Below are positions 1 to 64,000 of a stretch of DNA of 64,000 bases, piece by piece. The position numbers and the translations under genes are program-made. The first letter of the stretch is position 1; each line of letters starts with the position of its first letter. Below the pieces are notes generated by a model. It worked only from the letters and a program-made list of their open reading frames with translations. It was not told the DNA's origin and did no database searches. Source of the DNA: Corynebacterium faecale. GTDB taxonomy: Bacteria; Actinomycetota; Actinomycetes; Mycobacteriales; Mycobacteriaceae. Location of the stretch: assembly GCF_030408735.1 (NCBI RefSeq), contig NZ_CP047204.1, positions 1,054,001 to 1,118,000 on the forward strand, read 5' to 3'.

Positions 1-95
1 GGATTTGGCCCTTGATGAAGGGCACGTAGCATAATGAAGCCATTAGGATTGTCATGTTCTTCCATTTATAACGAGCCAGGAGTTTTCGAGTACCA

Positions 96-413
96 ATGAC
101 CTATACAATCGCACAGCCCTGCGTTGACGTCTTGGACCGTGCCTGCGTTGAAGAGTGCCCCGTCGACTGCATCTACGAAGGCAAGCGCATGCTGTACATC
201 CACCCGGATGAGTGCGTCGACTGTGGTGCCTGCGAGCCGGCCTGTCCGGTCGAGGCGATCTTCTACGAGGACGATGTTCCAGACGAGTGGCTCGACTACA
301 ACGATGCCAATGTTGGTTTCTTCGACGATCTCGGTTCCCCGGGTGGCGCGGCGAAGCTCGGACCGCAGGACTTTGATCACCCCCTGATCGCGGCGCTGCC
401 CCCGCAGGCCTAA
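96..413 (+). CDS. fdxC: 7Fe-8S ferredoxin
   Basis: Small acidic cytoplasmic electron carrier of 105 aa. The N-terminal half shows a C-x7-C-x3-CP set (Cys9, Cys17, Cys21) typical of a 3Fe-4S site, followed by C-x2-C-x2-C-x3-CP ([18 protein letters not shown]) for a 4Fe-4S cluster. This is the arrangement of actinobacterial FdxC ferredoxins. A GGAG ribosome site lies at about 80-83, and the ATG at 96 gives the usual family start. The gene stops 11 bases before dapC, so the two are probably co-transcribed, as fdxC-dapC is in related actinobacteria. The redox partner cannot be read from the sequence. Confidence 0.93.
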
Positions 414-424
414 TCTGTACATTC

Positions 425-1537
425 ATGACCCGTAAACCCCGCACCCCCTTAGCCACCATCCTCCCGGACTTCCCCTGGGATTCACTAGCCTCCGCGAAAG
501 CACAGGCGAGTGCGCATCCGGATGGCATTGTGAATCTGTCGGTTGGCACCCCGGTTGATCCGGTCGCCCCCGGAATCCAGATCGCGCTTTCGGAGGCCGC
601 GGGGTTCTCCGGTTACCCGCAGACCATCGGCACCCCCGAACTGCGGTCTGCGATCCGCGCGGCGCTGCTGCGCCGCTACAACATGACAGCGCTTGTCGAC
701 GCCTCCGTGATCCCCGTGGTGGGCACCAAGGAGGCGATCGCTCTCCTGCCCACGATGCTCGGCCTCTCCGGGCACACCGTGGTGATCCCGGAGATCGCAT
801 ATCCGACCTATGAGGTCGCCGCGGTGGCCGCCGGTGCGCGGGTACGTCGTTCGGATTCGTTGCTGAAGCTGGGACCCGAGGTCCCGTCACTGATGTTCCT
901 CAATTCACCGTCCAACCCGACCGGCAAGGTGCTGGGTATTCCACACCTGCGCAAGGTTGTGGAATGGGCGCGGGACAATGACGTGATCATCGCAGCGGAC
1001 GAATGTTACCTGGGTCTGGGCTGGGATGATGACAATGAGCCCGTCTCCATCCTGGACCCGCGGGTCTGCGATGGTGACCACACCAACCTGTTGGCCATCC
1101 ACTCGCTGTCCAAGACCTCCAACATGGCCTCCTACCGCGCTGGATACATCGTGGGGGACACCTCCCTGGTGGGTGAGCTGACCGAAGCACGCAAGAACCT
1201 GGGTCTCATGGTTCCCCACGCCATCCAGCAGGCGATGATCGCCGCGCTCAATGATGATCTGCAGGAGGCGGGGCAGAAGCTGGTGTATGCACGTCGTCGT
1301 TTAGCGCTGATGAAGGCCCTGATCGGGGCGGGTTTCCGCATCGACAATTCCGAGGCTGGTCTCTACCTCTGGGCCACCCGCGATGAGCCCTGCCGGGACA
1401 CGGTGGACTGGTTCGCCGAGCGCGGCATCCTGGTCGCCCCCGGTGACTTCTATGGTCCACGTGGCGCACTTCATGTCCGCGTTGCCCTCACTGAGGTGGA
1501 CGAGCGTATCGAGGCTGCTGTCACACGCCTTTCCTGA
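425..1537 (+). CDS. dapC: N-succinyldiaminopimelate aminotransferase
   Basis: PLP-dependent fold-type I aminotransferase (370 aa) that makes N-succinyl-LL-2,6-diaminopimelate in the succinylase branch of lysine/meso-DAP synthesis. The PLP-binding lysine sits in SLSKTSNMASYRAGY (Lys about 230). The NSPSNPTGKV substrate/phosphate motif and the AADECY aspartate that holds the pyridine nitrogen are present. Length and position directly behind fdxC match corynebacterial and mycobacterial DapC. Cytoplasmic. The genes of the following and preceding steps (dapE, dapD) lie a few kb downstream, which supports DapC over a generic class I/II aminotransferase. Confidence 0.93.
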   Translation: MTRKPRTPLATILPDFPWDSLASAKAQASAHPDGIVNLSVGTPVDPVAPGIQIALSEAAGFSGYPQTIGTPELRSAIRAALLRRYNMTALVDASVIPVVGTKEAIALLPTMLGLSGHTVVIPEIAYPTYEVAAVAAGARVRRSDSLLKLGPEVPSLMFLNSPSNPTGKVLGIPHLRKVVEWARDNDVIIAADECYLGLGWDDDNEPVSILDPRVCDGDHTNLLAIHSLSKTSNMASYRAGYIVGDTSLVGELTEARKNLGLMVPHAIQQAMIAALNDDLQEAGQKLVYARRRLALMKALIGAGFRIDNSEAGLYLWATRDEPCRDTVDWFAERGILVAPGDFYGPRGALHVRVALTEVDERIEAAVTRLS

Positions 1538-1608
1538 CGGTTTTATCAACACGCCCGCGAAGGGCTAGGATTGAATCCCTAAAACTGTTTTTTGACATTG
1601 GAAGAGGC

Positions 1609-2178
1609 GTGTTGAGTTCCGAAAAACGTGGCTGGGAAACTCGCCTTCGAAGGACGACCCGACAGTTCCTGAAGTTCGGGTTGGTGGGTGGCTCCGGCAC
1701 CGTGGTAAACCTCCTTGTAGCTGCATTGGCGAAGAAAATCGCAGGCTGGACGAGCGGTATCTCCGAGCACGATCCCTTCATGAATCTCCTGGGTACCGAC
1801 TTCAATATCCGCTGGTATCACGTGTTCATGACCATCGCCTTCCTGGTGGCCAATACGTGGAACTACCAGCTCAACCGCATGTGGACCTTCAAGACAAAGG
1901 AGATGCGGTCCTGGTGGCGCGGTTTCTTCCCCTTTCTGGCGACAGGCCTCGTTGCTTTCATCGTCAGTCAGATTGTGACCACCCTGCTGATGAACCCCAG
2001 CTCGCCCATCGCACTATCCTCTGAGATCTTTGACGATTCCACCGGATTCCGCACCAAGTTCTACTGGGCGCTCGTGATTTCCATCGTGATCTCCATGCCC
2101 GTGAACTTCCTGGTGAACAAGTACTGGGCCTTCCGCAAGCCCAGGACAAGGATTGTTGTCATGTCTGATCCGCGGTAG
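1609..2178 (+). CDS. GtrA-like multi-pass membrane protein
   Basis: A 189-aa integral membrane protein with a GTG start at 1609. Four hydrophobic stretches are visible: LVGGSGTVVNLLVAALA near residues 25-42, one around HVFMTIAFLVANTWN, one around GFFPFLATGLVAFIVSQIV, and one around YWALVISIVISMPVNFLV. The motifs NTWNYQLNRMWTFK and NFLVNKYWAFRK are typical of the GtrA family. GtrA proteins are thought to move lipid-linked sugars across the membrane or assist glycosyltransferases. The substrate is unknown here. A strong terminator follows, so it is the last gene of its unit. Confidence 0.85.
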   Translation: MLSSEKRGWETRLRRTTRQFLKFGLVGGSGTVVNLLVAALAKKIAGWTSGISEHDPFMNLLGTDFNIRWYHVFMTIAFLVANTWNYQLNRMWTFKTKEMRSWWRGFFPFLATGLVAFIVSQIVTTLLMNPSSPIALSSEIFDDSTGFRTKFYWALVISIVISMPVNFLVNKYWAFRKPRTRIVVMSDPR

Positions 2179-2198
2179 AGGGGAAGCACTGAACCAGA

Positions 2199-2228
2199 GG
2201 GAGCCTGAGGGCTCCCTTTTTTCTTTTT
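2199..2228 (+). terminator. Rho-independent terminator after the GtrA-like gene
   Basis: The stem GGGAGCC/GGCTCCC with a TGAG loop is followed directly by a T-rich run (TTTTTTCTTTTT). It lies 20 bases after the GtrA-like stop codon. Confidence 0.85.
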
Positions 2229-2339
2229 GCACAGGTGTCGACTGTGAAACATAATCGAAAACTTGTTTGATAAAAGCCTTGCTTTTGGGTGGCGGTCGGG
2301 TGAGGATGGAGGGGAACACATTATCGAAAGGGGGGAATA

Positions 2340-3512
2340 ATGATCACCGTTGACGTCTTCTTCAGTCACCAGGATCCGGCCAGTCCGGTCTCACATGTCA
2401 TAGCCGACAGGAACATGTCCGAACACCAGATGTGGCTCACGTTGATCGACGATGACACGCATGACGCCGACTCACTCATCGTCGAACTGATGCGGCTGAC
2501 GGGCATGAACCGCACCGAGGTCAACAACGGGCTCAATGCGGTCGCCGCCATGGACAAGCTGCCCAGACTCCGGGCGTTGCAGGAGAAGCATTACCCACTG
2601 AGCGTGGCTTTCGTCTCCAGGATCATGACTGCTGTTGCCCGCGCAGAGGAGGAACTGTGGGAGGAGCTGGATCGCCGCATCGTTGAGCGGTTGACTCCAC
2701 GGGTGGCCAATGAGGTGATGATCCAGGCGCACGATCTCGCAGGCCTGATCACCAGGTGGATCAAGGAGCTGGATCCTGCATTCGGGAAGGAACCCGCGGT
2801 GGAACCGGGGGCTCCGCAGGAGTATCTGACCGTACGCTTCGAGAACGGCATGGCCCATATCCGCGGCAGGATCAACCCGACTGATGGTCACCACCTCGCA
2901 GAGGCACTGTCCAAGGTCCGGGAGGAGGGCATGACCAATGTCGATGCCCTGAGGGCCTTTCTGGACAGTGAGGCACCCGTGAAGATCATTCAGAACATCT
3001 ACACGCCACAGAACGGCGGCCTCTCCTGGATGCCAGGGGTGGGGTACTTCGACTGGGACTGCCAAGGCGCCAGCCGGGTGGTTGACCTGGATTGTCACGC
3101 CAACGCCGTGGAGAAGGGTTATCGGCCCAGTGAGGGGCTGGCAAACCATGTGCGGGCGCGTGATGGCCACTGCAGGATGCCGGGGTGTAGGGTGCCAGCT
3201 GATCAATGCCAGATCGATCACATCATCCCCTGGGGTCAGGGTGGATTGACGGTGGCATGGAACCTCCAGTGCCTCTGCCAGCACCATCACAACATGAAAA
3301 CAGATGGTCGCTTCCAGGCGGATATCAACGCGGTGGGGGAGGTGACGTGGATCGGTCCGATGAACCAACCGATGGTGACAACACCGATGGGACCCCTGGC
3401 CCCCGTGATGCCCACAGGCACATGGGGGCAGACACTCAGATCACGCATGGAGGCCCGTTTCAAGCGGATCAGGGCAGCGGCCCTGGAGAAATTTAATGAA
3501 GGTCGGGGTTGA
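2340..3512 (+). CDS. DUF222/13E12-repeat HNH endonuclease family protein
   Basis: 390 aa. The N-terminal two thirds is a helical DUF222/REP13E12-like region. The C-terminal part carries an HNH nuclease core: a DGHCRMPGC zinc knuckle near residue 280, [12 protein letters not shown] with the catalytic His, then [14 protein letters not shown]. This family is multi-copy in corynebacteria and mycobacteria, and its biological role (mobile or regulatory nuclease) is not settled. A GGGGGG-type ribosome site precedes the ATG at 2340. The 3' end overlaps the convergent dapD gene by 20 bases, with no terminator between them. A member of the family also sits beside dapD in C. glutamicum, so it appears to be a fixed resident. 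Confidence 0.88.
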
Positions 3513-4395
3513 GGGTGACGGTCATGCGGTTGGGGACCGCCTCCACCACGCCGGTGGTGGAGTTGCGTCGAAAGACCAGGCCGCTGCGCCCTGAGAGGTC
3601 TGCGGCTTTGACGGTCGCGCCGTCGATAAGCACTTTGGTACCGGCGGTGATGTAGAGGCCGGATTCAATGATGCAATCATCGCCGAGGGGGATGCCGCAG
3701 CCGGAGTTTGCTCCAAGGAGACAGCGCTCGCCGAGACTGATGACGTGTTCGCCGCCGCCGGAGAGTGTGCCCATGATCGAGGCGCCGCCACCTATGTCGG
3801 TGCCGTCGCCAATGGTCACGCCGGCTGAGATGCGTCCCTCCACCATGGAGCGGCCAAGCGTGCCCGCGTTGAAGTTGATGAATCCTTCGTGCATCACCGT
3901 CGTGCCCTCTGCGAGATGCGCGCCCAACCGCACGCGGTCGGCATCACCGATCCGGACCCCGGAGGGCAGGACGTAGTCAACCATGCGGGGGAATTTATCC
4001 ACTGAATACACGGTGACCTGGCCGCGGCGGGAGAGGCGGGCGCGGGTGAGCTGGAATCCCTCAACGGCGCAGGGGCCATAGTTTGTCCAGACAACGGTGG
4101 CAAGAAGATCGAAGATGCCATCCAAATTCAAGCCATGTGGCTTGATCAGGCGGTGTGAGAGAAGGTGGAGCCGCAGCCATGCGTCCGCAGAATCCACCGG
4201 GGGCTGGTCCAGGTCGGGGATGTGGGTGTGGATGATGGTCCGGGTGACATCACGGGCATCATCGGCACCGATGAGGGGATCCAGTAGGGCTTCCATGTTC
4301 TCGGCCCGGCCCAGCGCGGGGGTCGGGTACCAGACATCGAGGACATCGCCCGAGGGCGTAGTGGTGGCAATTCCAGTCGCAGAAGCGGAAGTCAT
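3493..4395 (-). CDS. dapD: Tetrahydrodipicolinate N-succinyltransferase
   Basis: 300-aa trimeric left-handed beta-helix enzyme that transfers succinyl from succinyl-CoA to tetrahydrodipicolinate, the first committed step of the succinylase DAP pathway. The N-terminal half is the actinobacterial DapD domain. The C-terminal half shows hexapeptide repeats ([20 protein letters not shown], then [14 protein letters not shown]). The conserved glycine-rich [14 protein letters not shown] segment is present. The gene lies 16 bases behind aroP on the same strand, and a second DapD-like gene sits upstream of aroP. Placement beside dapE and dapC supports the assignment. Confidence 0.92.
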
Positions 4396-4411
4396 TCCAC
4401 CACAATAATTT

Positions 4412-5872
4412 CTATCGGTCTATCAGTCCAGTGCGCTTCTTCCGCAGGGGGCTGTTGGTGGTGGCAAAGGACAGCAGCACCAGGAAACCGAATACGACAA
4501 CCACGGAAAACACCTGGGAGCGGGAACCGGCATCACCGAGCATGAGGAGCACCAGACCAGCCAACATCACCAGGGTGAGGATACCCAGCCACGGGTGGGC
4601 CCACATGCGGACCGTGGAGATCTCGCCGTTGCGTTCCAATTCGGGGCGTAATTTCAGCTGGGACAGGGCGATCATCGCCCAGACCACCAGGAGACAACCG
4701 CCCACGGCATTGAGGAGGAAATCCAACAGTCCGGCTGGGTTGAAATACTGGAGGGCCACGGACACGAAGGCGAAGAACATCGACAGCATGACCGCTGCTG
4801 TGGGCACACCACTGTTGCTCAGGTTGCCAAACAGTTTAGGTGCATCATGGTTGCGTCCCATGGCGAAAACCAGGCGGGACGTGGCGTAGATCTGGGCGTT
4901 GAAAGCGGAGAGCAGCGCCAAGACAATGACAGCCTCCATCAGGCCGACGGCACCGGGGATATTCGCCATGTCCAGAACCCGGGTGAAGGGAGAGTCTGCT
5001 GCGGTTTCCGCGTTGTCGATGGATTCATAGGGGAGGAGGAACGTGATCACGAGGACAGAACCCAGGTAGAACACGGAGATGCGCCAGATCACGGCACGCA
5101 CTGCAAGTGAAATCGCTCGGCGGGGCTTATCGGATTCCGCGGCTGCGATGGTCACGATCTCAATGCCACCGAAGGCGAAAGCCACAGCCAACAGTCCCGC
5201 GGCCACACCGGAAAGACCATTGGGCATGAAGCCGTCCTCGCCGATGAAGTTGCTGGTACCCACGAAGGTGGAACCGGGGAGTAGACCGAAGATCAGTGCA
5301 GCTCCGATGAAGAGGAACACCACGATCACCGCAACCTTGATGAACGCGAACCAGTACTCGAACTCGCCGAAACCTCGCACTGCAGCCAGGTTCACCGCGG
5401 CGAAGAACACCACGCACACCAGAGCCGGGATCCAGGGATCCACCCCGAACCAGGCGCTCATGATTGCTGCCGCACCGGTCATTTCAGCGCCCATGACCAT
5501 GATGAGCAGGAACCAGTACAACCAGCCGAGGGAGAAGCCGGCCCAGTGTCCGAAGGCATCTTTGCCGTAGCGGGCGAAACTACCTGAATGGGGGCGGGCG
5601 GCGGCCATCTCACCCAGCATCTGCATGACCAGCACCACGATCGCACCGGCGGCGATGTAGGCAAGTAACACGGCGGGTCCGGCTGCGCGGATGCCCACAC
5701 CGGTGCCCAGGAACAGGCCCGCACCGATCGCGGAACCCAGGCCCATCATGGTGAGGTGACGCGTCCGGAGGCCCGTACCCAGTTCTCTTTGTGTGTCTTG
5801 AGTAGACGATGTAGTTGACGTCCCGGGGGCAGCGTTGTGTGTGGCTGCCGCGGAACCTTCGCTGATTGCCAT
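4412..5872 (-). CDS. aroP: Aromatic amino acid permease (APC family)
   Basis: 486-aa amino acid/proton symporter of the AAT branch of the APC superfamily, with about 12 hydrophobic segments. The N-terminal hallmark [20 protein letters not shown] and the following [20 protein letters not shown] helix are typical of AroP/LysP/ProY permeases. The start chosen is the ATG at 5872 (MAISEGS); the frame stays open upstream only because it runs antisense into the neighbouring DapD-like gene. In C. glutamicum the permease adjacent to dapE is AroP (Phe, Tyr, Trp uptake), so the symbol rests on synteny plus family; specificity is not readable. A G+C-rich hairpin (AAACCGC/GCGGTTT) lies just upstream. Confidence 0.82.
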
Positions 5873-5933
5873 GGTATTACCGTAAACCGCGGTGGCGGTT
5901 TTAACGAAAAGGGGGGCCGGTCCACACCACCGC

Positions 5934-6971
5934 CTAGCTGTGTTTGCCCGAACCGGACTTGGAGCGGGGTGGGATGCGGCGGGCGACCGGTTCATGGAAG
6001 CCCTTCTCCCGTTTGATGGACCAGTTGGACTGTCCCTCGATCTCCTTGACGGTGCGTTCTTCACCCTCATCCGCGAACCAGATCGGGGTGTCGCAGTCGA
6101 GGACGATGTTGTTGCCGATGTGGCAGTTGTCGCCGAGGGAGACACCGATGATTCCGGAGCTCACGCCGAACTTGCAGTCCTCACCAATGCCCAGGTAGAG
6201 GCGGCGGCCTTCAGAGTCACGCGGGGACATCACCGTGGCGGACAGGCCGATTTCAGAGCGGGCGCCGATCACCGTGCCAGATGACAGACGTCCCTCCACC
6301 TTTGCGGCACCCAGGGTTCCTGAGTTGAAGGACACAAATCCCTCGCGCAGCACGGAGGTACCCGGTGCCAGGTAGGCACCCAGACGGACACGTTCAGCTT
6401 CAGAGATGCGCACACCGTAGGGCACCACATAGTCGACCATGCGTGGCAACCGGTCCACGCAGTAGACGTGGATCAGACCGCGGGAGCGCAGGGCCGCACG
6501 GACCCATTCGAAGTTCTCCGGTAGGCAGGGGCCCTTGTTGGTCCAGACCACATTGGACAGGCGGTCGAGGGTTTCGGACATGTGGAGTTCATGCGGACGC
6601 ACCAGGCGGTGGGAGAGCAGGTGCAGACGCAGGTATACATCGTGTGCGTCTTTCGGGGGTGCGTCTAAATCCTCGATGATGGTGCGCACCGCGACCTGCT
6701 CCACCAGGCGGTCCTCATCCAGTTTGACCAGCTGGAGCATTCTGGGGGTGAGGTCACGGGCTCCGAGGCGGACGGAGCCGGTTTCCAGGGGATAGGACTC
6801 GGTCCAGTTGTCAGGGTCGATGAGCGTTGGGTCCGGGTACCAGGTATCCAGGACCGTGCCGTCCATGGCGATGTTTGCGATGCCTAGTCCGACCGCGCCC
6901 TTACGATTACCGGCATCCGTGTAGCCGGCATTGGCAGAGGTTTTTAGAGAGGTGTTCAGGGCTGCATTCAT
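5934..6971 (-). CDS. DapD-like succinyltransferase paralogue
   Basis: 345-aa homologue of DapD. It shares the order of the first DapD: ALNTSLKTSANAG leader, [60 protein letters not shown], then hexapeptide repeats around GTLGAAKVEGRLSSGTVIG. It differs in the beta-helix end (an inserted RDSEGRR loop) and has a longer, basic C-terminal tail ending KSGSGKHS. It may be a second tetrahydrodipicolinate succinyltransferase or act on a related substrate. It is transcribed toward aroP and dapD and divergently from dapE. Start is the ATG at 6971. Confidence 0.85.
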   Translation of the reverse strand: MNAALNTSLKTSANAGYTDAGNRKGAVGLGIANIAMDGTVLDTWYPDPTLIDPDNWTESYPLETGSVRLGARDLTPRMLQLVKLDEDRLVEQVAVRTIIEDLDAPPKDAHDVYLRLHLLSHRLVRPHELHMSETLDRLSNVVWTNKGPCLPENFEWVRAALRSRGLIHVYCVDRLPRMVDYVVPYGVRISEAERVRLGAYLAPGTSVLREGFVSFNSGTLGAAKVEGRLSSGTVIGARSEIGLSATVMSPRDSEGRRLYLGIGEDCKFGVSSGIIGVSLGDNCHIGNNIVLDCDTPIWFADEGEERTVKEIEGQSNWSIKREKGFHEPVARRIPPRSKSGSGKHS

Positions 6972-7040
6972 TGCTGCTCACACTTTCCACACTTTTGATC
7001 ATTCATTGGTTTGTACCCGTAGGGTTTGTACTCTGAGGGG

Positions 7041-8174
7041 GTGGAACAAAATCCAACTCCGCCCCCCGTCCTCGACCTTCTCATGGATCCCATTCTCCTC
7101 ACGGAGAAGCTGGTGGACCTGCCCAGTCCTTCGGGCCGCGAGAAGCTGATTGCTGATGTTATCCAGCAAAGCCTCCTAGACATAAATCTACCCGGTGTGG
7201 AGGTGCTGCGCTTCAACAACAATGTTCTTGCCCGCACCCATCGTGGCCTGCCCAGGCGGGTGATTCTGGCGGGTCATGTGGACACCGTTCCGATCGCCGA
7301 TAACGTTCCAGGCCACCGGGGGGCAAACGCGAAGGGCGAGGACACTCTCTTCGGCTGCGGGTCTGTGGATATGAAGTCCGGCCTGGCTGTGTATCTGCAC
7401 ACCTTCGCCCGACTCATCCATGACAACGCACCCCTGACCCGGGACCTCACCTTCATCGCCTACGAGGGGGAGGAGGTCTCCGAGGATCGCAACGGTCTGG
7501 GCCACATCGAAAAGGAACACCCGAACTGGTTGGAGGGGGATCTGGCGCTGCTGGGGGAACCCACCGGTGCGTGGATAGAAGCCGGGTGCCAGGGCAATCT
7601 GCGTCTGCGGGTCACGGCCCATGGAACGCGTGCCCACAGTGCGCGTGGCTGGATGGGCGACAATGCCATCCATAAGCTCACCCCCATCATGTCGCGGGTT
7701 GCAGAATACGGGATCCACGATGTGGAGATCGATGGCCTGACCTACCGCGAGGGACTCAACGTGGTCTGGGCGCAAGCCGGTGTGGCCAACAACGTCATTC
7801 CTGATGAAGCCTGGATCAACATAAATTTCCGGTTCGCCCCGAACCGCTCCACTAAGGACGCGGCCGCCCATGTGGTCCGGGCCCTGGGACTGGACAGCAC
7901 ACCGGGTATCACCTGGACGCTTGACGACGCCGCCGGTGGCGCCCTCCCGGGCCTGGGCCTGGAGGTCACCGCCGGCCTGGTAGAGGCCGTCGGGCGGGAG
8001 AAGATCCGCGCCAAATACGGATGGACCGATGTCGCACGCTTCTCCGCCCTCGGAGTGCCGGCCCTCAATTTCGGCGCGGGTGATCCCTCGTTTGCCCACA
8101 GGCGTGATGAACAGTGTCCAGTCGGCCAGATCACCGAGGTGGCCGACATCCTCTACACCTATCTGCGTTCCTAA
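7041..8174 (+). CDS. dapE: Succinyl-diaminopimelate desuccinylase
   Basis: M20 family di-zinc hydrolase of about 377 aa that releases succinate to give LL-DAP. The metal-site motifs are AGHVDTVPIAD (His/Asp), GCGSVDMKSGLAVY, and IAYEGEEVSEDRNGLG with the catalytic Glu pair. LGEPTGAWIEAGCQG and the C-terminal NFGAGDPSFAHRRDEQCP complete the set. I place the start at the GTG at 7041 because it aligns with the N-terminus remembered for C. glutamicum DapE (LDLL-DPI-LT). An in-frame TTG at 7026 and an ATG at 7083 are alternatives. The promoter region shared with the DapD-like gene (6972-7025) is very short. Confidence 0.9.
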   Translation: MEQNPTPPPVLDLLMDPILLTEKLVDLPSPSGREKLIADVIQQSLLDINLPGVEVLRFNNNVLARTHRGLPRRVILAGHVDTVPIADNVPGHRGANAKGEDTLFGCGSVDMKSGLAVYLHTFARLIHDNAPLTRDLTFIAYEGEEVSEDRNGLGHIEKEHPNWLEGDLALLGEPTGAWIEAGCQGNLRLRVTAHGTRAHSARGWMGDNAIHKLTPIMSRVAEYGIHDVEIDGLTYREGLNVVWAQAGVANNVIPDEAWININFRFAPNRSTKDAAAHVVRALGLDSTPGITWTLDDAAGGALPGLGLEVTAGLVEAVGREKIRAKYGWTDVARFSALGVPALNFGAGDPSFAHRRDEQCPVGQITEVADILYTYLRS

Positions 8175-8242
8175 CCGGGCAAAGGTGCACGCGCGCGGTT
8201 ATCGTGGAAGATCCATCACTTTAGCGATCAGGAGGGCACATC

Positions 8243-9025
8243 ATGGCTCCACACAAAACCCCCGATGATGAGAAGAACCGCATGCTCATCGGCCCGGTTC
8301 TCCGCAGGAGGCAGGAGACCCAGCCGGAGGGCAGCACCTTCGATCAGCGTCTTCTGGAGATGCGTGCCGATCATGATTGGAAGCACGCCGACCCCTGGCG
8401 GGTCCTGCGCATCCAGGGTGAATTCGTGGCGGGTTTCGATGCCCTCCATGAGATGCCCAAGGCCGTCACCGTCTTCGGTTCCGCCCGCATCAAAAAAGAT
8501 CACCCCTACTACACCCAGGGTGTGGAACTCGGTGAGAAACTCGTGGAGGCGGAATACGCCGTGGTCACCGGCGGTGGCCCCGGCCTGATGGAAGCCCCCA
8601 ACAAGGGTGCCTGCGAAGCAGGGGGACTCAGCGTGGGACTCGGCATCGAACTGCCCCATGAACAGCGGCTCAACCCCTATGTGGATCTGGGCCTGAATTT
8701 CCGGTATTTCTTCGCCCGCAAGACCATGTTCCTCAAGTACTCCCAGGCGTTTGTGTGTCTGCCGGGTGGTTTCGGCACCCTGGATGAGCTCTTCGAGGTG
8801 CTCTGCATGGTGCAGACCGGAAAGGTGACCAACTTCCCGATCGTGCTCATCGGCACCAAATTCTGGGCTGGCCTGGCTGATTGGATCCGCGACCGCCTCG
8901 TGGAGGAGGGCATGATCGCTTCTGATGACATCGACCGTGTCCTCATCACCGATGATGTGGATGAGGCTGTGAAGTTCATCGTGGATGCCCACGCGGGGCT
9001 GGACGTGGCCCGCCGACACAACTAG
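8243..9025 (+). CDS. LOG/TIGR00730 family Rossmann-fold protein
   Basis: 260-aa cytoplasmic protein of the LOG (LONELY GUY-like) family. It shows VTVFGSARIKKDHPYY, VVTGGGPGLMEAPNKGACE and PGGFGTLDELFE. The last two are the nucleotide-binding and catalytic PGGxGTxxE signatures of cytokinin-type nucleoside 5'-monophosphate phosphoribohydrolases. The bacterial role is probably nucleotide housekeeping. It lies between dapE and folP2, as in mycobacteria (Rv1205 region). The ATG at 8243 follows a GGAGGGCAC ribosome site. Confidence 0.9.
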   Translation: MAPHKTPDDEKNRMLIGPVLRRRQETQPEGSTFDQRLLEMRADHDWKHADPWRVLRIQGEFVAGFDALHEMPKAVTVFGSARIKKDHPYYTQGVELGEKLVEAEYAVVTGGGPGLMEAPNKGACEAGGLSVGLGIELPHEQRLNPYVDLGLNFRYFFARKTMFLKYSQAFVCLPGGFGTLDELFEVLCMVQTGKVTNFPIVLIGTKFWAGLADWIRDRLVEEGMIASDDIDRVLITDDVDEAVKFIVDAHAGLDVARRHN

Positions 9026-9044
9026 GTATGGCTACATTAGTCAT

Positions 9045-9902
9045 ATGAGTTTCCCCTCCGCCTATGCCACCGGTGACCTTCCGGTGATCATGGCCATCAT
9101 CAACCGCACCCCGGATTCCTTCTATGACAAGGGAGCCACCTTCGAGGACACCAAGGCACTGGAACGCGTGGCCACCGTCATTGAACAGGGCGCAGGCATT
9201 ATCGATATCGGTGGGGTGAAGGCAGGGCCGGGGGAATTCGTCTCCGCAGCGGAGGAGATCGACCGCGTGGTTCCCACCATCGCAGCGGTGCATGCCAGAT
9301 TCCCAGATGTGGCCATCTCCGTGGATACCTGGCGCGCCGATGTGGCTGATGAGGCCATCCGGGCCGGTGCCACCCTGGTCAATGACACCTGGGCAGGCCA
9401 CGACCCGGAGTTGCTCGAAGTCGCCGGCCACCACCGCGTGGGTTATGTGTGCTCCCACACCGGGGGAGTGGTCCCACGAACCAGACCCCACCGGGTCCAC
9501 TTTGATGATGTTGTCGCCGATGTCATCCGCGAAACCACTCTGCTTGCGGAAAAAGCGGTGCGTGCAGGTGTACCGGAGGACAGGATCTTCATCGACCCCA
9601 CCCATGATTTTGGCAAGAACACCTTCCACGGTCTGGAACTGCTGCGCCGCATCGATGAGATCGTGGCCACCGGCTGGCCCGTGCTCATGGCCCTGAGCAA
9701 CAAGGACTTCATCGGGGAGACCGTCAACCGCCCCGTGGATCAGCGGGTGCCCGGAACACTCGCCGCCACCGCGTGGGCCGCTGCCCGGGGGTGTGCCGCC
9801 TTCCGCGTCCACGAGGTGGCCGATACCTTCGATGTGCTTCAGATGACCGCCGCCATCAAGGGTGATACCGCGCCGTTGAACACCATGAGGGGGTTGGTGT
9901 GA
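9045..9902 (+). CDS. folP2: FolP2-type dihydropteroate synthase homologue
   Basis: 285-aa TIM-barrel protein of the DHPS family, start ATG at 9045. It aligns along its length (MAIINRTPDSFYDKG, ISVDTWRADVADEAI, LVNDTWAGHD, FIDPTHDFGKNT), but positions that bind substrate in true DHPS are altered. The usual INVTPDSFSDGG reads INRTPDSFYDKG, and the GGESTRPG-type loop reads GGVKAGPG. This fits the second actinobacterial paralogue FolP2, which lacks DHPS activity in mycobacteria. The stop codon overlaps the GTG of gpgS by four bases, so the two are translationally coupled, and a role with GpgS is more likely than folate synthesis. Confidence 0.85.
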   Translation: MSFPSAYATGDLPVIMAIINRTPDSFYDKGATFEDTKALERVATVIEQGAGIIDIGGVKAGPGEFVSAAEEIDRVVPTIAAVHARFPDVAISVDTWRADVADEAIRAGATLVNDTWAGHDPELLEVAGHHRVGYVCSHTGGVVPRTRPHRVHFDDVVADVIRETTLLAEKAVRAGVPEDRIFIDPTHDFGKNTFHGLELLRRIDEIVATGWPVLMALSNKDFIGETVNRPVDQRVPGTLAATAWAAARGCAAFRVHEVADTFDVLQMTAAIKGDTAPLNTMRGLV

Positions 9903-10639
9903 CGTCGATAAGCGTCGTTATACCCGCGCTGAACGAGGCGCCGACGGTGGCCGCGGTGGTGGCCGCCGTGCTGGCTGATTCACCGGATGAGGTGATCGTG
10001 ATTGATGCGGATTCCACCGACTCCACTGCCGAGAATGCGCGCCGGGCAGGGGCGACCGTGTTCAACTGGCGTGAGATCCTGCCCGCGGTGCCCACGCAAC
10101 CGGGGAAGGGGGAGTCCCTGTGGCGCGGCGTGGAGGCGGCGACCGGGGACATCGTGGTGTTTGTGGATGCCGACCTCACCTCCATGCGACCCGGCATGAT
10201 CCGCACCCTCGTCGAGCCTTTTTCCAACCCGGGCATCCACATGGTGCGCGCGGACTACGTGCGCACCTTCGGTGATAAACCCACCGGTGGCGGCCGCGTC
10301 ACCGAGCTCACCGCCAAACCCCTGCTGCGTCTGCTGTTCCCCGACCTGGCGCATATCCGCCAGCCGCTCGGCGGCGAATACGCCATCCGACGTTCCACGG
10401 CGCGCGGTCTGCCTTTTGTGGCCGGTTACGGGGTGGAGGCCGGCCTGCTTATCGACGTAGCCACCACCCACGGAGTGGACTCCATCGCGCAGGTGGATCT
10501 GGGACAACGATGCCACCACCATCAGCCGCTCAGCGCACTCGGTGACATGGCGGATGTTGTGGCCGCGACCATCCTGCAGAGAAGTGGTCAGGACGTGCAG
10601 ATTCTCCAACGCGATCCGTTAGACTCGTTGGCATGTTGA
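9899..10639 (+). CDS. gpgS: Glucosyl-3-phosphoglycerate synthase
   Basis: 246-aa GT-A glycosyltransferase (GT81). In mycobacteria and corynebacteria GpgS makes glucosyl-3-phosphoglycerate, precursor of glucosylglycerate or methylglucose lipopolysaccharide. It shows SVVIPALNEAPTVAAVV at the N-terminus, the metal-binding DxD in VFVDADLTSM, and QPLGGEYAIRR. The length is shorter than the mycobacterial enzyme (about 320 aa) but the core is complete. The GTG start overlaps folP2, and the end overlaps the next gene, so folP2-gpgS-DivIVA-like form an operon as at the Rv1207-Rv1209 locus. Confidence 0.9.
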   Translation: MTSISVVIPALNEAPTVAAVVAAVLADSPDEVIVIDADSTDSTAENARRAGATVFNWREILPAVPTQPGKGESLWRGVEAATGDIVVFVDADLTSMRPGMIRTLVEPFSNPGIHMVRADYVRTFGDKPTGGGRVTELTAKPLLRLLFPDLAHIRQPLGGEYAIRRSTARGLPFVAGYGVEAGLLIDVATTHGVDSIAQVDLGQRCHHHQPLSALGDMADVVAATILQRSGQDVQILQRDPLDSLAC

Positions 10640-10956
10640 CCTGGATCGTGATGATCGTTGTGCTCGCGGCACTCGTCGTGCTGTTCTCCTGGCTGTTCGC
10701 CAAGCTGTTCGGCCGGGGCGAGGAAGCCATGCCGCTGCCGGATAATGATGATGTGATCGAGCATAACCGCCGCGTGGTGGGAAATGGTGAGATCAATGAC
10801 ATTATGTTTGACACTGTCCTGCGTGGTTACCGTCAGGATCAGGTGGACGACGTGGTCGCACACCTGAAATGGCAGGTAGATTCCTTAACCGCCCGCCTGG
10901 AGAAGATGGATGAGCAGGACTTTTCCGACCAAGAATCCAGAAAACGGGTAAAATAG
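10633..10956 (+). CDS. Small DivIVA-domain membrane protein
   Basis: 107 aa. An N-terminal transmembrane helix (WIVMIVVLAALVVLFSWLFA, residues 3-22) precedes a short DivIVA-like segment FDTVLRGYRQDQVDDVV (about 57-73) and a predicted coiled coil. The motif GY-x-QV-DVV is the DivIVA N-terminal signature, which binds negatively curved membrane. Equivalent to the Rv1209-type gene. The gene overlaps gpgS by seven bases. Function unknown; a septal or polar membrane role is an inference. Confidence 0.85.
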   Translation: MLTWIVMIVVLAALVVLFSWLFAKLFGRGEEAMPLPDNDDVIEHNRRVVGNGEINDIMFDTVLRGYRQDQVDDVVAHLKWQVDSLTARLEKMDEQDFSDQESRKRVK

Positions 10957-11011
10957 GTACTTAGCCGCATATCGTGCGGACTTTTTATCTGTGTTAGGAG
11001 CTGGAATCAAC

Positions 11012-11179
11012 ATGGCAGCAATGAAGCCACGGACCGGTAGCGGACCAATGGAAGCGGTCGAGGAAAGCCGCAAGATTGTGATGAGGATTCCCTCTGACGG
11101 TGGCGGACGCCTGGTTGTGGAACTGAACAAGGAAGAGGCAGCCGAACTCGGCGCCCTGCTCCTCGAAGCAGCCCAGTAA
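11012..11179 (+). CDS. DUF3117 small conserved protein
   Basis: 55-aa protein, start ATG at 11012 after TTAGGAGCTGG. The sequence MAAMKPRTGSGPMEAV ... GGRLVVELNKEEA ... LGALLLEAAQ is the highly conserved actinobacterial DUF3117 family (Rv1211-like). The order gpgS, DivIVA-like, DUF3117, then the glycogen genes matches mycobacteria. No function is known. Confidence 0.93.
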   Translation: MAAMKPRTGSGPMEAVEESRKIVMRIPSDGGGRLVVELNKEEAAELGALLLEAAQ

Positions 11180-11251
11180 CTCCTCCCGGGTGATCACAGG
11201 GGTAGTATTGACCCGACGTGGTCAACACCCATTTCAAGGAGTAATGCGACA

Positions 11252-12121
11252 GTGCTTTCACACATCATTGATGTTCTGGCGGATCCGATCGACGGCACCC
11301 CGCTGCAGGGCGCAGATGATTTCACCCGATTGGTTTCTGAGTCCGGGCATTCCTACGATGTCGCCCGCCAGGGCTATGTGACCCTCGCCGGGGGAGCGGG
11401 TCTCCGTTACTCCGGCGATGATGCTGACATGATCGGCGCCCGTGAAACTTTCCTCACCGGAGGACACTTCGCGCCCTTCGTCGAATCCATCGCCGATGCC
11501 GTCCACGATGTGCTGGACGCCGGCGGGGTGTCCGATGACGCCAAACCCGTGATCTGCGAGATCGGCGCAGGTACGGGTTATTATCTTTCCCACACGCTGG
11601 ATGCCGTCGCCGGTGCCCGCGGCATCGGCATTGATGTCTCCGTGCACGCCGCCAAGCACCTGGCCAAATGCCATCCGCGCCTCGGCGCTGTCGTGGCTGA
11701 TGCCTGGGCGCGTCTGCCCATCCAATCGGAATCCGTGGACGCGATCACAGTGATCTTCGCCCCGCGTAATGCAGCGGAGTTTGCGCGCATCCTCAAGTCC
11801 AAGGGCCAGGTCATCGTGCTCACCGCCGACACCGGACACCTCGCTGAACTGCGTGAACCCCTCGGCATCATCGATGTGGAGGACGGCAAGGTTGACCGCA
11901 TGATCGAACAGGCCGCCGGTCATCTCCAGCCCGTCGGCGAAAGCCAGCTCGTGGAGTTCCCGATGATGCTGGATCAGAAGTCCATCGCCTCCCAGATCGG
12001 CATGAGCCCGTCTGCCCGCCACATCAAGCCCGATGCCCTGGCAGCCCGCATCGAGGCACTGCCAGAGCAGATGGAGGTCACCGCACGCGCGAGGATCACC
12101 CGCCTGGAGCGCATTGCTTAA
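11252..12121 (+). CDS. rlmA: 23S rRNA (guanine-N1)-methyltransferase, RlmA type
   Basis: 289-aa SAM methyltransferase starting with GTG at 11252. RlmA-family marks are HSYDVARQGYVTLAGG, DDADMIGARETFLTGGHFAPF and the SAM loop EIGAGTGYYL (about residue 108). The family methylates N1 of G745 or G748 in 23S rRNA. The N-terminal zinc finger normally carries four Cys/His ligands around LxCPxC and CxxxH; here it reads VLADPIDGTPLQG and has no cysteines. Either the zinc is dispensable in this lineage or specificity has moved. A strong terminator ends the gene. Confidence 0.85.
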   Translation: MLSHIIDVLADPIDGTPLQGADDFTRLVSESGHSYDVARQGYVTLAGGAGLRYSGDDADMIGARETFLTGGHFAPFVESIADAVHDVLDAGGVSDDAKPVICEIGAGTGYYLSHTLDAVAGARGIGIDVSVHAAKHLAKCHPRLGAVVADAWARLPIQSESVDAITVIFAPRNAAEFARILKSKGQVIVLTADTGHLAELREPLGIIDVEDGKVDRMIEQAAGHLQPVGESQLVEFPMMLDQKSIASQIGMSPSARHIKPDALAARIEALPEQMEVTARARITRLERIA

Positions 12122-12140
12122 ATTCTCCTTTTATCCAGAA

Positions 12141-12176
12141 ACCCACTGTTCAAATTTTTGAACAGTGGGTTTTTTG
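12141..12176 (+). terminator. Rho-independent terminator after rlmA
   Basis: Perfect inverted repeat CCCACTGTTCAAA/TTTGAACAGTGGG with a short loop, preceded by A residues and followed by TTTTTT. It is 20 bases after the rlmA stop. Confidence 0.93.
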
Positions 12177-12294
12177 TGTTCAAGGGTGCCCCCTTTGAGA
12201 CAGTCAGTGTCAGGAAGGTCAGCAGGTCGGCTAAGCTTGAAATTAGCCGACTTAAGGCTGATTGTTTCCTGTCTCTAGATTAAAGGGGTTCTGT

Positions 12295-12855
12295 ATGTCA
12301 AGGAAGTTTCTCACGGTAGCCATGGCTACGGCTCTGGTTGCTGGTTCATTCACTCCAGCAGTTGCACACGCATTCTCCTCAGGAAGCTCGGCCAGTAGTG
12401 CCATCATGGAAGACCCGAACGCGCCGGGTACTCGCAATAACCCACACACACTGGGCACTACAGTTCGTGATGGCGGCTGGGAAGTTACCATCAATGAGGT
12501 GGATCTTTCAGCCGATCACCGTGTACTAGAAGCAAATATGTTTAACAGTCCCGCTCCTGAAGGACACGTCTACGTTCTTGTGAATGCAACCCTGAAATAC
12601 GTAGGAAAGAGTTCTGAGGGGGACTCAACATTCTGGTCGACCATTAATTTTGTGACTCATGATGGAGTTACGGTCACGGAATCAGACCACCATGCAGTTG
12701 CACCTGATGCTCTTAATTCTCTCACCACCCTCTATACAGGGGGCAAGGTCACTGGAAACGTTGTATTTGCGGTTCCTAAAGAAAATCTGACCCAGGGCAC
12801 CATTGTGGTACAGCCTGATCTCTGGTCTAAGAAGTTCTTCTATAAGGTTTCCTAA
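12295..12855 (+). CDS. Secreted DUF4352-like protein
   Basis: 186 aa with a clear Sec signal peptide (MSRKFLTVAMATALVAGSF, cleavage near AVAHA at about residues 24-28). The mature part is a small beta-rich domain: NPHTLGTTVRDGGWEVTI, VYVLVNATLKYVG, and a C-terminal TGNVVFAVPKENL-TIVVQP. This pattern fits the DUF4352/immunoprotective extracellular domain seen in Gram-positive secreted proteins. The start is the ATG at 12295 with AAAGGGG upstream. It is flanked by terminators on both sides, so it is a single-gene unit. Its AT-richer codon use suggests a recent arrival between rlmA and the glycogen cluster. Function unknown. Confidence 0.75.
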   Translation: MSRKFLTVAMATALVAGSFTPAVAHAFSSGSSASSAIMEDPNAPGTRNNPHTLGTTVRDGGWEVTINEVDLSADHRVLEANMFNSPAPEGHVYVLVNATLKYVGKSSEGDSTFWSTINFVTHDGVTVTESDHHAVAPDALNSLTTLYTGGKVTGNVVFAVPKENLTQGTIVVQPDLWSKKFFYKVS

Positions 12856-12900
12856 GCAAGATTAGTAGTAGGGGGTGTATCTCCTCAACGCTGGTGTAAA

Positions 12901-12941
12901 AAAGAAGCTGGACACCCAAACAGTGTGTCCAGCTTCTTTTA
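12901..12941. terminator. Bidirectional terminator
   Basis: The stem AAAGAAGCTGGACAC/GTGTCCAGCTTCTTT flanks a CCAAACA loop with A/T runs on both sides. It lies between the convergent DUF4352 gene and the GH32-like gene and can serve both. Confidence 0.92.
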
Positions 12942-12948
12942 TGTCTGT

Positions 12949-14457
12949 CTAGCGGACTGGACCCTCATGAGGGTGCTCATCAGCATCGAACTGAGTCAGC
13001 TCATCCAGATCAGGCAGTCCGACGGTGGAGAAATCATCGGGGTAGTGGGCTTGAGAATTAACAATGGTGGCATCGCCTGAGGTGGTGACCTCAAAGTTGT
13101 AGATCGGCCCGTTTTCAAAATAGACACGGCTTGCCATGGACACATCGCCACCGTCGGCAAAGACCTCCACGGTGGAACCATCCACCACGATGAACAGTGA
13201 ATCAGTGTCCTCAGCAGACAGGGGAGCCAGGGCTACCGCCTCACCCTCGTAGTAGGGGTTCATGGAACGATCGATCACCAACTCATGATGGCGGTGGTGG
13301 ATGATCGCCGCGGTGTTGCGCTTCTGGTCACGCAGTTCAATGGACACCGAGCTGCCGGCGGGGATCTCACACAGGCCGGTCCAACCAGCTGCCGCATCAG
13401 ACTCATAGATGGCTTCCAAGAGGCCCGCAGGTGGGGTCTGGAAGAGCGTGCCATCCTGGAGGGTCACCACACGTGGCACAGAAATGGTGTTGGCCCAGCC
13501 CTCCTCCTTCCAGCTCTTGTGCCGGGTCGGGTCATCCAGACGACCGATGCCGTTCATCAGACCGAAGATATGGGCCTGGGCATAGCGCTCCTCCACCTTC
13601 TGGGTGCCCTCGGTGTAGTTGGTGTTGCGGGGACGGGAGAAGTCATGACCGTGGTCGATCCGGGTGAAGGGGGTGACCACATCAAACTCAGTGTTATTGA
13701 GCTGTCCGACCACATAACCGGAGATATCCACACCATCACGTTCAATGGTGACGATGAGAACATCATAGATCTCATGATCGACCTCATCGCGTAGACGGAT
13801 CAGGCGGGGACTGACCAGAACGGCATCATCGGACAGGCCGGTGAGGCCCTTGAAGCTCAGGGGACCACTGACCGCCCAGTCGCGACCATCAGCTGAACTT
13901 AAGATCACCAGGGTCGGCTTATCGGAGGGGCCACTGACCGCCAGCATCAACCAGCCTTCGTGGCCATCCTCACGGTTGTCCTCATCCTCCCAGTCCGGGA
14001 TGACACAGGGGGAGCGGAAGTTGGTGTACTGCTCAGTATCACTGACCACCTTGCCGATGCGGATCACACCGGCATCCAGATCGAGGGCATTTTCTGAGAC
14101 AGTTTCAGTGGTGGGGGCAAGATCCTCGATGCGGGCCACGTGAATGGTGGAACCAGCTTCAGTCACAGAGGTGTAGTAGAGATCCACCCCGCCCTTGTTC
14201 GCCACCACGGAACCGGCACGGAGTTGGGTTTCCCCACCCTTGGGGGCCAACACATCATCACAGATATCCCAGACAAATGGTGCCTGCTCTGAAAACTGGT
14301 GCGCCCAGCGCGGTCCGGCATCAGGTTCGGGACGGTACTGGTGGAAGACATGCCAGGTGTCACCGTCGAGAAGCACCCCTGCCGGAGCGAACAGGAGACC
14401 GTCTTCAGCGGTCAGGTGCAGTTCGGGACGGTGGTGGGAGTGGGGAGTTTCAGCCAT
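12949..14457 (-). CDS. GH32-like five-blade propeller protein, probably inactive
   Basis: 502-aa cytoplasmic protein (no signal peptide) with the layout of GH32 sucrose/fructan hydrolases: a beta-propeller of about 330 residues, then a C-terminal beta-sandwich (SLFIVVDGSTVEVFADGG is the GH32 C-terminal signature). The catalytic carboxylates are missing. The WMNDPNG nucleophile motif reads LLFAPAGV, RDP reads RSP (NFRSPCVI), and the ECP acid/base motif reads VSPRL. It is therefore unlikely to hydrolyse fructosides by the usual mechanism. It is convergent with the DUF4352 gene and follows glgA on the same strand. Often annotated as levanase or sucrose hydrolase; that name would be misleading. 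Confidence 0.8.
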   Translation of the reverse strand: MAETPHSHHRPELHLTAEDGLLFAPAGVLLDGDTWHVFHQYRPEPDAGPRWAHQFSEQAPFVWDICDDVLAPKGGETQLRAGSVVANKGGVDLYYTSVTEAGSTIHVARIEDLAPTTETVSENALDLDAGVIRIGKVVSDTEQYTNFRSPCVIPDWEDEDNREDGHEGWLMLAVSGPSDKPTLVILSSADGRDWAVSGPLSFKGLTGLSDDAVLVSPRLIRLRDEVDHEIYDVLIVTIERDGVDISGYVVGQLNNTEFDVVTPFTRIDHGHDFSRPRNTNYTEGTQKVEERYAQAHIFGLMNGIGRLDDPTRHKSWKEEGWANTISVPRVVTLQDGTLFQTPPAGLLEAIYESDAAAGWTGLCEIPAGSSVSIELRDQKRNTAAIIHHRHHELVIDRSMNPYYEGEAVALAPLSAEDTDSLFIVVDGSTVEVFADGGDVSMASRVYFENGPIYNFEVTTSGDATIVNSQAHYPDDFSTVGLPDLDELTQFDADEHPHEGPVR

Positions 14458-14590
14458 GTGTCAGTCCTAGCTCTTCACGTTGCTTTGAGATTCTTGTGGA
14501 TCACCGATAGAGATCAGTATCTGTTGATCGAGAGTAGTGATAACAGGGATTGTTGTGGAGAAAGTACAGCTCAGAGTGGGTAAAGAGGGC

Positions 14591-14638
14591 AGAAAAGAGC
14601 CGGGGTGCCGTCACTTGCTTGAATGAGGGCACCCCGGC
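14591..14638 (-). terminator. Terminator after glgA
   Basis: Strong stem GCCGGGGTGCC/GGCACCCCGGC with an 18-base loop. Read on the minus strand it is followed by TCTTTTCTG. It lies 22 bases beyond the glgA stop. Confidence 0.85.
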
Positions 14639-14660
14639 GTCAGTGGCCAGAAATGAAAAT

Positions 14661-15833
14661 TTACAGCAGGGACTTGTACACATCAATGGTCTGCTGGGCG
14701 ATGGTGGCCCAGGAGAAATCATTGATGGCACGCTCCCGACCGGCCAGACCGAACTTCCGGGCGGCCTCACGGTCAGCCACCATCTTGTTCACGGCCTCGG
14801 CGATATCGCGTTCGAAGGTCTCAACATCATTATCGTCATAGTGGACCAGGGCACCGGTGGTGCCATCCACCACAACCTCCGGGATACCTCCCACATCAGA
14901 GGCCACCACAGCGGTGTTACACGCCATGGCCTCAAGATTGACGATGCCCAATGGTTCATAGATCGAGGGACAGACAAAGGTATCCGCTGCCGTGAGGATC
15001 TCCTGGATCTTGTCCTGGCCCAGCATGTCCTGCACCCAGAAGATGCCCTCACGCCTGGCCTGGAGGTCCTCCACCAGGGCCTTGGTACGCGCCGCGATCT
15101 CCGGGGTGTCCGGGGCGCCGGCACACAGCACCAGCTGCACACCCTCATCGAAGTGGGCTGCGGCCTTGACCAAGTGCTCCACACCCTTCTGACGGGTGAT
15201 ACGGCCGACGAAGGCCACGATGGGACGCTGAGGGTCAACACCAAGCCTGCGCAGGACTGAGTCTTCCGCATCATCGAAGGTGGGGCGTGGCTGCCAGAGT
15301 TCGGTGTCAATTCCATTCAGCACGATCCGGACATTGTCCGGCTCGATGCGGGGGTAGGCCGCGAGGATGGAATCCTTCATGCGTGCAGAGACGGCGATGA
15401 CGGCATCGGCGTTTTCCATGGCGTTTTGCTCAGACCAGGAGGAAACATCATATCCGCCACCGAGCTGCTCACGCTTCCACGGACGGTCCGGTTCGAGCGA
15501 ATGGGCGGTGGCCACATGGGGGACACCGTGCAGACGGGCGGCGAGGTGCCCACCCAGTCCCGCGTACCAGGTGTGGGAGTGGGCAACATCCACATTGTTG
15601 GCGGCTTCCGCCATGCGCAGGCCTGTGGACAGGGTTTTAATGGCCGCATTGGCATTGTCCAGGGCGGGATCCACTCCGTGGACATAAACACCCTCAGCAT
15701 CGCGGGGTGCGCCCATGCAGTGGACATCCACCTCGGTGATCTCACGCATGAAACGGGTCAGTTCAGTTACATGTACGCCTGCTCCGCCGTACACCTCTGG
15801 TGGATATTCTCTTGTCATCATTCCGACTCTCAT
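14661..15833 (-). CDS. glgA: Glycogen synthase / maltose-1-phosphate synthase (GT4)
   Basis: 390-aa GT-B glycosyltransferase of family GT4. It starts at the ATG at 15833 (MRVGMMTREYPPEVYGGAGV), whose glycine loop binds ADP-glucose. The retaining-GT donor motif is EPLGIVNLEAMA near the C-terminus, and VAFVGRITRQKGVEHL is in the middle. It is the actinobacterial GlgA/GlgM type (Rv1212c-like), not the longer GT5 enzyme of E. coli. Mycobacterial members make maltose-1-phosphate as well as or instead of extending glycogen. It is divergent from glgC across a 146-bp shared control region. Confidence 0.92.
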   Translation of the reverse strand: MRVGMMTREYPPEVYGGAGVHVTELTRFMREITEVDVHCMGAPRDAEGVYVHGVDPALDNANAAIKTLSTGLRMAEAANNVDVAHSHTWYAGLGGHLAARLHGVPHVATAHSLEPDRPWKREQLGGGYDVSSWSEQNAMENADAVIAVSARMKDSILAAYPRIEPDNVRIVLNGIDTELWQPRPTFDDAEDSVLRRLGVDPQRPIVAFVGRITRQKGVEHLVKAAAHFDEGVQLVLCAGAPDTPEIAARTKALVEDLQARREGIFWVQDMLGQDKIQEILTAADTFVCPSIYEPLGIVNLEAMACNTAVVASDVGGIPEVVVDGTTGALVHYDDNDVETFERDIAEAVNKMVADREAARKFGLAGRERAINDFSWATIAQQTIDVYKSLL

Positions 15834-15979
15834 GCATTTGAGACTAGCCCGCCGTGTACACCGCTGCAGCGCTTTGAAACACCCAGGTGGATTCCCGGGT
15901 TGCCCCCGCTTAAGCCCCCACGAATACCCCATTGGATGGAGATTCCCTCGGTTCCAAGCAGAAACTACTTTTTGGACTT
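15834..15979. promoter_or_regulatory. Divergent glgA/glgC control region
   Basis: 146-bp intergenic region between two divergent starts, so it must hold both promoters. Several C-runs (AACACCCAGG, TGCCCCCGC, AAGCCCCCACG, ATACCCCATT) resemble the loose A/T-C4-6-A/G/T sites reported for the regulator RamA, which controls glgA and glgC in C. glutamicum. This is a pattern resemblance only. Confidence 0.4.
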
Positions 15980-17209
15980 ATGGTTGTTGTTGTGAAGGGT
16001 AGACCAAATGTTTTAGCAATCGTTCTCGCTGGTGGCGAGGGTAAGCGTCTGTTTCCACTGACCGAGGATCGTGCCAAACCGGCCGTCCCCTTCGGTGGAA
16101 CTTACCGTCTTATTGACTTCGTACTTTCAAACCTGGTGAACGCCGGGTACCTGAAGATACATGTACTCACGCAGTACAAGTCACATTCCCTCGATAGGCA
16201 TATCTCGGTATCCTGGAATGTTTCTGGCCCGACCGGCCAGTACATTGCCTCGGTTCCTGCCCAGCAGCGTCTGGGTAAGCGCTGGTTTACAGGTTCCGCG
16301 GATGCCATCCTCCAGTCACTCAACCTCATCTCTGATGAGAAACCTGATTATGTCATCGTCTTCGGTGCCGATCACGTGTACCGCATGGATCCAAGTCAGA
16401 TGGTGGAGGAGCATATCGCCTCCGGTAAGTCTGTCTCCGTCGCCGGTATCCGCGTGCCACGCCACGAAGCCACCGCATTCGGCTGCATCCAGTCCGATGA
16501 GGACGGCAACATCACGGAATTCCTGGAGAAGCCGGCGGATCCCCCCGGCACCCCGGATGACCCTGATGCCACGTTCGCATCCATGGGTAACTACGTGTTC
16601 ACCACCGCGGCACTGGTGCAGGCTCTGAAGGATGACTCGGAGAATGAGGATTCCGAACACGACATGGGCGGAGACATCATCCCCTATTTCGTTGAACGTT
16701 CCGACGCTCACGTTTATGACTTCTCCGCCAACCACATCCCCGGTGCCACCGAGCGCGACAAGGGTTATTGGCGTGATGTGGGTACCATCGACGCGTTCTA
16801 CGAGTGCCACATGGACCTGATCTCGGTGCACCCGATTTTCAACCTCTACAACAAGGAGTGGCCGATCCACACCACTGTTGAGGGCAACCTGCCACCCGCC
16901 AAGTTCATTCAGGGCGGTATCGCGCAGTCATCCATGGTTGCGCCGGGTTCCATCATCTCTGCCGGCACCGTGCGCAACTCGGTATTGTCCTCCGATGTCA
17001 TCGTCGAGGAGGGGGCCACCGTGGAAGGTGCCGTTCTCATGCCTGGCGTACGCATCGGCAAGGGTGCTGTGGTTCGCCACGCGATCCTGGACAAGAACGT
17101 TGTGGTCCGCCCAGGTGAGCTCATCGGTGTCGATCGTGAGCGCGATTCCCAGCGCTTCAAGATCAGCGCCGGCGGTGTGGTCACAGTAGGTAAGAACCAG
17201 ATCGTTTAA
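15980..17209 (+). CDS. glgC: Glucose-1-phosphate adenylyltransferase
   Basis: 409-aa ADP-glucose pyrophosphorylase that supplies the glycogen precursor from ATP and glucose-1-phosphate. The nucleotide loop is [17 protein letters not shown] with the following [34 protein letters not shown] and the C-terminal left-handed beta-helix ([20 protein letters not shown]) are all present. The ATG at 15980 ([12 protein letters not shown]) agrees with the C. glutamicum start; the open frame upstream lies in the promoter region. No Shine-Dalgarno is obvious. Confidence 0.95.
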
Positions 17210-17224
17210 CCGCATTATCCATAC

Positions 17225-17260
17225 AGCGCGCCCCACGGTTATCCGAGGGGCGCGCTCTTT
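17225..17260 (+). terminator. Terminator after glgC
   Basis: Stem AGCGCGCCCC/GGGGCGCGCT with a 12-base loop, followed by a short CTTT. It lies in the small gap between glgC and the convergent methyltransferase gene. Confidence 0.75.
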
Positions 17261-17282
17261 AGTGCTTATCGACGCCCCGGTA

Positions 17283-17927
17283 TCAGGCTTTCTTGGTGAC
17301 CAGTGTCAGGCCGGCACCCAGGGGGAGGCGGGCCACGTGCACTCCGTCGAGGGATCGTACGTACTCATCCGCTTCGCGCGCCGCCACGGTTTCACGGTCT
17401 TTGCGGGTGTCATCCGACACGGTGCCATCGAGGAGGGCATCAGCGAGGAGAAGGACCCCGCCCGGGCGGAGGAGCGGCCACGCGGCATCGATGAACGCGC
17501 GCAGATCCATGGGGGAGACCTGGCCGAACACCAGCTGATAACTTTCAGAAGCCAAACGACCCATCACGTCCAGGGGACGGGAGGGCAGGAAACGAACCCG
17601 GGAAGGGGAGTAACCGGCGTCGCGGAAAATGGATTTAGCGTGGCGCTGGTGCTCAGTCTCAGGATCGATGCATGTGAGAGTGGTGCCCCGGGCGAGACCG
17701 CGGAGGATATAGAGACCGACGAGCCCGGCGGCCGGGGTGATCGCGATGGCCCCGGTGGAACCCTCACCGTTGGTGGTGGCGGCCAGGGTGGTGATCAACT
17801 GGCCAGTCACCTCATCGGGGACGGGGAGTCCGAACTCGGCGGCATCCTCTCGAGCGGTGGCCAGGGCGGGGTCGATGTCCGTGGTGGATTCGACATAGTT
17901 ACTAAGGAACTCGAAGGCGTTACTCAC
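17283..17927 (-). CDS. SAM-dependent O-methyltransferase
   Basis: 214-aa class I methyltransferase of the catechol-O-methyltransferase-like family (Rv1220c-like). The GTG at 17927 begins SNAFEFLSNYVESTTDID. The SAM loop is ITPAAGLVGLYILRGL (the usual E-x-G-T-x-x-G-x-S is relaxed to AAGLVGL). CIDPETEHQRHAKSIF and RPGGVLLLADALLDGTV are the acidic and post-IV motifs. It is transcribed divergently from sigE, a conserved arrangement in actinobacteria. Substrate unknown. Confidence 0.85.
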   Translation of the reverse strand: MSNAFEFLSNYVESTTDIDPALATAREDAAEFGLPVPDEVTGQLITTLAATTNGEGSTGAIAITPAAGLVGLYILRGLARGTTLTCIDPETEHQRHAKSIFRDAGYSPSRVRFLPSRPLDVMGRLASESYQLVFGQVSPMDLRAFIDAAWPLLRPGGVLLLADALLDGTVSDDTRKDRETVAAREADEYVRSLDGVHVARLPLGAGLTLVTKKA

Positions 17928-18094
17928 GCAGTACAGTCTAGGCACAGGGTGGTTGCAGCGGGGGTACCACACGCGCAATGCTGCACCCTAATAAACGTGC
18001 CGGAGATAACAATTAGAAAACCATTTATGGATTACCAGTGGATATACAGGTAACCGTCTAGATTTCTTAAGTTCACTCGGGCAGAATTGCATTT

Positions 18095-18736
18095 ATGACA
18101 ATCAAGCCCCGAGACCCTGCATCTGCTGCCACCGATCCCGCCCCAGTGGAACACACTGAGGAACTGACCGGTACCGCTGCATTTGATGCGGGTCAGGCAG
18201 AAATGCCGACCTGGGGCGAGCTCGTTGCGGAACATGCGGACAGTGTTTACCGTCTGGCTTTCCGTCTTTCCGGTAACCAGCATGACGCTGAGGATCTCAC
18301 TCAGGAAACGTTCATGCGTGTGTTCCGCTCATTGAAGAACTACCAGCCGGGAACCTTCGAGGGGTGGCTTCACCGCATCACCACCAACCTCTTCCTGGAC
18401 ATGGTGCGCCACCGCGGCAAGATCCGCATGGAGGCCCTCCCGGAGGATTATGAGCGTGTTCCCGGAACGGACATGACGCCAGAGCAGGCCTACACGGTGG
18501 CCAACCTTGATCCGGCGCTCCAGGAGGCACTGGATGTGCTCAGTCCGGATTTCCGTGTCGCAGTCATCCTCTGTGATGTTGTCGGGCTCAGTTATGACGA
18601 GATCGCTGAAACCCTCGGTGTGAAGATGGGAACCGTTCGTTCCCGCATCCACCGTGGTCGTGGGCAGCTCCGGGCAAGTCTCGAGGCCGCCGCGCAGGTC
18701 AACGAGGAGACCGCTCTCCTGGTGCCGACCACCTAG
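18095..18736 (+). CDS. sigE: ECF RNA polymerase sigma factor SigE
   Basis: 213-aa ECF sigma factor for the cell-surface stress response. The sigma-2 region contains [20 protein letters not shown] and [14 protein letters not shown] (about residues 49-78). The sigma-4 region contains [20 protein letters not shown] and [10 protein letters not shown] (about 166-195). The N-terminal extension of about 45 residues is typical of actinobacterial SigE. It is followed by a zinc-type anti-sigma gene and tatB, the order found around mycobacterial sigE-rseA-tatB. Confidence 0.93.
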
Positions 18737-18771
18737 CTCGATCGTGGGGTGACGTGAAGTTTTCAGCCTTG

Positions 18772-18797
18772 GGAACTCATTCATAACCACAGGCGTT
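18772..18797 (+). promoter_or_regulatory. ECF-type (SigE/SigH-like) promoter upstream of cseE
   Basis: A GGAAC element at 18772-18776 and CGTT at 18794-18797 are separated by 17 bases, the classic ECF -35/-10 pattern. It is placed between sigE and the anti-sigma gene, 66 bases before its ATG. It would let SigE or SigH raise the level of its own inhibitor independently of sigE transcription. Confidence 0.6.
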
Positions 18798-18862
18798 GAA
18801 CTAATTAGGTAGCGTGGAACGCAAAGGCATGTATTAACGCGTCCATCCATAGTCCGTCGTCG

Positions 18863-19408
18863 ATGAGCAACAGGAGGTTTTCGGAAATGATATTCAATTC
18901 CGATTCCACTGGGGACCTCAGCTCCAAGGTCCGCGAATCCAGCACCAACTCGCAGGACACACCGAAGAAGACTCGAAGGCCAAAGAGCAGATTGACCCGC
19001 CCACAGCTGGATGCCGTCACCTCGAAGCTGGTGGAGAAATCCCAGGAAGTACAGAACAAAACCCGGCAGTTTGCCTCAGTTGATCACCTGTCCTCTGATG
19101 CTGCGGCGATGTTTGTGGATAATGAACTGAGCAAGGGTGCCATGCATCGTGCGCGTCTGCATCTGGTGCACTGCGCTGAATGCAGGGATGAGATTAACAA
19201 TCAGCGCCACACGGTGGATTTTGTGCGCTCTGAGTGCAAGAGCGATAATGTCACGGCACCGACAGACCTCAAGGCGAAACTGATGAGCCTGGCCAATGAA
19301 TGCTCCCCGGGACCGGGCGCCGAGGACGTGGCAATTCAACGACCTGAGTCCTTTGTGGCTAAAGTTGAATCCGTGGTGCGCGCCGTCCGTCGCACCCAGG
19401 GGCGTTAA
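18863..19408 (+). CDS. cseE: Zinc-associated anti-sigma factor of SigE
   Basis: 181 aa, soluble (no membrane helix). The ZAS signature H-x3-C-x2-C appears as HLVHCAEC near residue 106, inside the anti-sigma domain (SVDHLSSDAAAMFVDNELS ... CRDEINNQRHTVDFVRSEC). The first ~70 residues are a basic, poorly ordered extension. It is expected to hold SigE inactive in the cytoplasm, as RseA/CseE does in mycobacteria and C. glutamicum. I chose the ATG at 18863; a second ATG (MIFNSD, 18887) is possible. Confidence 0.88.
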   Translation: MSNRRFSEMIFNSDSTGDLSSKVRESSTNSQDTPKKTRRPKSRLTRPQLDAVTSKLVEKSQEVQNKTRQFASVDHLSSDAAAMFVDNELSKGAMHRARLHLVHCAECRDEINNQRHTVDFVRSECKSDNVTAPTDLKAKLMSLANECSPGPGAEDVAIQRPESFVAKVESVVRAVRRTQGR

Positions 19409-19442
19409 ACCCCGCCCCTTTGACTAGCTAAGGTCTGGATGC

Positions 19443-19910
19443 ATGTTTTCTAATGTCGGTTGGGGAGAGATCCTCCTGCTCTTCATCGTGGGCCTCATCA
19501 TCATCGGCCCCGAACGGTTGCCCCGTCTGATTGAAGATGTAAAAGCGGCCATCTTCGCTGCCCGCAAGGCCATCAATGATGCCAAGGAGAACCTGGACAC
19601 CGATTTCGGTGAGGAATTCGACGAGATCCGCAAACCCATCTCCCAGATCGCACAGCTGCGCTCCATGACGCCGAAGGCGGCCATCACCAAAGCCCTGTTT
19701 GAGGGCGATGAGAAATTCCTGGATTCTTTCGATCCGAAGAAGATCATGTCAGAGGACACCGCAGGTGAGGCACACCGTGAACAGGTGGCCCGTACCGGTG
19801 AAGAGCCGGAACGCTCCCCGGTTGTTGAACGCCCTGAGTCCCCGCAGCAGGACGACAAGAATGGCAAGCCACCGGCGGGAAGCGGATACTCCTGGACGGA
19901 TCTGATCTGA
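19443..19910 (+). CDS. tatB: Sec-independent protein translocase subunit TatB
   Basis: 155 aa. An N-terminal helix [21 protein letters not shown] is followed by the conserved GPERLPRLI hinge, an amphipathic helix ([20 protein letters not shown]) and a long charged cytoplasmic tail. This is the TatA/B family pattern; the glutamate in the helix (WGE) and the long tail favour TatB. It follows the sigma/anti-sigma pair, as in mycobacteria. It probably shares transcription with cseE. Confidence 0.92.
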
Positions 19911-19928
19911 GTCGATCAGCCGTCATGG

Positions 19929-19958
19929 AAAAAGCCAGCACTTTTCAGTGCTGGCTTT
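19929..19958. terminator. Bidirectional terminator between tatB and mrp
   Basis: Stem AAAGCCAGCACT/AGTGCTGGCTTT with a four-base loop and A/T flanks, between two convergent genes. Confidence 0.9.
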
Positions 19959-19961
19959 AAT

Positions 19962-21086
19962 CTATTTGACTCCCAGTCCCAGGGTCTTGCCCACGATGGA
20001 CACCTTGCGTCTGGACAGCTTGTCAGCGATCTCATTGATGGCTGCGGCCGTGGGGGAGGCCGGCTCAGCGATGGCGATGGGATTGCCCACATCGCCGCCC
20101 ATCCGCAGGGATGGATCCAGCGGCACGGAACCTAAAACCGCGACATCCTCACCGGTGATGAGACTGAGGCGCTTGGCCACCTTCTCCCCGCCGCCGGCAC
20201 CGAAGACATCCATGGTGGTGCCATCGGGAAGAACCATGGCGGACATGTTCTCGATCACGCCGGCGACCTTCTGATTGGTCTGCTGTGAAATGGATCCGGC
20301 ACGTTCAGCAACTTCTGCTGCGGCGGCCTGCGGAGTGGTCACGATGAGCAGCTCAGCGTTGGGGATGAGCTGTGCCACGGAGATGGCGATATCTCCGGTT
20401 CCCGGTGGCAGATCCAGCAGGAGGATATCCAGATCGCCCCAGAAGACATCGGTGAGGAACTGCTGGATGGCGCGGTGCAGCATGGGTCCACGCCACACCA
20501 CCGGTGCATTGCCCTCGACGAAGTGAGCGATGGAGATCATCTTCACGCCGTGCGCCTGGGGCGGCATGATCATGTCATCGACCTGGTGTGGGCGGGCATC
20601 GGAACCGAGCATGCCGGGTACGGAATGGCCGTAGATATCGGCGTCGAGAATACCCACCGACAGCCCCTTCGCCGACAGTGCGGCAGCCAGGTTCACGGTC
20701 ATGGAGGACTTGCCCACACCGCCCTTGCCGGAGGCCACGGCGTACACACGGGTGGTGGAACCGGGCTGGGCGAAGGGGATCACTGGTTCAGCAGCGGTGC
20801 CGCGGAGGCTGACGCGGAGCTCACGGCGCTGCTCATCGCTCATCACATCGGTGGTCACCTGCACGGCACCCACGCCCTCAACATCCTTGACGGCGGCCTC
20901 CGTGTTGGAGACGATGGTGGTCTTCATCGGGCAAGCCGCAATGGTGAGGTAGATTTCCACCTGCACATCGGAGCCATCGATGGCCACAGACTTGACCATT
21001 CCGAGCTCCGTGATGGGCTTACCGATCTCTGGATCCTCTACGCGGGATAGCGCGCTGCGGACAGCGGATTCGGTTACTTGAGACAT
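19962..21086 (-). CDS. mrp: Mrp/NBP35-type iron-sulfur carrier ATPase
   Basis: 374 aa, start ATG at 21086 (MSQVTESAVRSALS). The N-terminal MIP18/DUF59 domain (RVEDPEIGKPITELGMV, residues 15-100) is followed by a P-loop ATPase with the deviant Walker A VASGKGGVGKSSMTVNLA (about 116-133) and DADIYGHSVPGML. A CxxC pair for cluster transfer is not present in the usual C-terminal position. The protein probably assists Fe-S cluster loading (ApbC/Mrp). It is the last gene of a minus-strand unit with the MgtE_N/CBS, DUF1003 and DUF6308 genes. Confidence 0.9.
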   Translation of the reverse strand: MSQVTESAVRSALSRVEDPEIGKPITELGMVKSVAIDGSDVQVEIYLTIAACPMKTTIVSNTEAAVKDVEGVGAVQVTTDVMSDEQRRELRVSLRGTAAEPVIPFAQPGSTTRVYAVASGKGGVGKSSMTVNLAAALSAKGLSVGILDADIYGHSVPGMLGSDARPHQVDDMIMPPQAHGVKMISIAHFVEGNAPVVWRGPMLHRAIQQFLTDVFWGDLDILLLDLPPGTGDIAISVAQLIPNAELLIVTTPQAAAAEVAERAGSISQQTNQKVAGVIENMSAMVLPDGTTMDVFGAGGGEKVAKRLSLITGEDVAVLGSVPLDPSLRMGGDVGNPIAIAEPASPTAAAINEIADKLSRRKVSIVGKTLGLGVK

Positions 21087-21121
21087 CACCTGAACATAGT
21101 AGTACCGACCGCGGTGAAGAC

Positions 21122-21880
21122 CTAAGCCTGATCGTTTGCGGCCATCCACACCAGGATGTCGAAGACCCGGATGGTGCTGAGGTCGGCGATTTTCTGGGTA
21201 TCAGAACCCTTGGCAGCTTCAGCACGGATGCTCTTGAGGTGTCGTGCAAGGGCCTTGTCCTCAGCGCGGAGGACAGTGTGGAAATTCTCATAGAAGCCCA
21301 TACTGTCTGTATTAAGCTGCTGTTCCACAGCGGAATCGATGATGGGGAAGAGCTTGGGTCGTTTCCGTGCGATGAGTTTACTTACCCGCGCAGGGCCGAA
21401 GCCCTTCCTCCGGAGCGCCACCCAGAGCTGATTTCCGGACTCAATATGTCTGTCTGCCTTTTTGGAGCTGAGACCCACATCAGTGGGAATTGATGCGAGG
21501 AGCTCATTGATCTGCTCAAGATCATAGGGGAGTTGATGGGCAGTGAATTTCCTGGTCACCACCTGCTTGAGATCCACCGGTTTGCCGGTGTGGGATGGAA
21601 GGAGGAACTGCACCGCCTGGGCGGCCGGGACAGGGGCATCCAGAAGCGACAGGGAAAGCAGATCCTCAGCGGTGATTTGATTCTTCACCTTCTTCTTATC
21701 GCCGCCACCGCCGAAGTGCTCGAATAAGGAACCGGTGAACTTGGGAAGGCCGGACTTAGTGGTGCTGAAGTACTGCCTCAGGTGGTCCGCGGCACGGTCG
21801 GTGTGCTCAACGGTGAGGATGGCAGGGAGAGTCCAACCGACGCTGTTGAATGCAGGTGCCCAGGGGATATCGGCAGTCAT
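21122..21880 (-). CDS. DUF6308 family protein
   Basis: 252-aa soluble protein with no recognised catalytic motif. The features ITAEDLLSLSLLDAPVPA, GNQLWVALRRKGFGPARVSK and LIARKRPKLFPIIDSAVEQQ look like the DUF6308 family, whose C-terminal half resembles helix-hairpin-helix DNA-binding folds. It lies nine bases behind the DUF1003 gene and 35 bases before mrp, so it is part of the same operon. Function unknown. Confidence 0.75.
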   Translation of the reverse strand: MTADIPWAPAFNSVGWTLPAILTVEHTDRAADHLRQYFSTTKSGLPKFTGSLFEHFGGGGDKKKVKNQITAEDLLSLSLLDAPVPAAQAVQFLLPSHTGKPVDLKQVVTRKFTAHQLPYDLEQINELLASIPTDVGLSSKKADRHIESGNQLWVALRRKGFGPARVSKLIARKRPKLFPIIDSAVEQQLNTDSMGFYENFHTVLRAEDKALARHLKSIRAEAAKGSDTQKIADLSTIRVFDILVWMAANDQA

Positions 21881-21889
21881 TGCTCCAAT

Positions 21890-22444
21890 CTAGTCCACCA
21901 CATCGCCCTGGGTGGGGGCGTTGAAATCCTGCGGATCCATGATCCGTGAGGCCACAGCATCATCAAGCTTGGCCTCCACACGTTCCAGAAGGTTGCGCAG
22001 ATCCTCCAGCTCATGACGGAGATAGTCACGGGTGACCATATCGCCCACAGCCAGGCGGACACCGGCCAGCTCACGGGCGAGGAACTCCGTATCGGCCTTG
22101 GTCTCCTCCGCACGGCGTCGGTCCGCGAGGATGGTGACCATGTCACGGTCCTCCTGCTGGTTCTGGGCCAGCAGGATCAGCGGGGCCGCGTAGGCGGCCT
22201 GGGTGGAGAACGCCAGGTTCAGCAGGATGAAGGGATAGGGATCCCAGTTCCATGCGAAGCCACCGATGTTGAGCAGAATCCAGATGATGACAAAGATCGT
22301 CTGCCAGAACAGGTACTGCCCGGTGCCGAAGAACCTGGCCACCTTCTCGGCATAGACACCGATGGTGTCATCGTTGAGATTCAACCGTTTCCGGCCTGAT
22401 CCCACCAGTGGGGTGTCCAGGTCTGAGCGGGAATAATCAGCCAA
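21890..22444 (-). CDS. DUF1003 membrane protein
   Basis: 184 aa. Two transmembrane helices are visible (FWQTIFVIIWILLNIGGF and PFILLNLAFSTQAAYAAPLI), followed by LAQNQQEDRD and a coiled-coil tail, the DUF1003 pattern. Its start overlaps the end of the upstream MgtE_N/CBS gene by eight bases, so translation is coupled. The constant pairing of these two genes in actinobacteria suggests a membrane anchor or partner for the soluble MgtE-like protein, possibly in magnesium handling; that is an inference. Confidence 0.88.
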   Translation of the reverse strand: MADYSRSDLDTPLVGSGRKRLNLNDDTIGVYAEKVARFFGTGQYLFWQTIFVIIWILLNIGGFAWNWDPYPFILLNLAFSTQAAYAAPLILLAQNQQEDRDMVTILADRRRAEETKADTEFLARELAGVRLAVGDMVTRDYLRHELEDLRNLLERVEAKLDDAVASRIMDPQDFNAPTQGDVVD

Positions 22445-23732
22445 CGGTCTCCTCCTTCATTCCGGGACGGATACCGGCATCGCGCCAGTCCTCGGGCAAC
22501 ATGTGGTCAAGCAGGTCATCCACGGCCACGGCACCGAGGAGGTGCCCGTTTTCATCCAGCACCGGTCCGCACACCAGATTGTAGGTGGCGAAGAAACGGG
22601 CCGCGGTCTCCTGGGAATCATTGGCATACAGCGGTGGCAGATCGGGATCCAGGATGCCACCGACCAGGCTGGAGGGGGGTTCCCGCAGCAGCTTCTGCAG
22701 GTGGACACACCCGAGGTACTTGCCGGTCGGGGTGGCGGTGGGGGGACGGACCACGAAGATCAGCGAGGCCAGGGAGGTGGGCAGGTCAGGGTTGCGGGCC
22801 ATAGCAAGGGCTTCTGCCACGGTGGTGGAGGGGTCCATGATCAGCGGCTCCGGGGTCATCAGCGCACCCACGGTGTCAGGGTTGAAGCTCATGAGCCGGC
22901 GCACGGGGGCGGATTCCTCCGGGTCCATCAGCTCCAGCAGGACGTCGGCCTTGTCATCGGGTAATTCCCCCAGGAGGTCGGCGGCGTCATCGGGATCCAT
23001 CTCCTCGAGCACATCCGCGGCACGTTCAATATCGAGGGTCTCGATCAGCTCCGCCTGGCGGTCCTCACTCAACTCTTGGAGGATGTCGGCGAGTCTTTCG
23101 TCGTCAAGCTCACCGGTGACCTCGTCGCGCTGCTGTTTAGGCAAGCCGTACAACTGCGTGGCCACGTCTGCCGGACGCATGTCCTCAAAGCCGGCGATCA
23201 GCTCGGCGGTCTGGTTGGTCTCGCCCGCACCGCCTGCCGTGATGCCGTGCACATGGCTCCACGGCGCGATATACAACCTGGGGCGGCGGCCGAACTTCGG
23301 GCGCTCACCGATCAGCGCGACCTTGGAGATGATCCAATCGCGTGTGCGTGTCTGCTCCAGCTCGATATCAGCGATCTCAACCGCACGACCATGGAGCTGA
23401 CCAAGCTCAGGATCATCCGTGTGCACCTTCGCGCCGATGACATCACCCATCACCTGCAACTCACCGGTGCGCACCTTGAAAGACCGCAGGGACACCGAAC
23501 CCGAGATCAGATTGATGTCCTTCGGCTCAATCGCAGCGATCCGCAACATCGGCAGGAAAATACGTCTCTTATTATTGATCAGCTCAACCACCAACCCGAG
23601 CGCACGGGAATCATGGCCTTCAGGGCGGATCGTGACCACGACATCACGCACACGCCCGATCACATCGGTATCAGGACCACGCACAACCATCCCCGACAGG
23701 CGGCCAGCGTAGACACGGGTATTTCCACTCAT
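22437..23732 (-). CDS. Soluble MgtE_N/CBS-domain protein with PRC-barrel
   Basis: 431 aa, start ATG at 23732 (MSGNTRVYAGRLSGMVV). The N-terminal ~180 residues look like two PRC-barrel-like repeats. Next come the superhelical MgtE N domain (LADILQELSEDRQAELIETL ... DPDDAADLLGELPDDKADVL) and a CBS pair (TVGALMTPEPLIMDPST; the second ends DENGHLLGAVAVDDLLDHML). The MgtE transmembrane channel is entirely missing, so this is a regulatory sensor and not a transporter. It overlaps the DUF1003 membrane gene. Known as a conserved actinobacterial gene (Rv1232c-like). Confidence 0.88.
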   Translation of the reverse strand: MSGNTRVYAGRLSGMVVRGPDTDVIGRVRDVVVTIRPEGHDSRALGLVVELINNKRRIFLPMLRIAAIEPKDINLISGSVSLRSFKVRTGELQVMGDVIGAKVHTDDPELGQLHGRAVEIADIELEQTRTRDWIISKVALIGERPKFGRRPRLYIAPWSHVHGITAGGAGETNQTAELIAGFEDMRPADVATQLYGLPKQQRDEVTGELDDERLADILQELSEDRQAELIETLDIERAADVLEEMDPDDAADLLGELPDDKADVLLELMDPEESAPVRRLMSFNPDTVGALMTPEPLIMDPSTTVAEALAMARNPDLPTSLASLIFVVRPPTATPTGKYLGCVHLQKLLREPPSSLVGGILDPDLPPLYANDSQETAARFFATYNLVCGPVLDENGHLLGAVAVDDLLDHMLPEDWRDAGIRPGMKEETVG

Positions 23733-23788
23733 GAAAAACAGCTTAACGCTTATCGACGGGGAACCTTTGCACACGCTGAGCCGTTTTA

Positions 23789-23817
23789 TTGACAGATGTT
23801 TTATTAGAAGTTTAGAA
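23789..23817 (+). promoter_or_regulatory. Possible promoter of the general stress gene
   Basis: A perfect -35 TTGACA (23789-23794) and, 17 bases on, a weak -10 TTAGAA (23812-23817), 35 bases before the ATG at 23852. The surroundings are AT-rich. Confidence 0.4.
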
Positions 23818-23851
23818 AATAGCTTGATTGTGAATTAAGGGTGATGGATAA

Positions 23852-24352
23852 ATGACGATGCAGCCAGCTCAATCCGGGGGACGGGGCAAAACCGAACCAG
23901 GCCTGAAGAAACGCCCCGAAGGATGGCCCGTGGGCAGCTTCAACACCTACGACGAAGCCCAACGCGCCGTGGACATGCTCTCCGACAATGAATTCCCCGT
24001 CGCAGAACTGACCATCGTGGGCGTGGACCTCATGGAAGTGGAAAAAGTCACCGGCCGACTCACCTGGGGCCGGGTGCTTGCCGGCGGCGCCGCCTCCGGT
24101 GCCTGGCTGGGCCTGTTCTTCGGCCTGGTCATGGGACTGGTCTCCGACTTCTGGTTCTCATCCCTGCTCACCGGCCTGGTCATGGGCGTGGTCTTTGGAA
24201 CAGTGCTGGCCGCCGTGCCCTACTGGGCCTCCCGCGGCAAACGCGACTTCACCTCCGCCACCCAGATCGTGGCCGGCCGCTACGACATCCTCTGCACCCC
24301 CGACCGCGCCCGTGAGGCAAGAGACATGATCGCCAGGGATGGGGTGGGGTAG
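23852..24352 (+). CDS. General stress protein 17M-like membrane protein
   Basis: 166 aa. The N-terminal domain WPVGSFNTYDEAQRAVDML ... AELTIVGVDLMEVEKVTGR belongs to the general-stress/heat-induced YflT-like family. It is followed by a glycine-rich double membrane segment (GAASGAWLGLFFGLVMGLVS and SLLTGLVMGVVFGTVLAAV). The C-terminus ends DILCTPDRAREARDMIA. It is conserved next to the MgtE_N/CBS gene. It is the last gene of the conserved block, as the accessory island begins directly after its stop. Confidence 0.85.
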   Translation: MTMQPAQSGGRGKTEPGLKKRPEGWPVGSFNTYDEAQRAVDMLSDNEFPVAELTIVGVDLMEVEKVTGRLTWGRVLAGGAASGAWLGLFFGLVMGLVSDFWFSSLLTGLVMGVVFGTVLAAVPYWASRGKRDFTSATQIVAGRYDILCTPDRAREARDMIARDGVG

Positions 24353-24362
24353 CGGGGTGTCC

Positions 24363-24663
24363 CTAAGTTTTTGTCAAGAGGTAGGCCCTGTACTCAGGAA
24401 GCCGCTTCGGGGGTAGTTGTTGATCTTGATGTTGGGCGTGGGTGATCGGCTGGTCGACCGGGACGTTGTTGACCAGCTGATCGTGCTGACAGGGAATTAA
24501 GCAGCCGCCCTGGCAGGAACCTCCTAAGAAGAATTCAGCTCGGGTCAGCATCGCGTAGATAACATTGCACCGCCGCCTAGCCAGACACATGATCGCAGCA
24601 TTATGGCGCTTGCCCTCAGCCCGTTTTCGTTCGTAGTAGGTCTTCGACGGCTCGTGGAACCGG
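24363..24663 (-). pseudogene. IS110/IS116-type transposase C-terminal remnant
   Basis: On the minus strand the translation gives KTYYERKRAEGKRHNAA followed by IMCLARRRCNVIYAMLTRAEFF, the hallmark C-terminal end of IS110-group (IS116/IS902) transposases. A low-quality tail to a stop at 24363 follows. Everything upstream of about 24663 is replaced by the IS3 element. It marks the first foreign DNA of the island. Confidence 0.7.
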
Positions 24664-25964
24664 GGCCCGACCCCCGGATGGTGGACACGGAGGATTTAAT
24701 CAGGAAGCAGATTTCAGGATAACAGAACCGCGCTCCTCAAACACCGCTGGCGCGAGATATTTACACCAGGAATGTCTGCGAACGGTGTTATAGCGGGTAC
24801 ACCAGCGGAAAACATCCCGGCGGCAGAGCAAGTGGTTGGAAAAGGTTTGGAATCTTGGAGGACTTCCCTCTTGAGTGCGGCGTTGAACGACTCCGCTAAC
24901 GCGTTGTCCGCACTGGTGCCAATTGATCCCATTGACTGCCTAATTCTAAGCTCTTTGCAGGTGCCTTGGAATGCGTGAGAGGTGTAAACGCTGCCGTGAT
25001 CAGAGTGGAAAATCGCACCTTTAAGGCTTCCACGCTGGCCTTTAGCCATTTTTAGCGCCTCCTGCACCAGGGAGGTACGCATGTGGTCCGCGTTCGCGAA
25101 GCCGGCCAGTCTTGCTAAGAATAGCAGTCAATGACCGTTGCCAGGTACATATTGGACCGATCCTGAATCGGCAGGTAGGTGATGTCCCCGACGTAGAGCT
25201 TGTTTGGTTTATCGGCAGTGAATTTCCGGCCGACAAGGTCAGGAAACACTGGTTTCTTCTGATCTGAGACGGTCGTGGTGACCTTGCGTTTCTTTGTATA
25301 TCCGAACAGCTTGAGTTCGCGCATGACTCGGGCAACCCGCTTGTGATTCACCGGTTCGTCCCTCACCTGGTCATTGAGTTCAGCAGTGATACGTTTCGCA
25401 CCATAGCAACCGCGCTCAGTAGCGAACACGGTCTTGACTCTGGCACCGAGGATGGAGTCGTTGAGCAGGCGTTTCTTCCTGTTTGAGGCGCTACTTTTCC
25501 ATTTGTAAATGAGGTCGATCTGTTGAGTTTCAGCACTTCACATAACCGCTTAACCGAGTGGTTCTTCTGGGCGTCATCAACGAATTGGAAGCGGATCTAA
25601 AGTCTCGTCTCTTGCCGGGAAAATATTTAGCGGCTTTTCGCAGGATGTCACGCTCTTCGCGGAGGAGCGCATTTTCCTTCTCGAGTTGGCGGATCCGCTG
25701 AAGCTTCTGACAGAACTGTGGCTGTGTTAGCGCCGTGCGGAGTTGAGTTGGCCCCATACTTGGTGATCCAGTTTTTCAGGGTCATTCGATTGATTCCAAG
25801 ATCATTGGCGATCTTCTGGATCGAGGCACCATCAGAGTTTTCGTACAAGGCGACAGCGTCGCGTTTGAACTCCTCGGTGTAGGTCTTGATCGGCATGGTG
25901 GCAGATTACCTTTCTTCCCCAAACTGCTGGGATATTAGGTGTCTACCAAACGGGGGTCAGGTCC
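24664..25964 (-). mobile_element. IS3-family element, decayed
   Basis: Both termini are readable. The left end GGCCCGACCCCCGGATGGTG and the right end (reverse complement GGACCTGACCCCCGTTTGGT) form an imperfect inverted repeat of about 25 bases. The length of about 1.3 kb is normal for IS3. The same left end recurs at 38083, where only about 250 bp survive. No target duplication could be recognised, because both flanks are other IS debris. Confidence 0.8.
24714..25896 (-). pseudogene. IS3-family transposase OrfA/OrfB, frameshifted
   Basis: OrfA begins at 25896 (MPIKTYTEEFKRDAVALYEN, a helix-turn-helix with IANDLGINRMTLKNW). The OrfB pieces lie in several frames: FATERGCYGAKRITAELN and LYVGDITYLPIQDRSNMYLA (first Asp) at 25115-25429, and AIFHSDHGSVYTS and SADNALAESFNAALKRE (second Asp and Glu) at 24714-25082. 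The DDE residues are all traceable, but at least three frame breaks separate them, so the enzyme is not produced. Confidence 0.8.
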
Positions 25965-26293
25965 GTTGATGATTCCGTTGCCGGTGGTGGCGATGACCCA
26001 ATCAAGGAAGTTTATCAATTCCTACAAGATCAAAGGTGTGTATCTTGCAGAGCCATCAACGACGTGGACGAAACGTCATGCCCAGTTCTGGGAAACTCTC
26101 GACAACATCGATTGACCGTCAGGCCCGGGATTGAGGTTGAGGTCCTTGATCCCATTCCCAGCAGGCCCCATGCCCTTGGTACTGATGTGCACAAGGTGCT
26201 GATACTTTACAAGGTAAAAATCTAGTAGCAGAGGAGTGAAACTCAGGTGAGCGTGTGCAAGCTACTTACTAAGAAACCACCTATAATACTCCT
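25965..26293 (+). other. Gap with an orphan ORF tail and one arm of an inverted repeat
   Basis: No complete gene. An open frame ending TKRHAQFWETLDNID at about 26124 looks like the C-terminal tail of a lost gene that I cannot name. The 49-bp repeat arm (26163-26211) follows. The last 80 bases before the acetyltransferase are AT-rich and may carry its promoter; no Shine-Dalgarno stands out. Confidence 0.5.
26163..26211 (+). repeat. 49-bp inverted repeat, left arm
   Basis: Reads AGGCCCCATGCCCTTGGTAC at its left edge and GATACTTTACA at its right. It is an exact reverse complement of 27412-27460. The pair encloses the acetyltransferase gene. Confidence 0.95.
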
Positions 26294-27307
26294 ATGATTC
26301 AAATCGAACTGAAACTCGAGAACATTTATCAGTTAAATGTATCTGTAGCCACGGATGCCTCAAAGGTTGCTTTTCACCTCTATTCAGGCAAAGAAAAGCT
26401 TAAGGCGACAGACTATTCAAATTCTACAAATCATATCTTCTCCTTGGAAAAGCCAGGAAATTACCGAGTTCGAGTTCTCACTCAAAAAACAGGTACGAAA
26501 AAGGTCGGTATGTCGGATTTCATACGATTTGATGGATTCCCAAGTTTGCAGGAGAAGCGGGACGGTCGACCAATTGTAGTGCACGGCCTATCAAAGGATA
26601 GTATTTCTGCTGCGAAAATTTTTGAGCTAAAGAGTACCGTGGCGGGAATCATTGACCCAACCGGAACACATGTAGGTTCTTCAGTTTTCGGATTCCCGAT
26701 CATTGCTTCCCCTCCTAAGGATTCGATAGTCGCCAGTTTGGAAAAGTACTTGATACCAGCTGGGGACCACGCTGTTCAAACCTTTCGGCTAGAACTAGGG
26801 GCTGATGATCTCTTGTCACGTCATTTGAATAAGATTCGAGCGATGAGTATTTATCGATTAGCTCACGGTCTCTATCTAGAGGGAATGGAAAAACAAGCTC
26901 ATTTTCTAGAGATGTTTGTGCTTTCTAAATTTAACTCTAGAATTCCTTACCAAGCAGTAATTGGAGAAGGGACAGAGTTGGGTGTAGGCGGGATTGGAGT
27001 GGCAATCCATCCTAGGGCTGTGATCGGTCGCGGTTGCACGATTGGACAGAACTCCACCATCGGAGGGCGATCCAGACACCAGATGAACTTTGAAGTTGGG
27101 GACAACGTCTATATTGGCCCCGGAGCGAAATGTGTGGGAGGAAAAATCGGAAGTAATGTTGTCGTGGGCGCCAACGCGGTAGTTACCAAAGAAGTTCCGG
27201 ATAATGTCGTAGTGGCTGGCGTTCCAGCCAAGATAATCAGCCGGAACGTCGAAGATTACCGAGGATATACTCACCGGTCTAGGGACCGAAACCGCCCGTC
27301 GCTTTAA
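26294..27307 (+). CDS. Left-handed beta-helix acetyltransferase with N-terminal accessory domain
   Basis: 337-aa cytoplasmic protein. Residues about 1-80 form a beta-rich module ending EKPGNYRVRVLTQ, a domain that recurs at the C-terminus of the heparinase-hydrolase at 33384. The middle (about 95-215) is unassigned. The C-terminal third is a CysE/NeuD-like hexapeptide acetyltransferase: AIHPRAVIGRGCTIGQNSTI, YIGPGAKCVGGKIGSNVVVG, and VVVAGVPAKIISRN. It probably O- or N-acetylates a sugar of the locus polysaccharide. It is AT-rich compared with the core genes and is framed by the 49-bp inverted repeat, cut off from the rest of the locus by IS debris. Confidence 0.78.
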   Translation: MIQIELKLENIYQLNVSVATDASKVAFHLYSGKEKLKATDYSNSTNHIFSLEKPGNYRVRVLTQKTGTKKVGMSDFIRFDGFPSLQEKRDGRPIVVHGLSKDSISAAKIFELKSTVAGIIDPTGTHVGSSVFGFPIIASPPKDSIVASLEKYLIPAGDHAVQTFRLELGADDLLSRHLNKIRAMSIYRLAHGLYLEGMEKQAHFLEMFVLSKFNSRIPYQAVIGEGTELGVGGIGVAIHPRAVIGRGCTIGQNSTIGGRSRHQMNFEVGDNVYIGPGAKCVGGKIGSNVVVGANAVVTKEVPDNVVVAGVPAKIISRNVEDYRGYTHRSRDRNRPSL

Positions 27308-27411
27308 AACATGACAGCATGGAATATGTTATGCACGATGTCGTGAAAGAACACGTTCCGTTTAGGAGTTGACGCGTTCGGCTATTTAGTACCGGTTTTC
27401 TGCGTAGTGGG

Positions 27412-27460
27412 TGTAAAGTATCAGCACCTTGTGCACATCAGTACCAAGGGCATGGGGCCT
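27412..27460 (-). repeat. 49-bp inverted repeat, right arm
   Basis: Exact reverse complement of 26163-26211 (TGTAAAGTATCAGCACCTTG at its left edge). It directly abuts TGTCAAGCCCCGGG, which looks like an IS3-type terminus. Confidence 0.95.
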
Positions 27461-27563
27461 TGTCAAGCCCCGGGTTTTGTAGAGGGTCATTTACTTAAAT
27501 ATCAAGCCGCTTGAGCCAGGCGTTTCGTCCAGTCCTGGTGTGCCTCCCGTGGCGATCGGTAAC
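27461..27563 (-). pseudogene. IS3/IS481-type transposase tail remnant
   Basis: The minus strand encodes YRSPREAHQDWTKRLAQAA and a stop, resembling the extreme C-terminus of integrase-core transposases (GYRSPxE motif). It is followed by a TGTCAAGCCCCGGG end at 27461. Only about 100 bp remain. Confidence 0.5.
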
Positions 27564-27597
27564 CTGCGCCCGTATGGTGATTTGAGACAGGGTCTAG
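27564..27597 (+). repeat. Solo left end of the IS3 element found at 52821
   Basis: 34 bases identical to 52821-52854 (CTGCGCCCGTATGGTGATTT then GAGACAGGGTCTAG). There it is the left end of a nearly complete IS3 element. Here the element is cut at a CTAG where an IS701-type end begins. Confidence 0.85.
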
Positions 27598-27903
27598 TAG
27601 TACTTCGTTAGGTAGGTGCGCGCCCGCAATACGGGCAGCACCCCAACAACTCGATGACCATCGATTGAAGTTCGGCGAGGACAGCATAGAAACTCACCCC
27701 GCCACCTGGGCTTTTGGGTCGGTGGCGGCCAACCGTTGCTGGGTGACAAACAAATGCGCGGCCGTGACCAACGTGGTGTGGTGATGCCAGCCCAACCAGT
27801 GCCGACCCTCGAAATGATCCAGGCCCAACCCGTGTTTGAGTTCACGATAGTCATGCTCGATCCGCCACCGAATCTTGCCTAAGCGCACCAACTCCTCAAG
27901 GTC
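27598..27903 (-). pseudogene. IS701-type transposase C-terminal remnant
   Basis: The minus strand encodes KIRWRIEHDYRELKHGLGLD, HFEGRHWLGWHHHTTLVTAA and VTQQRLAATDPKAQ, the C-terminal catalytic (Glu-containing) part of IS701-family DDE transposases, followed by GVLPVLRARTY. The element end TAGTACTTCGTTAG abuts CTAG, the favoured IS701 target. The other side is cut off by the IS256 element at 27904. Confidence 0.8.
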
Positions 27904-29370
27904 GTGTCCATTAGCGTGGTGTATCTGTAACTGCCGGTAGGCGACCCCCATGGAAAAGATGGGCGACCACCGCAGGTACCTTTCGAATCAACTCTTACCT
28001 ATCCTCGAAAGGACAGCCCACGATGGCCGCTGGCCCCTATTCTATCGACCCCACCACCTATCTCGACGAATTACTCGCTCAAGCATCCCCCGATTTGATG
28101 CGCGAGATGCTTCAAGGCTTCATCAACCAGATCCTCTCGACCCAGGCCGACCAGGTCTGCGGCGGGCGATTACGCTACCGTCAGCGATGCCCGCACCAAT
28201 GTCCGCAACGGCTATCGTCACCGGGATTTCGACACCCGGGTTGGCACCGTCGACGTCGCAGTCCCGAAACTACGCACCGGCTCCTTCTTCCCGGACTGGC
28301 TACTCGAACGGCGTACCCGAGCGGAACGGGCCCTGACCACCGTGATCGCCACGTGTTATTTGAAGGGCGTGTCCACCAGAAGAATGAACGACCTAGTCGC
28401 AAGCTTGGGGATCAACAACTTGTCGAAGTCCCAGGTGTCTGACATGGCCAAAGACCTCGATGTCATGGTCGAAGAATTCCGCACCAGACCCTTAGATACC
28501 GGACCCTACCTCTACGTTTCCTGCGACGCACTCACCATGAAGGTAAGGGAAGGCGGACGCGTAGTGAAGACCTCTGTCCTGCTGGCCACCGGTGTTAACG
28601 CCGAAGGGTATCGGGAGTTACTTGGCATGCAGGTCGCCACATCCGAGTCCGTCGCATCGTGGACAGGGTTCTTTCGCGACCTCAAAGCCCGAGGGCTCAC
28701 CGAGGTCTACCTGGTGACCAGTGATGCTCACCTGGGGATCCAGCACGCGATTGGGGAGGTGTTACCGAATGCCTCCTGGCAACGGTGCCGCACGCACTTT
28801 TCCAAGAACCTGTACGGGATGGTATCGAAAACGCAATGGCCGACCTTGTCGGCGATGTTCCATACGATTTTCCAGCAGCCAGATGCTGAATCGGTATGGG
28901 CTCAGGCGAGGGATGTGGTGGAGTTTTGCCAGGAGAAGTTCCCGCATGTCGCCGATTACCTGAATGAAGCCCTTGACGAATTGCTCGCGTTTACCCAGTG
29001 CCCAAAATCGGTGTGGACGAAGGTCTGGTCAAACAACCCCACCGAACGACTCAATCGTGAGATCCGCCGGCGCACCGATGTCGTGGGGATCTTCCCGAAC
29101 CGGGACGCTGTTGTTCGCTTGGTTGGTGCGGTCTTGGCGGAACAGCATGATGATTGGATTCAGCAGAAGCGGTACATGTCGCTGACGAGCCTGGAGCAGA
29201 CCAAGGCGATGATGACTGCGAACATCATCGATGCGGACGACATTACTTCTGAGATCACACGGAGGGATGCCGCATGAACCAGCATCAGTTTCTAGCTCGT
29301 GATGGTCCCTGAGGTCGTTACGCTGCTTGTTTTATCGAAAGGGCAGATACACCACTCACGCGGACTTGAC
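27904..29370 (+). mobile_element. IS256-family element, copy A
   Basis: The left end GTGTCCATTAGCGTGGTGTA pairs imperfectly with the right end GGCAGATACACCACTCACGC. A second, more decayed copy with the same left end starts at 39862. The element inserted into the IS701 remnant on its left and borders IS110 debris on its right. Confidence 0.8.
28023..29277 (+). pseudogene. IS256-family (mutator type) transposase, single frameshift
   Basis: About 418 codons. It starts MAAGPYSIDPTTYLDELLAQ and ends ITRRDAA. The DDE residues lie in YVSCDALTMKV, YLVTSDAHLGIQ and NNPTERLNREI. One extra base near 28160 (GCGGCGGGCGATTAC against GCGGCGCTGATTAC in the second copy) throws the frame after about residue 46. 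The rest is intact to the stop. Without that base the protein would be full length, so inactivation is recent or is a sequencing error. Confidence 0.85.
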
Positions 29371-29394
29371 CACCAAACGCCGACGCGCGTCACA

Positions 29395-30032
29395 TCGCGT
29401 TGAAGACATTGGCCACCACCTACCGGGATTTGCACAAGCAGGGCAAAAAGCTGGAAGAACACATCAGCATCCTGGTTGAGGCAATCAATCCACATGTGAC
29501 CTCGATATTTGGCAGTGGTGCCGTGGTGGCGGCTGATCTGATCGTCAGTGTTGGGGAAAACCCAGGCCGGATTCACTCCGAGGCGGCTTTGGCTCATCTG
29601 TGTGGGGTCGCACCGATTCCGGCTAGTTCGGGGAGGACTCATCGGCATCGTCTCAACCGGGGTGGGGATCGGCGGGCGAATTCTGCGCTGCATCGGATTG
29701 CGTTGGTGCGGATGCATTATGACCAGCGCATCAGGGACTATGTAGCCAAGCGTACGAAGGAAGGACTATCGAAAAGGGAGATCTTACGGTGTCTGAAACG
29801 TGCCATTGTCAGGGAAGTCTACCGGGTGGTCTGCCTGGGCCAACCTGTTATTCCAACGGGCCAAGTAGGGGTCGATGAGCTCAAAGCCCGACGAGTCGAG
29901 AGGCAGCTGTCGCAGGCTAAGGTTGCGGAAACACTCGGGTGTGCCCCGGCGAGGATCAGTGATATCGAAACCGGCAAGCGTCCTTTGCCAGAGTTGAGGT
30001 TGGCTTATGAGGAACTTCTCAAATCAGCTTGA
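29395..30032 (+). pseudogene. IS110-type transposase C-terminal half with XRE tail
   Basis: About 210 residues corresponding to the C-terminal half of the complete IS110 transposase at 38361-39590: LKTLATTYRDLHKQ, the Tnp_20 region HLCGVAPIPASSGRTHRHRL, and RRANSALHRIALVRM. It ends with the same helix-turn-helix, LSQAKVAETLGCAPARISDI then ETGKRPL. The N-terminal DEDD half was removed by the IS256 element. The element's right end (GCTTGACACAACATAAGAGC) follows the stop. Confidence 0.85.
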
Positions 30033-30212
30033 CACAACATAAGAGCATCACCCTCGATCGGAAAGAGCACGACTGGTAAATGTTACTTCCCTGATGCTTT
30101 ACTCCACCTAACCAGATTCTGCACCCGAGAAGAATAAAGAAAACACCGCTAGTTTTTCTTATATCGTGAAGATATTAGAGTACCAGTTACCGAAAGTTAC
30201 CTCTTTCGGTCC

Positions 30213-30965
30213 CTACAGCTCCTTGGACTGTTTGGTTCCTACCACGAACTCGTCAATGTGGTCAGCCCACCAAAAATACAGGTCGTCTACAAAATGGTAA
30301 AGTGCGGGACCCCACCGATGAGAATCTGAAGAAAGCACTAATTCAGATGGAGGTGATGGCGTAACTGCGAATCCTAAACTGTTAAGAAGTTCATAATAAG
30401 GCGCTTGAATATCCTCCCACTCACTAGCTTTCCGTCCTTTCGAGAGGGGAACCTCTTTCCCCAAAGTGGTGTGTGTGGCGAAAGGGGTTTTTAGAACCAA
30501 GGTACTTTCAATTATGCCTAGCTTACTAAGTTGGCGTTGTAGTTTTCTGGCTCCGATCTCGAACAAGCGAAAGTGCCTCGGTGTGCCCATCTCAATTCTT
30601 GTACCGTGGCGAATTGTGTTAAGGTAACCAGACTTTTTCAACTCGCTGCTGTGGGTAAGGTAGGTGGTGCCTTCGATAGGAACAACACCCCAGTGCTCAG
30701 TTGCGATATCGATGATGATGGCATCGGAATCAGGAGCCCATCGTCGTACAGCACTACCTAAATTAGAACTGATATCACCCATAACAGATCGTTTATCGAA
30801 ATTATGATCTAGTCCAGGAAGATCCTCGGGCATTGGTAGCGGCGGAGCGAATGAAGACGCAAAAGTTTGTCTCGCGACATACTGACTAACTCGGAAACGA
30901 TTCTGGGTCACCCTCACAATATCTCTAGAAACGCATGAGCCATAAATGAAAAGATTGGTGGGCAT
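30213..30965 (-). CDS. DUF6270 family protein
   Basis: 250 aa, soluble. It starts LFIYGSCVSRDIVRV, the DUF6270 signature (hydrophobic strand, then GSCVSRD). DAIIIDIATEHWGV and the C-terminal HRWGPALYHFVDDLYFWWAD (a conserved His near the end) give an SGNH-hydrolase-like order of Ser and His. Members often sit in capsule or teichoic-acid loci and may be sugar O-acyl esterases or transferases; this is inferred. It is the last gene of the minus-strand unit wzm-wzt-heparinase-hydrolase/GT, 33 bases behind the preceding gene. AT-rich codons. Confidence 0.75.
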   Translation of the reverse strand: MPTNLFIYGSCVSRDIVRVTQNRFRVSQYVARQTFASSFAPPLPMPEDLPGLDHNFDKRSVMGDISSNLGSAVRRWAPDSDAIIIDIATEHWGVVPIEGTTYLTHSSELKKSGYLNTIRHGTRIEMGTPRHFRLFEIGARKLQRQLSKLGIIESTLVLKTPFATHTTLGKEVPLSKGRKASEWEDIQAPYYELLNSLGFAVTPSPPSELVLSSDSHRWGPALYHFVDDLYFWWADHIDEFVVGTKQSKEL

Positions 30966-30998
30966 GTGGAAAACTGGTCCTTTAGAACTTTGATTTGC

Positions 30999-33284
30999 TC
31001 ACAACATGTGATAAGTGAGTCGGTTTATGAAAATTTCCGCATCAAGTTTTTTATATTTCAGGATCTTCACGCCCCAACAATAAACCTGATCTGGAAGCAC
31101 TACCATTTCTGAGATTGCACGCCGTCCTCTCCTAGTTGTAAGCGCACGAAAATGGCCAATTTCTGGATTGCTTGATATTGAAAGGCCCGGAGCATTTACT
31201 GCCGAATTTATTGGTCTACCATCTTTCTCTCTCAGATCAAATGCAAGCAAGGCATTCCGTGGAATGGACCCTGGACGAACATCGAGATCGAGCGAAATTT
31301 CAAAGCTGTTAAGTGGCTCGCTAAAGAGAAATTCATCTAGCTCACTAAGCTCTATTCGCGCTTCCTGTAAAACAGTACTTTTTGGAACGCGTACAAACGG
31401 AGCTACAGCAGGAAACTGTCTGCCGAATTCATCGATCGACCTCAGAGATTCAAACTGGATCAATTCCCGTTTTAACCGCTTAATTGGGTCTGCTTTAGCA
31501 GACCGATTGAGTTCAGTATCCTGACTCGGATGCCTCAACCAGATATAGGATGGGCTTTTGCCATCAAGGATTACAGGGGCAGTTCTATCTGAAAGATTGT
31601 GGGGAGTTGGCTTCGGAGCTATTATCGATCCATCTGATTCTAACCTGCACACCGATAGTAATCCGATCGCAATCATCGGGCGGTGCACTTCTCGAACTAC
31701 TGATAGTTCCTTAGATTCCCAGATTCCTGTGAACCCTGTGGCTAAAGACACTCTCATGCCGACAAAGGGATCAGCCAAATACCTAGAGATCTGTTCGAAA
31801 TAGTCAAGACCGAGAATGTCGTCGTCATCTAAGCGAAAGAGCCCGAAGACCCCAGGCTCATCCAAGAGTTGCTTCGCAAGACTGACGGGATCCATCACTT
31901 TTGAAAGCTCCGATACCTCATCCAAGATTAGAAACGGATAGGTTTTCGCAGCTGATGTAAGAAGTCTCTTGAATTTTTCAGGCATACTTTCGGAGTAGGA
32001 GAGTATATGTTTGTATTCGAATCCCTGAGAAGCCAGATTCAATTGGGGTAATGAAATATTGAGAAAGACGTCCGCGCGCTGGGTCAGTCGTTCGTCAGAG
32101 AATAAGTAGTTCTTATACTCCTGATCGTTTGAGAAACGCGACCCATTGCTAGCTTTCCAAGCAACAGAATTGGGGCTGTAAACGCTGAATTTGGTGCTTC
32201 CAATTATCAAAGTTTTATCCTTCTTAAGATTTGAGGAGTCCACCTGCCGTTCCTTAACCATAGTCACGCTCGTAGGCTCTTCGTTCGAGTTTTGTCGTCT
32301 GCCATCTGTAGAACCCAGTTCAGTTTTTGGGTTAGAGTGTCTAGCTTCAGATAGTAACCTCGTCAGAGTGGCAGGCTCATTCCTAGTCTCGTTGATAGGA
32401 ATACCTGCTTTAGCTGCCTCCTCCAAATCGGCGCGGAAAGCCTGAAGGGTCCGAAGTGAGGAAACTTGCGTGCCTACCTTTTGAAGACCTTCAGCCCAGT
32501 TAGAAGCGTCAATTAAGGCATGGAGAGTTTCAGATCTCTGAGGTCCTGGCATGGCCTTATGCCCACGACCCCAATCGCCAAGTATGACCGATACCTTCTG
32601 GTTGCCCTCGTTTTTTACTATGTATGGAACCATTTGAAAACCGAAGTAGTTTTCGTCGCCAATATTCTGTATGTAAAGAACATGGTTCTTAGCACGACCA
32701 TTTACGAGAGCCTTCTGTCGATCCAACTCTGAGTAAGATTGCCGGGGGAAAAGTAATCTCTTATTAGTTCTGAAAAAAGTCTTACCTACAAGAATATTGA
32801 CTCGGGGGTTTATAACGCAGCTGAGTGATTCTGGAAAAAAATCTCCAAACTTTAGCGCAGGGAATCCCCCACCTGATACCCCAAAAAAAATTATTCTCCG
32901 ATCCTTGGCAAACTTGTGAACAATTTTTCTCATAACATCGAAAAAATCATGATCGTTGCGGCCAAGACAGTAGTTCGTGGAAATTTTTGTGCTCGCTGCG
33001 ACTGAAGGATCGGCGAAAGCAAGAAGAGAAACGCCTAGTTTGCTTGCCAAACCGCGTCCTTCCATCTTTGGAACTGTAGATTCAACCCCCACCGCTGAAG
33101 AAAAACATACCAACAGAACGTTTGAGTCCTCGGAACGTTCCTCATAAATGAAGTCAACAATCTCACCTTGATTATGAAATGAGTAGTGTCCGGAAACAAT
33201 ATTGCTGGTTAAGGCATCAGCGAGACCTTCACGCTTCTGAGAGGTTAGATCTGCATACCAAGACGTATCTCGGACTCTTTTCAC
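30999..33284 (-). CDS. Alpha/beta hydrolase - glycosyltransferase fusion
   Basis: 761-aa cytoplasmic protein with three parts. Residues about 35-260 form an alpha/beta hydrolase of the accessory-Sec Asp2/XcbB type, with nucleophile elbow FFGVSGGGFPAL (Ser137), NIGDENYFG (Asp210) and GDWGRGHKAM (His242). Residues about 355-640 look like the putative rhamnosyltransferase family (PF11316-type), with FLNISLPQLN and the acidic metal motif FRLDDDDILGLDYF (about 486-489). The last ~100 residues are a beta-rich accessory domain (LLAFDL ... GLSISSNPEIGHF) that also ends the protein encoded at 54950. It probably adds a sugar to the locus polymer and removes or moves an acyl group. Confidence 0.72.
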   Translation of the reverse strand: MKRVRDTSWYADLTSQKREGLADALTSNIVSGHYSFHNQGEIVDFIYEERSEDSNVLLVCFSSAVGVESTVPKMEGRGLASKLGVSLLAFADPSVAASTKISTNYCLGRNDHDFFDVMRKIVHKFAKDRRIIFFGVSGGGFPALKFGDFFPESLSCVINPRVNILVGKTFFRTNKRLLFPRQSYSELDRQKALVNGRAKNHVLYIQNIGDENYFGFQMVPYIVKNEGNQKVSVILGDWGRGHKAMPGPQRSETLHALIDASNWAEGLQKVGTQVSSLRTLQAFRADLEEAAKAGIPINETRNEPATLTRLLSEARHSNPKTELGSTDGRRQNSNEEPTSVTMVKERQVDSSNLKKDKTLIIGSTKFSVYSPNSVAWKASNGSRFSNDQEYKNYLFSDERLTQRADVFLNISLPQLNLASQGFEYKHILSYSESMPEKFKRLLTSAAKTYPFLILDEVSELSKVMDPVSLAKQLLDEPGVFGLFRLDDDDILGLDYFEQISRYLADPFVGMRVSLATGFTGIWESKELSVVREVHRPMIAIGLLSVCRLESDGSIIAPKPTPHNLSDRTAPVILDGKSPSYIWLRHPSQDTELNRSAKADPIKRLKRELIQFESLRSIDEFGRQFPAVAPFVRVPKSTVLQEARIELSELDEFLFSEPLNSFEISLDLDVRPGSIPRNALLAFDLREKDGRPINSAVNAPGLSISSNPEIGHFRALTTRRGRRAISEMVVLPDQVYCWGVKILKYKKLDAEIFINRLTYHML

Positions 33285-33383
33285 TTTGGTTCAACTTTCA
33301 GGTCAGAAATATATTATTTGATAATTCAAAAATGTAAAGGCGGTTATTGCTGAGCTAACTTTCTTTGCACTTGAAGTCCTCAC

Positions 33384-36041
33384 TCATAGTTTAATTTCAA
33401 CCGGTTTTGTGCCAAAAGCCTGCCGGGAATTTTGACCGGGGAGTTCCGCATAAACGCGGACTCGGTAGATCCCTGGCTGGGGTATCTTCCATACAGCCGT
33501 ACCTCCCGCGAAACGGACAAGCGAACCCACCTTATTTCGACCATTAAAAAGTTGACCCAAAGCCGATGCGCCCTCCGGAAGGGCCACAGCAACGCCTAAC
33601 TCTTTCTCATTGCTGTCGTAGCTAGTAACATTCGGTAGAATAAAATCTGATCCTTCACTTCTACTTCTTGACAGCGTTTGGACGAAATCGCGAAATACCG
33701 ATCCAAATGATGAGTGTGGCGCCCCGGGCAGCGTGAGGAGTTCAGTGGTATACCCCGAAGCGCGGGAGTCATCTACGAGCGGGATTACATGATTTCGGTA
33801 ATGCCCATCCTTTTTGCCAACGATAACTGTTATGTCGGTATTTCTAACTCCAGAAGCAAGAATGCGGCTCGCAATTTTGTTACTCCAATAGACATCATTA
33901 TGAGAGGTTCCACCAGCGAGGTATTCCAGAATATTGGGATGGGGCTTCTCTAGGAAGTTGCCGATTAGATATTGAGGTGCACCCGCATAAACATGCCCTA
34001 CGCCCGCGCTCACTCCATGTAGTAGTGCAGAGGTCCCGCCCTTAGACGAGCCTAACGTAAACACGTTCTTCCACGAGAGATCCATCGTGTTAACAAGTGT
34101 CTTGATCAATCCTTGGACACTTCGGAATTCCGCTAAGTTTCTTCCCGATGATAAATAGTACGAACCTTGATCTCCGAAGTCATCGAGAATGTAAAGGACA
34201 CGACCATCAAAATCTTTTAAAGAGTTTCGGTAATTAAACGTAAAGTCACCAATTTCATGAACTGCTGAGAACACGACTGCTAGTTCCGTTTTGGACTTCT
34301 CTGCCCGGTCTTCTAACAAGTAATGTACCGGCTTTTCTCCCCAATATGTCTTCCATTCCGAGGAGAAAGGGGTTACGCCCCGGTCATCTAGGAGGAAGTC
34401 ACTAGTTCGCAAGGTCCAGCGAATCTGTGCAGCGCTGCTTTCGAACTCTACCTCGATAGTATAAGAAGGCTCTCTTGTACCCATCTCAGGAAACTTCCAC
34501 CCCTGAACTCGGGGATGCCGTTTACCTAGGAACTGCTGAACTGAGACGGCTGGTTCACCTTCCCATTGCATTTCCGCTATCTTCTTTTCCGTGACAACAC
34601 TGTAAAATTCAATGAAGTTTCCCCTTAAAAACGGAATTACTTTCGCACCCAGATGCCAAAGAAAAGTTAACGAGCGGGGGTTTTTTGATGTAACGTCATC
34701 GATTACCACTAGCGCAGGTTGGCTTCTGTCGGAGAAGTTTGCGATGACGCGCCGACTCCATTCCAACTGACGATACCTCCCAGTTTGTCCGGTTACATCT
34801 AAGGTTGTTTCAGTAGCCTCATTAGTTGTAAGGGTGGTTAACTGAGATTTGTCATCTGTTCTGGGCAATCCTTGACCGTCAACAATTAGCGTATTATGAG
34901 CGAAGCTTGAGAAGGCGAACTGGGTGAAGGGATCATCATATTGGTAGCCGTTCGGGCCAGCTTCAGCCAGTATTTCGTGTCCATTCGCCGCATAATAGAT
35001 ACTTAGTTCGTCGGAATGCTTGTGGTAGTCGGCGTTGTATGCAGCGCTGAAGAAAAGATAGGAATCGTTTATCGAGGTCCAGCCTGAGCGGCCGATGGCA
35101 TACCCTGATTCCTCCGCTACAAATACATTTTCTTCGGGTAGCTTTCCCTCTACTCCACTCGTGAGTGCTCCAAGAAAGGCACCATCTTTAAACGTTGATC
35201 GCGCCGCAGCTGGGGTTAGTTCACCCAATTTTGTGTCACTGATGGGGGGGAAAGTTCTAAATGGTGTCACAGAAAATGCGGCATACAGATCTGCTTTGGC
35301 CATCACTGTTTCGAGATTCTTAAATAGCTGTCCATAACCACGATATTTCGCGTACTCGACAACTTTTACCAGATAGCGTGACACCATAACGTGATATGTG
35401 GGGTTATTCTCCGTATGAATACCGTCGCTGGTAAAACACTTAGCGAAGTACTCGTGAAGGCGGGTGAAAGCACGAGTTTCAAACTTAATAGATTCGTTTC
35501 CTGCAAATCCGTAATCTGTGGCAACGAGAAGGGCTATGTCCTGAAACATTCCGTGGTTATTGAGACCAGCATAAAATTCCTCTGACTGCAATAACAGTAA
35601 ATCGCTTTTCAGTTCGGCATTTAGTAGTTCGAATAAATCGTCGGGTAGTGCCTTCCGGAAAGTGTGCAGGAGCATTACAAACATCATGGCTCGTTGCGCA
35701 GTAGTCTCGTCGTGGTAGGCCATTGAACCAGTTAGCGAGGAACGGTCTTTCCAAACACGAAAGACTTTTTCTATTTGTTGCGACAGGAGAGAGGTTTCAT
35801 CATCGGTCAGTAGTTCGGCAGCAGAGTACCAAGATGGTGCAAAAAGCCAACCGTGAGCTTTGCGGCCCTCAGCCCTAGGCTCGGACGGGTCCCATATTTG
35901 ACCTGTAGCAATACGCACAGGTTCGCTGGGGTTTATTTCTACAGTACCGCTCCGAATAAAAGTTTGAACTTTTTCTCGAGCTATTTCGGCATCTAGAAAT
36001 GGAACAAACATTTCACCTGAGATGTGGGGAGGTTGAGTCAT
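33384..36041 (-). CDS. Heparinase II/III-like lyase fused to an alpha/beta hydrolase
   Basis: 885 aa, no signal peptide. Residues 1-555 match the heparinase II/III layout: an alpha/alpha barrel with GLNNHGMFQD (Asn161-Asn162-His163) and NPTYHVMVSRY, then the beta-sandwich with DYHKHSDELSIYYAANGHE and SSFAHNTLIVDG. Residues about 560-795 are an alpha/beta hydrolase with FTLGSSKGGTSALLHG (Ser666), GKKDGH and APHSSFG (His776), of the XcbB/Asp2-like kind. Residues about 800-885 are the small PGIYRVRVY domain also found in the acetyltransferase at 26294. A paralogue with only the lyase part is at 61937. It lies downstream of wzm-wzt. A cytoplasmic lyase in an export locus may trim or release the nascent uronate polymer. 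Confidence 0.8.
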   Translation of the reverse strand: MTQPPHISGEMFVPFLDAEIAREKVQTFIRSGTVEINPSEPVRIATGQIWDPSEPRAEGRKAHGWLFAPSWYSAAELLTDDETSLLSQQIEKVFRVWKDRSSLTGSMAYHDETTAQRAMMFVMLLHTFRKALPDDLFELLNAELKSDLLLLQSEEFYAGLNNHGMFQDIALLVATDYGFAGNESIKFETRAFTRLHEYFAKCFTSDGIHTENNPTYHVMVSRYLVKVVEYAKYRGYGQLFKNLETVMAKADLYAAFSVTPFRTFPPISDTKLGELTPAAARSTFKDGAFLGALTSGVEGKLPEENVFVAEESGYAIGRSGWTSINDSYLFFSAAYNADYHKHSDELSIYYAANGHEILAEAGPNGYQYDDPFTQFAFSSFAHNTLIVDGQGLPRTDDKSQLTTLTTNEATETTLDVTGQTGRYRQLEWSRRVIANFSDRSQPALVVIDDVTSKNPRSLTFLWHLGAKVIPFLRGNFIEFYSVVTEKKIAEMQWEGEPAVSVQQFLGKRHPRVQGWKFPEMGTREPSYTIEVEFESSAAQIRWTLRTSDFLLDDRGVTPFSSEWKTYWGEKPVHYLLEDRAEKSKTELAVVFSAVHEIGDFTFNYRNSLKDFDGRVLYILDDFGDQGSYYLSSGRNLAEFRSVQGLIKTLVNTMDLSWKNVFTLGSSKGGTSALLHGVSAGVGHVYAGAPQYLIGNFLEKPHPNILEYLAGGTSHNDVYWSNKIASRILASGVRNTDITVIVGKKDGHYRNHVIPLVDDSRASGYTTELLTLPGAPHSSFGSVFRDFVQTLSRSRSEGSDFILPNVTSYDSNEKELGVAVALPEGASALGQLFNGRNKVGSLVRFAGGTAVWKIPQPGIYRVRVYAELPGQNSRQAFGTKPVEIKL

Positions 36042-36190
36042 GAAAATCCTAGTTCTGCTTGATTGTCAGCATATTTACTCAGCTAATAGTACCTATCGCT
36101 GCTGTCTACTAAAGCATCGACCAAGGGAGCGGATGTGAAAACTGGGTCGCTAGTTCCCTCGCGCCGACTACTGAACACTATAAGTGCTAG

Positions 36191-37024
36191 TTAGAATATT
36201 GATCCCCGTTCTATTTCGTCGTCGAAAACTGGAAATGGCGGCGTATATTCTGAAGCTGAGGACCGCAGTAGTTTATCCGCATCGTCTAAATCACCTGAGT
36301 TTATTCGACGACTCCAGTTTCGATATAGTTTGGTGACCCGGCGAACGTTCCCGTCCATTACGATTTGTCCATCGTGTATCCAGATCGCTCGCTCACACAT
36401 TTCGGCGATTTGTCCCGCAGAGTGCGACACTAGGAAGAATGTACCGCTTTCTGCGATGAGAGATTCAGCTCTACGCTTGGCTTTATCTGCGAAGGCTGCG
36501 TCGCCGGTAGACAGGGCTTCGTCTACCAAAAGAATCTCCGGTCTAATTGAGGTTGAGATTGCAAATTTAAGCCTTGCCCCCATTCCGGAAGAGTAAGTGT
36601 TCATTGGCAGGTAAAGGGAATTACCTAAATCTGCGAACTCTGATATCTCGTCGAAAGCCGCGGGGATTTCGCTGGGAACCATGCCTGCGGCCAAGCAACC
36701 GATCCGAATGTTCTCCGCTCCGGATAGGTTAGGCATCAAAGCTGCGGAGACACCCAAGAGTTGCGGTTGTGCGCTGGTAAAAATTTGTCCACTCGAGGGA
36801 GATTCCCCGCCTGAGATGAGACGCAATAATGTCGATTTTCCCGAGCCGTTTCTGCCTATAACTCCAACAGATTCTCCAGGTCGGACTATTAGTGATACAC
36901 CTCGCAAGGCGTGAACAACTGATTTGGCTCTAAAAAACTTGCGCTGGGAGCTTGAACTACGGTCTGCTTTTATAGCATATTCCTTTGTTGCATTCCGAAC
37001 TACTATTGATGCTTTATTGGACAT
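36191..37024 (-). CDS. wzt: Polysaccharide ABC exporter, ATP-binding subunit
   Basis: 277 aa, start ATG at 37024 (MSNKASIVVRNATKEYAI). It shows Walker A VIGRNGSGKSTLLRLISGG (about 66-84), signature TYSSGMGARLKFAIST, Walker B PEILLVDEAL, and the H-loop LVSHSAGQI. This is the Wzt/TagH class (ABCA2-type polysaccharide and teichoic-acid exporters). The usual C-terminal carbohydrate-binding domain is short here, so the polymer may not need capping for recognition. It overlaps wzm by 11 bases. Confidence 0.9.
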   Translation of the reverse strand: MSNKASIVVRNATKEYAIKADRSSSSQRKFFRAKSVVHALRGVSLIVRPGESVGVIGRNGSGKSTLLRLISGGESPSSGQIFTSAQPQLLGVSAALMPNLSGAENIRIGCLAAGMVPSEIPAAFDEISEFADLGNSLYLPMNTYSSGMGARLKFAISTSIRPEILLVDEALSTGDAAFADKAKRRAESLIAESGTFFLVSHSAGQIAEMCERAIWIHDGQIVMDGNVRRVTKLYRNWSRRINSGDLDDADKLLRSSASEYTPPFPVFDDEIERGSIF

Positions 37025-37952
37025 TGATGTACTTCTCCTCAGCTCGCCAAAAATACCAAAACCCGAAGAGGAAAGTTCCAAAACTCCACGCTGAAAGGTA
37101 CAGAAAAGACCCCAATGAAGGGAGTGTGGCATAAATAACGCAGCCTCTAAAAGCCTGCAAGAACTGATAGGCAGGATTTGCAATCATAATTTGCTGAAGT
37201 AGCGGAAACGTATCGAACCGTTCCACTGAGAAGAAGACGCCTGAAACATAGAACCAACCTCTCCGAAATACTGAAAAAAGCTGCGCCAGATCAGGAATAA
37301 AGGCCACAGTTCGTGCGACAATTAAGATCATGCCAAGAGCGAAAAGATGAAGTAGAAGGTAGAGAGGAAGAATAAAAACGATCCTCCAGGTCGGAGGATG
37401 GCCAATCTGTGTAGCTAGCGCGAAGACTATAGCGACGAGAGCAGGAGCAAAGTTTTCTAAGAGCTGACGCACGATAGTGGAGAAAGCGAGAGCAGCTCGA
37501 GGAAACGTGAAGGATCTGATCATGTTTTTAGATCCAGAAATGAGTCCGGTTCCAGCTGACAGGCCTTGCGTCATGAATCGCATGAAGATCACGCCGATAA
37601 CAAGATAACCGAGGAAGTTCTCAATTCCGCGGGATGTTTGTAAAATTAGGCCGAAAATTACTCCGTACATTGCGGCATCGATGAACGGAGAGATAATCAT
37701 CCATGCGTTTCCAAGAGCCAGGCGGCGATTTTTTTGTAGAACTTGGCTACTACCGCTTGCCCAAATAAAGTGTCGACGAGCCCAAAGCTGTCGGCAATAT
37801 TGAGGGAGACTAGGGCGTACCCCAAGGATGGAAAGCCCAGCTCGATCAACGTGTTCAATTACTGGGTCATTGGTAGAGAAGTCAGGACTTTTCTCTACAG
37901 TTTTAAAAATTGACTTTTGCTTCTTGCGATTCATCATCTTACTGTTTTCCAT
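37014..37952 (-). CDS. wzm: Polysaccharide ABC exporter, permease subunit
   Basis: 312-aa ABC-2 type permease with about six membrane spans after a ~90-residue basic cytoplasmic N-terminus: NAWMIISPFIDAAMYGVIFG, FLGYLVIGVIFMRFM, APALVAIVFALATQIG, RIVFILPLYLLLHLF. The C-terminus is the typical YLSAWSFGTFLFGFWYFWRAEEKY. It is of the Wzm/TagG family that exports lipid-linked O-antigen, capsule or teichoic acids. Its end overlaps wzt. It is first in the minus-strand unit. IS3 debris begins 130 bases upstream. Confidence 0.9.
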   Translation of the reverse strand: MENSKMMNRKKQKSIFKTVEKSPDFSTNDPVIEHVDRAGLSILGVRPSLPQYCRQLWARRHFIWASGSSQVLQKNRRLALGNAWMIISPFIDAAMYGVIFGLILQTSRGIENFLGYLVIGVIFMRFMTQGLSAGTGLISGSKNMIRSFTFPRAALAFSTIVRQLLENFAPALVAIVFALATQIGHPPTWRIVFILPLYLLLHLFALGMILIVARTVAFIPDLAQLFSVFRRGWFYVSGVFFSVERFDTFPLLQQIMIANPAYQFLQAFRGCVIYATLPSLGSFLYLSAWSFGTFLFGFWYFWRAEEKYINVQ

Positions 37953-38082
37953 TCTACAAAGTTTGCCGTCGTTAGTTAACTAATGCCTGAGACTTCCACA
38001 AACCTTTGCGTGGAAGCATGGGGCGATTGACTCCTTCACGATTCGCAAACAACGTAATTTTACTTCAACTGTCAATTTCAAG

Positions 38083-38337
38083 GGCCCGACCCCCGGATGG
38101 TGGACACGGAGGATTTAATCAAGAAGCAGATTTCAGGATAACAGAACCGCGCTCCTCAAACACCGCAGGCGCGAGATATTTACACCAGGAATGCCGGCGC
38201 ACCGTGTTGCAACGGGTACACCAGCGGAAAACGTCTCGGCGGCAGCACAACTGGTTCATGAAGGTCTTGGGATCCTGGAGGACTTCCCGCTTCAGCGCGG
38301 TATTGAAGGACTCGGCCAGAGCGTTGTCCGCACTGGT
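38083..38337 (-). mobile_element. IS3-family remnant, second copy of the element at 24664
   Basis: Left end GGCCCGACCCCCGGATGGTG and the following ~250 bases are nearly identical to 24664-24920. They encode the last part of OrfB (SADNALAESFNTALKREVLQ). The sequence is interrupted at about 38337, where the IS110 element begins. Confidence 0.85.
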
Positions 38338-38360
38338 AGTTGCGATGCTCCTATATCGTG

Positions 38361-39590
38361 TCAAGCACTTTCCAGGAACTTTTCGTAGGCCGAAGCTAAT
38401 TCCATCAAAGGGCGTTTTCCCGTTTCGATGTCACTGATCCGCGCCGGCGCGCATCCCAAGCTGTCTGCTACAACTGCCTGAGTGAGATGCTTCGCGATGC
38501 GCAGTTCTTTCAGCTCACCGCGGTGAAGATCTCGGGGCTGTGGCGTGCTGCGTTTGGTGCATATGACCCGGTAGATCTCCCGGACGATCGCGCGCTTCAA
38601 ACAGCGAATAATCTCCTTTTTCGACAACCCTTCTGCAGTGCGCCTGGCCACGTAATCTTTGGTTCGCTGGTCACAACGCATCCTCACCACAGCGATCCGG
38701 TACAACGCCGAGTTGGCCCTTCGGCCACCGCCGCGATTGAGTCGGTGCCGGTTGGTCCGCCCAGAGCTGGCAGGCAAAGGAGCCGCCCCACACAAGTGCG
38801 CCAGCGCCGCCTCAGAATGGATGCGCTCAGGATTACCCCCGATGCTGATGATCAGATCAGCGACGACGATAGGCCCGCATCCCACGATATTGCTGACATG
38901 CGGATTGATCACTGCCACCAAGGCAGCGATCCGGGTTTCGAGCTCATCTACCTGCTTACGCAACGCGCGGTAAGTCGTGGCCAGAATCTTCAAGCTCGTC
39001 AGCACACCATTTCTCGGATCGATAAGATCTAATGACGGACGACAAGCAACCAAGGCGTTAATCATGCGGTGGTTGGTCATCGTGGAATACCTGACCCGAA
39101 TATCATCAGGCGCTGTGACCAGCAACGACTTTATCGTCGTGATGAGTTTCGCGGTCGTGGACACCAGCTGTTTCCGGGCGATGTGTAACGCTCGTAACGA
39201 CTCCACCGGGCCAGTGGAATCCTTAGGTGTGCTCAGCCCTTCCCCGGTCAGGACTTGCCGCGCGGCGGCAAGGGCATCCACCGGATCTGATATCCCGTCT
39301 CGCCGTCGGATGCTGCGGGTAGGGCGCAGCACCTCGACGACCGGGTAGCCACGGTCTATCAGATGCCGGGTGAGCCCCGCCCCGTAGGAGTTGGTTCCCT
39401 CTACTCCGACGGTGCACACGCCGTGGTTGCTCAGGAACTCCGTGAGGTGTGTGTACCCGGTTCTGGTAGCAGGAAAGGTCTCGGTGGCCAGGTGTTGACC
39501 GGTCGCTGTTACCGCGGCGACGGTGTGGGTGTCGGTGTGAGTGTCGACCCCGGCGATGGTGCTATGGGCGGTGGTGATGTCTGTGGTCAT
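38361..39590 (-). CDS. IS110-family DEDD transposase with C-terminal XRE-type HTH
   Basis: 409 aa, start ATG at 39590 (MTTDITTAHSTIAGVDTHTD). The RuvC-like DEDD half carries GVDTHTDTHTVAAV, VGVEGTNSYGAGL and ISDPVDALAAARQV. The Tnp_20 half carries GCGPIVVADLIISIGG and LCGAAPLPASSGRTNRHRLN with the conserved Ser. The last ~55 residues form an extra helix-turn-helix, LTQAVVADSLGCAPARISDI then ETGKRPLMELASAY, which standard IS110 transposases lack. No frameshift is seen. Confidence 0.88.
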   Translation of the reverse strand: MTTDITTAHSTIAGVDTHTDTHTVAAVTATGQHLATETFPATRTGYTHLTEFLSNHGVCTVGVEGTNSYGAGLTRHLIDRGYPVVEVLRPTRSIRRRDGISDPVDALAAARQVLTGEGLSTPKDSTGPVESLRALHIARKQLVSTTAKLITTIKSLLVTAPDDIRVRYSTMTNHRMINALVACRPSLDLIDPRNGVLTSLKILATTYRALRKQVDELETRIAALVAVINPHVSNIVGCGPIVVADLIISIGGNPERIHSEAALAHLCGAAPLPASSGRTNRHRLNRGGGRRANSALYRIAVVRMRCDQRTKDYVARRTAEGLSKKEIIRCLKRAIVREIYRVICTKRSTPQPRDLHRGELKELRIAKHLTQAVVADSLGCAPARISDIETGKRPLMELASAYEKFLESA

Positions 39591-39861
39591 GATGGCCAAC
39601 GCTTTCTGAAACGTCGAGAGACAGATGGCCGCAGATCCGAGGTTCCGGACAGACAGGACACTGATGGGACTAGTACCATGGCACCTGCCGGGGTGGTCAC
39701 GGTGAGAGGTCACGCTATTAAGTCATGACCGAATCGCCGGATCGCGGTGTGGGGCAAGAGCCAGCCCGGAAGACAGATCGTAACGAAGGCACACAACCAG
39801 ATTGTGGCCAGTCCGTTAGTGGGTCATTCCGGATGGTTCTTGTCCCGCACTCCCATTATCA
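39591..39861 (-). ncRNA. Candidate IS110 bridge-RNA region
   Basis: About 270 bases upstream of the transposase, without a gene, at the position where IS110-group elements (for example IS621) encode a bridge RNA. Short inverted segments are visible (for example GTGGTCACGGTGAGAGGTCAC). The assignment is by position only. Confidence 0.35.
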
Positions 39862-40932
39862 GTGTCCATTAGCGTGGTGTATCTGTAACTGCCGGTAAGT
39901 GACCCCAAAGACGATAAGGGGCGACCACCGCAGGTACCTTTCGAATCAACTCTCACATCTCCTCGAAAGGCAACACCCACAATGGCCGCCTCGCCCTATT
40001 CTATCGACCCCACCACCTATCTCGACGAACTACTCGCTCAAGCATCCCCCGACCTGATGCGCGACATGCTTCAAGGTTTCATCAACCAGATCCTGTCCAC
40101 CCAAGCTGACCAGGTCTGCGGCGCTGATTACGCCACCGTTTCCCAGGACCGGGTTAATACCCGCAACGGGTGACCTGCACCGCGACTTCGACACCCGCGT
40201 CGGCACTGTCGATGTCGCGGTCCCGAAACTGCGCACGGGCTCGTTCTTCCCCGACTGGTTGCTGGAACGTCGCACCCGGGCCGAACGGGCCCTGACCACC
40301 GTGATCGCCACGTGTTATCTGAAGGGCGTGTCTACCCGCAGGATGAACGACCTGGTCGCCAGCCTGGGCATCAACAACTTGTCGAAGTCCCAGGTGTCAG
40401 AGATGGCTAAGGATCTTGATGTCATGGTTGAAGAATTCCGCACTAGACCACTTGATACCGGCCCCTACCTGTATGTTTCTTGCGACGCCCTCACCATGAA
40501 GGTAAGGGAAGGTGGCCGGGTGGTGAAAACCTCCGTCCTGCTAGCGACTGGTGTCAACGCCGAAGGGTATCGGGAACTATTGGGCATGCAGGTCGCCACG
40601 TCCGAGTCAGTGGCGTCGTGGACCGGGTTCTTCCGCGACCTAAAAGCACGAGGTCTTAACGGGGTCTACCTGGTCACCAGTGATGCCCACCTGGGAATCC
40701 AGCACGCGATTGGGGAGGTGTTGCCGAACGCGTCCTGGCAGCGGTGCCGCACCCACTTTTCCAAGAATTTATCTGGCATGGTGTCGAAAACTTAAGTCGG
40801 CCGACGTTATCGGCGATGTTTCACACCATCTTCCAACAATCTGATGCCCAGGCGGTGTGGGCCCAGGCGAGGGATGTGGTGGAGTTCTGTCAGGAGAAGT
40901 TCCCGCATGTCGCGGATTACCTGGACGAAGCC
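39862..40932 (+). mobile_element. IS256-family element, copy B, truncated
   Basis: It begins with the same GTGTCCATTAGCGTGGTGTA end as 27904 and follows it closely. It is cut at 40932 at a CTAG where an IS701-type end starts. Confidence 0.8.
39982..40932 (+). pseudogene. IS256-family transposase, degenerate copy
   Basis: Starts MAASPYSIDPTTYLDELLAQ and is close to the copy at 28023. It has an extra base giving a stop near 40171 (AACGGGTGA), a CAA-to-TAA change with two extra bases near 40795, and loss of the last ~95 codons (the catalytic Glu). It lacks the extra base that breaks copy A, so the two copies decayed independently. Confidence 0.85.
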
Positions 40933-40936
40933 CTAG

Positions 40937-40996
40937 TAGTACTTCGTTAGCTCTTGTGGAGTGATATTTATGGGGCGTAATGTTTGATCATGAAAG
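40937..40996. repeat. Solo IS701-type end
   Basis: TAGTACTTCGTTAG directly after CTAG, as at 27594-27611, followed by about 45 bases of unassigned sequence up to the IS256-B end. Confidence 0.55.
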
Positions 40997-41057
40997 AGAG
41001 TGTCTAATGGTTTGTGTGTGAGGGAATCCCCTCACATCAAGGAGATAAACCAGAATG

Positions 41058-41742
41058 ACTACCGTGGCTAAACGAGACCCAGAAGATTGAAGCACGGATC
41101 AAAGCAATCGAAGAGAAACTGCTCGCCAATCCTGAAATGGCGAAGCTCATCGGTGAGCTCGCCCGCCTCCACCACCGATGCCAATGACCTGGTCAGGGGC
41201 CTGCTCCAGGCCTGAAATCAACCGTGGCCTGAACGCTGAAATGGATGCCCACCTCGGCTACGAGCACGGTGACCGGGATGCAAAAACAGCCGCTGACCAA
41301 GGCAATCACCGCAACGGTGACTGCCCCAAGCGCGTGGATTCCAACTACGGTCCCGTCGATGTGACAGTTCCCAGGGACCGCAACGGCTCTTTCCTACCCA
41401 CGATGGTGCCCAAAGGCTCACGCCGGCTCACCGACGTCGAGTGAGATGATCATCAGCTTGTATGCCGGTGGCATGACTGTCCGCGATATCCAGCACCACA
41501 TGATCACCTCCATGGGGGTCGATATTTCCCACGAGACGATCTCCGCGATCACGGATGCCGTCTTGGATGAGGTGATGATCTGGCAAAACCGCCAGCTCGA
41601 TGACTTTTACCCAGTGATTTTCCTTGATGCGCTACGCATCAAAGTCCGTGACGGGGGCCGGGTGGTCAACAAATCCGCCTACCTCGCCATCGGGGTGGAT
41701 ATGGATGGGATCAAGCACATCCTGGGTATCTGGTTGGCTAAG
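41058..41742 (+). pseudogene. IS256-type transposase, 5' half
   Basis: Pieces MTTVAKRDPED, IKAIEEKLLANPEMAKLIGE, INRGLNAEMDAHLGYEHGDR and DFYPVIFLDALRIKVRDGG (first catalytic Asp) lie in changing frames, with a stop at codon 12 and extra bases near 41168 and 41214. It ends at the IS1380 insertion in HILGIWLAK. Confidence 0.85.
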
Positions 41743-43404
41743 CCTCGATCCACCGATGTGCCCTTGATGAGCGGTTGATTTCGGTGTCGGGCACGTCCGG
41801 AGTTTTCGAGCAGAGACAGTCCCCAGATCACGCTTTGTTCTGGTTGTTCCACGAATTGTTGTCATCTCACGCTGAAGGGGTCGGCTGGGCGGTCAGGCTG
41901 CGGGGAGTGAGTGTGGTCGAACAGCCGAGTCCACTGCGGTTCCCACCGCCAGCTTTCAGGTAAGTGCAGGACCAGCCGCCGGGCGCTGCGCGCGATCCGG
42001 GCGGGAACCGTAACGACGGCGCGCCGGATCGTCGTGGTGGTGGCCTTGGCCAGCCCGGTACCGGCGATGGCACCGGCTGTGCGGGTGAGGTTGAACGCCA
42101 TCACCGCCAAGACGAGCCACGCGGCGTTGGCGGTGAACTTCCCCGACGGCAGGTGCGCCAGGGCGCTGGCCTTCACATCCGCGTTGACCTGTTCGATCAC
42201 GGCGTGCTGTCGGTGGGTTTTGTCGGCGGCGACGGTGTCCAGCAGCTGAGAATCTGCGGTGGTGAACACCGCGTGGAACCGGTGCAGGTCGAACAGCCCC
42301 GGCTGATCGACATCCTTCTTGTTCAGCTCCGGAATCCGGCGCACGACCAGGCGGCCGGGCACCTGGTGGGCCTTCTTCTGGGAGCTGAACGCGATAAACG
42401 GTACTTCGGCGACCTCGGCCGAGGAGATCCAGCGCTGGGTGTCTTCGTCAAAGATCGCGTCGGTGTACTGGATCGTCTGCCACCTGTTGTCGGGAATCGT
42501 GGCGATGGCATGTTTGACGGTGCTGGTCATCCGGGCGGTGACCGACACATCCGCCCCGGCGTTGATGGCGGCACTGATACTCGGGTGGCCGTAGTACGCG
42601 GAGTCCGCGCGCAGGAGGATCTTCTGTTGCTGCAAGCCCGGCAGGCGTCGGGTGGTGGCGATCGCATCGGCGATCAGGCGCCCAGCACCGCGTGGGGACC
42701 CGCAGGAGCCACGGCGTAGTCGTTGGGCCACGACCACCGGCGCCGACTCAGGCGTGGTCACCGTGGCCAACAGGGCGTTGAGGCCCCGGACCTTGGAGTA
42801 GCCGAAGCCGGAGCCCTGCTTTTTATGGCCGTGGACTTCGATGATCGTGTCGTCGACATCGACGAAGACATAGTTACTGCTGGTAGCAGGCGCCAGGGCC
42901 GGGGCCTGTGCAGCCAGACCTACCAAGAATCGGGAGGCTATGGCGTCGAGCTGGCGGACGTGCCCGAAGGTGAACGCCCGGAGGAACGACCCCAGTGTGG
43001 ACGGGGCGTAGATCCGGTCGAACAGTGTGCTCATGCCGCCGTGGCGCACAAGGTCCATGTCGTCGATGGAGTCGGCACCGGCGGTCATCCCGCCGACAAG
43101 TGTGGCGATCTTGGCCCCTGCGTTCGCGCCTTTGTCGGTCGGTACGCTCAACCGGTCCTGGGCCAGGGCAGTCAGCCCGGCTTCGTCGGCCAGGCGCATG
43201 ATCGGGACCAGGCCGGCGGCCGACACGAGGTTCGGGTCGTCGAATGATGCTGACACCGCAGCAAGGGTGTGAGATAGTTGCATCTGAGAGATGCCCTCCT
43301 GAATTGGGGATACGGACCTTCGACAAGTCGTATTATCCCAGCCCAGAAGGGCATCTCTTTTATTCCCACGCCGCTGGAACCCGAACTACATCGGTGGATC
43401 CAGG
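41743..43404 (-). mobile_element. IS1380-family element, complete, with 5-bp target duplication
   Basis: Terminal inverted repeats of 17 bases with one mismatch (CCTCGATCCACCGATGT left; reverse complement of the right end CCTGGATCCACCGATGT). They are flanked by the direct repeat CTAAG at 41738-41742 and 43405-43409. Removing the element and one CTAAG rejoins the IS256 transposase reading frame (HILGIWLAK-EEGASFWAHV). Length 1,662 bp. Confidence 0.93.
41862..43283 (-). CDS. IS1380-family transposase
   Basis: 473 aa, uninterrupted, start ATG at 43283. DDE motifs of the IS1380 family are present: NYVFVDVDDTIIEVHGHKKQ (first Asp), ILLRADSAYYGHPSISAAI (second Asp), and HAVIEQVNADVKASALAHLP (Glu). 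G+C-rich, unlike the polysaccharide genes around it. It is the most intact mobile gene of the island and is likely active. Confidence 0.92.
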   Translation of the reverse strand: MQLSHTLAAVSASFDDPNLVSAAGLVPIMRLADEAGLTALAQDRLSVPTDKGANAGAKIATLVGGMTAGADSIDDMDLVRHGGMSTLFDRIYAPSTLGSFLRAFTFGHVRQLDAIASRFLVGLAAQAPALAPATSSNYVFVDVDDTIIEVHGHKKQGSGFGYSKVRGLNALLATVTTPESAPVVVAQRLRRGSCGSPRGAGRLIADAIATTRRLPGLQQQKILLRADSAYYGHPSISAAINAGADVSVTARMTSTVKHAIATIPDNRWQTIQYTDAIFDEDTQRWISSAEVAEVPFIAFSSQKKAHQVPGRLVVRRIPELNKKDVDQPGLFDLHRFHAVFTTADSQLLDTVAADKTHRQHAVIEQVNADVKASALAHLPSGKFTANAAWLVLAVMAFNLTRTAGAIAGTGLAKATTTTIRRAVVTVPARIARSARRLVLHLPESWRWEPQWTRLFDHTHSPQPDRPADPFSVR

Positions 43405-44070
43405 CTAAGGAAGAAGGAGCCTCATTCTGGGCTCATGTCTGCGCCAACCTAGCATCCCGGGGAGTCAACGATGTCTTCGTTGTGTGCTGCGATGGGCTTA
43501 AAGGTTTGCCGCAGGCCGTGGAAGCAAGCCTTACCGGATTCCATGGTCCAGACCTGCGTGGTGCACCTGATCCGGGCAGCCAACCGGTGGGTGGCCTACG
43601 GCGATCGCAAGGCCGTATCGGCCCAGCTGAGGAAGATCTACACTGCCCCCACAGAAGACACCGCACGCACGGCGTTGGAGGAGTTTGAAGCATCTGAACT
43701 GGGAGTCAAGTACCCACAATCGGCGAAGGTCTGGCGTGATGCCTGGGATCGGTTCATCCCGTTTCTGCAGTTCCCACCCATGGCACGGAAGGTGATCTAT
43801 ACGACGAACTCAATCGAGTCGATGAACAATGAACTGCGCAAAGCCACCCGAAATCGGGTGCAGTTCACCAATGATGACTCAGCGATCAAGACCTTGTGGT
43901 TGATGATCTGCAATATCGAAGATAAGCGGGCTGCGAAACGTGCCAAGCAGGGAAAACGCGTCGCACCGACCAGTGGCAGGCTGATTGAGGGCACGAAGGT
44001 CACGAACTGGAAGCAGGCGATTAATCAGATGGCGGTGGCGTTCCCAGACCGCTTCGAGGCTTACCTTTAA
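43405..44070 (+). pseudogene. IS256-type transposase, 3' half
   Basis: Continues EEGASFWAHVCANLASRGVN-DVFVVCCDGLKGLP (second Asp), then after a frame break CVVHLIRAANRWVAYGDRKA, YTTNSIESMNNELRKATRNR (catalytic Glu) and VAFPDRFEAYL with the stop at 44070. A missing base near 43525 separates the two frames. Confidence 0.85.
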
Positions 44071-44249
44071 CTTTTCAAATCCGGGAGCCCCACACACAAA
44101 TCTCTTGACACCCTCTGGTACCGCTTGACTTGAAAACTTCCGATCTTCCTGTGGCTCTTAAACTTTGCGCAGATACTGCCCTCGCACACTTACCGCGCTG
44201 GCAGTGGGGTGGGACACCGCGCAGGGGGACAGCATGAGATTATAAGCAC

Positions 44250-45662
44250 ATGAAAAGTATTCCTCCTGCGTATTATTCGCTAATCTCGATGGTTGTATCC
44301 GCAGTGCTGGGTCTGCTCCTGACTATCGCCCTCCCTCTCGGGGTCATTCCGGGTAATTCATCCACGCGCTTAGATGATGAGGAGAGCACGAACATTCCAT
44401 CACTAGTGGAGACTACTTTGGCTACCTCCGTCGATGGTCCGACAACCCCACCGTCACCTACTTCCGAACCAACCTTCTCAGGCGCACCTACGACTGCAGA
44501 AACAACCTCGGAGGCGACAACTCAAGTGCCAACAACGGCTGCCCCCGAGCCTGAAAACACTCTTCCACCCCTGGATCAAAGAGAGAGCGTGATAGCAGCA
44601 GGGCTAGCGCAACGTGGTGAGATCATTGGCACCGGTGGGAAACCAGCAATCGCACTGCGTTTCGATCACCACCTGGATGATTTTAGAGTGAAAGTCTTGC
44701 CAATTCTTGAGAAATACCGCCTGCCGTGGGGGCAGATGATTAACTCCGGGCACCTCATCGAATCAGAAGCCACAAGTTTCCATGAGCTCGCGCGTATGAC
44801 ACATGACTATGGCGGAGAGGTATGGAACCATGGATGGTCGCATACCAGCGTATATTCCGCGGAAGAAGCTGACCGGGAAATTACCCAAGGGTTGGTGGAT
44901 CTTCGCGCCGGACTACCGTCACTTTGGGTTGATGGATGGGCGCAACCTGGGCAATCCGATTATATGGGGCTAGACCGTACACCTTTCGCTCCAGAGCATT
45001 ACTACGAGACCTATCCTGGTCGCCTTGTGCTAAGTCAGCACGCTTTCGTGCGTGGTTACTATCCAGGTGTTTTTCACGAGCTGAAAGGGCAAAATTTGAT
45101 TGGTCAGGCCCATGTCACCATTGATAAGCAGGTTGATGGTCGAATCAACTCCTATGTTAGGCGCGCGGTCAGCGATGGCACTGGAGTGACGTTGATGCTG
45201 CACCCGAATTACTTGGATCTTCCGGGGTATCTCACGACTGAGGAGCTTGATAAGTCACTGGGATACATTGCGTCTCTTCGTGATCAAGATCAGCTGGAGG
45301 TGCTGTCTAACACCGGTATTCTGATGGCTGAGGATGACCTGCCCGAGGACTATGGGGACCTACTTACAGATGCAAGTGGCGGAGAGCTTCGTGGGGAGTG
45401 GGAAAGCGAGGTGTCTCGAGCCCTAAATCATCTGGGGGTTCCTCATGAAGCTGAGGTCTGGGTTTCCGGTACCGGTACCGCCATCCTCACCGTTGAGGTG
45501 GAGTCCGGTAGCTACCCCGTGGTCAGGACACATTCGGTCGAGCTGAAAGATGAGCCACAGCGAATGTCCGTGGTATTGACAGCGCCACTGGACACCACCT
45601 CTGTAACGGTGAGATTAACTGGCAATGGCTTACACGACGGGATCAGCTACCAACCCCTTTAA
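44250..45662 (+). CDS. Membrane-anchored polysaccharide deacetylase-like protein
   Basis: 470 aa. An N-terminal signal anchor (YSLISMVVSAVLGLLLTIAL, about 9-28) and a Thr/Pro/Ser-rich spacer (about 45-115) place the domain outside the membrane. Residues about 130-330 fit the NodB/carbohydrate esterase 4 fold in relaxed form: AIALRFDHHLDDF for the metal/catalytic Asp motif and EVWNHGWSHTS with the H-x3-H metal pair. The remaining ~100 residues are beta-rich (TAILTVEVESGSYPVVRTHS). It probably de-N-acetylates the exported polymer or cell-wall glycan. The G+C is nearer the core genome than that of the neighbouring GT gene. Confidence 0.75.
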   Translation: MKSIPPAYYSLISMVVSAVLGLLLTIALPLGVIPGNSSTRLDDEESTNIPSLVETTLATSVDGPTTPPSPTSEPTFSGAPTTAETTSEATTQVPTTAAPEPENTLPPLDQRESVIAAGLAQRGEIIGTGGKPAIALRFDHHLDDFRVKVLPILEKYRLPWGQMINSGHLIESEATSFHELARMTHDYGGEVWNHGWSHTSVYSAEEADREITQGLVDLRAGLPSLWVDGWAQPGQSDYMGLDRTPFAPEHYYETYPGRLVLSQHAFVRGYYPGVFHELKGQNLIGQAHVTIDKQVDGRINSYVRRAVSDGTGVTLMLHPNYLDLPGYLTTEELDKSLGYIASLRDQDQLEVLSNTGILMAEDDLPEDYGDLLTDASGGELRGEWESEVSRALNHLGVPHEAEVWVSGTGTAILTVEVESGSYPVVRTHSVELKDEPQRMSVVLTAPLDTTSVTVRLTGNGLHDGISYQPL

Positions 45663-45985
45663 CCTGTTTTCAGGGACTGCTTAGGTCCACAGCGCGTGAC
45701 ACCGATCTGAAATTTCAATATTAGCCCCAGCCCAGTAGCTGGTGTTTTCGGCACACTGGCCGAACTAGCAGGGGCTTAACATGAGACTATCTGGGGAAGG
45801 TAGGGGTAAGTTTTGTGATCATAATAATGTCCGAGGACACACAACTGTCGTAGTGGTGATCACCTGGCAACGTGGCCTCAACGTCTCAGAGGGGAATATC
45901 TAGGGGATGCGATAGACCGTGCACCTCCTCCCTAATGAGCCTCAAACAGTGATGAGACGTAAAGTGTAGAGAACACTTTTTACCG
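45663..45985 (+). other. Gap upstream of the giant glycosyltransferase
   Basis: 323 bases without a convincing gene. I see no terminator with a T-run and no clear -35/-10 pair. The promoter for the gene at 46007 must lie here; the TGAGAGG before the ATG is its ribosome site. Confidence 0.4.
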
Positions 45986-46006
45986 TTGATTTTGAGAGGT
46001 CGCTTT

Positions 46007-49000
46007 ATGCATGCAGATGAAGTGCGGGATCCCAGCCAAATTGAAAAACTGAGGATAGCCGAGGCAACTCACGATCCTGTAAAAGTCTATTCCAAGCTTC
46101 AGAGGGCTATTCAGGAATCGCAGACTGGTGGCGTAAAGCTGAAAGATTGGCAACAAGAACGATTTGATTTAAAACGTCGAATTTCAAATGCGCATGAAGC
46201 CCTAAATAACGAACGAAAAACTTCTCAGAGTCTCCGCGAAGAATTGGAGGCAGAAAAGCAAACTGTTGCCGATCTAACGCGCCAGGTGAGATTGCTTAGA
46301 GAACAGTTGGTGGCACTGCGGACTTCAACGACGATGAGGGCGGGAAAGATCGTTGCCGCTCCTTATAGGTTTTCTAACCAAGCACTGACCAAGTCTAAGA
46401 GGGTGGCCAAGGAACAACTACGCTTTCTGAAAAACCTCACTGAAGTAAAGAAAGTGAAAGAACTGGAAGTGGGTGCCGGGAAGCAGAATCTCGCACTACC
46501 GCATCCTCCAGAAAAAAATGAACCCGAACGCGCGCCCCAGGTAAAACCCAAGTCGAAAGGCATCTCTGCAACTCCACAACCTTCCGTGGAACGCCAATTG
46601 AATGATGCCTGGTACAACCGTGGCTCGATCAGCGAGTCGTATGCCATTCTCCAGGCATTAGGGGATAACACATCCAAGTTATCGGATAAAGGATTAATTC
46701 TAAAGAAGCGTGTTGAAGGTGCTTATCGGCTATTCAATGGTCAACTGAAGGTACCTAACCGCTCTCAGGGATGTGCATATACTCCTGAGAACCAGCGGAT
46801 CATGTACGCCGTGCATTCCACACCCATCTTCAACTCAAATGGCTACTCAACTCGAACTCGGGGTGTAGCAGAAGGCATGCAAAAAGAGGGCGGTGATGTA
46901 GTTGTCGTCGCCAGAAGTGGTTACCCGTGGGATTCCTCCGTGGACACGAAGAAGCCTGGACAGAAACGGCATAGTGAGGAACTAAACGGTGTCACTTATG
47001 TCCATACGCCTGGTGGAAATCTGAACCGGGACAGCCTTGACCACTATATCCTCAAAGCTGCGGACTCCTACGTGCGCGAGGCAAGGTTGCTTCGTCCAAG
47101 TATCATCCAATCGGCTTCCAACCACAGAACTGCACTGCCGGCGCTTATTGCTGCCCGTCGTGTAGGAGTGCCATTTGTGTATGAGGTGCGCGGGTTGTGG
47201 GAAATTACTGAGCTCACCAAGCGGCCGGAGTTGAAAGGCTCGGAGCGGTTCAATGCCCAAGTGGAGCTTGAGACATTGGTTGCTCTCGAAGCTGATACCG
47301 TCTTGGCTATTACTAACCAGGTAGCTGATGAATTGGTCGCTCGCGGGATACCCCGGGAGAAAATTCATGTAGTGCCGAATGCAGTCGATACTCATGAATT
47401 TCTCCCGCTCCCAGAGGACTCTGAGTATGCGAAATCGAAGAAGTTTGATCCCACGGTTCCGACTATCGGTTTCGCTGGAAGCATCGTTGAGTATGAGGGA
47501 TTGACAACGCTTATCGACGCCAGCGCTCGTCTCAGCGGGCGTGGTGTTGCGCATCAGATCGTGATTGCCGGTTCAGGAGAATCGGAAGCATCCTTAAAAG
47601 ATCAGGCTAAAAAACTGAAGTTGTCTAACGTTCATTTCCTGGGACGTTTACCGCAGACAGACATTCCCCGGCTGATGAGTACTTTCGACATTGTCGCCTG
47701 TCCTCGTCTCTCGAATGAGATCACTGAGCTGGTTTCACCGCTGAAACCTTTGGAATCTTTTGCATCTGGAAAACCGACGGTCCTGTCAGACGTTGCCCCT
47801 AATATTGATCTTGCAGGGGAAGATTCTTCACGTGCCCAACTATTCGAGGCTGGGAACCCGGAGGATCTTGCAGATAAGATCGCGATTTTGATCGAGGAGA
47901 AGCAGTCTGCGGTTGAGCTCGCTAGGAGGGCGCGCCTATGGACTGTCAGAGAGCGCCAGTGGACCATGATCGGCAAGATGATGATGGAACAGCACGCCCT
48001 GGCCGCCGAAAGGTCTGCCCAAACCGCCCACGACGGGAAGCCCGTGCATGGTTTGAAGGTAGGCCTCATTTCCGACGAATTCACAGCTACAACGCTGGCA
48101 GGAACGTTTGACGTGGAAAAGCTTGGTCGCACCACATGGCGCGACCAGATTCAGCTGACCTCATTTGATTTGATCTTTGTTGAATCAGCTTGGGAAGGCA
48201 ACGATGCTGAATGGCATAGGGGAGTGGGTTATTACTCTGATGAGGAAAGCGCAGACCTGCGCGGCGTGTTGAGTCTTGCCCAGGAGAAGGGAATTCCCAC
48301 GGTGTTCTGGAATAAGGAAGATCCAGTTCACTTCTCCCGGTTCGCGCCCAATGCTGTTCTTTTTGACCATGTTGCCACCACCGACGCAAACATGATTGAG
48401 AAGTATCTCAACTTCCCAGGAAGCATGCTGAAGACCGCATCTGCTCTGCCATTCTATGCACAGCCTTCTATCCACAACCCGTTGAGGGTTGACCGTGAAA
48501 TTCGCGACACAGTCTCCTATGCGGGAACCTATTATGGCAAACGCTATGCGGATCGTTCGAAAGACTTGGAGAAACTCCTAGCTGCGGCGCTTCCACATGG
48601 GCTGGAAATCTATGATCGTCAAGCTGACAACCCTGATTCCCCATATAAATTCCCCGCAAAATACCAGAGGTCAGTTCAGGGAGCTATTCCTTATATGGAA
48701 GTAGTTGAATCCTACAAGACTCACCTTGCACATTTGAACGTGAATTCAGTGACGAACTCTCCGACAATGTTTTCTCGTCGCGTCATCGAGATTCCTGCAT
48801 CTGGAGGCCTCGTGCTTTCTGCCGCGGGGCGGGGAATTGTGGAGACGCTCGGTAATACCATCGCAGTGTCAAATAGCTCTGATGATTACCGGGCATTCCT
48901 CCATAGCTGGGTGACTGACCATGAGGCCCGTCTACGTGAGATCTGGTTACAGATGCGTACGATCTACCGAGCCCATACCGCACGGACTGCACTCACCGTG

Positions 49001-50488
49001 CTTTGTCGCACCGTGGGCATGTCGGTTTCGCCCGCGCAGCCAGCTACTTATGGAGTGAATGTTGAGCACCTTGATAAGGAAGTGGTGTCTTCAATCGCGA
49101 AGCAGTCAGTACTTCCCCGTCTCCTTGTAGCTACATCGAGCGAGCCTGATGCAGTCGAACAGCTTCGCTTAAGTGGAATTAGAGTAGTTGCCACTAAGGG
49201 AGAAGCCGCAAGCCTGGTTGATTACCTAGGAAATTGGATTCCGGGTTGCCACCGCACCTATTTTGAAGACCTTCTCACTGCAACGAACTTCGGTGATTGG
49301 GATTTCATCAGGCCGCTGCATGGAGAGTTTGATCCCGCGAAGGACTTCATTGCAGAAAAGGTGAGTGGCACTACTCAAAGCAATGACCTGGTGAAGGTTT
49401 CCAAATTCGGGGACGAAGATCTCGACGGTGTGGTGCTTCATCTTCCACAGTCTATTGGCGATACTGAAACTGTCGGTTCTGCTATAAACCATTTTGAGCA
49501 ATCCGAGCTGGTTCCAGGGACACGCGTCCTCATCGCAGGCCATGATCTAAAGTTCGCTGGTTTTCTCATCGAGGAGCTTGAACGTCGCGGGCTCGAAGTA
49601 GATATTGACCAATGGGCTGGACATGCTAAGCACGATGAAAAGACTTCAAAGGAAAAGTTGGCTCTGGCTGACGTGGTCTTCTGTGAGTGGGGTCTCGGGA
49701 ATGCCGTGTGGTACTCGAAGCATCTTCAGGACCACCAGCGAATGATCGTGCGAGTACATCTTCAGGAGCTGACTCTTCCATATCTCCGAAAGATTGCTCA
49801 TTCTAAGGTGGATAAATATCTCTTTGTGGGAGAGCTGATTCGACAGTCAGCCATCGTTTCTCACGGTGTTCCTCCTGAGAAGGCCACCGTAATGCCTAAC
49901 GCTGTTCTAACGACTAGCTTAAAGAAACCCAAAGCAAAAGATGCCCGTTTCGGGATCGGTTTTGTAGGTGTGGTTCCACAGCGAAAGAGAATTGACAGTG
50001 CTTTAGACCTTTTGGAGCTGCTCCAAGAGACGGATGAACGTTATCACTTGAGGATAAAGGGCAAACTACCTAACGATTATCCATGGATGAAGAGAGACCG
50101 GAAGGAAGAATTTTCCTACTACGAGGAACAGTTTAAGCGTATTGAGCAAATGAACGAGAAGAATCCAGGATCAGTGATTTTCGATGGATTTGGCTCCGAC
50201 ATGGCAGGTTGGTATTCAAAGGTTGGCATCGCAATATCCGTGAGCGACTTCGAATCCTTCCACCTGACGATTGCTGATGGCGCGGCGAGCGGGTCACTGC
50301 CTGTTTCTATGGCGTGGGACGGTGCTGACCTAATTTACCCGGATGAGTGGCTCGTATCCGATGTGGATGAAATGGCTGATCTGATCCTCAACTGGAATGG
50401 GGAAGATAACGGCTACTCTCAGTTCATACAGAAGAATTTTGAGGCAGACCAGGTAGCGGATCGTATCCTCAGTCTACTTGCTGGCTAA
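46007..50488 (+). CDS. Giant three-module glycosyltransferase
   Basis: 1,493 aa, cytoplasmic, start ATG at 46007 behind GAGAGG. Residues about 45-125 are a coiled coil (ERKTSQSLREELEAEKQTVA) ending in TTMRAGKIVAAPYRF, often seen before GTs. Module 1 (about 265-690) is a GT4-type GT-B: STPIFNSNGYSTRTRGVAEG, PFVYEVRGLWEI, TIGFAGSIVEYEGL, and LKPLESFASGKPTVLSD. Module 2 (about 695-1030) resembles CgeB/DUF3880-type transferases (VSYAGTYYGKRY, SRRVIEIPASGGLVLSA). Module 3 (about 1150-1493) is a second GT4-like GT-B (FGIGFVGVVPQRKRID, SVSDFESFHLTIADGAASGS). One polypeptide could build a multi-sugar repeat. A paralogue lacking module 3's catalytic half is at 56182. Confidence 0.82.
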   Translation: MHADEVRDPSQIEKLRIAEATHDPVKVYSKLQRAIQESQTGGVKLKDWQQERFDLKRRISNAHEALNNERKTSQSLREELEAEKQTVADLTRQVRLLREQLVALRTSTTMRAGKIVAAPYRFSNQALTKSKRVAKEQLRFLKNLTEVKKVKELEVGAGKQNLALPHPPEKNEPERAPQVKPKSKGISATPQPSVERQLNDAWYNRGSISESYAILQALGDNTSKLSDKGLILKKRVEGAYRLFNGQLKVPNRSQGCAYTPENQRIMYAVHSTPIFNSNGYSTRTRGVAEGMQKEGGDVVVVARSGYPWDSSVDTKKPGQKRHSEELNGVTYVHTPGGNLNRDSLDHYILKAADSYVREARLLRPSIIQSASNHRTALPALIAARRVGVPFVYEVRGLWEITELTKRPELKGSERFNAQVELETLVALEADTVLAITNQVADELVARGIPREKIHVVPNAVDTHEFLPLPEDSEYAKSKKFDPTVPTIGFAGSIVEYEGLTTLIDASARLSGRGVAHQIVIAGSGESEASLKDQAKKLKLSNVHFLGRLPQTDIPRLMSTFDIVACPRLSNEITELVSPLKPLESFASGKPTVLSDVAPNIDLAGEDSSRAQLFEAGNPEDLADKIAILIEEKQSAVELARRARLWTVRERQWTMIGKMMMEQHALAAERSAQTAHDGKPVHGLKVGLISDEFTATTLAGTFDVEKLGRTTWRDQIQLTSFDLIFVESAWEGNDAEWHRGVGYYSDEESADLRGVLSLAQEKGIPTVFWNKEDPVHFSRFAPNAVLFDHVATTDANMIEKYLNFPGSMLKTASALPFYAQPSIHNPLRVDREIRDTVSYAGTYYGKRYADRSKDLEKLLAAALPHGLEIYDRQADNPDSPYKFPAKYQRSVQGAIPYMEVVESYKTHLAHLNVNSVTNSPTMFSRRVIEIPASGGLVLSAAGRGIVETLGNTIAVSNSSDDYRAFLHSWVTDHEARLREIWLQMRTIYRAHTARTALTVLCRTVGMSVSPAQPATYGVNVEHLDKEVVSSIAKQSVLPRLLVATSSEPDAVEQLRLSGIRVVATKGEAASLVDYLGNWIPGCHRTYFEDLLTATNFGDWDFIRPLHGEFDPAKDFIAEKVSGTTQSNDLVKVSKFGDEDLDGVVLHLPQSIGDTETVGSAINHFEQSELVPGTRVLIAGHDLKFAGFLIEELERRGLEVDIDQWAGHAKHDEKTSKEKLALADVVFCEWGLGNAVWYSKHLQDHQRMIVRVHLQELTLPYLRKIAHSKVDKYLFVGELIRQSAIVSHGVPPEKATVMPNAVLTTSLKKPKAKDARFGIGFVGVVPQRKRIDSALDLLELLQETDERYHLRIKGKLPNDYPWMKRDRKEEFSYYEEQFKRIEQMNEKNPGSVIFDGFGSDMAGWYSKVGIAISVSDFESFHLTIADGAASGSLPVSMAWDGADLIYPDEWLVSDVDEMADLILNWNGEDNGYSQFIQKNFEADQVADRILSLLAG

Positions 50489-50517
50489 CGTATTAGAAGT
50501 TTGCCCTTCATATGGAA

Positions 50518-50556
50518 GACATCCCGCACCTAAGAGTTTTTAGGTGCGGGATGTCT
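50518..50556. terminator. Bidirectional terminator
   Basis: Long perfect stem GACATCCCGCACCTAA/TTAGGTGCGGGATGTC with a short loop and TTGTCT after it, between the convergent giant GT gene and wecC. Confidence 0.9.
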
Positions 50557-50589
50557 TGTCTGGAGGGGTGGAACGCTAAGGATCTAGCT

Positions 50590-51849
50590 TTAGAGCCAGA
50601 GCCCCTTCGTATCGATGATTGTCTTGCCCTTTAGCTGAGTTGCACTGACTTCCTTGAACTCGCGGTGATCGACGAGTACGACCACGATATCGGCGTCAGC
50701 AATAGCCTGCTCATAAGGAGTCAGTACAGCGTTCGCTTTGCCATCGAAGTCGTTTGGGAGCTTTTCCACGTTAGGCTCTACCGCCAGAATGGTCTGCTCT
50801 GGGAAACGAGCGGCCAGCTCCTTCGTGATGTTAAGAGCAGGGGACTCGCGGAGGTCGTCAATGTCTGCCTTGAACGCGAGACCAAGGGTTGCAATCTTCA
50901 CGGTGTTGGGCTGGCTGCCAGTGAGTGCTTCTGCGACCTTTTGGATGACCCACTCTGGTTTGTTGTCGTTGACTTCGCGCGCGGTGCGGATCAGACGTGA
51001 GTTCTCTGGATCTGCGGCAACGATGAACCACGGATCCACGGCAATGCAGTGGCCTCCGACACCGGGACCAGGCTGAAGGATGTTGACGCGCGGGTGGTGG
51101 TTTGCCAGTTCGATCAATTCCCAGACATTGATGCCTACCTTGTCACAGATGAGGGAAAGCTCATTGGCAAAAGCGATGTTCACGTCGCGGAACGAGTTCT
51201 CAGTGAGCTTTGCCATCTCAGCAGTCACAGCATCGGTGGACAGCAGCTCACCGGTACAGAACGATGCGTAAATCTCCTTAGCACGACGGGTCGCTTCCTC
51301 TGTTTCACCACCGATAATTCGATCATTGGTAATCAATTCCTCCATGGCCTTACCTGGGAGGATTCGCTCAGGGCAGTGCGCAAAGTAAAGAACCGGTTTG
51401 TTCTCTGGGTTGGGCTTACCATCAGCGATAAGATCCGGGCGAAGCTCCAGAATCCTTTCTGCCATGCGACGGGTAGTATTCGGTGGGGAAGTGGACTCGA
51501 GGATGACAAGCTCATCGCCTTCAAGCTTCGGTGCGATGGATTCAGCAACCGAGTAGATGAACTTCATATCCACGTTGTAGTCATCAGTGAACGGCGTCGG
51601 CACTGCGACGATGTATGCGTCAGCGTGAACCATATTGGTGGTTGCGCGGAACTTGCCGGATTCAAGAGCAGTTTTTAGTCCTTCTTCCAATCCTGGTTCC
51701 ACGATCGTGATGATGCCTTGGTTGATTCGCTGGATGTTGTCTGCATTAACGTCAACCCCGGTTACGTTAATGCCGCTGTTGGCCAGCACAACTGCAGTGG
51801 GAAGACCAATGTATCCGAGTCCAACAAAAGCTACAGAGGGGTCAGTCAT
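50590..51849 (-). CDS. wecC: UDP-N-acetyl-D-mannosaminuronate dehydrogenase
   Basis: 419-aa NAD-dependent four-electron dehydrogenase that oxidises UDP-ManNAc to UDP-ManNAcA. It shows the N-terminal Rossmann motif VAFVGLGYIGLPTAVVLANSG, then AVPTPFTDDYNVDM, ESTSPPNTTRR, AEMAKLTENSFRDVNIAFAN, and the WecC-type catalytic block GPGVGGHCIAVDPWFI with the nucleophile Cys. The C-terminal domain has LGLAFKADIDDLRESPA. The VGGHCIAVDPWF form separates WecC from UDP-glucose dehydrogenase. No UDP-GlcNAc 2-epimerase (wecB) lies in the window, so the precursor must come from elsewhere. It supplies a uronic acid donor for the locus. Confidence 0.88.
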   Translation of the reverse strand: MTDPSVAFVGLGYIGLPTAVVLANSGINVTGVDVNADNIQRINQGIITIVEPGLEEGLKTALESGKFRATTNMVHADAYIVAVPTPFTDDYNVDMKFIYSVAESIAPKLEGDELVILESTSPPNTTRRMAERILELRPDLIADGKPNPENKPVLYFAHCPERILPGKAMEELITNDRIIGGETEEATRRAKEIYASFCTGELLSTDAVTAEMAKLTENSFRDVNIAFANELSLICDKVGINVWELIELANHHPRVNILQPGPGVGGHCIAVDPWFIVAADPENSRLIRTAREVNDNKPEWVIQKVAEALTGSQPNTVKIATLGLAFKADIDDLRESPALNITKELAARFPEQTILAVEPNVEKLPNDFDGKANAVLTPYEQAIADADIVVVLVDHREFKEVSATQLKGKTIIDTKGLWL

Positions 51850-52178
51850 GTTTCAGAGTTACCTTTTCAGTTGGTGAGCTCTTAGGGAAGCATCGTGCTC
51901 CTGGTTCCGTTAAGAGCATCAAAACAAAAATCACTAAACGAATTTGATGCTAGTAAATTGTACAACAGTTCTTCTGTGAATACTTGAAGCGCATTCTGAA
52001 TTGAGGGCCCAGTCGCTTTGGATTGTAGGGTGAAAGAATAGGGCCTAACCCCAATGCCGTTCGGTTAAGAACAATGAATTAATGTCAACCCCGGCGTGGC
52101 ACACAAAATATGGGTGTAGCCCCTACTAAAAGTAGATCGTCTACCAGGACAGATCACACTTCAAGCAAGGGCTACAGT

Positions 52179-52820
52179 GACTAATTCTGCCACCCCACCG
52201 AACAAAACGGTACTCACCCCAGCACCTCGGGGAACTGACCACCATCATCCCACCCGACATGGTCGACGCGGCCCTTGATGACACCTTCGGCCGCCACCAC
52301 CGCACACGCCGTCTTCCCTCGCCCCAGGTGATCTACCTACTTCTCGCTGGGGTTTTTTCGCTGACCTGGGCTGGTGCCAGGTCTACAACCGGTTAACAGC
52401 CTCACTGCCACATCCCTTAATACCACCAGCTGCCTCATCAATTTCCCAGGCCATGCGACGAGTCGGGCCGGCACCGTTGCGCAATCTCTTTGATCTTCTT
52501 TCAGGCCCTGCCATCACCAGGAATGAGTCCATCGACAGGTTCGCCGGACGACTTGTGGTTGCCGTGGACGGCACCCAGATTCCAGTTGCTGATACTGATG
52601 CCAACCACATGATGTTTCCTAAACCCCGGGCTGGGGCAAACGGTCAGGCCGGCTATCCCAGATCCGTATCGTGGCGTTGGTCGCTACAGGCACCAGAAGT
52701 ATCATCAACGCAGTGTACGGTCCAGACAGGGTCAGTGAACTGGCCTATACCCACCAGCTGATCAGCTCATTATCACCTGGAATGTTACTGCTGGGGGACC
52801 GTAACTTTTCCACCCGGGAA
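52179..52820 (+). pseudogene. IS4-family transposase, 5' part
   Basis: Frameshifted pieces: TNSATPPNKTV, ELTTIIPPDMVDAALDDTFG, LPSPQVIYLLLAGVFF, SISQAMRRVGPAPLRNLFDL, VVAVDGTQIPVADTDANHMM (catalytic Asp) and MLLLGDRNFST (second Asp). At least two frame breaks occur, one in a run of T near 52350. It is cut at 52820. Confidence 0.85.
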
Positions 52821-54115
52821 CTGCGCCCGTATGGTGATTTGAGACAGGGTCTAGGAGAATTAGTACCATGTCGAATCGCCGTATCTTCACCGAAGAGTTC
52901 AAAGCAGGAGCTGTACAACTCGTCGTCTCCTCAGGGCGCTCCATCAAAGATGTGGCAAGCGAGTTGGGTATCAAAGAAGGAACACTGGGCGCGTGGGTAA
53001 GAACCTGGAAGGCCGAGCACCCAGACGCCGGTGTGGATGAACCAGGCCCAGTCGAATGGGCGAAATACAAGGCCCTGCAGGCTGAGAACGCCGCGTTGAA
53101 ACGGGAAAACGAGTTTTTGGGAAAAGCCAGCGCCTTCTTTGGAAGCCGAAGCACCTGTAGAGGATCTCTCAGCGTTCATCGAGCAAGAGAAGGCCGTCTT
53201 TCCCATTACATGGATGTGCACAAAGTTGGGCGTGTCCAGAGCGTCGTATTACCGGTGGGCCAAGCCTGCGGGTCTGACTCCGACAGCCATAAGGCATTCA
53301 GAACTCAGGGCTGAGGTTGCCCAGGAGTTTGAAAAAAGCAACCAGATGGCTGGCAGGGATCAGCTGACCACGTTGCTCAACCAGCGTGGTGTCAAAGTTT
53401 CTACTGGGACTGTGGGATCAATTATGAACGAATTAGGAGTGCGTGCCAGACGAATGCGGGCCTGGAAGAACACCACGGTCAGTGACCCTTCTGCCCGGAC
53501 CGAGCATATTAAAAATCATATGCTCGATAGCCACGGGAAACGAGACTTTACCGCTACCGTGCCTGGGACCAGGCTCGTTGGTGACATTACGTACTTAAAG
53601 ACGGGTTCCGGGTGGCTGTACTTGGCTACCGTGATCGATTTGGCTACGCGGATGGTGGTGGGGTGGTCTATGGATTCCAATATGCGCACACCGTTGGTGA
53701 TCAACGCGCTGGCTATGGCCCGTGATCATGGGCGTCTTCATCCTGAGGGCGCAATTTTTCACTCCGATAGAGGATCGCAATACACCTCCGAGCAGTTCCA
53801 GGCATGGTGTGCAGGCAACAAGATCACCCAGTACATGGGATTGACCGGGGTGTGTTGGGATAACGCAGTGGCGGAGAATTTCTTCTCACACTTGAAGACC
53901 GAAATGTATCACCATTACGACTTTAAGAATCACCTCTCGGCACGTACAGCGGTGATGGAATATATCGAGGGTTGGTACAACCGGCGCCGCCCGCATAGCA
54001 ATAACCAGGGACTGTCACCGGCGAATGCTTTGACCGCATATCAACAGCAGTATGGATTAGCAGCAGCGTAAGAAGAAAAATCAATCAAGCTGTCTCAAAA
54101 ACTTGACGAGCGCAG
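52821..54115 (+). mobile_element. IS3-family element inside IS4
   Basis: Left end CTGCGCCCGTATGGTGATTT then GAGACAG; right end, reverse complement, CTGCGCTCGTCAAGTTTTTG then AGACAG. The two agree at CTGCGC-CGT and at TTTGAGACAG. Length 1,295 bp. A solo copy of the left end is at 27564. No matching 3-bp duplication is seen; the IS4 sequence is also partly deleted at this point. Confidence 0.88.
52868..54071 (+). CDS. IS3-family transposase (OrfA and OrfB)
   Basis: OrfA starts at 52868 (MSNRRIFTEEFKAGAVQLVV, helix-turn-helix DVASELGIKEGTLGAWVRTW, leucine-zipper-like ALKRENEFLGKASAFF). OrfB runs about 53139-54071, with FPITWMCTKLGVSRASYYRW, LVGDITYLKTGSGWLYLATV (Asp), AIFHSDRGSQYTSEQF (Asp) and WDNAVAENFFSHLKTE (Glu). 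The domains are complete. OrfB lies in the +1 frame relative to OrfA, which is not the usual -1 programmed shift, so either a base is missing near 53130 or a nonstandard shift is used. Confidence 0.8.
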
Positions 54116-54494
54116 GCGCTACCCGCAGGCTGTGGAGCGGGAAGTGTGGGCGGTGTTGGTGTTGTATCAGGTCATCCGGATTGTGATGGCCGATAGTGTG
54201 CTCACCCTTGATATACCGCCGGTGAGGTTGTCGTTTAGCGTGGCTATCTCTGTTGCCCGTGACCAGGTTGTTTTAGGGTTTACCGGCAGTACTGACCGTA
54301 GTGTGGTGGGGTTTGTTGGTCGGATCGGTCTGCGATTATTGGACCAGGTGATGCCGAAGCGGCGGGTACGTACCCGGATCAGGGTGGTGAAAAGAGCGAT
54401 GTCGAAGTATCCGGCGAAGGGGCGAGATGTGGACCAGCGAACGTACCCGGCCACCGTGGAAACTCAGGTCTTGACAACCACCCCACCCCCTTAA
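54116..54494 (+). pseudogene. IS4-family transposase, 3' part
   Basis: The frame encodes RYPQAVEREVWAVLVLYQVI, MADSVLTLDIPPVRLSFSVA, and a tail RTYPATVETQVLTTTPPP. This is the C-terminal region of IS4-type transposases (the PxxVxxExWxxLxxYxxxR motif that carries the catalytic Glu). The stretch joining it to the 5' part is lost. Confidence 0.8.
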
Positions 54495-54515
54495 CCGAAC
54501 GGCATTGGGCCTAAC

Positions 54516-54949
54516 CCCGTTTCGTGGTCACCAGGTATCCTGGAATTCTGGCAGCAACATCCTTAAGAAACATGTGAACACAATATGGAAGTTAAATCAT
54601 GACTTTGCCCAGCAGCTATCCCCATTATTTAGGACACATTAAGGAACAGGCATGTCTTATTTTGATAAGTGCCCACGGTTGGAAGATTAACGTCTAGTTT
54701 TAGCCCCGTTCGGGAATCCACTTAGTGTTAGCATTTTCAATATGTAAATCCGGCGCTATTCTCGGAGAAGGCAAATGGGATCCGGAGTAGGTTCCAAGGA
54801 TCAACTCTGTGGTTTACGGTTAAGTAAACTTTATAAACGTAGTCCGGAGTACAAATACAAAGTAACCGCAAAGACTTTGTCCTGCGAATGATGCCACCGG
54901 ATAGGTGTAATTTGATAGTGTTCTAGACAGAAATTTTAGGAGAATACCA
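54516..54949 (+). other. AT-rich gap before the pyruvyltransferase gene
   Basis: About 430 bases with no convincing gene. The sequence is AT-rich. AAATTTTAGGAGAATACCA immediately before 54950 is a good ribosome site. Before the IS4 insertion this stretch was continuous with the wecC upstream region, so it was a divergent promoter region. Confidence 0.5.
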
Positions 54950-56140
54950 ATGGAAAAAATTAACTATTTCGGTCTGAATTCCGACAGTGCATCAGACGGT
55001 TTTTACAAGGCTCTATTCGGAGAATATTTTGGCAATCAGTCCCTGCGCGATGATGAAGCTCTAAATATAATAGTAAGTCCGTCTGACGATCTTGTGACAG
55101 TAGATGGGGATCACGGTGACGATACTAAAAGAAGGACAATTGTATTTGGATCGGGGTTCAAAGCACCACTTGATAGGATTCCTACCGATTCCGCCCTGGA
55201 CTTCTCAGCTGTCCGCGGATATCTAACCTTGAACCGCTTGCCCGCAGTAGTAGAAAGATCTGCGACTGTGGGGGATCCCGCGCTTTTAGCGGTTGATTTA
55301 CTTGGTGAGGTCGCTCGTGGTGGAAACGGACTTGGAATAATTCTGGATGTGGCCGACCGTAATTTTGAAACAAATTCAACCACAGAAAAGTCCTTAAATG
55401 CACTAGCAGCAACTGTAATTCCACTTTCGAGTTTTCAAGAAATTGGTTTAATAGAAACGATAGAGTATATCGCGAAGTTGGATTACATTATTAGCGACAA
55501 TGTGGTGGGGCTCGCCATCGCGGACTCTCTCCGTATTCCCAGTGCCTGGTTTGATCGTGGGGAAGTCGGTTCCACGAGGTTTGAAGTGATGGATTACTTT
55601 TCAAGTGTATCCAGGGCTATGGCAGCGGTTGTGAAAGAAATTCCCAGAACGGCAGACGCACTTGCGAAGAAAACGCGCTTAGCGGCTTTCTCCGCAGTTG
55701 ATGAGCGGATGTCAATGCTTCGTAATGAGGTTGATCGAGTGCGAGGGTTGCTAGATTCAAAGCCCGTAGAACTCCTTCGCGAACAGGTGCGTATCGCCGA
55801 CGAGCTTAGACTTGAGATTCCTGCAAAGTCAGGAAAGATGATTCTTGAGCTTGCCGTCGAAGACTGGACGCATTTCAGCGAAAAGCAGTATTTGATATCG
55901 TTTGACCTAGTTAGCACAGATAATAGAGCTGGAAAAGTTCGTGGCTCGGTTCCTGGATTTTTCCTCTCTCAAAATCCGAACGTCGGATATTACAAGTACT
56001 TAGTTTTAAGCCCTGATGATAAGCCAGTTACTATGGCTGTTGATTTCCCAGAAGCTATTGCGTGCGTCGGTTTAAGGATCCGCAAGTGGGCAAAGAACGC
56101 TCCAGATATGACGATTAAGCAGCTCCGCATTCTGAGATAA
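54950..56140 (+). CDS. ExoV-like polysaccharide pyruvyltransferase with accessory domain
   Basis: 396-aa cytoplasmic protein. Residues 1-230 follow the polysaccharide pyruvyl transferase pattern: IVFGSGFKAPL, AVRGYLTLNRLPAV, TVGDPALLAVDLLG, VIPLSSFQEIGLIETIEYIA, and LDYIISDNVVGLAIADSLRI then PSAWFD. It would add a pyruvate ketal from PEP to a sugar. Residues about 235-290 are helical with a coiled coil. The last ~100 residues are a beta-rich domain (YLISFDLVS ... FFLSQNPNVGYYKYL ... GLRIRKW) that also ends the hydrolase-GT fusion at 30999. It lies 41 bases ahead of the GT gene at 56182, so they are probably one operon. Confidence 0.75.
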   Translation: MEKINYFGLNSDSASDGFYKALFGEYFGNQSLRDDEALNIIVSPSDDLVTVDGDHGDDTKRRTIVFGSGFKAPLDRIPTDSALDFSAVRGYLTLNRLPAVVERSATVGDPALLAVDLLGEVARGGNGLGIILDVADRNFETNSTTEKSLNALAATVIPLSSFQEIGLIETIEYIAKLDYIISDNVVGLAIADSLRIPSAWFDRGEVGSTRFEVMDYFSSVSRAMAAVVKEIPRTADALAKKTRLAAFSAVDERMSMLRNEVDRVRGLLDSKPVELLREQVRIADELRLEIPAKSGKMILELAVEDWTHFSEKQYLISFDLVSTDNRAGKVRGSVPGFFLSQNPNVGYYKYLVLSPDDKPVTMAVDFPEAIACVGLRIRKWAKNAPDMTIKQLRILR

Positions 56141-56181
56141 TTCCGACTATTGCAATAAACCCCTATTGGCTGGAGAAACTA

Positions 56182-59100
56182 ATGACACAAAATGAAAAAG
56201 TCCAAGTAATAGCGGCGAATGCTGCCGAATTTAGTGCTGAAATGAAACGGCTTTGGGAGAAGGTAGGTTCGATAACCAAGTCTATTGACTTTGTGGAGCA
56301 GCATCCTGTTTTGGCCTCACGTGTTGGAAAGACAGGCCAGGCTCAAAGGCGGCGAGTTTACGGCGAACTAGAACTGCTCACAGGCGGAGTAACTATACCG
56401 GAGCGAGCCAGGGGAGTGGTTTACCCACCTATCAGCGGTAAGATTATGTATTGTGTTTATTCCACACCTGCTTTTAACTCAAACGGGTACTCTACCCGAA
56501 CTCGAGGAGTAGCCAATGGACTCAAGGCAGCGGGCGGTGACGTAGTTGTTGTCGCACGTGCAGGGTATCCATGGGACTGGAAAACTGATGTGCCTGTTCC
56601 GGAGGAAGTTCGTTCGGTTGTAGAAATAGATGGCATCGATTATGTCCACCTTCCCAATGGCAATATGTCCGCATTTGCTCCAAATGTGCATATCGAACAA
56701 GCTGCTGATGCCTTTGTTCAAGAAGCTCTCATACAAAGACCGAGTTCTATCCAAGCAGCATCGAGCTATCGTGCAGCCTTGCCTGCGCTGATAGCGGCTC
56801 GCCGATTGGGGGTGCCATTCGTCTATGAAGTTCGCGGTCTCTGGGAAGTCACAGGTGTTTCAAACGACCCCAAATTTGCACACACTGAACGTTATACGAT
56901 GATGAGAGACATCGAATCGCGATTAGTGCGCGAAGCCGATATGGTGCTTGCAATAACTAAACAAGTGGCAGAGGAACTTATTGCGCGGGGCGTGAAAGCA
57001 GATAGAATCCGACTTGCTCCTAACGCAGTTGATCCCACTCTATTCTCCCCCCGTCGTCCCGATCTAAAGCTAGCGCGTCAGTTAGATCTAACAGTTGGAG
57101 TGCCTACGATTGGCTTTGCTGGAAGTATGGTCAAGTACGAGGGGCTTGAATCGCTCCTAGAGGCATCGAAGATTCTGGTAGAGCGAGGTGTAGACCATCG
57201 AGTAGTCTTTGCTGGCTCAGGAAACACTGAAGAAAGGCTTCGTCAACTTGTAGTAGAAAGCGGCATGGACTGTGTAAAGTTCCTGGGCCGTCTTCCTCAA
57301 GACCAAATACCGAAGTTCCTAAATCTCTGTGACATCGTGGTAACGCCGCGAGCATCCACCGTAATTACTGAGTTGGTGTCAGCCTTAAAACCTTTGGAAG
57401 CCTTTGCTTCTGGCCGACCGACTGTTCTATCAGACGTTGCGCCTAACGTCGAGTTAGCAGGAGAAAGCGGACTGCGCGCTGCGTTATTTGAAGCTGATAA
57501 TCCAGAGCATTTCGCGGACATCTTACAGCAGCAGATTGAAAACCCACGTGAGAGTTCTCAAATGGCGAAGAGAGCCCGAGAGTGGATCGAAGCTGAGCGA
57601 ACTTGGGAAGCGATTGGTCACCACATGCTCGAAGCGCACGAAAACGCCGCCAAAGTTTTCGAGGACAACATTGTTCCTTTCCCGGGGCTTGCGGTTCTAC
57701 ATTGCGGGATTATTGCCTCAACGCCAACGGTTGATGCCATAGATTCCTTGATGGATGTTACGCCAATATCTAGATCGTGGTGGTCCTCACAATTGGATCA
57801 AAACGAATTTGATTTTATTTTTGTTGAGGCATCCCTAGAAGCAGGCGGGCTGAGCTGGCGTGACGGAATAGCTCATGTTGATAACCAAAATTCCCGAGAC
57901 CTACGTGAACTTCTGAATGCCGCAAAGACCCGGGGTATTAGAACGGTTATGTGGAACCCAGGCACTTCAGAATCATTTGAACAGTTTCGGCCTAATGTCA
58001 AATACTTTGAGACTCTGTTAACTGCTGATTATTCAGTGACTTCAAGTATTGTGAATTCACCGGAAACTGAACATCTCCATATCGGTGTTCTTCCTGCATT
58101 CCTCGATGTAAAGAATCAGAATCCATATCAGAACCAGACACGAAACGCGCCAACCAACGGCGTTGCTCTGCTCACAGGTCAATCAACTCATTCAAGGGTT
58201 CTTCAGAATGGGCCAATATCAGAATTAGTCCCTGTGCTTAAAGATCTTCCTGGGGCTGTGATCGCGACAGGAGATAACGGTCGACTCCATCGTTCCGCTG
58301 TTCGCGACGCCAACGGTGACGAGATCTTTGACGAGGAGTGGTTAAACCATCGAGACTTGCTCGGCAGTTACGATATGGCGATCGTTAACGCACCGAATGA
58401 AGAAATAATACCTACAGAAGCTTTGATTGCAGGCGCCCGTGGCATTCCAGTGATGTTGCCAGGCGGTAAGGCCGTGGATAATTGGTTTCCTGGACTCTTC
58501 CTGAATTCGCTAAGTTCGTTGGAATTACGCGCCCTGACAGAAGCTTGGAGGCTGAATCCTTCTGACCGACTTGATGTCGTATGGACCCAGCTGCGCAGGA
58601 TCAGCCGCTCTTACACAGCTCAAGTTAGATATGAAATCCTCGCACGCTCTCTTGGGTTTCCAGTTGAGGCTGGCGCTGGAAGGGTGTACGGGCTTGAGGT
58701 TGATTTCTTAACAGATTCAATAGTTAATTCTATTCTGGGTCAATCTATTCGTCCATCAGCTATTGCCGTGAAGAACCTAAAAAACGAGTTTGAAAAAGAT
58801 TTAACTCAGGGCTTGAGAGCGGCTGGGATTCGAATTCTCAATAACCCTAGCGAACAGAACATTCCCCTTTGGGGCCGTATAACTACTGAAGTTCCCAGCA
58901 CTTTTTATGAGGACTTGTTGCTTACCATGCAGATGGGGAATTGGAGCGCCGTAACCGCTGCCACTAAGGATTCAGGTCATCTGATCGCGAAGCCTGATGT
59001 ATTTACAGCAGTTAGCAGTTTGAGCAAATCTGATGTAGATGTCGATGAACAGATCCAGGTCTTGATTAAGTGGACATCGGACAATGAAAGCCTCACCGAG

Positions 59101-59211
59101 GAAAATTGGAATTCTTCGGTAGAAGCAGCGGTTAGGAATTACGTTTCCACTAATTTGACTGATTTTGTCCGAATCATCCGCCAGAATGGTCTGGTGGGAT
59201 TTGATGCCTAG
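56182..59211 (+). CDS. Two-module glycosyltransferase, paralogue of the giant GT
   Basis: 1,009 aa, start ATG at 56182 after CTGGAGAAACTA. Module 1 (about 85-490) closely follows module 1 of the protein at 46007: STPAFNSNGYSTRTRGVANG, PFVYEVRGLWEVTGV, TIGFAGSMVKYEGLESLLEA, LKPLEAFASGRPTVLSDVAP. Module 2 (about 500-840) is the CgeB-like part, more diverged (VALLTGQSTHSRVL, GARGIPVMLPGGKAVDNW). The remainder (YGLEVDFLTDSIVNSILGQS, TFYEDLLLTMQMGNW) matches the linker before module 3 of the giant, but the third GT is absent. The N-terminal coiled coil is also missing. The stop codon TAG lies within the CTAG duplicated by IS1182. Confidence 0.82.
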   Translation: MTQNEKVQVIAANAAEFSAEMKRLWEKVGSITKSIDFVEQHPVLASRVGKTGQAQRRRVYGELELLTGGVTIPERARGVVYPPISGKIMYCVYSTPAFNSNGYSTRTRGVANGLKAAGGDVVVVARAGYPWDWKTDVPVPEEVRSVVEIDGIDYVHLPNGNMSAFAPNVHIEQAADAFVQEALIQRPSSIQAASSYRAALPALIAARRLGVPFVYEVRGLWEVTGVSNDPKFAHTERYTMMRDIESRLVREADMVLAITKQVAEELIARGVKADRIRLAPNAVDPTLFSPRRPDLKLARQLDLTVGVPTIGFAGSMVKYEGLESLLEASKILVERGVDHRVVFAGSGNTEERLRQLVVESGMDCVKFLGRLPQDQIPKFLNLCDIVVTPRASTVITELVSALKPLEAFASGRPTVLSDVAPNVELAGESGLRAALFEADNPEHFADILQQQIENPRESSQMAKRAREWIEAERTWEAIGHHMLEAHENAAKVFEDNIVPFPGLAVLHCGIIASTPTVDAIDSLMDVTPISRSWWSSQLDQNEFDFIFVEASLEAGGLSWRDGIAHVDNQNSRDLRELLNAAKTRGIRTVMWNPGTSESFEQFRPNVKYFETLLTADYSVTSSIVNSPETEHLHIGVLPAFLDVKNQNPYQNQTRNAPTNGVALLTGQSTHSRVLQNGPISELVPVLKDLPGAVIATGDNGRLHRSAVRDANGDEIFDEEWLNHRDLLGSYDMAIVNAPNEEIIPTEALIAGARGIPVMLPGGKAVDNWFPGLFLNSLSSLELRALTEAWRLNPSDRLDVVWTQLRRISRSYTAQVRYEILARSLGFPVEAGAGRVYGLEVDFLTDSIVNSILGQSIRPSAIAVKNLKNEFEKDLTQGLRAAGIRILNNPSEQNIPLWGRITTEVPSTFYEDLLLTMQMGNWSAVTAATKDSGHLIAKPDVFTAVSSLSKSDVDVDEQIQVLIKWTSDNESLTEENWNSSVEAAVRNYVSTNLTDFVRIIRQNGLVGFDA

Positions 59212-61002
59212 GAGACTGCTGAATAAGTAGGATTCATTATCCCGGACCCCTACCGCAACACAGTAGGTATCCGGGATAATTATGTTCATGCACGGACACG
59301 AGTCCCACCAGGCCGACACCAGCTCCGCAACCATCGGCCACCTCCTACCCGAAGGCAGCATCTTCGGCTTTCTCCGAGACCACCGACGAGAAGTCTTCGC
59401 AGAAGATGACTTCGCCGACCTGTTTCCCTCCGGCCTGGGACGTGGTTCCCTCCCCGGCTCCCAGATGGCCGCGGTGATGTTACTCCAGGCCCTCTACGCC
59501 TACTCCGACCGTGACGCAGCCGACGCGGTGATCTTCGACCTGCGGTGGAAAACCGCCTGCGGCTTCCCCTTGGACTACGCAGGTTTCCACCCCTCAACCC
59601 TGACCTACTGGCGCCGCAGGATCGCCTCCTCAACCCGGCCCAACCGGATCTTCGACGCCGTGGCCGAGGTCATCACCGCCACCGGGATCCTGTCGAACAA
59701 ACGCCTGCGTGCGGTGGATTCCACCGTCTTCGATGATGCCGTGGCCCGCCAGGACACCATCACCCAGCTTATATCCCAGATCCGTAAGGTCGGCCGCACC
59801 GTCGATGGTGCCGCCATCCTCATCCCGACGGTGTGCCACCGATACCCGGCGGTGACCGGCCAGGACTACACCCCCACCGGGAAACCACCCATTGACTGGG
59901 ATGACGAGACTGCTCAACAAGAGCTGGTTTCAGCCCTGGTCGGTGATGCTCTGGTCCTGTTCGGGGCCCTCGATGTCGAGGCGATCACCACCACCGGTGG
60001 CCCCCAGGCCGATGCGGTGGCCCTACTCGGCCTGGTCGCCGGCCAGGACGTGGAACCCGCTGAAGGTTCCAACGGCACCGACGGACGCTGGCGCATTGCA
60101 CGGAAAGTAGCCCCGGACCGGGTAATTTCTACCGTGGACCCGGAGTCCCGCCATGCTCACAAAACCAGAGCACACCGACAAGATGGGTTCAAGGCCCATA
60201 TCGTTGTGGAACCGGATACCGGCCTGGCTACGGCAGTGGACATGACTACGGCTGCCGGTATCGACGGAGCCGATCACAGTGTCGGGGCCCGGCTGGTCAC
60301 AGGGGATCAGACCCTGGAGGTATCCCGGCAGGCAGGACCGGTCGCGATCCTGGGCGATACCGCCTATGGGGCCGGGGTGATGCTGCGTGTCCTACAGGAT
60401 CACCAGCTGATGCCGGTGATCAAGCCGTGGCCGCTGCCATCGGCGGTCCCTGGTGGGTTTACTGTTGATGATTTCCGTCATGATGATAACGCGGGCACGG
60501 TGACGTGTCCGGTCGGGCATACCCGGGTGATCACCCCGTCCGGGAAAGTGAACTTCAAGGCGGTATGCCGGGACTGTGAGCTGCGGGCGCGGTGTACGAC
60601 TGCGGTCAAGGGGAAGGTCTTGGTGGTGAGTGCCCATGATCTGCTGTTGCGTCGGCAGCGGTGGTTTGCCACCCTGGACTGGTTTCAGCAGACCTATCGT
60701 CGGTACCGGCCGATGGTGGAGCGTTCCCTGGCGTGGATTACCCGAGGGGCTCGCCGGCTGCGGTACCGGGGTGTGACCAAGAATAACGCGTGGTTGCATA
60801 CCCGGGTCGCGGGTGTGAATCTACGTCGGTTGATTACCTTGGGGCTGACCCGCACAGACGGGGCGTGGGCAATCACCGCTTGACCAAGCCGGAGGGCTGT
60901 CAACAACCCCGACCCGCGGGGGCTGAGTCACGACCGAGATATCACTGAGGACCCGCCGGAACCCGGCGGGTCATCAGTGACCACACATTATTCAGCAGTC
61001 TC
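59212..61002 (+). mobile_element. IS1182-family element, complete, with CTAG duplication
   Basis: Perfect ends GAGACTGCTGAATAA (59212) and TTATTCAGCAGTCTC (to 61002), flanked by CTAG at 59208-59211 and 61003-61006. The target is the palindrome CCTAGG. Length 1,791 bp. A stem of GC pairs (GACCCGCCGG-type) near 60950-60970 may end its transcript. Confidence 0.93.
59282..60883 (+). CDS. IS1182-family transposase
   Basis: 533 aa, intact. It shows the IS1182 N-terminal pattern LPEGSIFGFLRDHRREVF, MAAVMLLQALYAYSDRDAAD, and LRAVDSTVFDDAVARQDTIT (catalytic Asp). RQDGFKAHIVVEPDTGLATA and GPVAILGDTAYGAGVM give the second Asp. A zinc-like CRDCELRARCTTAVKGKVL and RYRPMVERSLAWITR (Glu) follow. G+C-rich compared with the neighbouring sugar genes. 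Probably functional. Confidence 0.92.
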   Translation: MFMHGHESHQADTSSATIGHLLPEGSIFGFLRDHRREVFAEDDFADLFPSGLGRGSLPGSQMAAVMLLQALYAYSDRDAADAVIFDLRWKTACGFPLDYAGFHPSTLTYWRRRIASSTRPNRIFDAVAEVITATGILSNKRLRAVDSTVFDDAVARQDTITQLISQIRKVGRTVDGAAILIPTVCHRYPAVTGQDYTPTGKPPIDWDDETAQQELVSALVGDALVLFGALDVEAITTTGGPQADAVALLGLVAGQDVEPAEGSNGTDGRWRIARKVAPDRVISTVDPESRHAHKTRAHRQDGFKAHIVVEPDTGLATAVDMTTAAGIDGADHSVGARLVTGDQTLEVSRQAGPVAILGDTAYGAGVMLRVLQDHQLMPVIKPWPLPSAVPGGFTVDDFRHDDNAGTVTCPVGHTRVITPSGKVNFKAVCRDCELRARCTTAVKGKVLVVSAHDLLLRRQRWFATLDWFQQTYRRYRPMVERSLAWITRGARRLRYRGVTKNNAWLHTRVAGVNLRRLITLGLTRTDGAWAITA

Positions 61003-61066
61003 CTAGGCCTCTCTTCATGCGCGATTGAAAGCAATGTAGTGTCAGAGAAGATCCCCCGTATCCAGG

Positions 61067-61444
61067 CTAGATGATTGAGTCCAAGGGTGTGCTGGGGTAG
61101 GTATGGCAAAACGACCTGCCCGGGCTTGTGGCCGCATCGGGGCGCAGCCAGTTCGACAGGTATAGAGCCATGACCATGCGGTCCCGCCCGTCCGGGCCTG
61201 TGATGGTGGGGACCGAGTCGTGGGCCAGTAGGTGCCGCAGCCGGGTGGTGTCGAGGTGTCCGCAATTGATCGCGTCGTATAGGGCTCCGTGTCCGCGGTG
61301 GTGCTTAGCTTCCAGTGACAGGTGCGCAAGATCAGTCACCGGTGTAGTTGAGCACGCGACGGTGTCGGTGAGTTCGAATAAGGTATCTCCCCGGCAGGTG
61401 AGGCACATGTAGTACCCGGTCCGAAACCGGTCGAGGCGTGCCAC
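61067..61444 (-). pseudogene. IS701-type transposase N-terminal remnant
   Basis: The minus strand encodes FRTGYYMCLTCRGDTLFELT, LAHLSLEAKHHRGHGALYDA and ALYLSNWLRPDAATSPGRSF, the N-terminal third of actinobacterial IS701-like transposases including the first catalytic Asp region. It breaks off at about 61067. Confidence 0.75.
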
Positions 61445-61936
61445 TTAGCGTCGGGGTGGCACTGAGGGTGCTGGACGGTTGATAATCATGAGGCGGCCGC
61501 CGTTTCTTTCTTCTTGTGAGGTAATAAGAAGCATCAGCAACGACGGCCGCTTTTCCTTTTCTGACACGCCGCGCCAGCACAAACCGAGCATAAACCGTAA
61601 CCCCAAAGGTTAAACGACAAGCTGAGAATAGACAGAAAAATACTGCCTAAACCCGTGCCATAATTTAGCTAATGTTAGTTCATGAGATTTTCATATTGAT
61701 TGTTTTTGAAGACACAAACATCCCTGGCATCTTGACATTGTATGCTCAGAACAGAGAATCTGATGCCAGATATTCCGAAACACAAAAGTTAGTAACCGAC
61801 ACCTAATGGACATGAGATCTGGGTTGGTCCGATTTTCTAAACGGATTGCCGAAGCTGTTTTCCGATCGAGATAGGATAGACTTATGTATATCTATCTATT
61901 TTAAGAGATTATCCTAAACATGAAAAGAGTTGTCAC
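61445..61936. other. Gap with IS701 end, hairpin and AT-rich promoter region
   Basis: 492 bases without a gene. The left part is IS701 debris with a large hairpin (GCGGCCGCCGT at 61493-61503 and ACGACGGCCGC at 61540-61550, followed by TTTTCCTTTT), which could act as a terminator. From about 61620 the sequence becomes very AT-rich and is the likely promoter region of the heparinase-like gene. Confidence 0.5.
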
Positions 61937-63601
61937 ATGAATTATTCAGCTCAACAGAAGTTAGCGCAGAATTTTCTGCCGACCATGCCGTCGCCGTATG
62001 GGGCCAAAAATCTGTTTAAAGACTTCTTGAAAAGCGATAATCTCTATTTCTCATCGAAAGAACACGTTCCCTATGCAGATGGAGCCCTGTGGGAAAGTTC
62101 GCAGTCGAGAAGTGCAGGGAGGAAAACTCATGGCTGGTTCTTTCTTCCAATATGGGCCTCCGCATTCTCTGAGCTTAATGAAGCCGACCGATTGATCTTG
62201 TCCTCAAGCTTTGACAGGTTATTCAATCGATGGCTGGAAAAATCCAAAGATCCCAAGACTATGGTTTTTCACGATGAAACCACAGCTCAGCGTGTGATGA
62301 ACCTAAGTTTCGCATTGCATACCCTTCAACCTGTTTTGAGCAAAGAGACGAGGAAAGCCGTCGATGCGATTATTAAAAGAGACCTCGTGCTGCTTTCCAC
62401 TCCTGAATTCTACGCAGGGGTCAATAATCACGGCATGTTTCAGAATATGGCGATTCTATTCGCCCTTTCTTATGGTCATTGTGAAACTCAATCGCGAGCG
62501 CTTGAGGATTTCGCTTTAGCTCGGTTGGCCGCCTATTTTGTCTCTTGTTATACCGCAGACGGCATTCACAATGAGAATAATCCCTACTACCATATGGCGA
62601 TTTCCAGGCATGTGAGGTCAGTATTGGATTATGCGGAATCTTTAGGGAAGGGCAATTTTTTTGGTTCCCTGCGGTCAGTCTTCGACCACGCGGATGAGTA
62701 TGCGGCATTTTCGTTGACCCCTGGTGGTCATTTCCCTCCTATCAGTGACACTCTAGTCAGACCTATTTCTAAACGAGATGCCATTAGAACTTTTGGTAAC
62801 GGCTGGCTACTGGGCGCAGTTACCGGCGGGGATGAAGGTCGCTTGCCTACAAAGAAAGTGTTCGTTGCTGAAAGCAGTGGTTATGGAATTTGTCGCACGG
62901 GTTGGACTGGTGAGTTAGACACCTATGTATTTTTTCACGCTGCATATAATTCGGACTACCATAAGCACTCTGATGAGCTAAGTTTGTATATCTACGCTAA
63001 TGGGCACGAGTTAATTACCGAATCTGGGACTCATGGATACGAACGAGACCACCCCTTCACCAAATACGCTCATTCCAGTTTTTCGCACAATACGCTCCTA
63101 GTTGATGGAGCTGGTCTGCCCCGAACTGACAGGCAGAAGGCTCACTTGACATCTCTTAGTGATACTGGAAGCAGCGAAGACTGTCTTGATGTCACAGGTC
63201 GCACACTAAGGTTCGAAGGAGTCGACTGGACTCGGCGGGTGCAAGCATCTTCGGATTCGAAGCTGGGGCGTCCGATAATAGTGCAAGACCGGATTTTGTC
63301 CGAAAAAGAGCATAGTTATACGATTCTTTGGCACTTTGGCTCTGAACTGGTAAGTCAAGTGGTTGGATCGACTGTAGAGCTGCGTCTGAGGGACTCAGGG
63401 GTGAAAGTTTGTGAGATGGGATTGTCGGGAGCTGAAGTTCTCTCGATAGAAAAGTATCGCGGAGAAACTCAACCTAGTGTCCAAGGTTGGAAGTTTCCGA
63501 AGCCGGGAGAGGCAGTAGAGGCTGATTGCTTGCAATTTGAATTCTCCGGAGTATCAGTAGAAATTGATTGGACCATATCTCTAACAGGCTTCTCTGAATA
63601 G
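61937..63601 (+). CDS. Heparinase II/III-like protein, stand-alone form
   Basis: 554 aa, no signal peptide, start ATG at 61937. It corresponds to residues 1-555 of the fusion at 33384 and stops exactly where the hydrolase module begins there. Shared blocks are GRKTHGWFFLPIW, VFHDETTAQRVMNLSFALHT, GVNNHGMFQNMAILFA (Asn-His of the active site), NNPYYHMAISRH, DYHKHSDELSLYIYANGHEL, SFSHNTLLVDGAGLPRTDRQ. It probably cleaves a uronic-acid polysaccharide by beta-elimination, or has been recruited to polymer processing inside the cell. AT-rich, like the other sugar genes. Confidence 0.82.
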   Translation: MNYSAQQKLAQNFLPTMPSPYGAKNLFKDFLKSDNLYFSSKEHVPYADGALWESSQSRSAGRKTHGWFFLPIWASAFSELNEADRLILSSSFDRLFNRWLEKSKDPKTMVFHDETTAQRVMNLSFALHTLQPVLSKETRKAVDAIIKRDLVLLSTPEFYAGVNNHGMFQNMAILFALSYGHCETQSRALEDFALARLAAYFVSCYTADGIHNENNPYYHMAISRHVRSVLDYAESLGKGNFFGSLRSVFDHADEYAAFSLTPGGHFPPISDTLVRPISKRDAIRTFGNGWLLGAVTGGDEGRLPTKKVFVAESSGYGICRTGWTGELDTYVFFHAAYNSDYHKHSDELSLYIYANGHELITESGTHGYERDHPFTKYAHSSFSHNTLLVDGAGLPRTDRQKAHLTSLSDTGSSEDCLDVTGRTLRFEGVDWTRRVQASSDSKLGRPIIVQDRILSEKEHSYTILWHFGSELVSQVVGSTVELRLRDSGVKVCEMGLSGAEVLSIEKYRGETQPSVQGWKFPKPGEAVEADCLQFEFSGVSVEIDWTISLTGFSE

Positions 63602-63636
63602 CGCTACAGCATATTGTTGATGAAAAATGAGAGTGC

Positions 63637-64000
63637 CCTAGTACTGCGTCGTGACTAATTTTCTGGATATAGATGACGGAGTTTGATCCGGGCATCGTCG
63701 GTGGTGAACTGCCAGTTCACGACCCGCTTCTCAGCGTTTACGGTGTCCTGCCAAGGCCGTAGTTCCTGGTTGAGGGTGTCAAGGTCAGGTATCCGGCGGG
63801 ACAGGCACTGACGTGACAGGGCCGAGAGTTCGATCTCTGCGATATTGAGCCAGGAACCATGCTTGGGGGTGTAGTGGATCTCCAACCGATTGGCCATATC
63901 CCGGGCCTTGGCGGCGGGGAATGCTTCATAGAGTGAGCCCACAGTATGAGTGTTGAGGTTGTCCATGACCAGCACGATCTTGTCCGCATCGGGGTAATCT
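63637..64000 (-). mobile_element. IS630-type element, cut by the window edge
   Basis: The terminus CTAGTACTGCGTCGTGACTA at about 63639 is followed by the end of a transposase gene. The rest lies beyond the window. Confidence 0.7.
63655..64000 (-). CDS. IS630-family transposase, C-terminal part
   Basis: Partial on the 5' side. The frame reads [20 protein letters not shown] (second catalytic Asp in VMDNLNTH), then [20 protein letters not shown] (catalytic Glu in NIAEIE), and ends HLYPEN. These are the DDE signatures of IS630/Tc1-mariner type transposases. No frameshift is seen in the visible part. Confidence 0.88.

Follow-up and report, generated by a model that had tools for sequence, protein, structure and literature searches.

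The region between the mgtE-side gene and odhA of Corynebacterium faecale raises the question of which polymer it makes and why two heparinase-like proteins are encoded among its biosynthetic genes. In six of seven relatives, these two genes are just 0.9-4.2 kb apart; in C. faecale, they bound an island of 66.5 kb. About 22 kb of this locus, including rmlB, rmlC-D, rmlA, a GT61 gene, a second PF11316 glycosyltransferase (GT) gene and wecB, lies outside the window (the whole stretch of 64,000 nucleotides that was analysed). All genes named in the first-pass annotation are found at 26294..63601 (Table 1), and its picture of an AT-rich island broken up by insertion sequences holds: the gene blocks have a GC content of 46-52%, compared with 59.8% at window positions 1-24352 (a sliding GC profile was also run), and are separated by transposases of several families and their remnants. 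The locus is, however, larger than that gene list, which overlooked WecB and the rml genes beyond the window as well as the domain of capsule O-acetyltransferase type carried by the heparinase protein. The array Wzm-Wzt-heparinase-hydrolase/GT-DUF6270 (30213-37952) is unbroken; outside it, the remaining island genes are kept apart by insertion sequences. An anti-phage defence reading was discarded (no PADLOC match for five window proteins), and the five scanned right-flank proteins of L004 (2789-6940) have no Pfam match.

Table 1. Features of the polysaccharide island in window coordinates
Feature	Position	Strand	Profile match
Left-handed beta-helix (LbH) acyltransferase, 337 aa, N-terminal Ig-like module	26294..27307	+	Hexapep matches
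DUF6270 protein, 250 aa, final gene of the five-gene array	30213..30965	-	PF19786, 1.8e-46; 159.3 bits, cutoff 27.5
761-aa protein: Asp2-like alpha/beta-hydrolase ~1-290; PF11316 GT 360-590; beta C-terminal module 629-758	30999..33284	-	
885-aa heparinase fusion: PL12-type fold 1-553; SacC/Asp2-type O-acetyltransferase (predicted) 556-793; Ig-like module 815-881	33384..36041	-	
Wzt-type ABC ATPase, 279 aa counted from internal start	36191..37030	-	PF00005
Wzm-type ABC permease, 312 aa	37014..37952	-	PF01061
Polysaccharide deacetylase-like, N-terminal hydrophobic segment, uncertain member	44250..45662	+	PF01522, 29.8 bits, cutoff 23.1
Giant GT, 1500 aa, about three GT modules	45986..50488	+	
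WecC, UDP-ManNAc 6-dehydrogenase	50590..51849	-	NF008286, 564.5 bits, cutoff 459
Degenerate pyruvyltransferase-like ~1-266 and beta C-terminal module 267-394	54950..56140	+	
Second multi-module GT, 1009 aa	56182..59211	+	
Stand-alone heparinase module, 554 aa	61937..63601	+	

WecC scores above the NCBIfam cutoff for UDP-ManNAc dehydrogenase, and the single match to the UDP-GlcNAc 2-epimerase family PF02350 in the genome, WecB, is inside the island, so that UDP-ManNAcA is the predicted product of this pair. The rml (dTDP-rhamnose) set beyond the window is the second such set. The giant GT, a probable chain polymerase, has near full-length relatives in seven of 242 genomes of the genus (C. faecale included), and the 1009-aa GT is 38% identical to it over 923 aligned columns. 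In accord with ABC-dependent polysaccharide export, the permease gene adjoins the ATPase gene, together with GTs. Both Wzm and Wzt are under the curated cutoffs of the NCBIfam galactan and TagH models, and Wzt is too short to accommodate a C-terminal sugar-binding domain. The two PF00953 initiating-type genes of the genome are both located outside the island. The deacetylase-like protein has no match in 49 related loci.

The heparinase domain of the 885-aa protein adopts the PL12 fold, an alpha-toroid followed by a beta-sheet, in which the invariant residues N162/Y216/H340 lie opposite N240/Y294/H424 of HepC (positions counted by hand). The same triad is present in the 554-aa protein, which is 44% identical to this module, spans it and stops at the module boundary; truncation by the insertion sequence located ~40-50 bases downstream is conceivable but an unnecessary assumption since the module is complete. 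The score of the heparinase with the NCBIfam HepC model is 21.5 bits against a cutoff of 700, so it may work like HepC and is not filed as HepC. Matches of the fusion to TAL effectors were discounted as artefacts: no stretch passes alone, and they disappear in a search with a heparinase-only profile. Database names for this family, e.g., "heparinase II/III family protein", denote degraders.

The second domain of the fusion displays the SacC/Asp2 alpha/beta-hydrolase fold with Ser-Asp-His present; for the XcbB/CpsF family, the NCBIfam subfamily cutoff is missed (40 bits against 125). The C-terminal Ig-like module is shared with the LbH acyltransferase (residues 18-72), and an Ig-like module is fused to DUF6270 in loci L014 and L024. 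The 761-aa protein had been described as a hydrolase-GT fusion; the GT part is indeed found, with an LDDDD motif, and the hydrolase part has no Pfam match. A profile built from this part together with seven related sequences matches Asp2 (6LNW, E=1.3e-6), and S137/D210/H242 are invariant in the eight sequences. A direct comparison of this part with the heparinase fusion gives an hhalign probability of just 52.8%. The structural model of the 761-aa protein is poor (mean pLDDT 54.6), and its C-terminal module looks all-beta within that model (block pLDDT 41-84).

Contrary to the case considered in the first-pass annotation, that these genes never co-occur elsewhere, the set recurs in actinobacterial loci. 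Among 27 heparinase loci labelled actinobacterial from record titles (of 49 in total), WecB is found near the heparinase in 19, WecC in 17 (both at >=38% identity) and Wzt in 13 (>=35% identity); a giant GT is near in 19, with counting over the 49 loci at >=300 aligned residues, a threshold that also admits ordinary GT4 enzymes, and a recount at >=1200. At E<=1e-8, 11 of the 22 non-actinobacterial loci and one of the 27 actinobacterial loci lack all these genes. The annotation had been aware of no such system in corynebacteria, yet WecC is encoded in 9/17 Corynebacterium loci and Wzm with Wzt in 10/17, compared with 0/20 control stretches (one weak Wzt-like ABC match, 31%, in control L106 was left uncounted); these controls are all genus-internal and have no bearing on the 27-locus count. 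WecC, Wzm and Wzt occur together in at least 12 Corynebacterium genomes of the 242-genome set, C. faecale included, as established by reading the stretches. All recurrence counts are raw and ignore genome kinship. There is no strict coupling between heparinase and ManNAcA, because four of the seven giant-GT genomes are without the heparinase-acetyltransferase fusion and, within the stretches read, 8/17 genus loci lack WecC and 5/17 lack WecB, WecC, Wzm and Wzt alike. Many of the 18 genus matches to the fusion are weak, and two span the acetyltransferase part only.

These observations are best compatible, with a confidence somewhat better than even, with an ABC-transporter-dependent acidic surface polysaccharide that is tailored by a heparinase/acetyltransferase in the cytoplasm before export; the ABC-exported, ManNAcA-containing polymer, the acetylation and the fused enzymes proposed earlier are supported. 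From the computed gene content, recurrence, folds and conserved active-site residues, we infer the cytoplasmic location, substrate, reaction type, use of rhamnose and order of steps as follows. UDP-ManNAcA would be supplied by WecB and WecC, and dTDP-rhamnose by RmlA/B/C-D; the giant multi-module GT would build the backbone in the cytoplasm on a lipid carrier, and PF11316/GT61-type enzymes would add further sugars, probably rhamnose. Enzymes with shared accessory beta-modules would then tailor the nascent chain in the cytoplasm: the heparinase domain would act at C5 of ManNAcA, most likely as a polymer-level epimerase yielding L-GulNAcA, with trimming by beta-elimination as the less likely alternative, and the SacC-type domain in the same chain would O-acetylate the polymer. 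The finished chain would be exported by Wzm/Wzt.

The heparinase domains might instead be lyases serving to trim or release this polymer or to control its quality, e.g., by clearing the cytoplasm of stalled lipid-linked chains, a serious possibility that we nevertheless rate short of probable. A lyase is retained in alginate biosynthesis loci, in a comparable role. Moreover, Asn occupies the first catalytic position, a feature of PL12/PL17/PL33 lyases, where human dermatan sulfate epimerase 1 (DS-epi1) has His205, and therefore a lyase has to be considered beside an epimerase. However, the 885-aa fusion has no evident signal peptide, and the fusions to an O-acetyltransferase or, in other loci, to a GT fit modification during synthesis better, which is an argument rather than a test. 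The pairing of heparinase with capsule O-acetyltransferase occurs in many Actinobacteria and has the look of machinery for tailoring a polymer, not for degrading it. The fusion is probably a tailoring enzyme of the cytoplasm rather than a simple degrader of uronate polymers. More specifically, and only tentatively, it could be an actinobacterial counterpart of DS-epi1, a cytoplasmic heparinase-fold C5-epimerase converting D-ManNAcA to L-GulNAcA and O-acetylating the same chain before export, with beta-modules docking unrelated tailoring enzymes.

It is less likely than not that, instead of specifying a capsule, the island is a cell-wall locus of the teichuronic acid type, like that of Micrococcus luteus, in which ManNAcA-hexose repeats are attached to peptidoglycan. 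The precursor UDP-ManNAcA is common to both, Kocuria (several records) and Micrococcus terreus harbour related loci, and the M. luteus polymer is ManNAcA-Glc (PMC3005890).

The pyruvylation proposed earlier is doubtful. The gene for the ExoV-like protein is present, but its product is degenerate: it has no Pfam match, and PF04230 (PS_pyruv_trans) has no match in the genome at E<=1e-3. The link to PF04230 consists of a single homologue (E=2e-6) and a match of 33% in locus L016; SLHG in both of these is replaced by NVVG in the window protein, with VV in the place of LH. We read this Leu-His motif as the PEP-contacting L338-H339 of Pvg1p, and the pyruvylated-polymer reading is weakened because the motif is missing. 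This degenerate protein and the numerous transposases and their remnants lying between the gene blocks would fit a decaying relic whose broken pathway makes nothing, but the frames of the heparinase fusion, giant GT, WecC, WecB, Wzm and Wzt are open and approximately of the length of their relatives, and both heparinases retain the catalytic triad, which renders this explanation improbable.

The type of pathway is already known; what is new is the heparinase-acetyltransferase tailoring fusion, and a search of mostly non-subscription literature yielded no recognised description of this system. If tailoring during synthesis is correct, the degrader-type annotation of the family is misleading, the fusion represents a new class of uronate-modifying enzyme, and the relationship between lyases and DS-epi1 gains a biosynthetic bacterial branch. 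A further consequence is that Corynebacterium may have a uronate polymer at its surface, which is open to testing.

Among known systems, the Wzm/Wzt exporters represented by the galactan and TagH models share the arrangement of an ABC-2 permease and an ATPase adjoining GTs. The teichuronic acid of M. luteus and the teichuronic-acid-like utr loci of Streptomyces provide actinobacterial uronate polymers with ManNAcA or ManNAc3NAcA; the main text of the Streptomyces utr paper does not use the terms heparinase, Wzm, WecC or ManNAcA. SacC, the O-acetyltransferase of the meningococcal serogroup A capsule (6YUO), and Asp2 have the same alpha/beta-hydrolase fold and Ser-Asp-His residues, but SacC is a separate chain of 255 residues, whereas the island domain, whose activity is predicted, is inserted between a heparinase domain and an Ig-like module. 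PL12 heparinase III (HepC, 4MMH/5JMD) shares the fold and the catalytic Asn/Tyr/His at 14-16% identity in structural alignments; unlike HepC, the island protein is without an evident signal peptide, is fused to an O-acetyltransferase and belongs to biosynthetic loci. Finally, DS-epi1 (6HZN), which acts on polymer uronates, has the same two-domain fold, and Y216/Y366/H340 would fit its Tyr261/Tyr473/His450, as placed via HepC and PL33 rather than by direct alignment, whereas the position of His205, placed via HepC, is occupied by Asn162, followed by His163.

The Wzm and Wzt genes, the 885-aa heparinase-acetyltransferase fusion, the 761-aa glycosyltransferase (GT) fusion and the DUF6270 gene form a head-to-tail array of 7.7 kb on the minus strand, with gaps of less than 150 bases; transposases or their remnants lie between the remaining gene blocks of the island. 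Pfam and NCBIfam matches bear out the gene list of the first-pass annotation, and its description of the island as AT-rich also holds, the GC content of the gene blocks being 46-52% versus 59.8% in the left flank. Past the window, the island holds rmlB, rmlC-D, rmlA, a GT61 protein, a second PF11316 GT and WecB. The rml names were assigned from translations, with added support for RmlB. A second RmlB copy, 96% identical, lies at 322 kb, so that the island has an RmlB of its own.

The 885-aa protein is matched in 18 of the 242 Corynebacterium genomes, its own included. Three of these (the present genome, G104 and G098) encode the full fusion, two matches cover the acetyltransferase part only, and the rest, mostly weak, cover the heparinase part. 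In stretches of about 20 kb around the matches in the 17 other genomes, WecC is found in 9, Wzm together with Wzt in 10 and WecB in 5, as raw counts that ignore kinship. None of the four is present in 5 of these stretches as read, nor, barring one weak ABC ATPase match, in 20 control stretches from ten of the same genomes. The giant GT (1500 aa) is nearly full-length in 7 of the 242 genomes, kinship again ignored, including all three with the full fusion, and the stretches read around it contain Wzm, Wzt and WecC in all seven. The 761-aa fusion seldom recurs: of the six proteins found, just one other than itself, in C. lubricantis, is a full-length relative. The hydrolase part of the fusion is a stand-alone protein in other such loci.

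A contig scan of genomes yielded 49 heparinase loci, 27 of them actinobacterial by title. Within up to 10 kb on either side of the heparinase, 19/27 actinobacterial versus 0/22 other loci carry a GT whose alignment with the giant GT spans 1200 residues or more (25/27 versus 9/22 for matches of at least 300 residues). The respective counts are 19 versus 4 for WecB, 17 versus 6 for WecC, 13 versus 2 for Wzt, 10 versus 1 for Wzm, 7 versus 0 for DUF6270 and 6 versus 0 for the LbH acyltransferase. WecB, WecC, GT, Wzm and Wzt are all missing from these neighborhoods in 1/27 and 11/22 loci; thus, heparinase relatives elsewhere have other settings too. Two heparinase frames, as in the window, are seen in 10 of 82 heparinase-matched loci, some of which overlap (L010, L022, L026, L028, L031, L034, L050, L054, L077 and L087). 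The Paucisalibacillus sp. EB02 locus, which has WecC, Wzt and WecB, carries tandem heparinase modules in one protein.

Going by the gene content of the island, UDP-ManNAcA and dTDP-rhamnose would be the donors, the multi-module GT would act as the polymerase and the polymer would leave by ABC export. We infer a cytoplasmic site of action for the heparinase, given the absence of a signal, the fused SacC-type domain and, in another Corynebacterium genome (L077), a single 1474-aa open frame that joins a GT4 glycosyltransferase to heparinase II/III. The SacC-type structure 6YUS is, per its entry title, a complex with CoA. The heparinase Asn is lyase-like, while the gene setting is biosynthetic, and the sequence cannot decide between an epimerase and a lyase.

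One module, about 125 residues long, forms the C-terminal part of three proteins: the 761-aa protein, the ExoV-like one and a 402-aa GT beyond the window. Another, Ig-like and of about 65 residues, recurs at the C-terminus of the heparinase, at the N-terminus of LbH and in DUF6270 fusions elsewhere; its direct similarity is weak (E=0.015), becoming clear only after iteration within the collected loci. The presence of such modules on enzymes that are otherwise unrelated suggests that they bind a shared polymer or scaffold. Possible further tailoring enzymes are encoded in L117 (which also carries the giant GT) and L123, as proteins of about 730 aa that end in the Ig-like module and have no Pfam match.

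In this genome (3.15 Mb, 5 contigs), 66.5 kb separate the last shared left-side gene from odhA. With mgtE as the query, matches were obtained in 8 genus genomes (own included) among 26 searched, and all 7 others were fetched. In six of these, odhA lies 0.9 to 4.2 kb from the nearest detected mgtE-side gene; it is absent from the 20-kb stretch read in the seventh. The difference is an insertion in this genome or a deletion in the relatives. An IS256 match to C. efficiens plasmids, at 87.5 and 84.4%, is part of the support for the assignment to Corynebacterium. The LbH gene lies between the arms of a perfect 49-base inverted pair, which is adjoined by an apparent transposase remnant; the arms may be the termini of two IS copies that face this gene, in a composite-transposon-like arrangement. 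Farther downstream, two transposase-like frames of 1386 bases each, identical in DNA, lie on either side of the second PF11316 GT.

Coordinates of the features discussed (C1, contig NZ_CP047204.1; L numbers, stretches or loci with their own numbering)
Feature	Sequence	Position	Strand
Window	C1	1054001-1118000	
Last shared left-side gene, end	window (C1)	24352 (1078352)	
odhA	C1 (L004, downstream)	1144848-1148546 (7448-11146)	
Transposase remnant	window	~25980-26115	
49-base inverted pair	window	26163-26211; 27412-27460	
Transposase-like frames	L003, downstream	12770-14155; 17065-18450	
Tandem heparinase protein	L030	9323-13027	+
GT4-heparinase frame	L077	10886-15307	-
Ig-like-module protein	L117	6676-8856	-
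Ig-like-module protein	L123	17106-19307	-

No description of this system was found in the literature searched and, as far as these searches go, the fused heparinase-acetyltransferase is undescribed as a tailoring enzyme. ABC-dependent polysaccharide export is of a known kind, and ManNAcA-type polymers of Actinobacteria have already been published (PMC3005890; PMC13274773).
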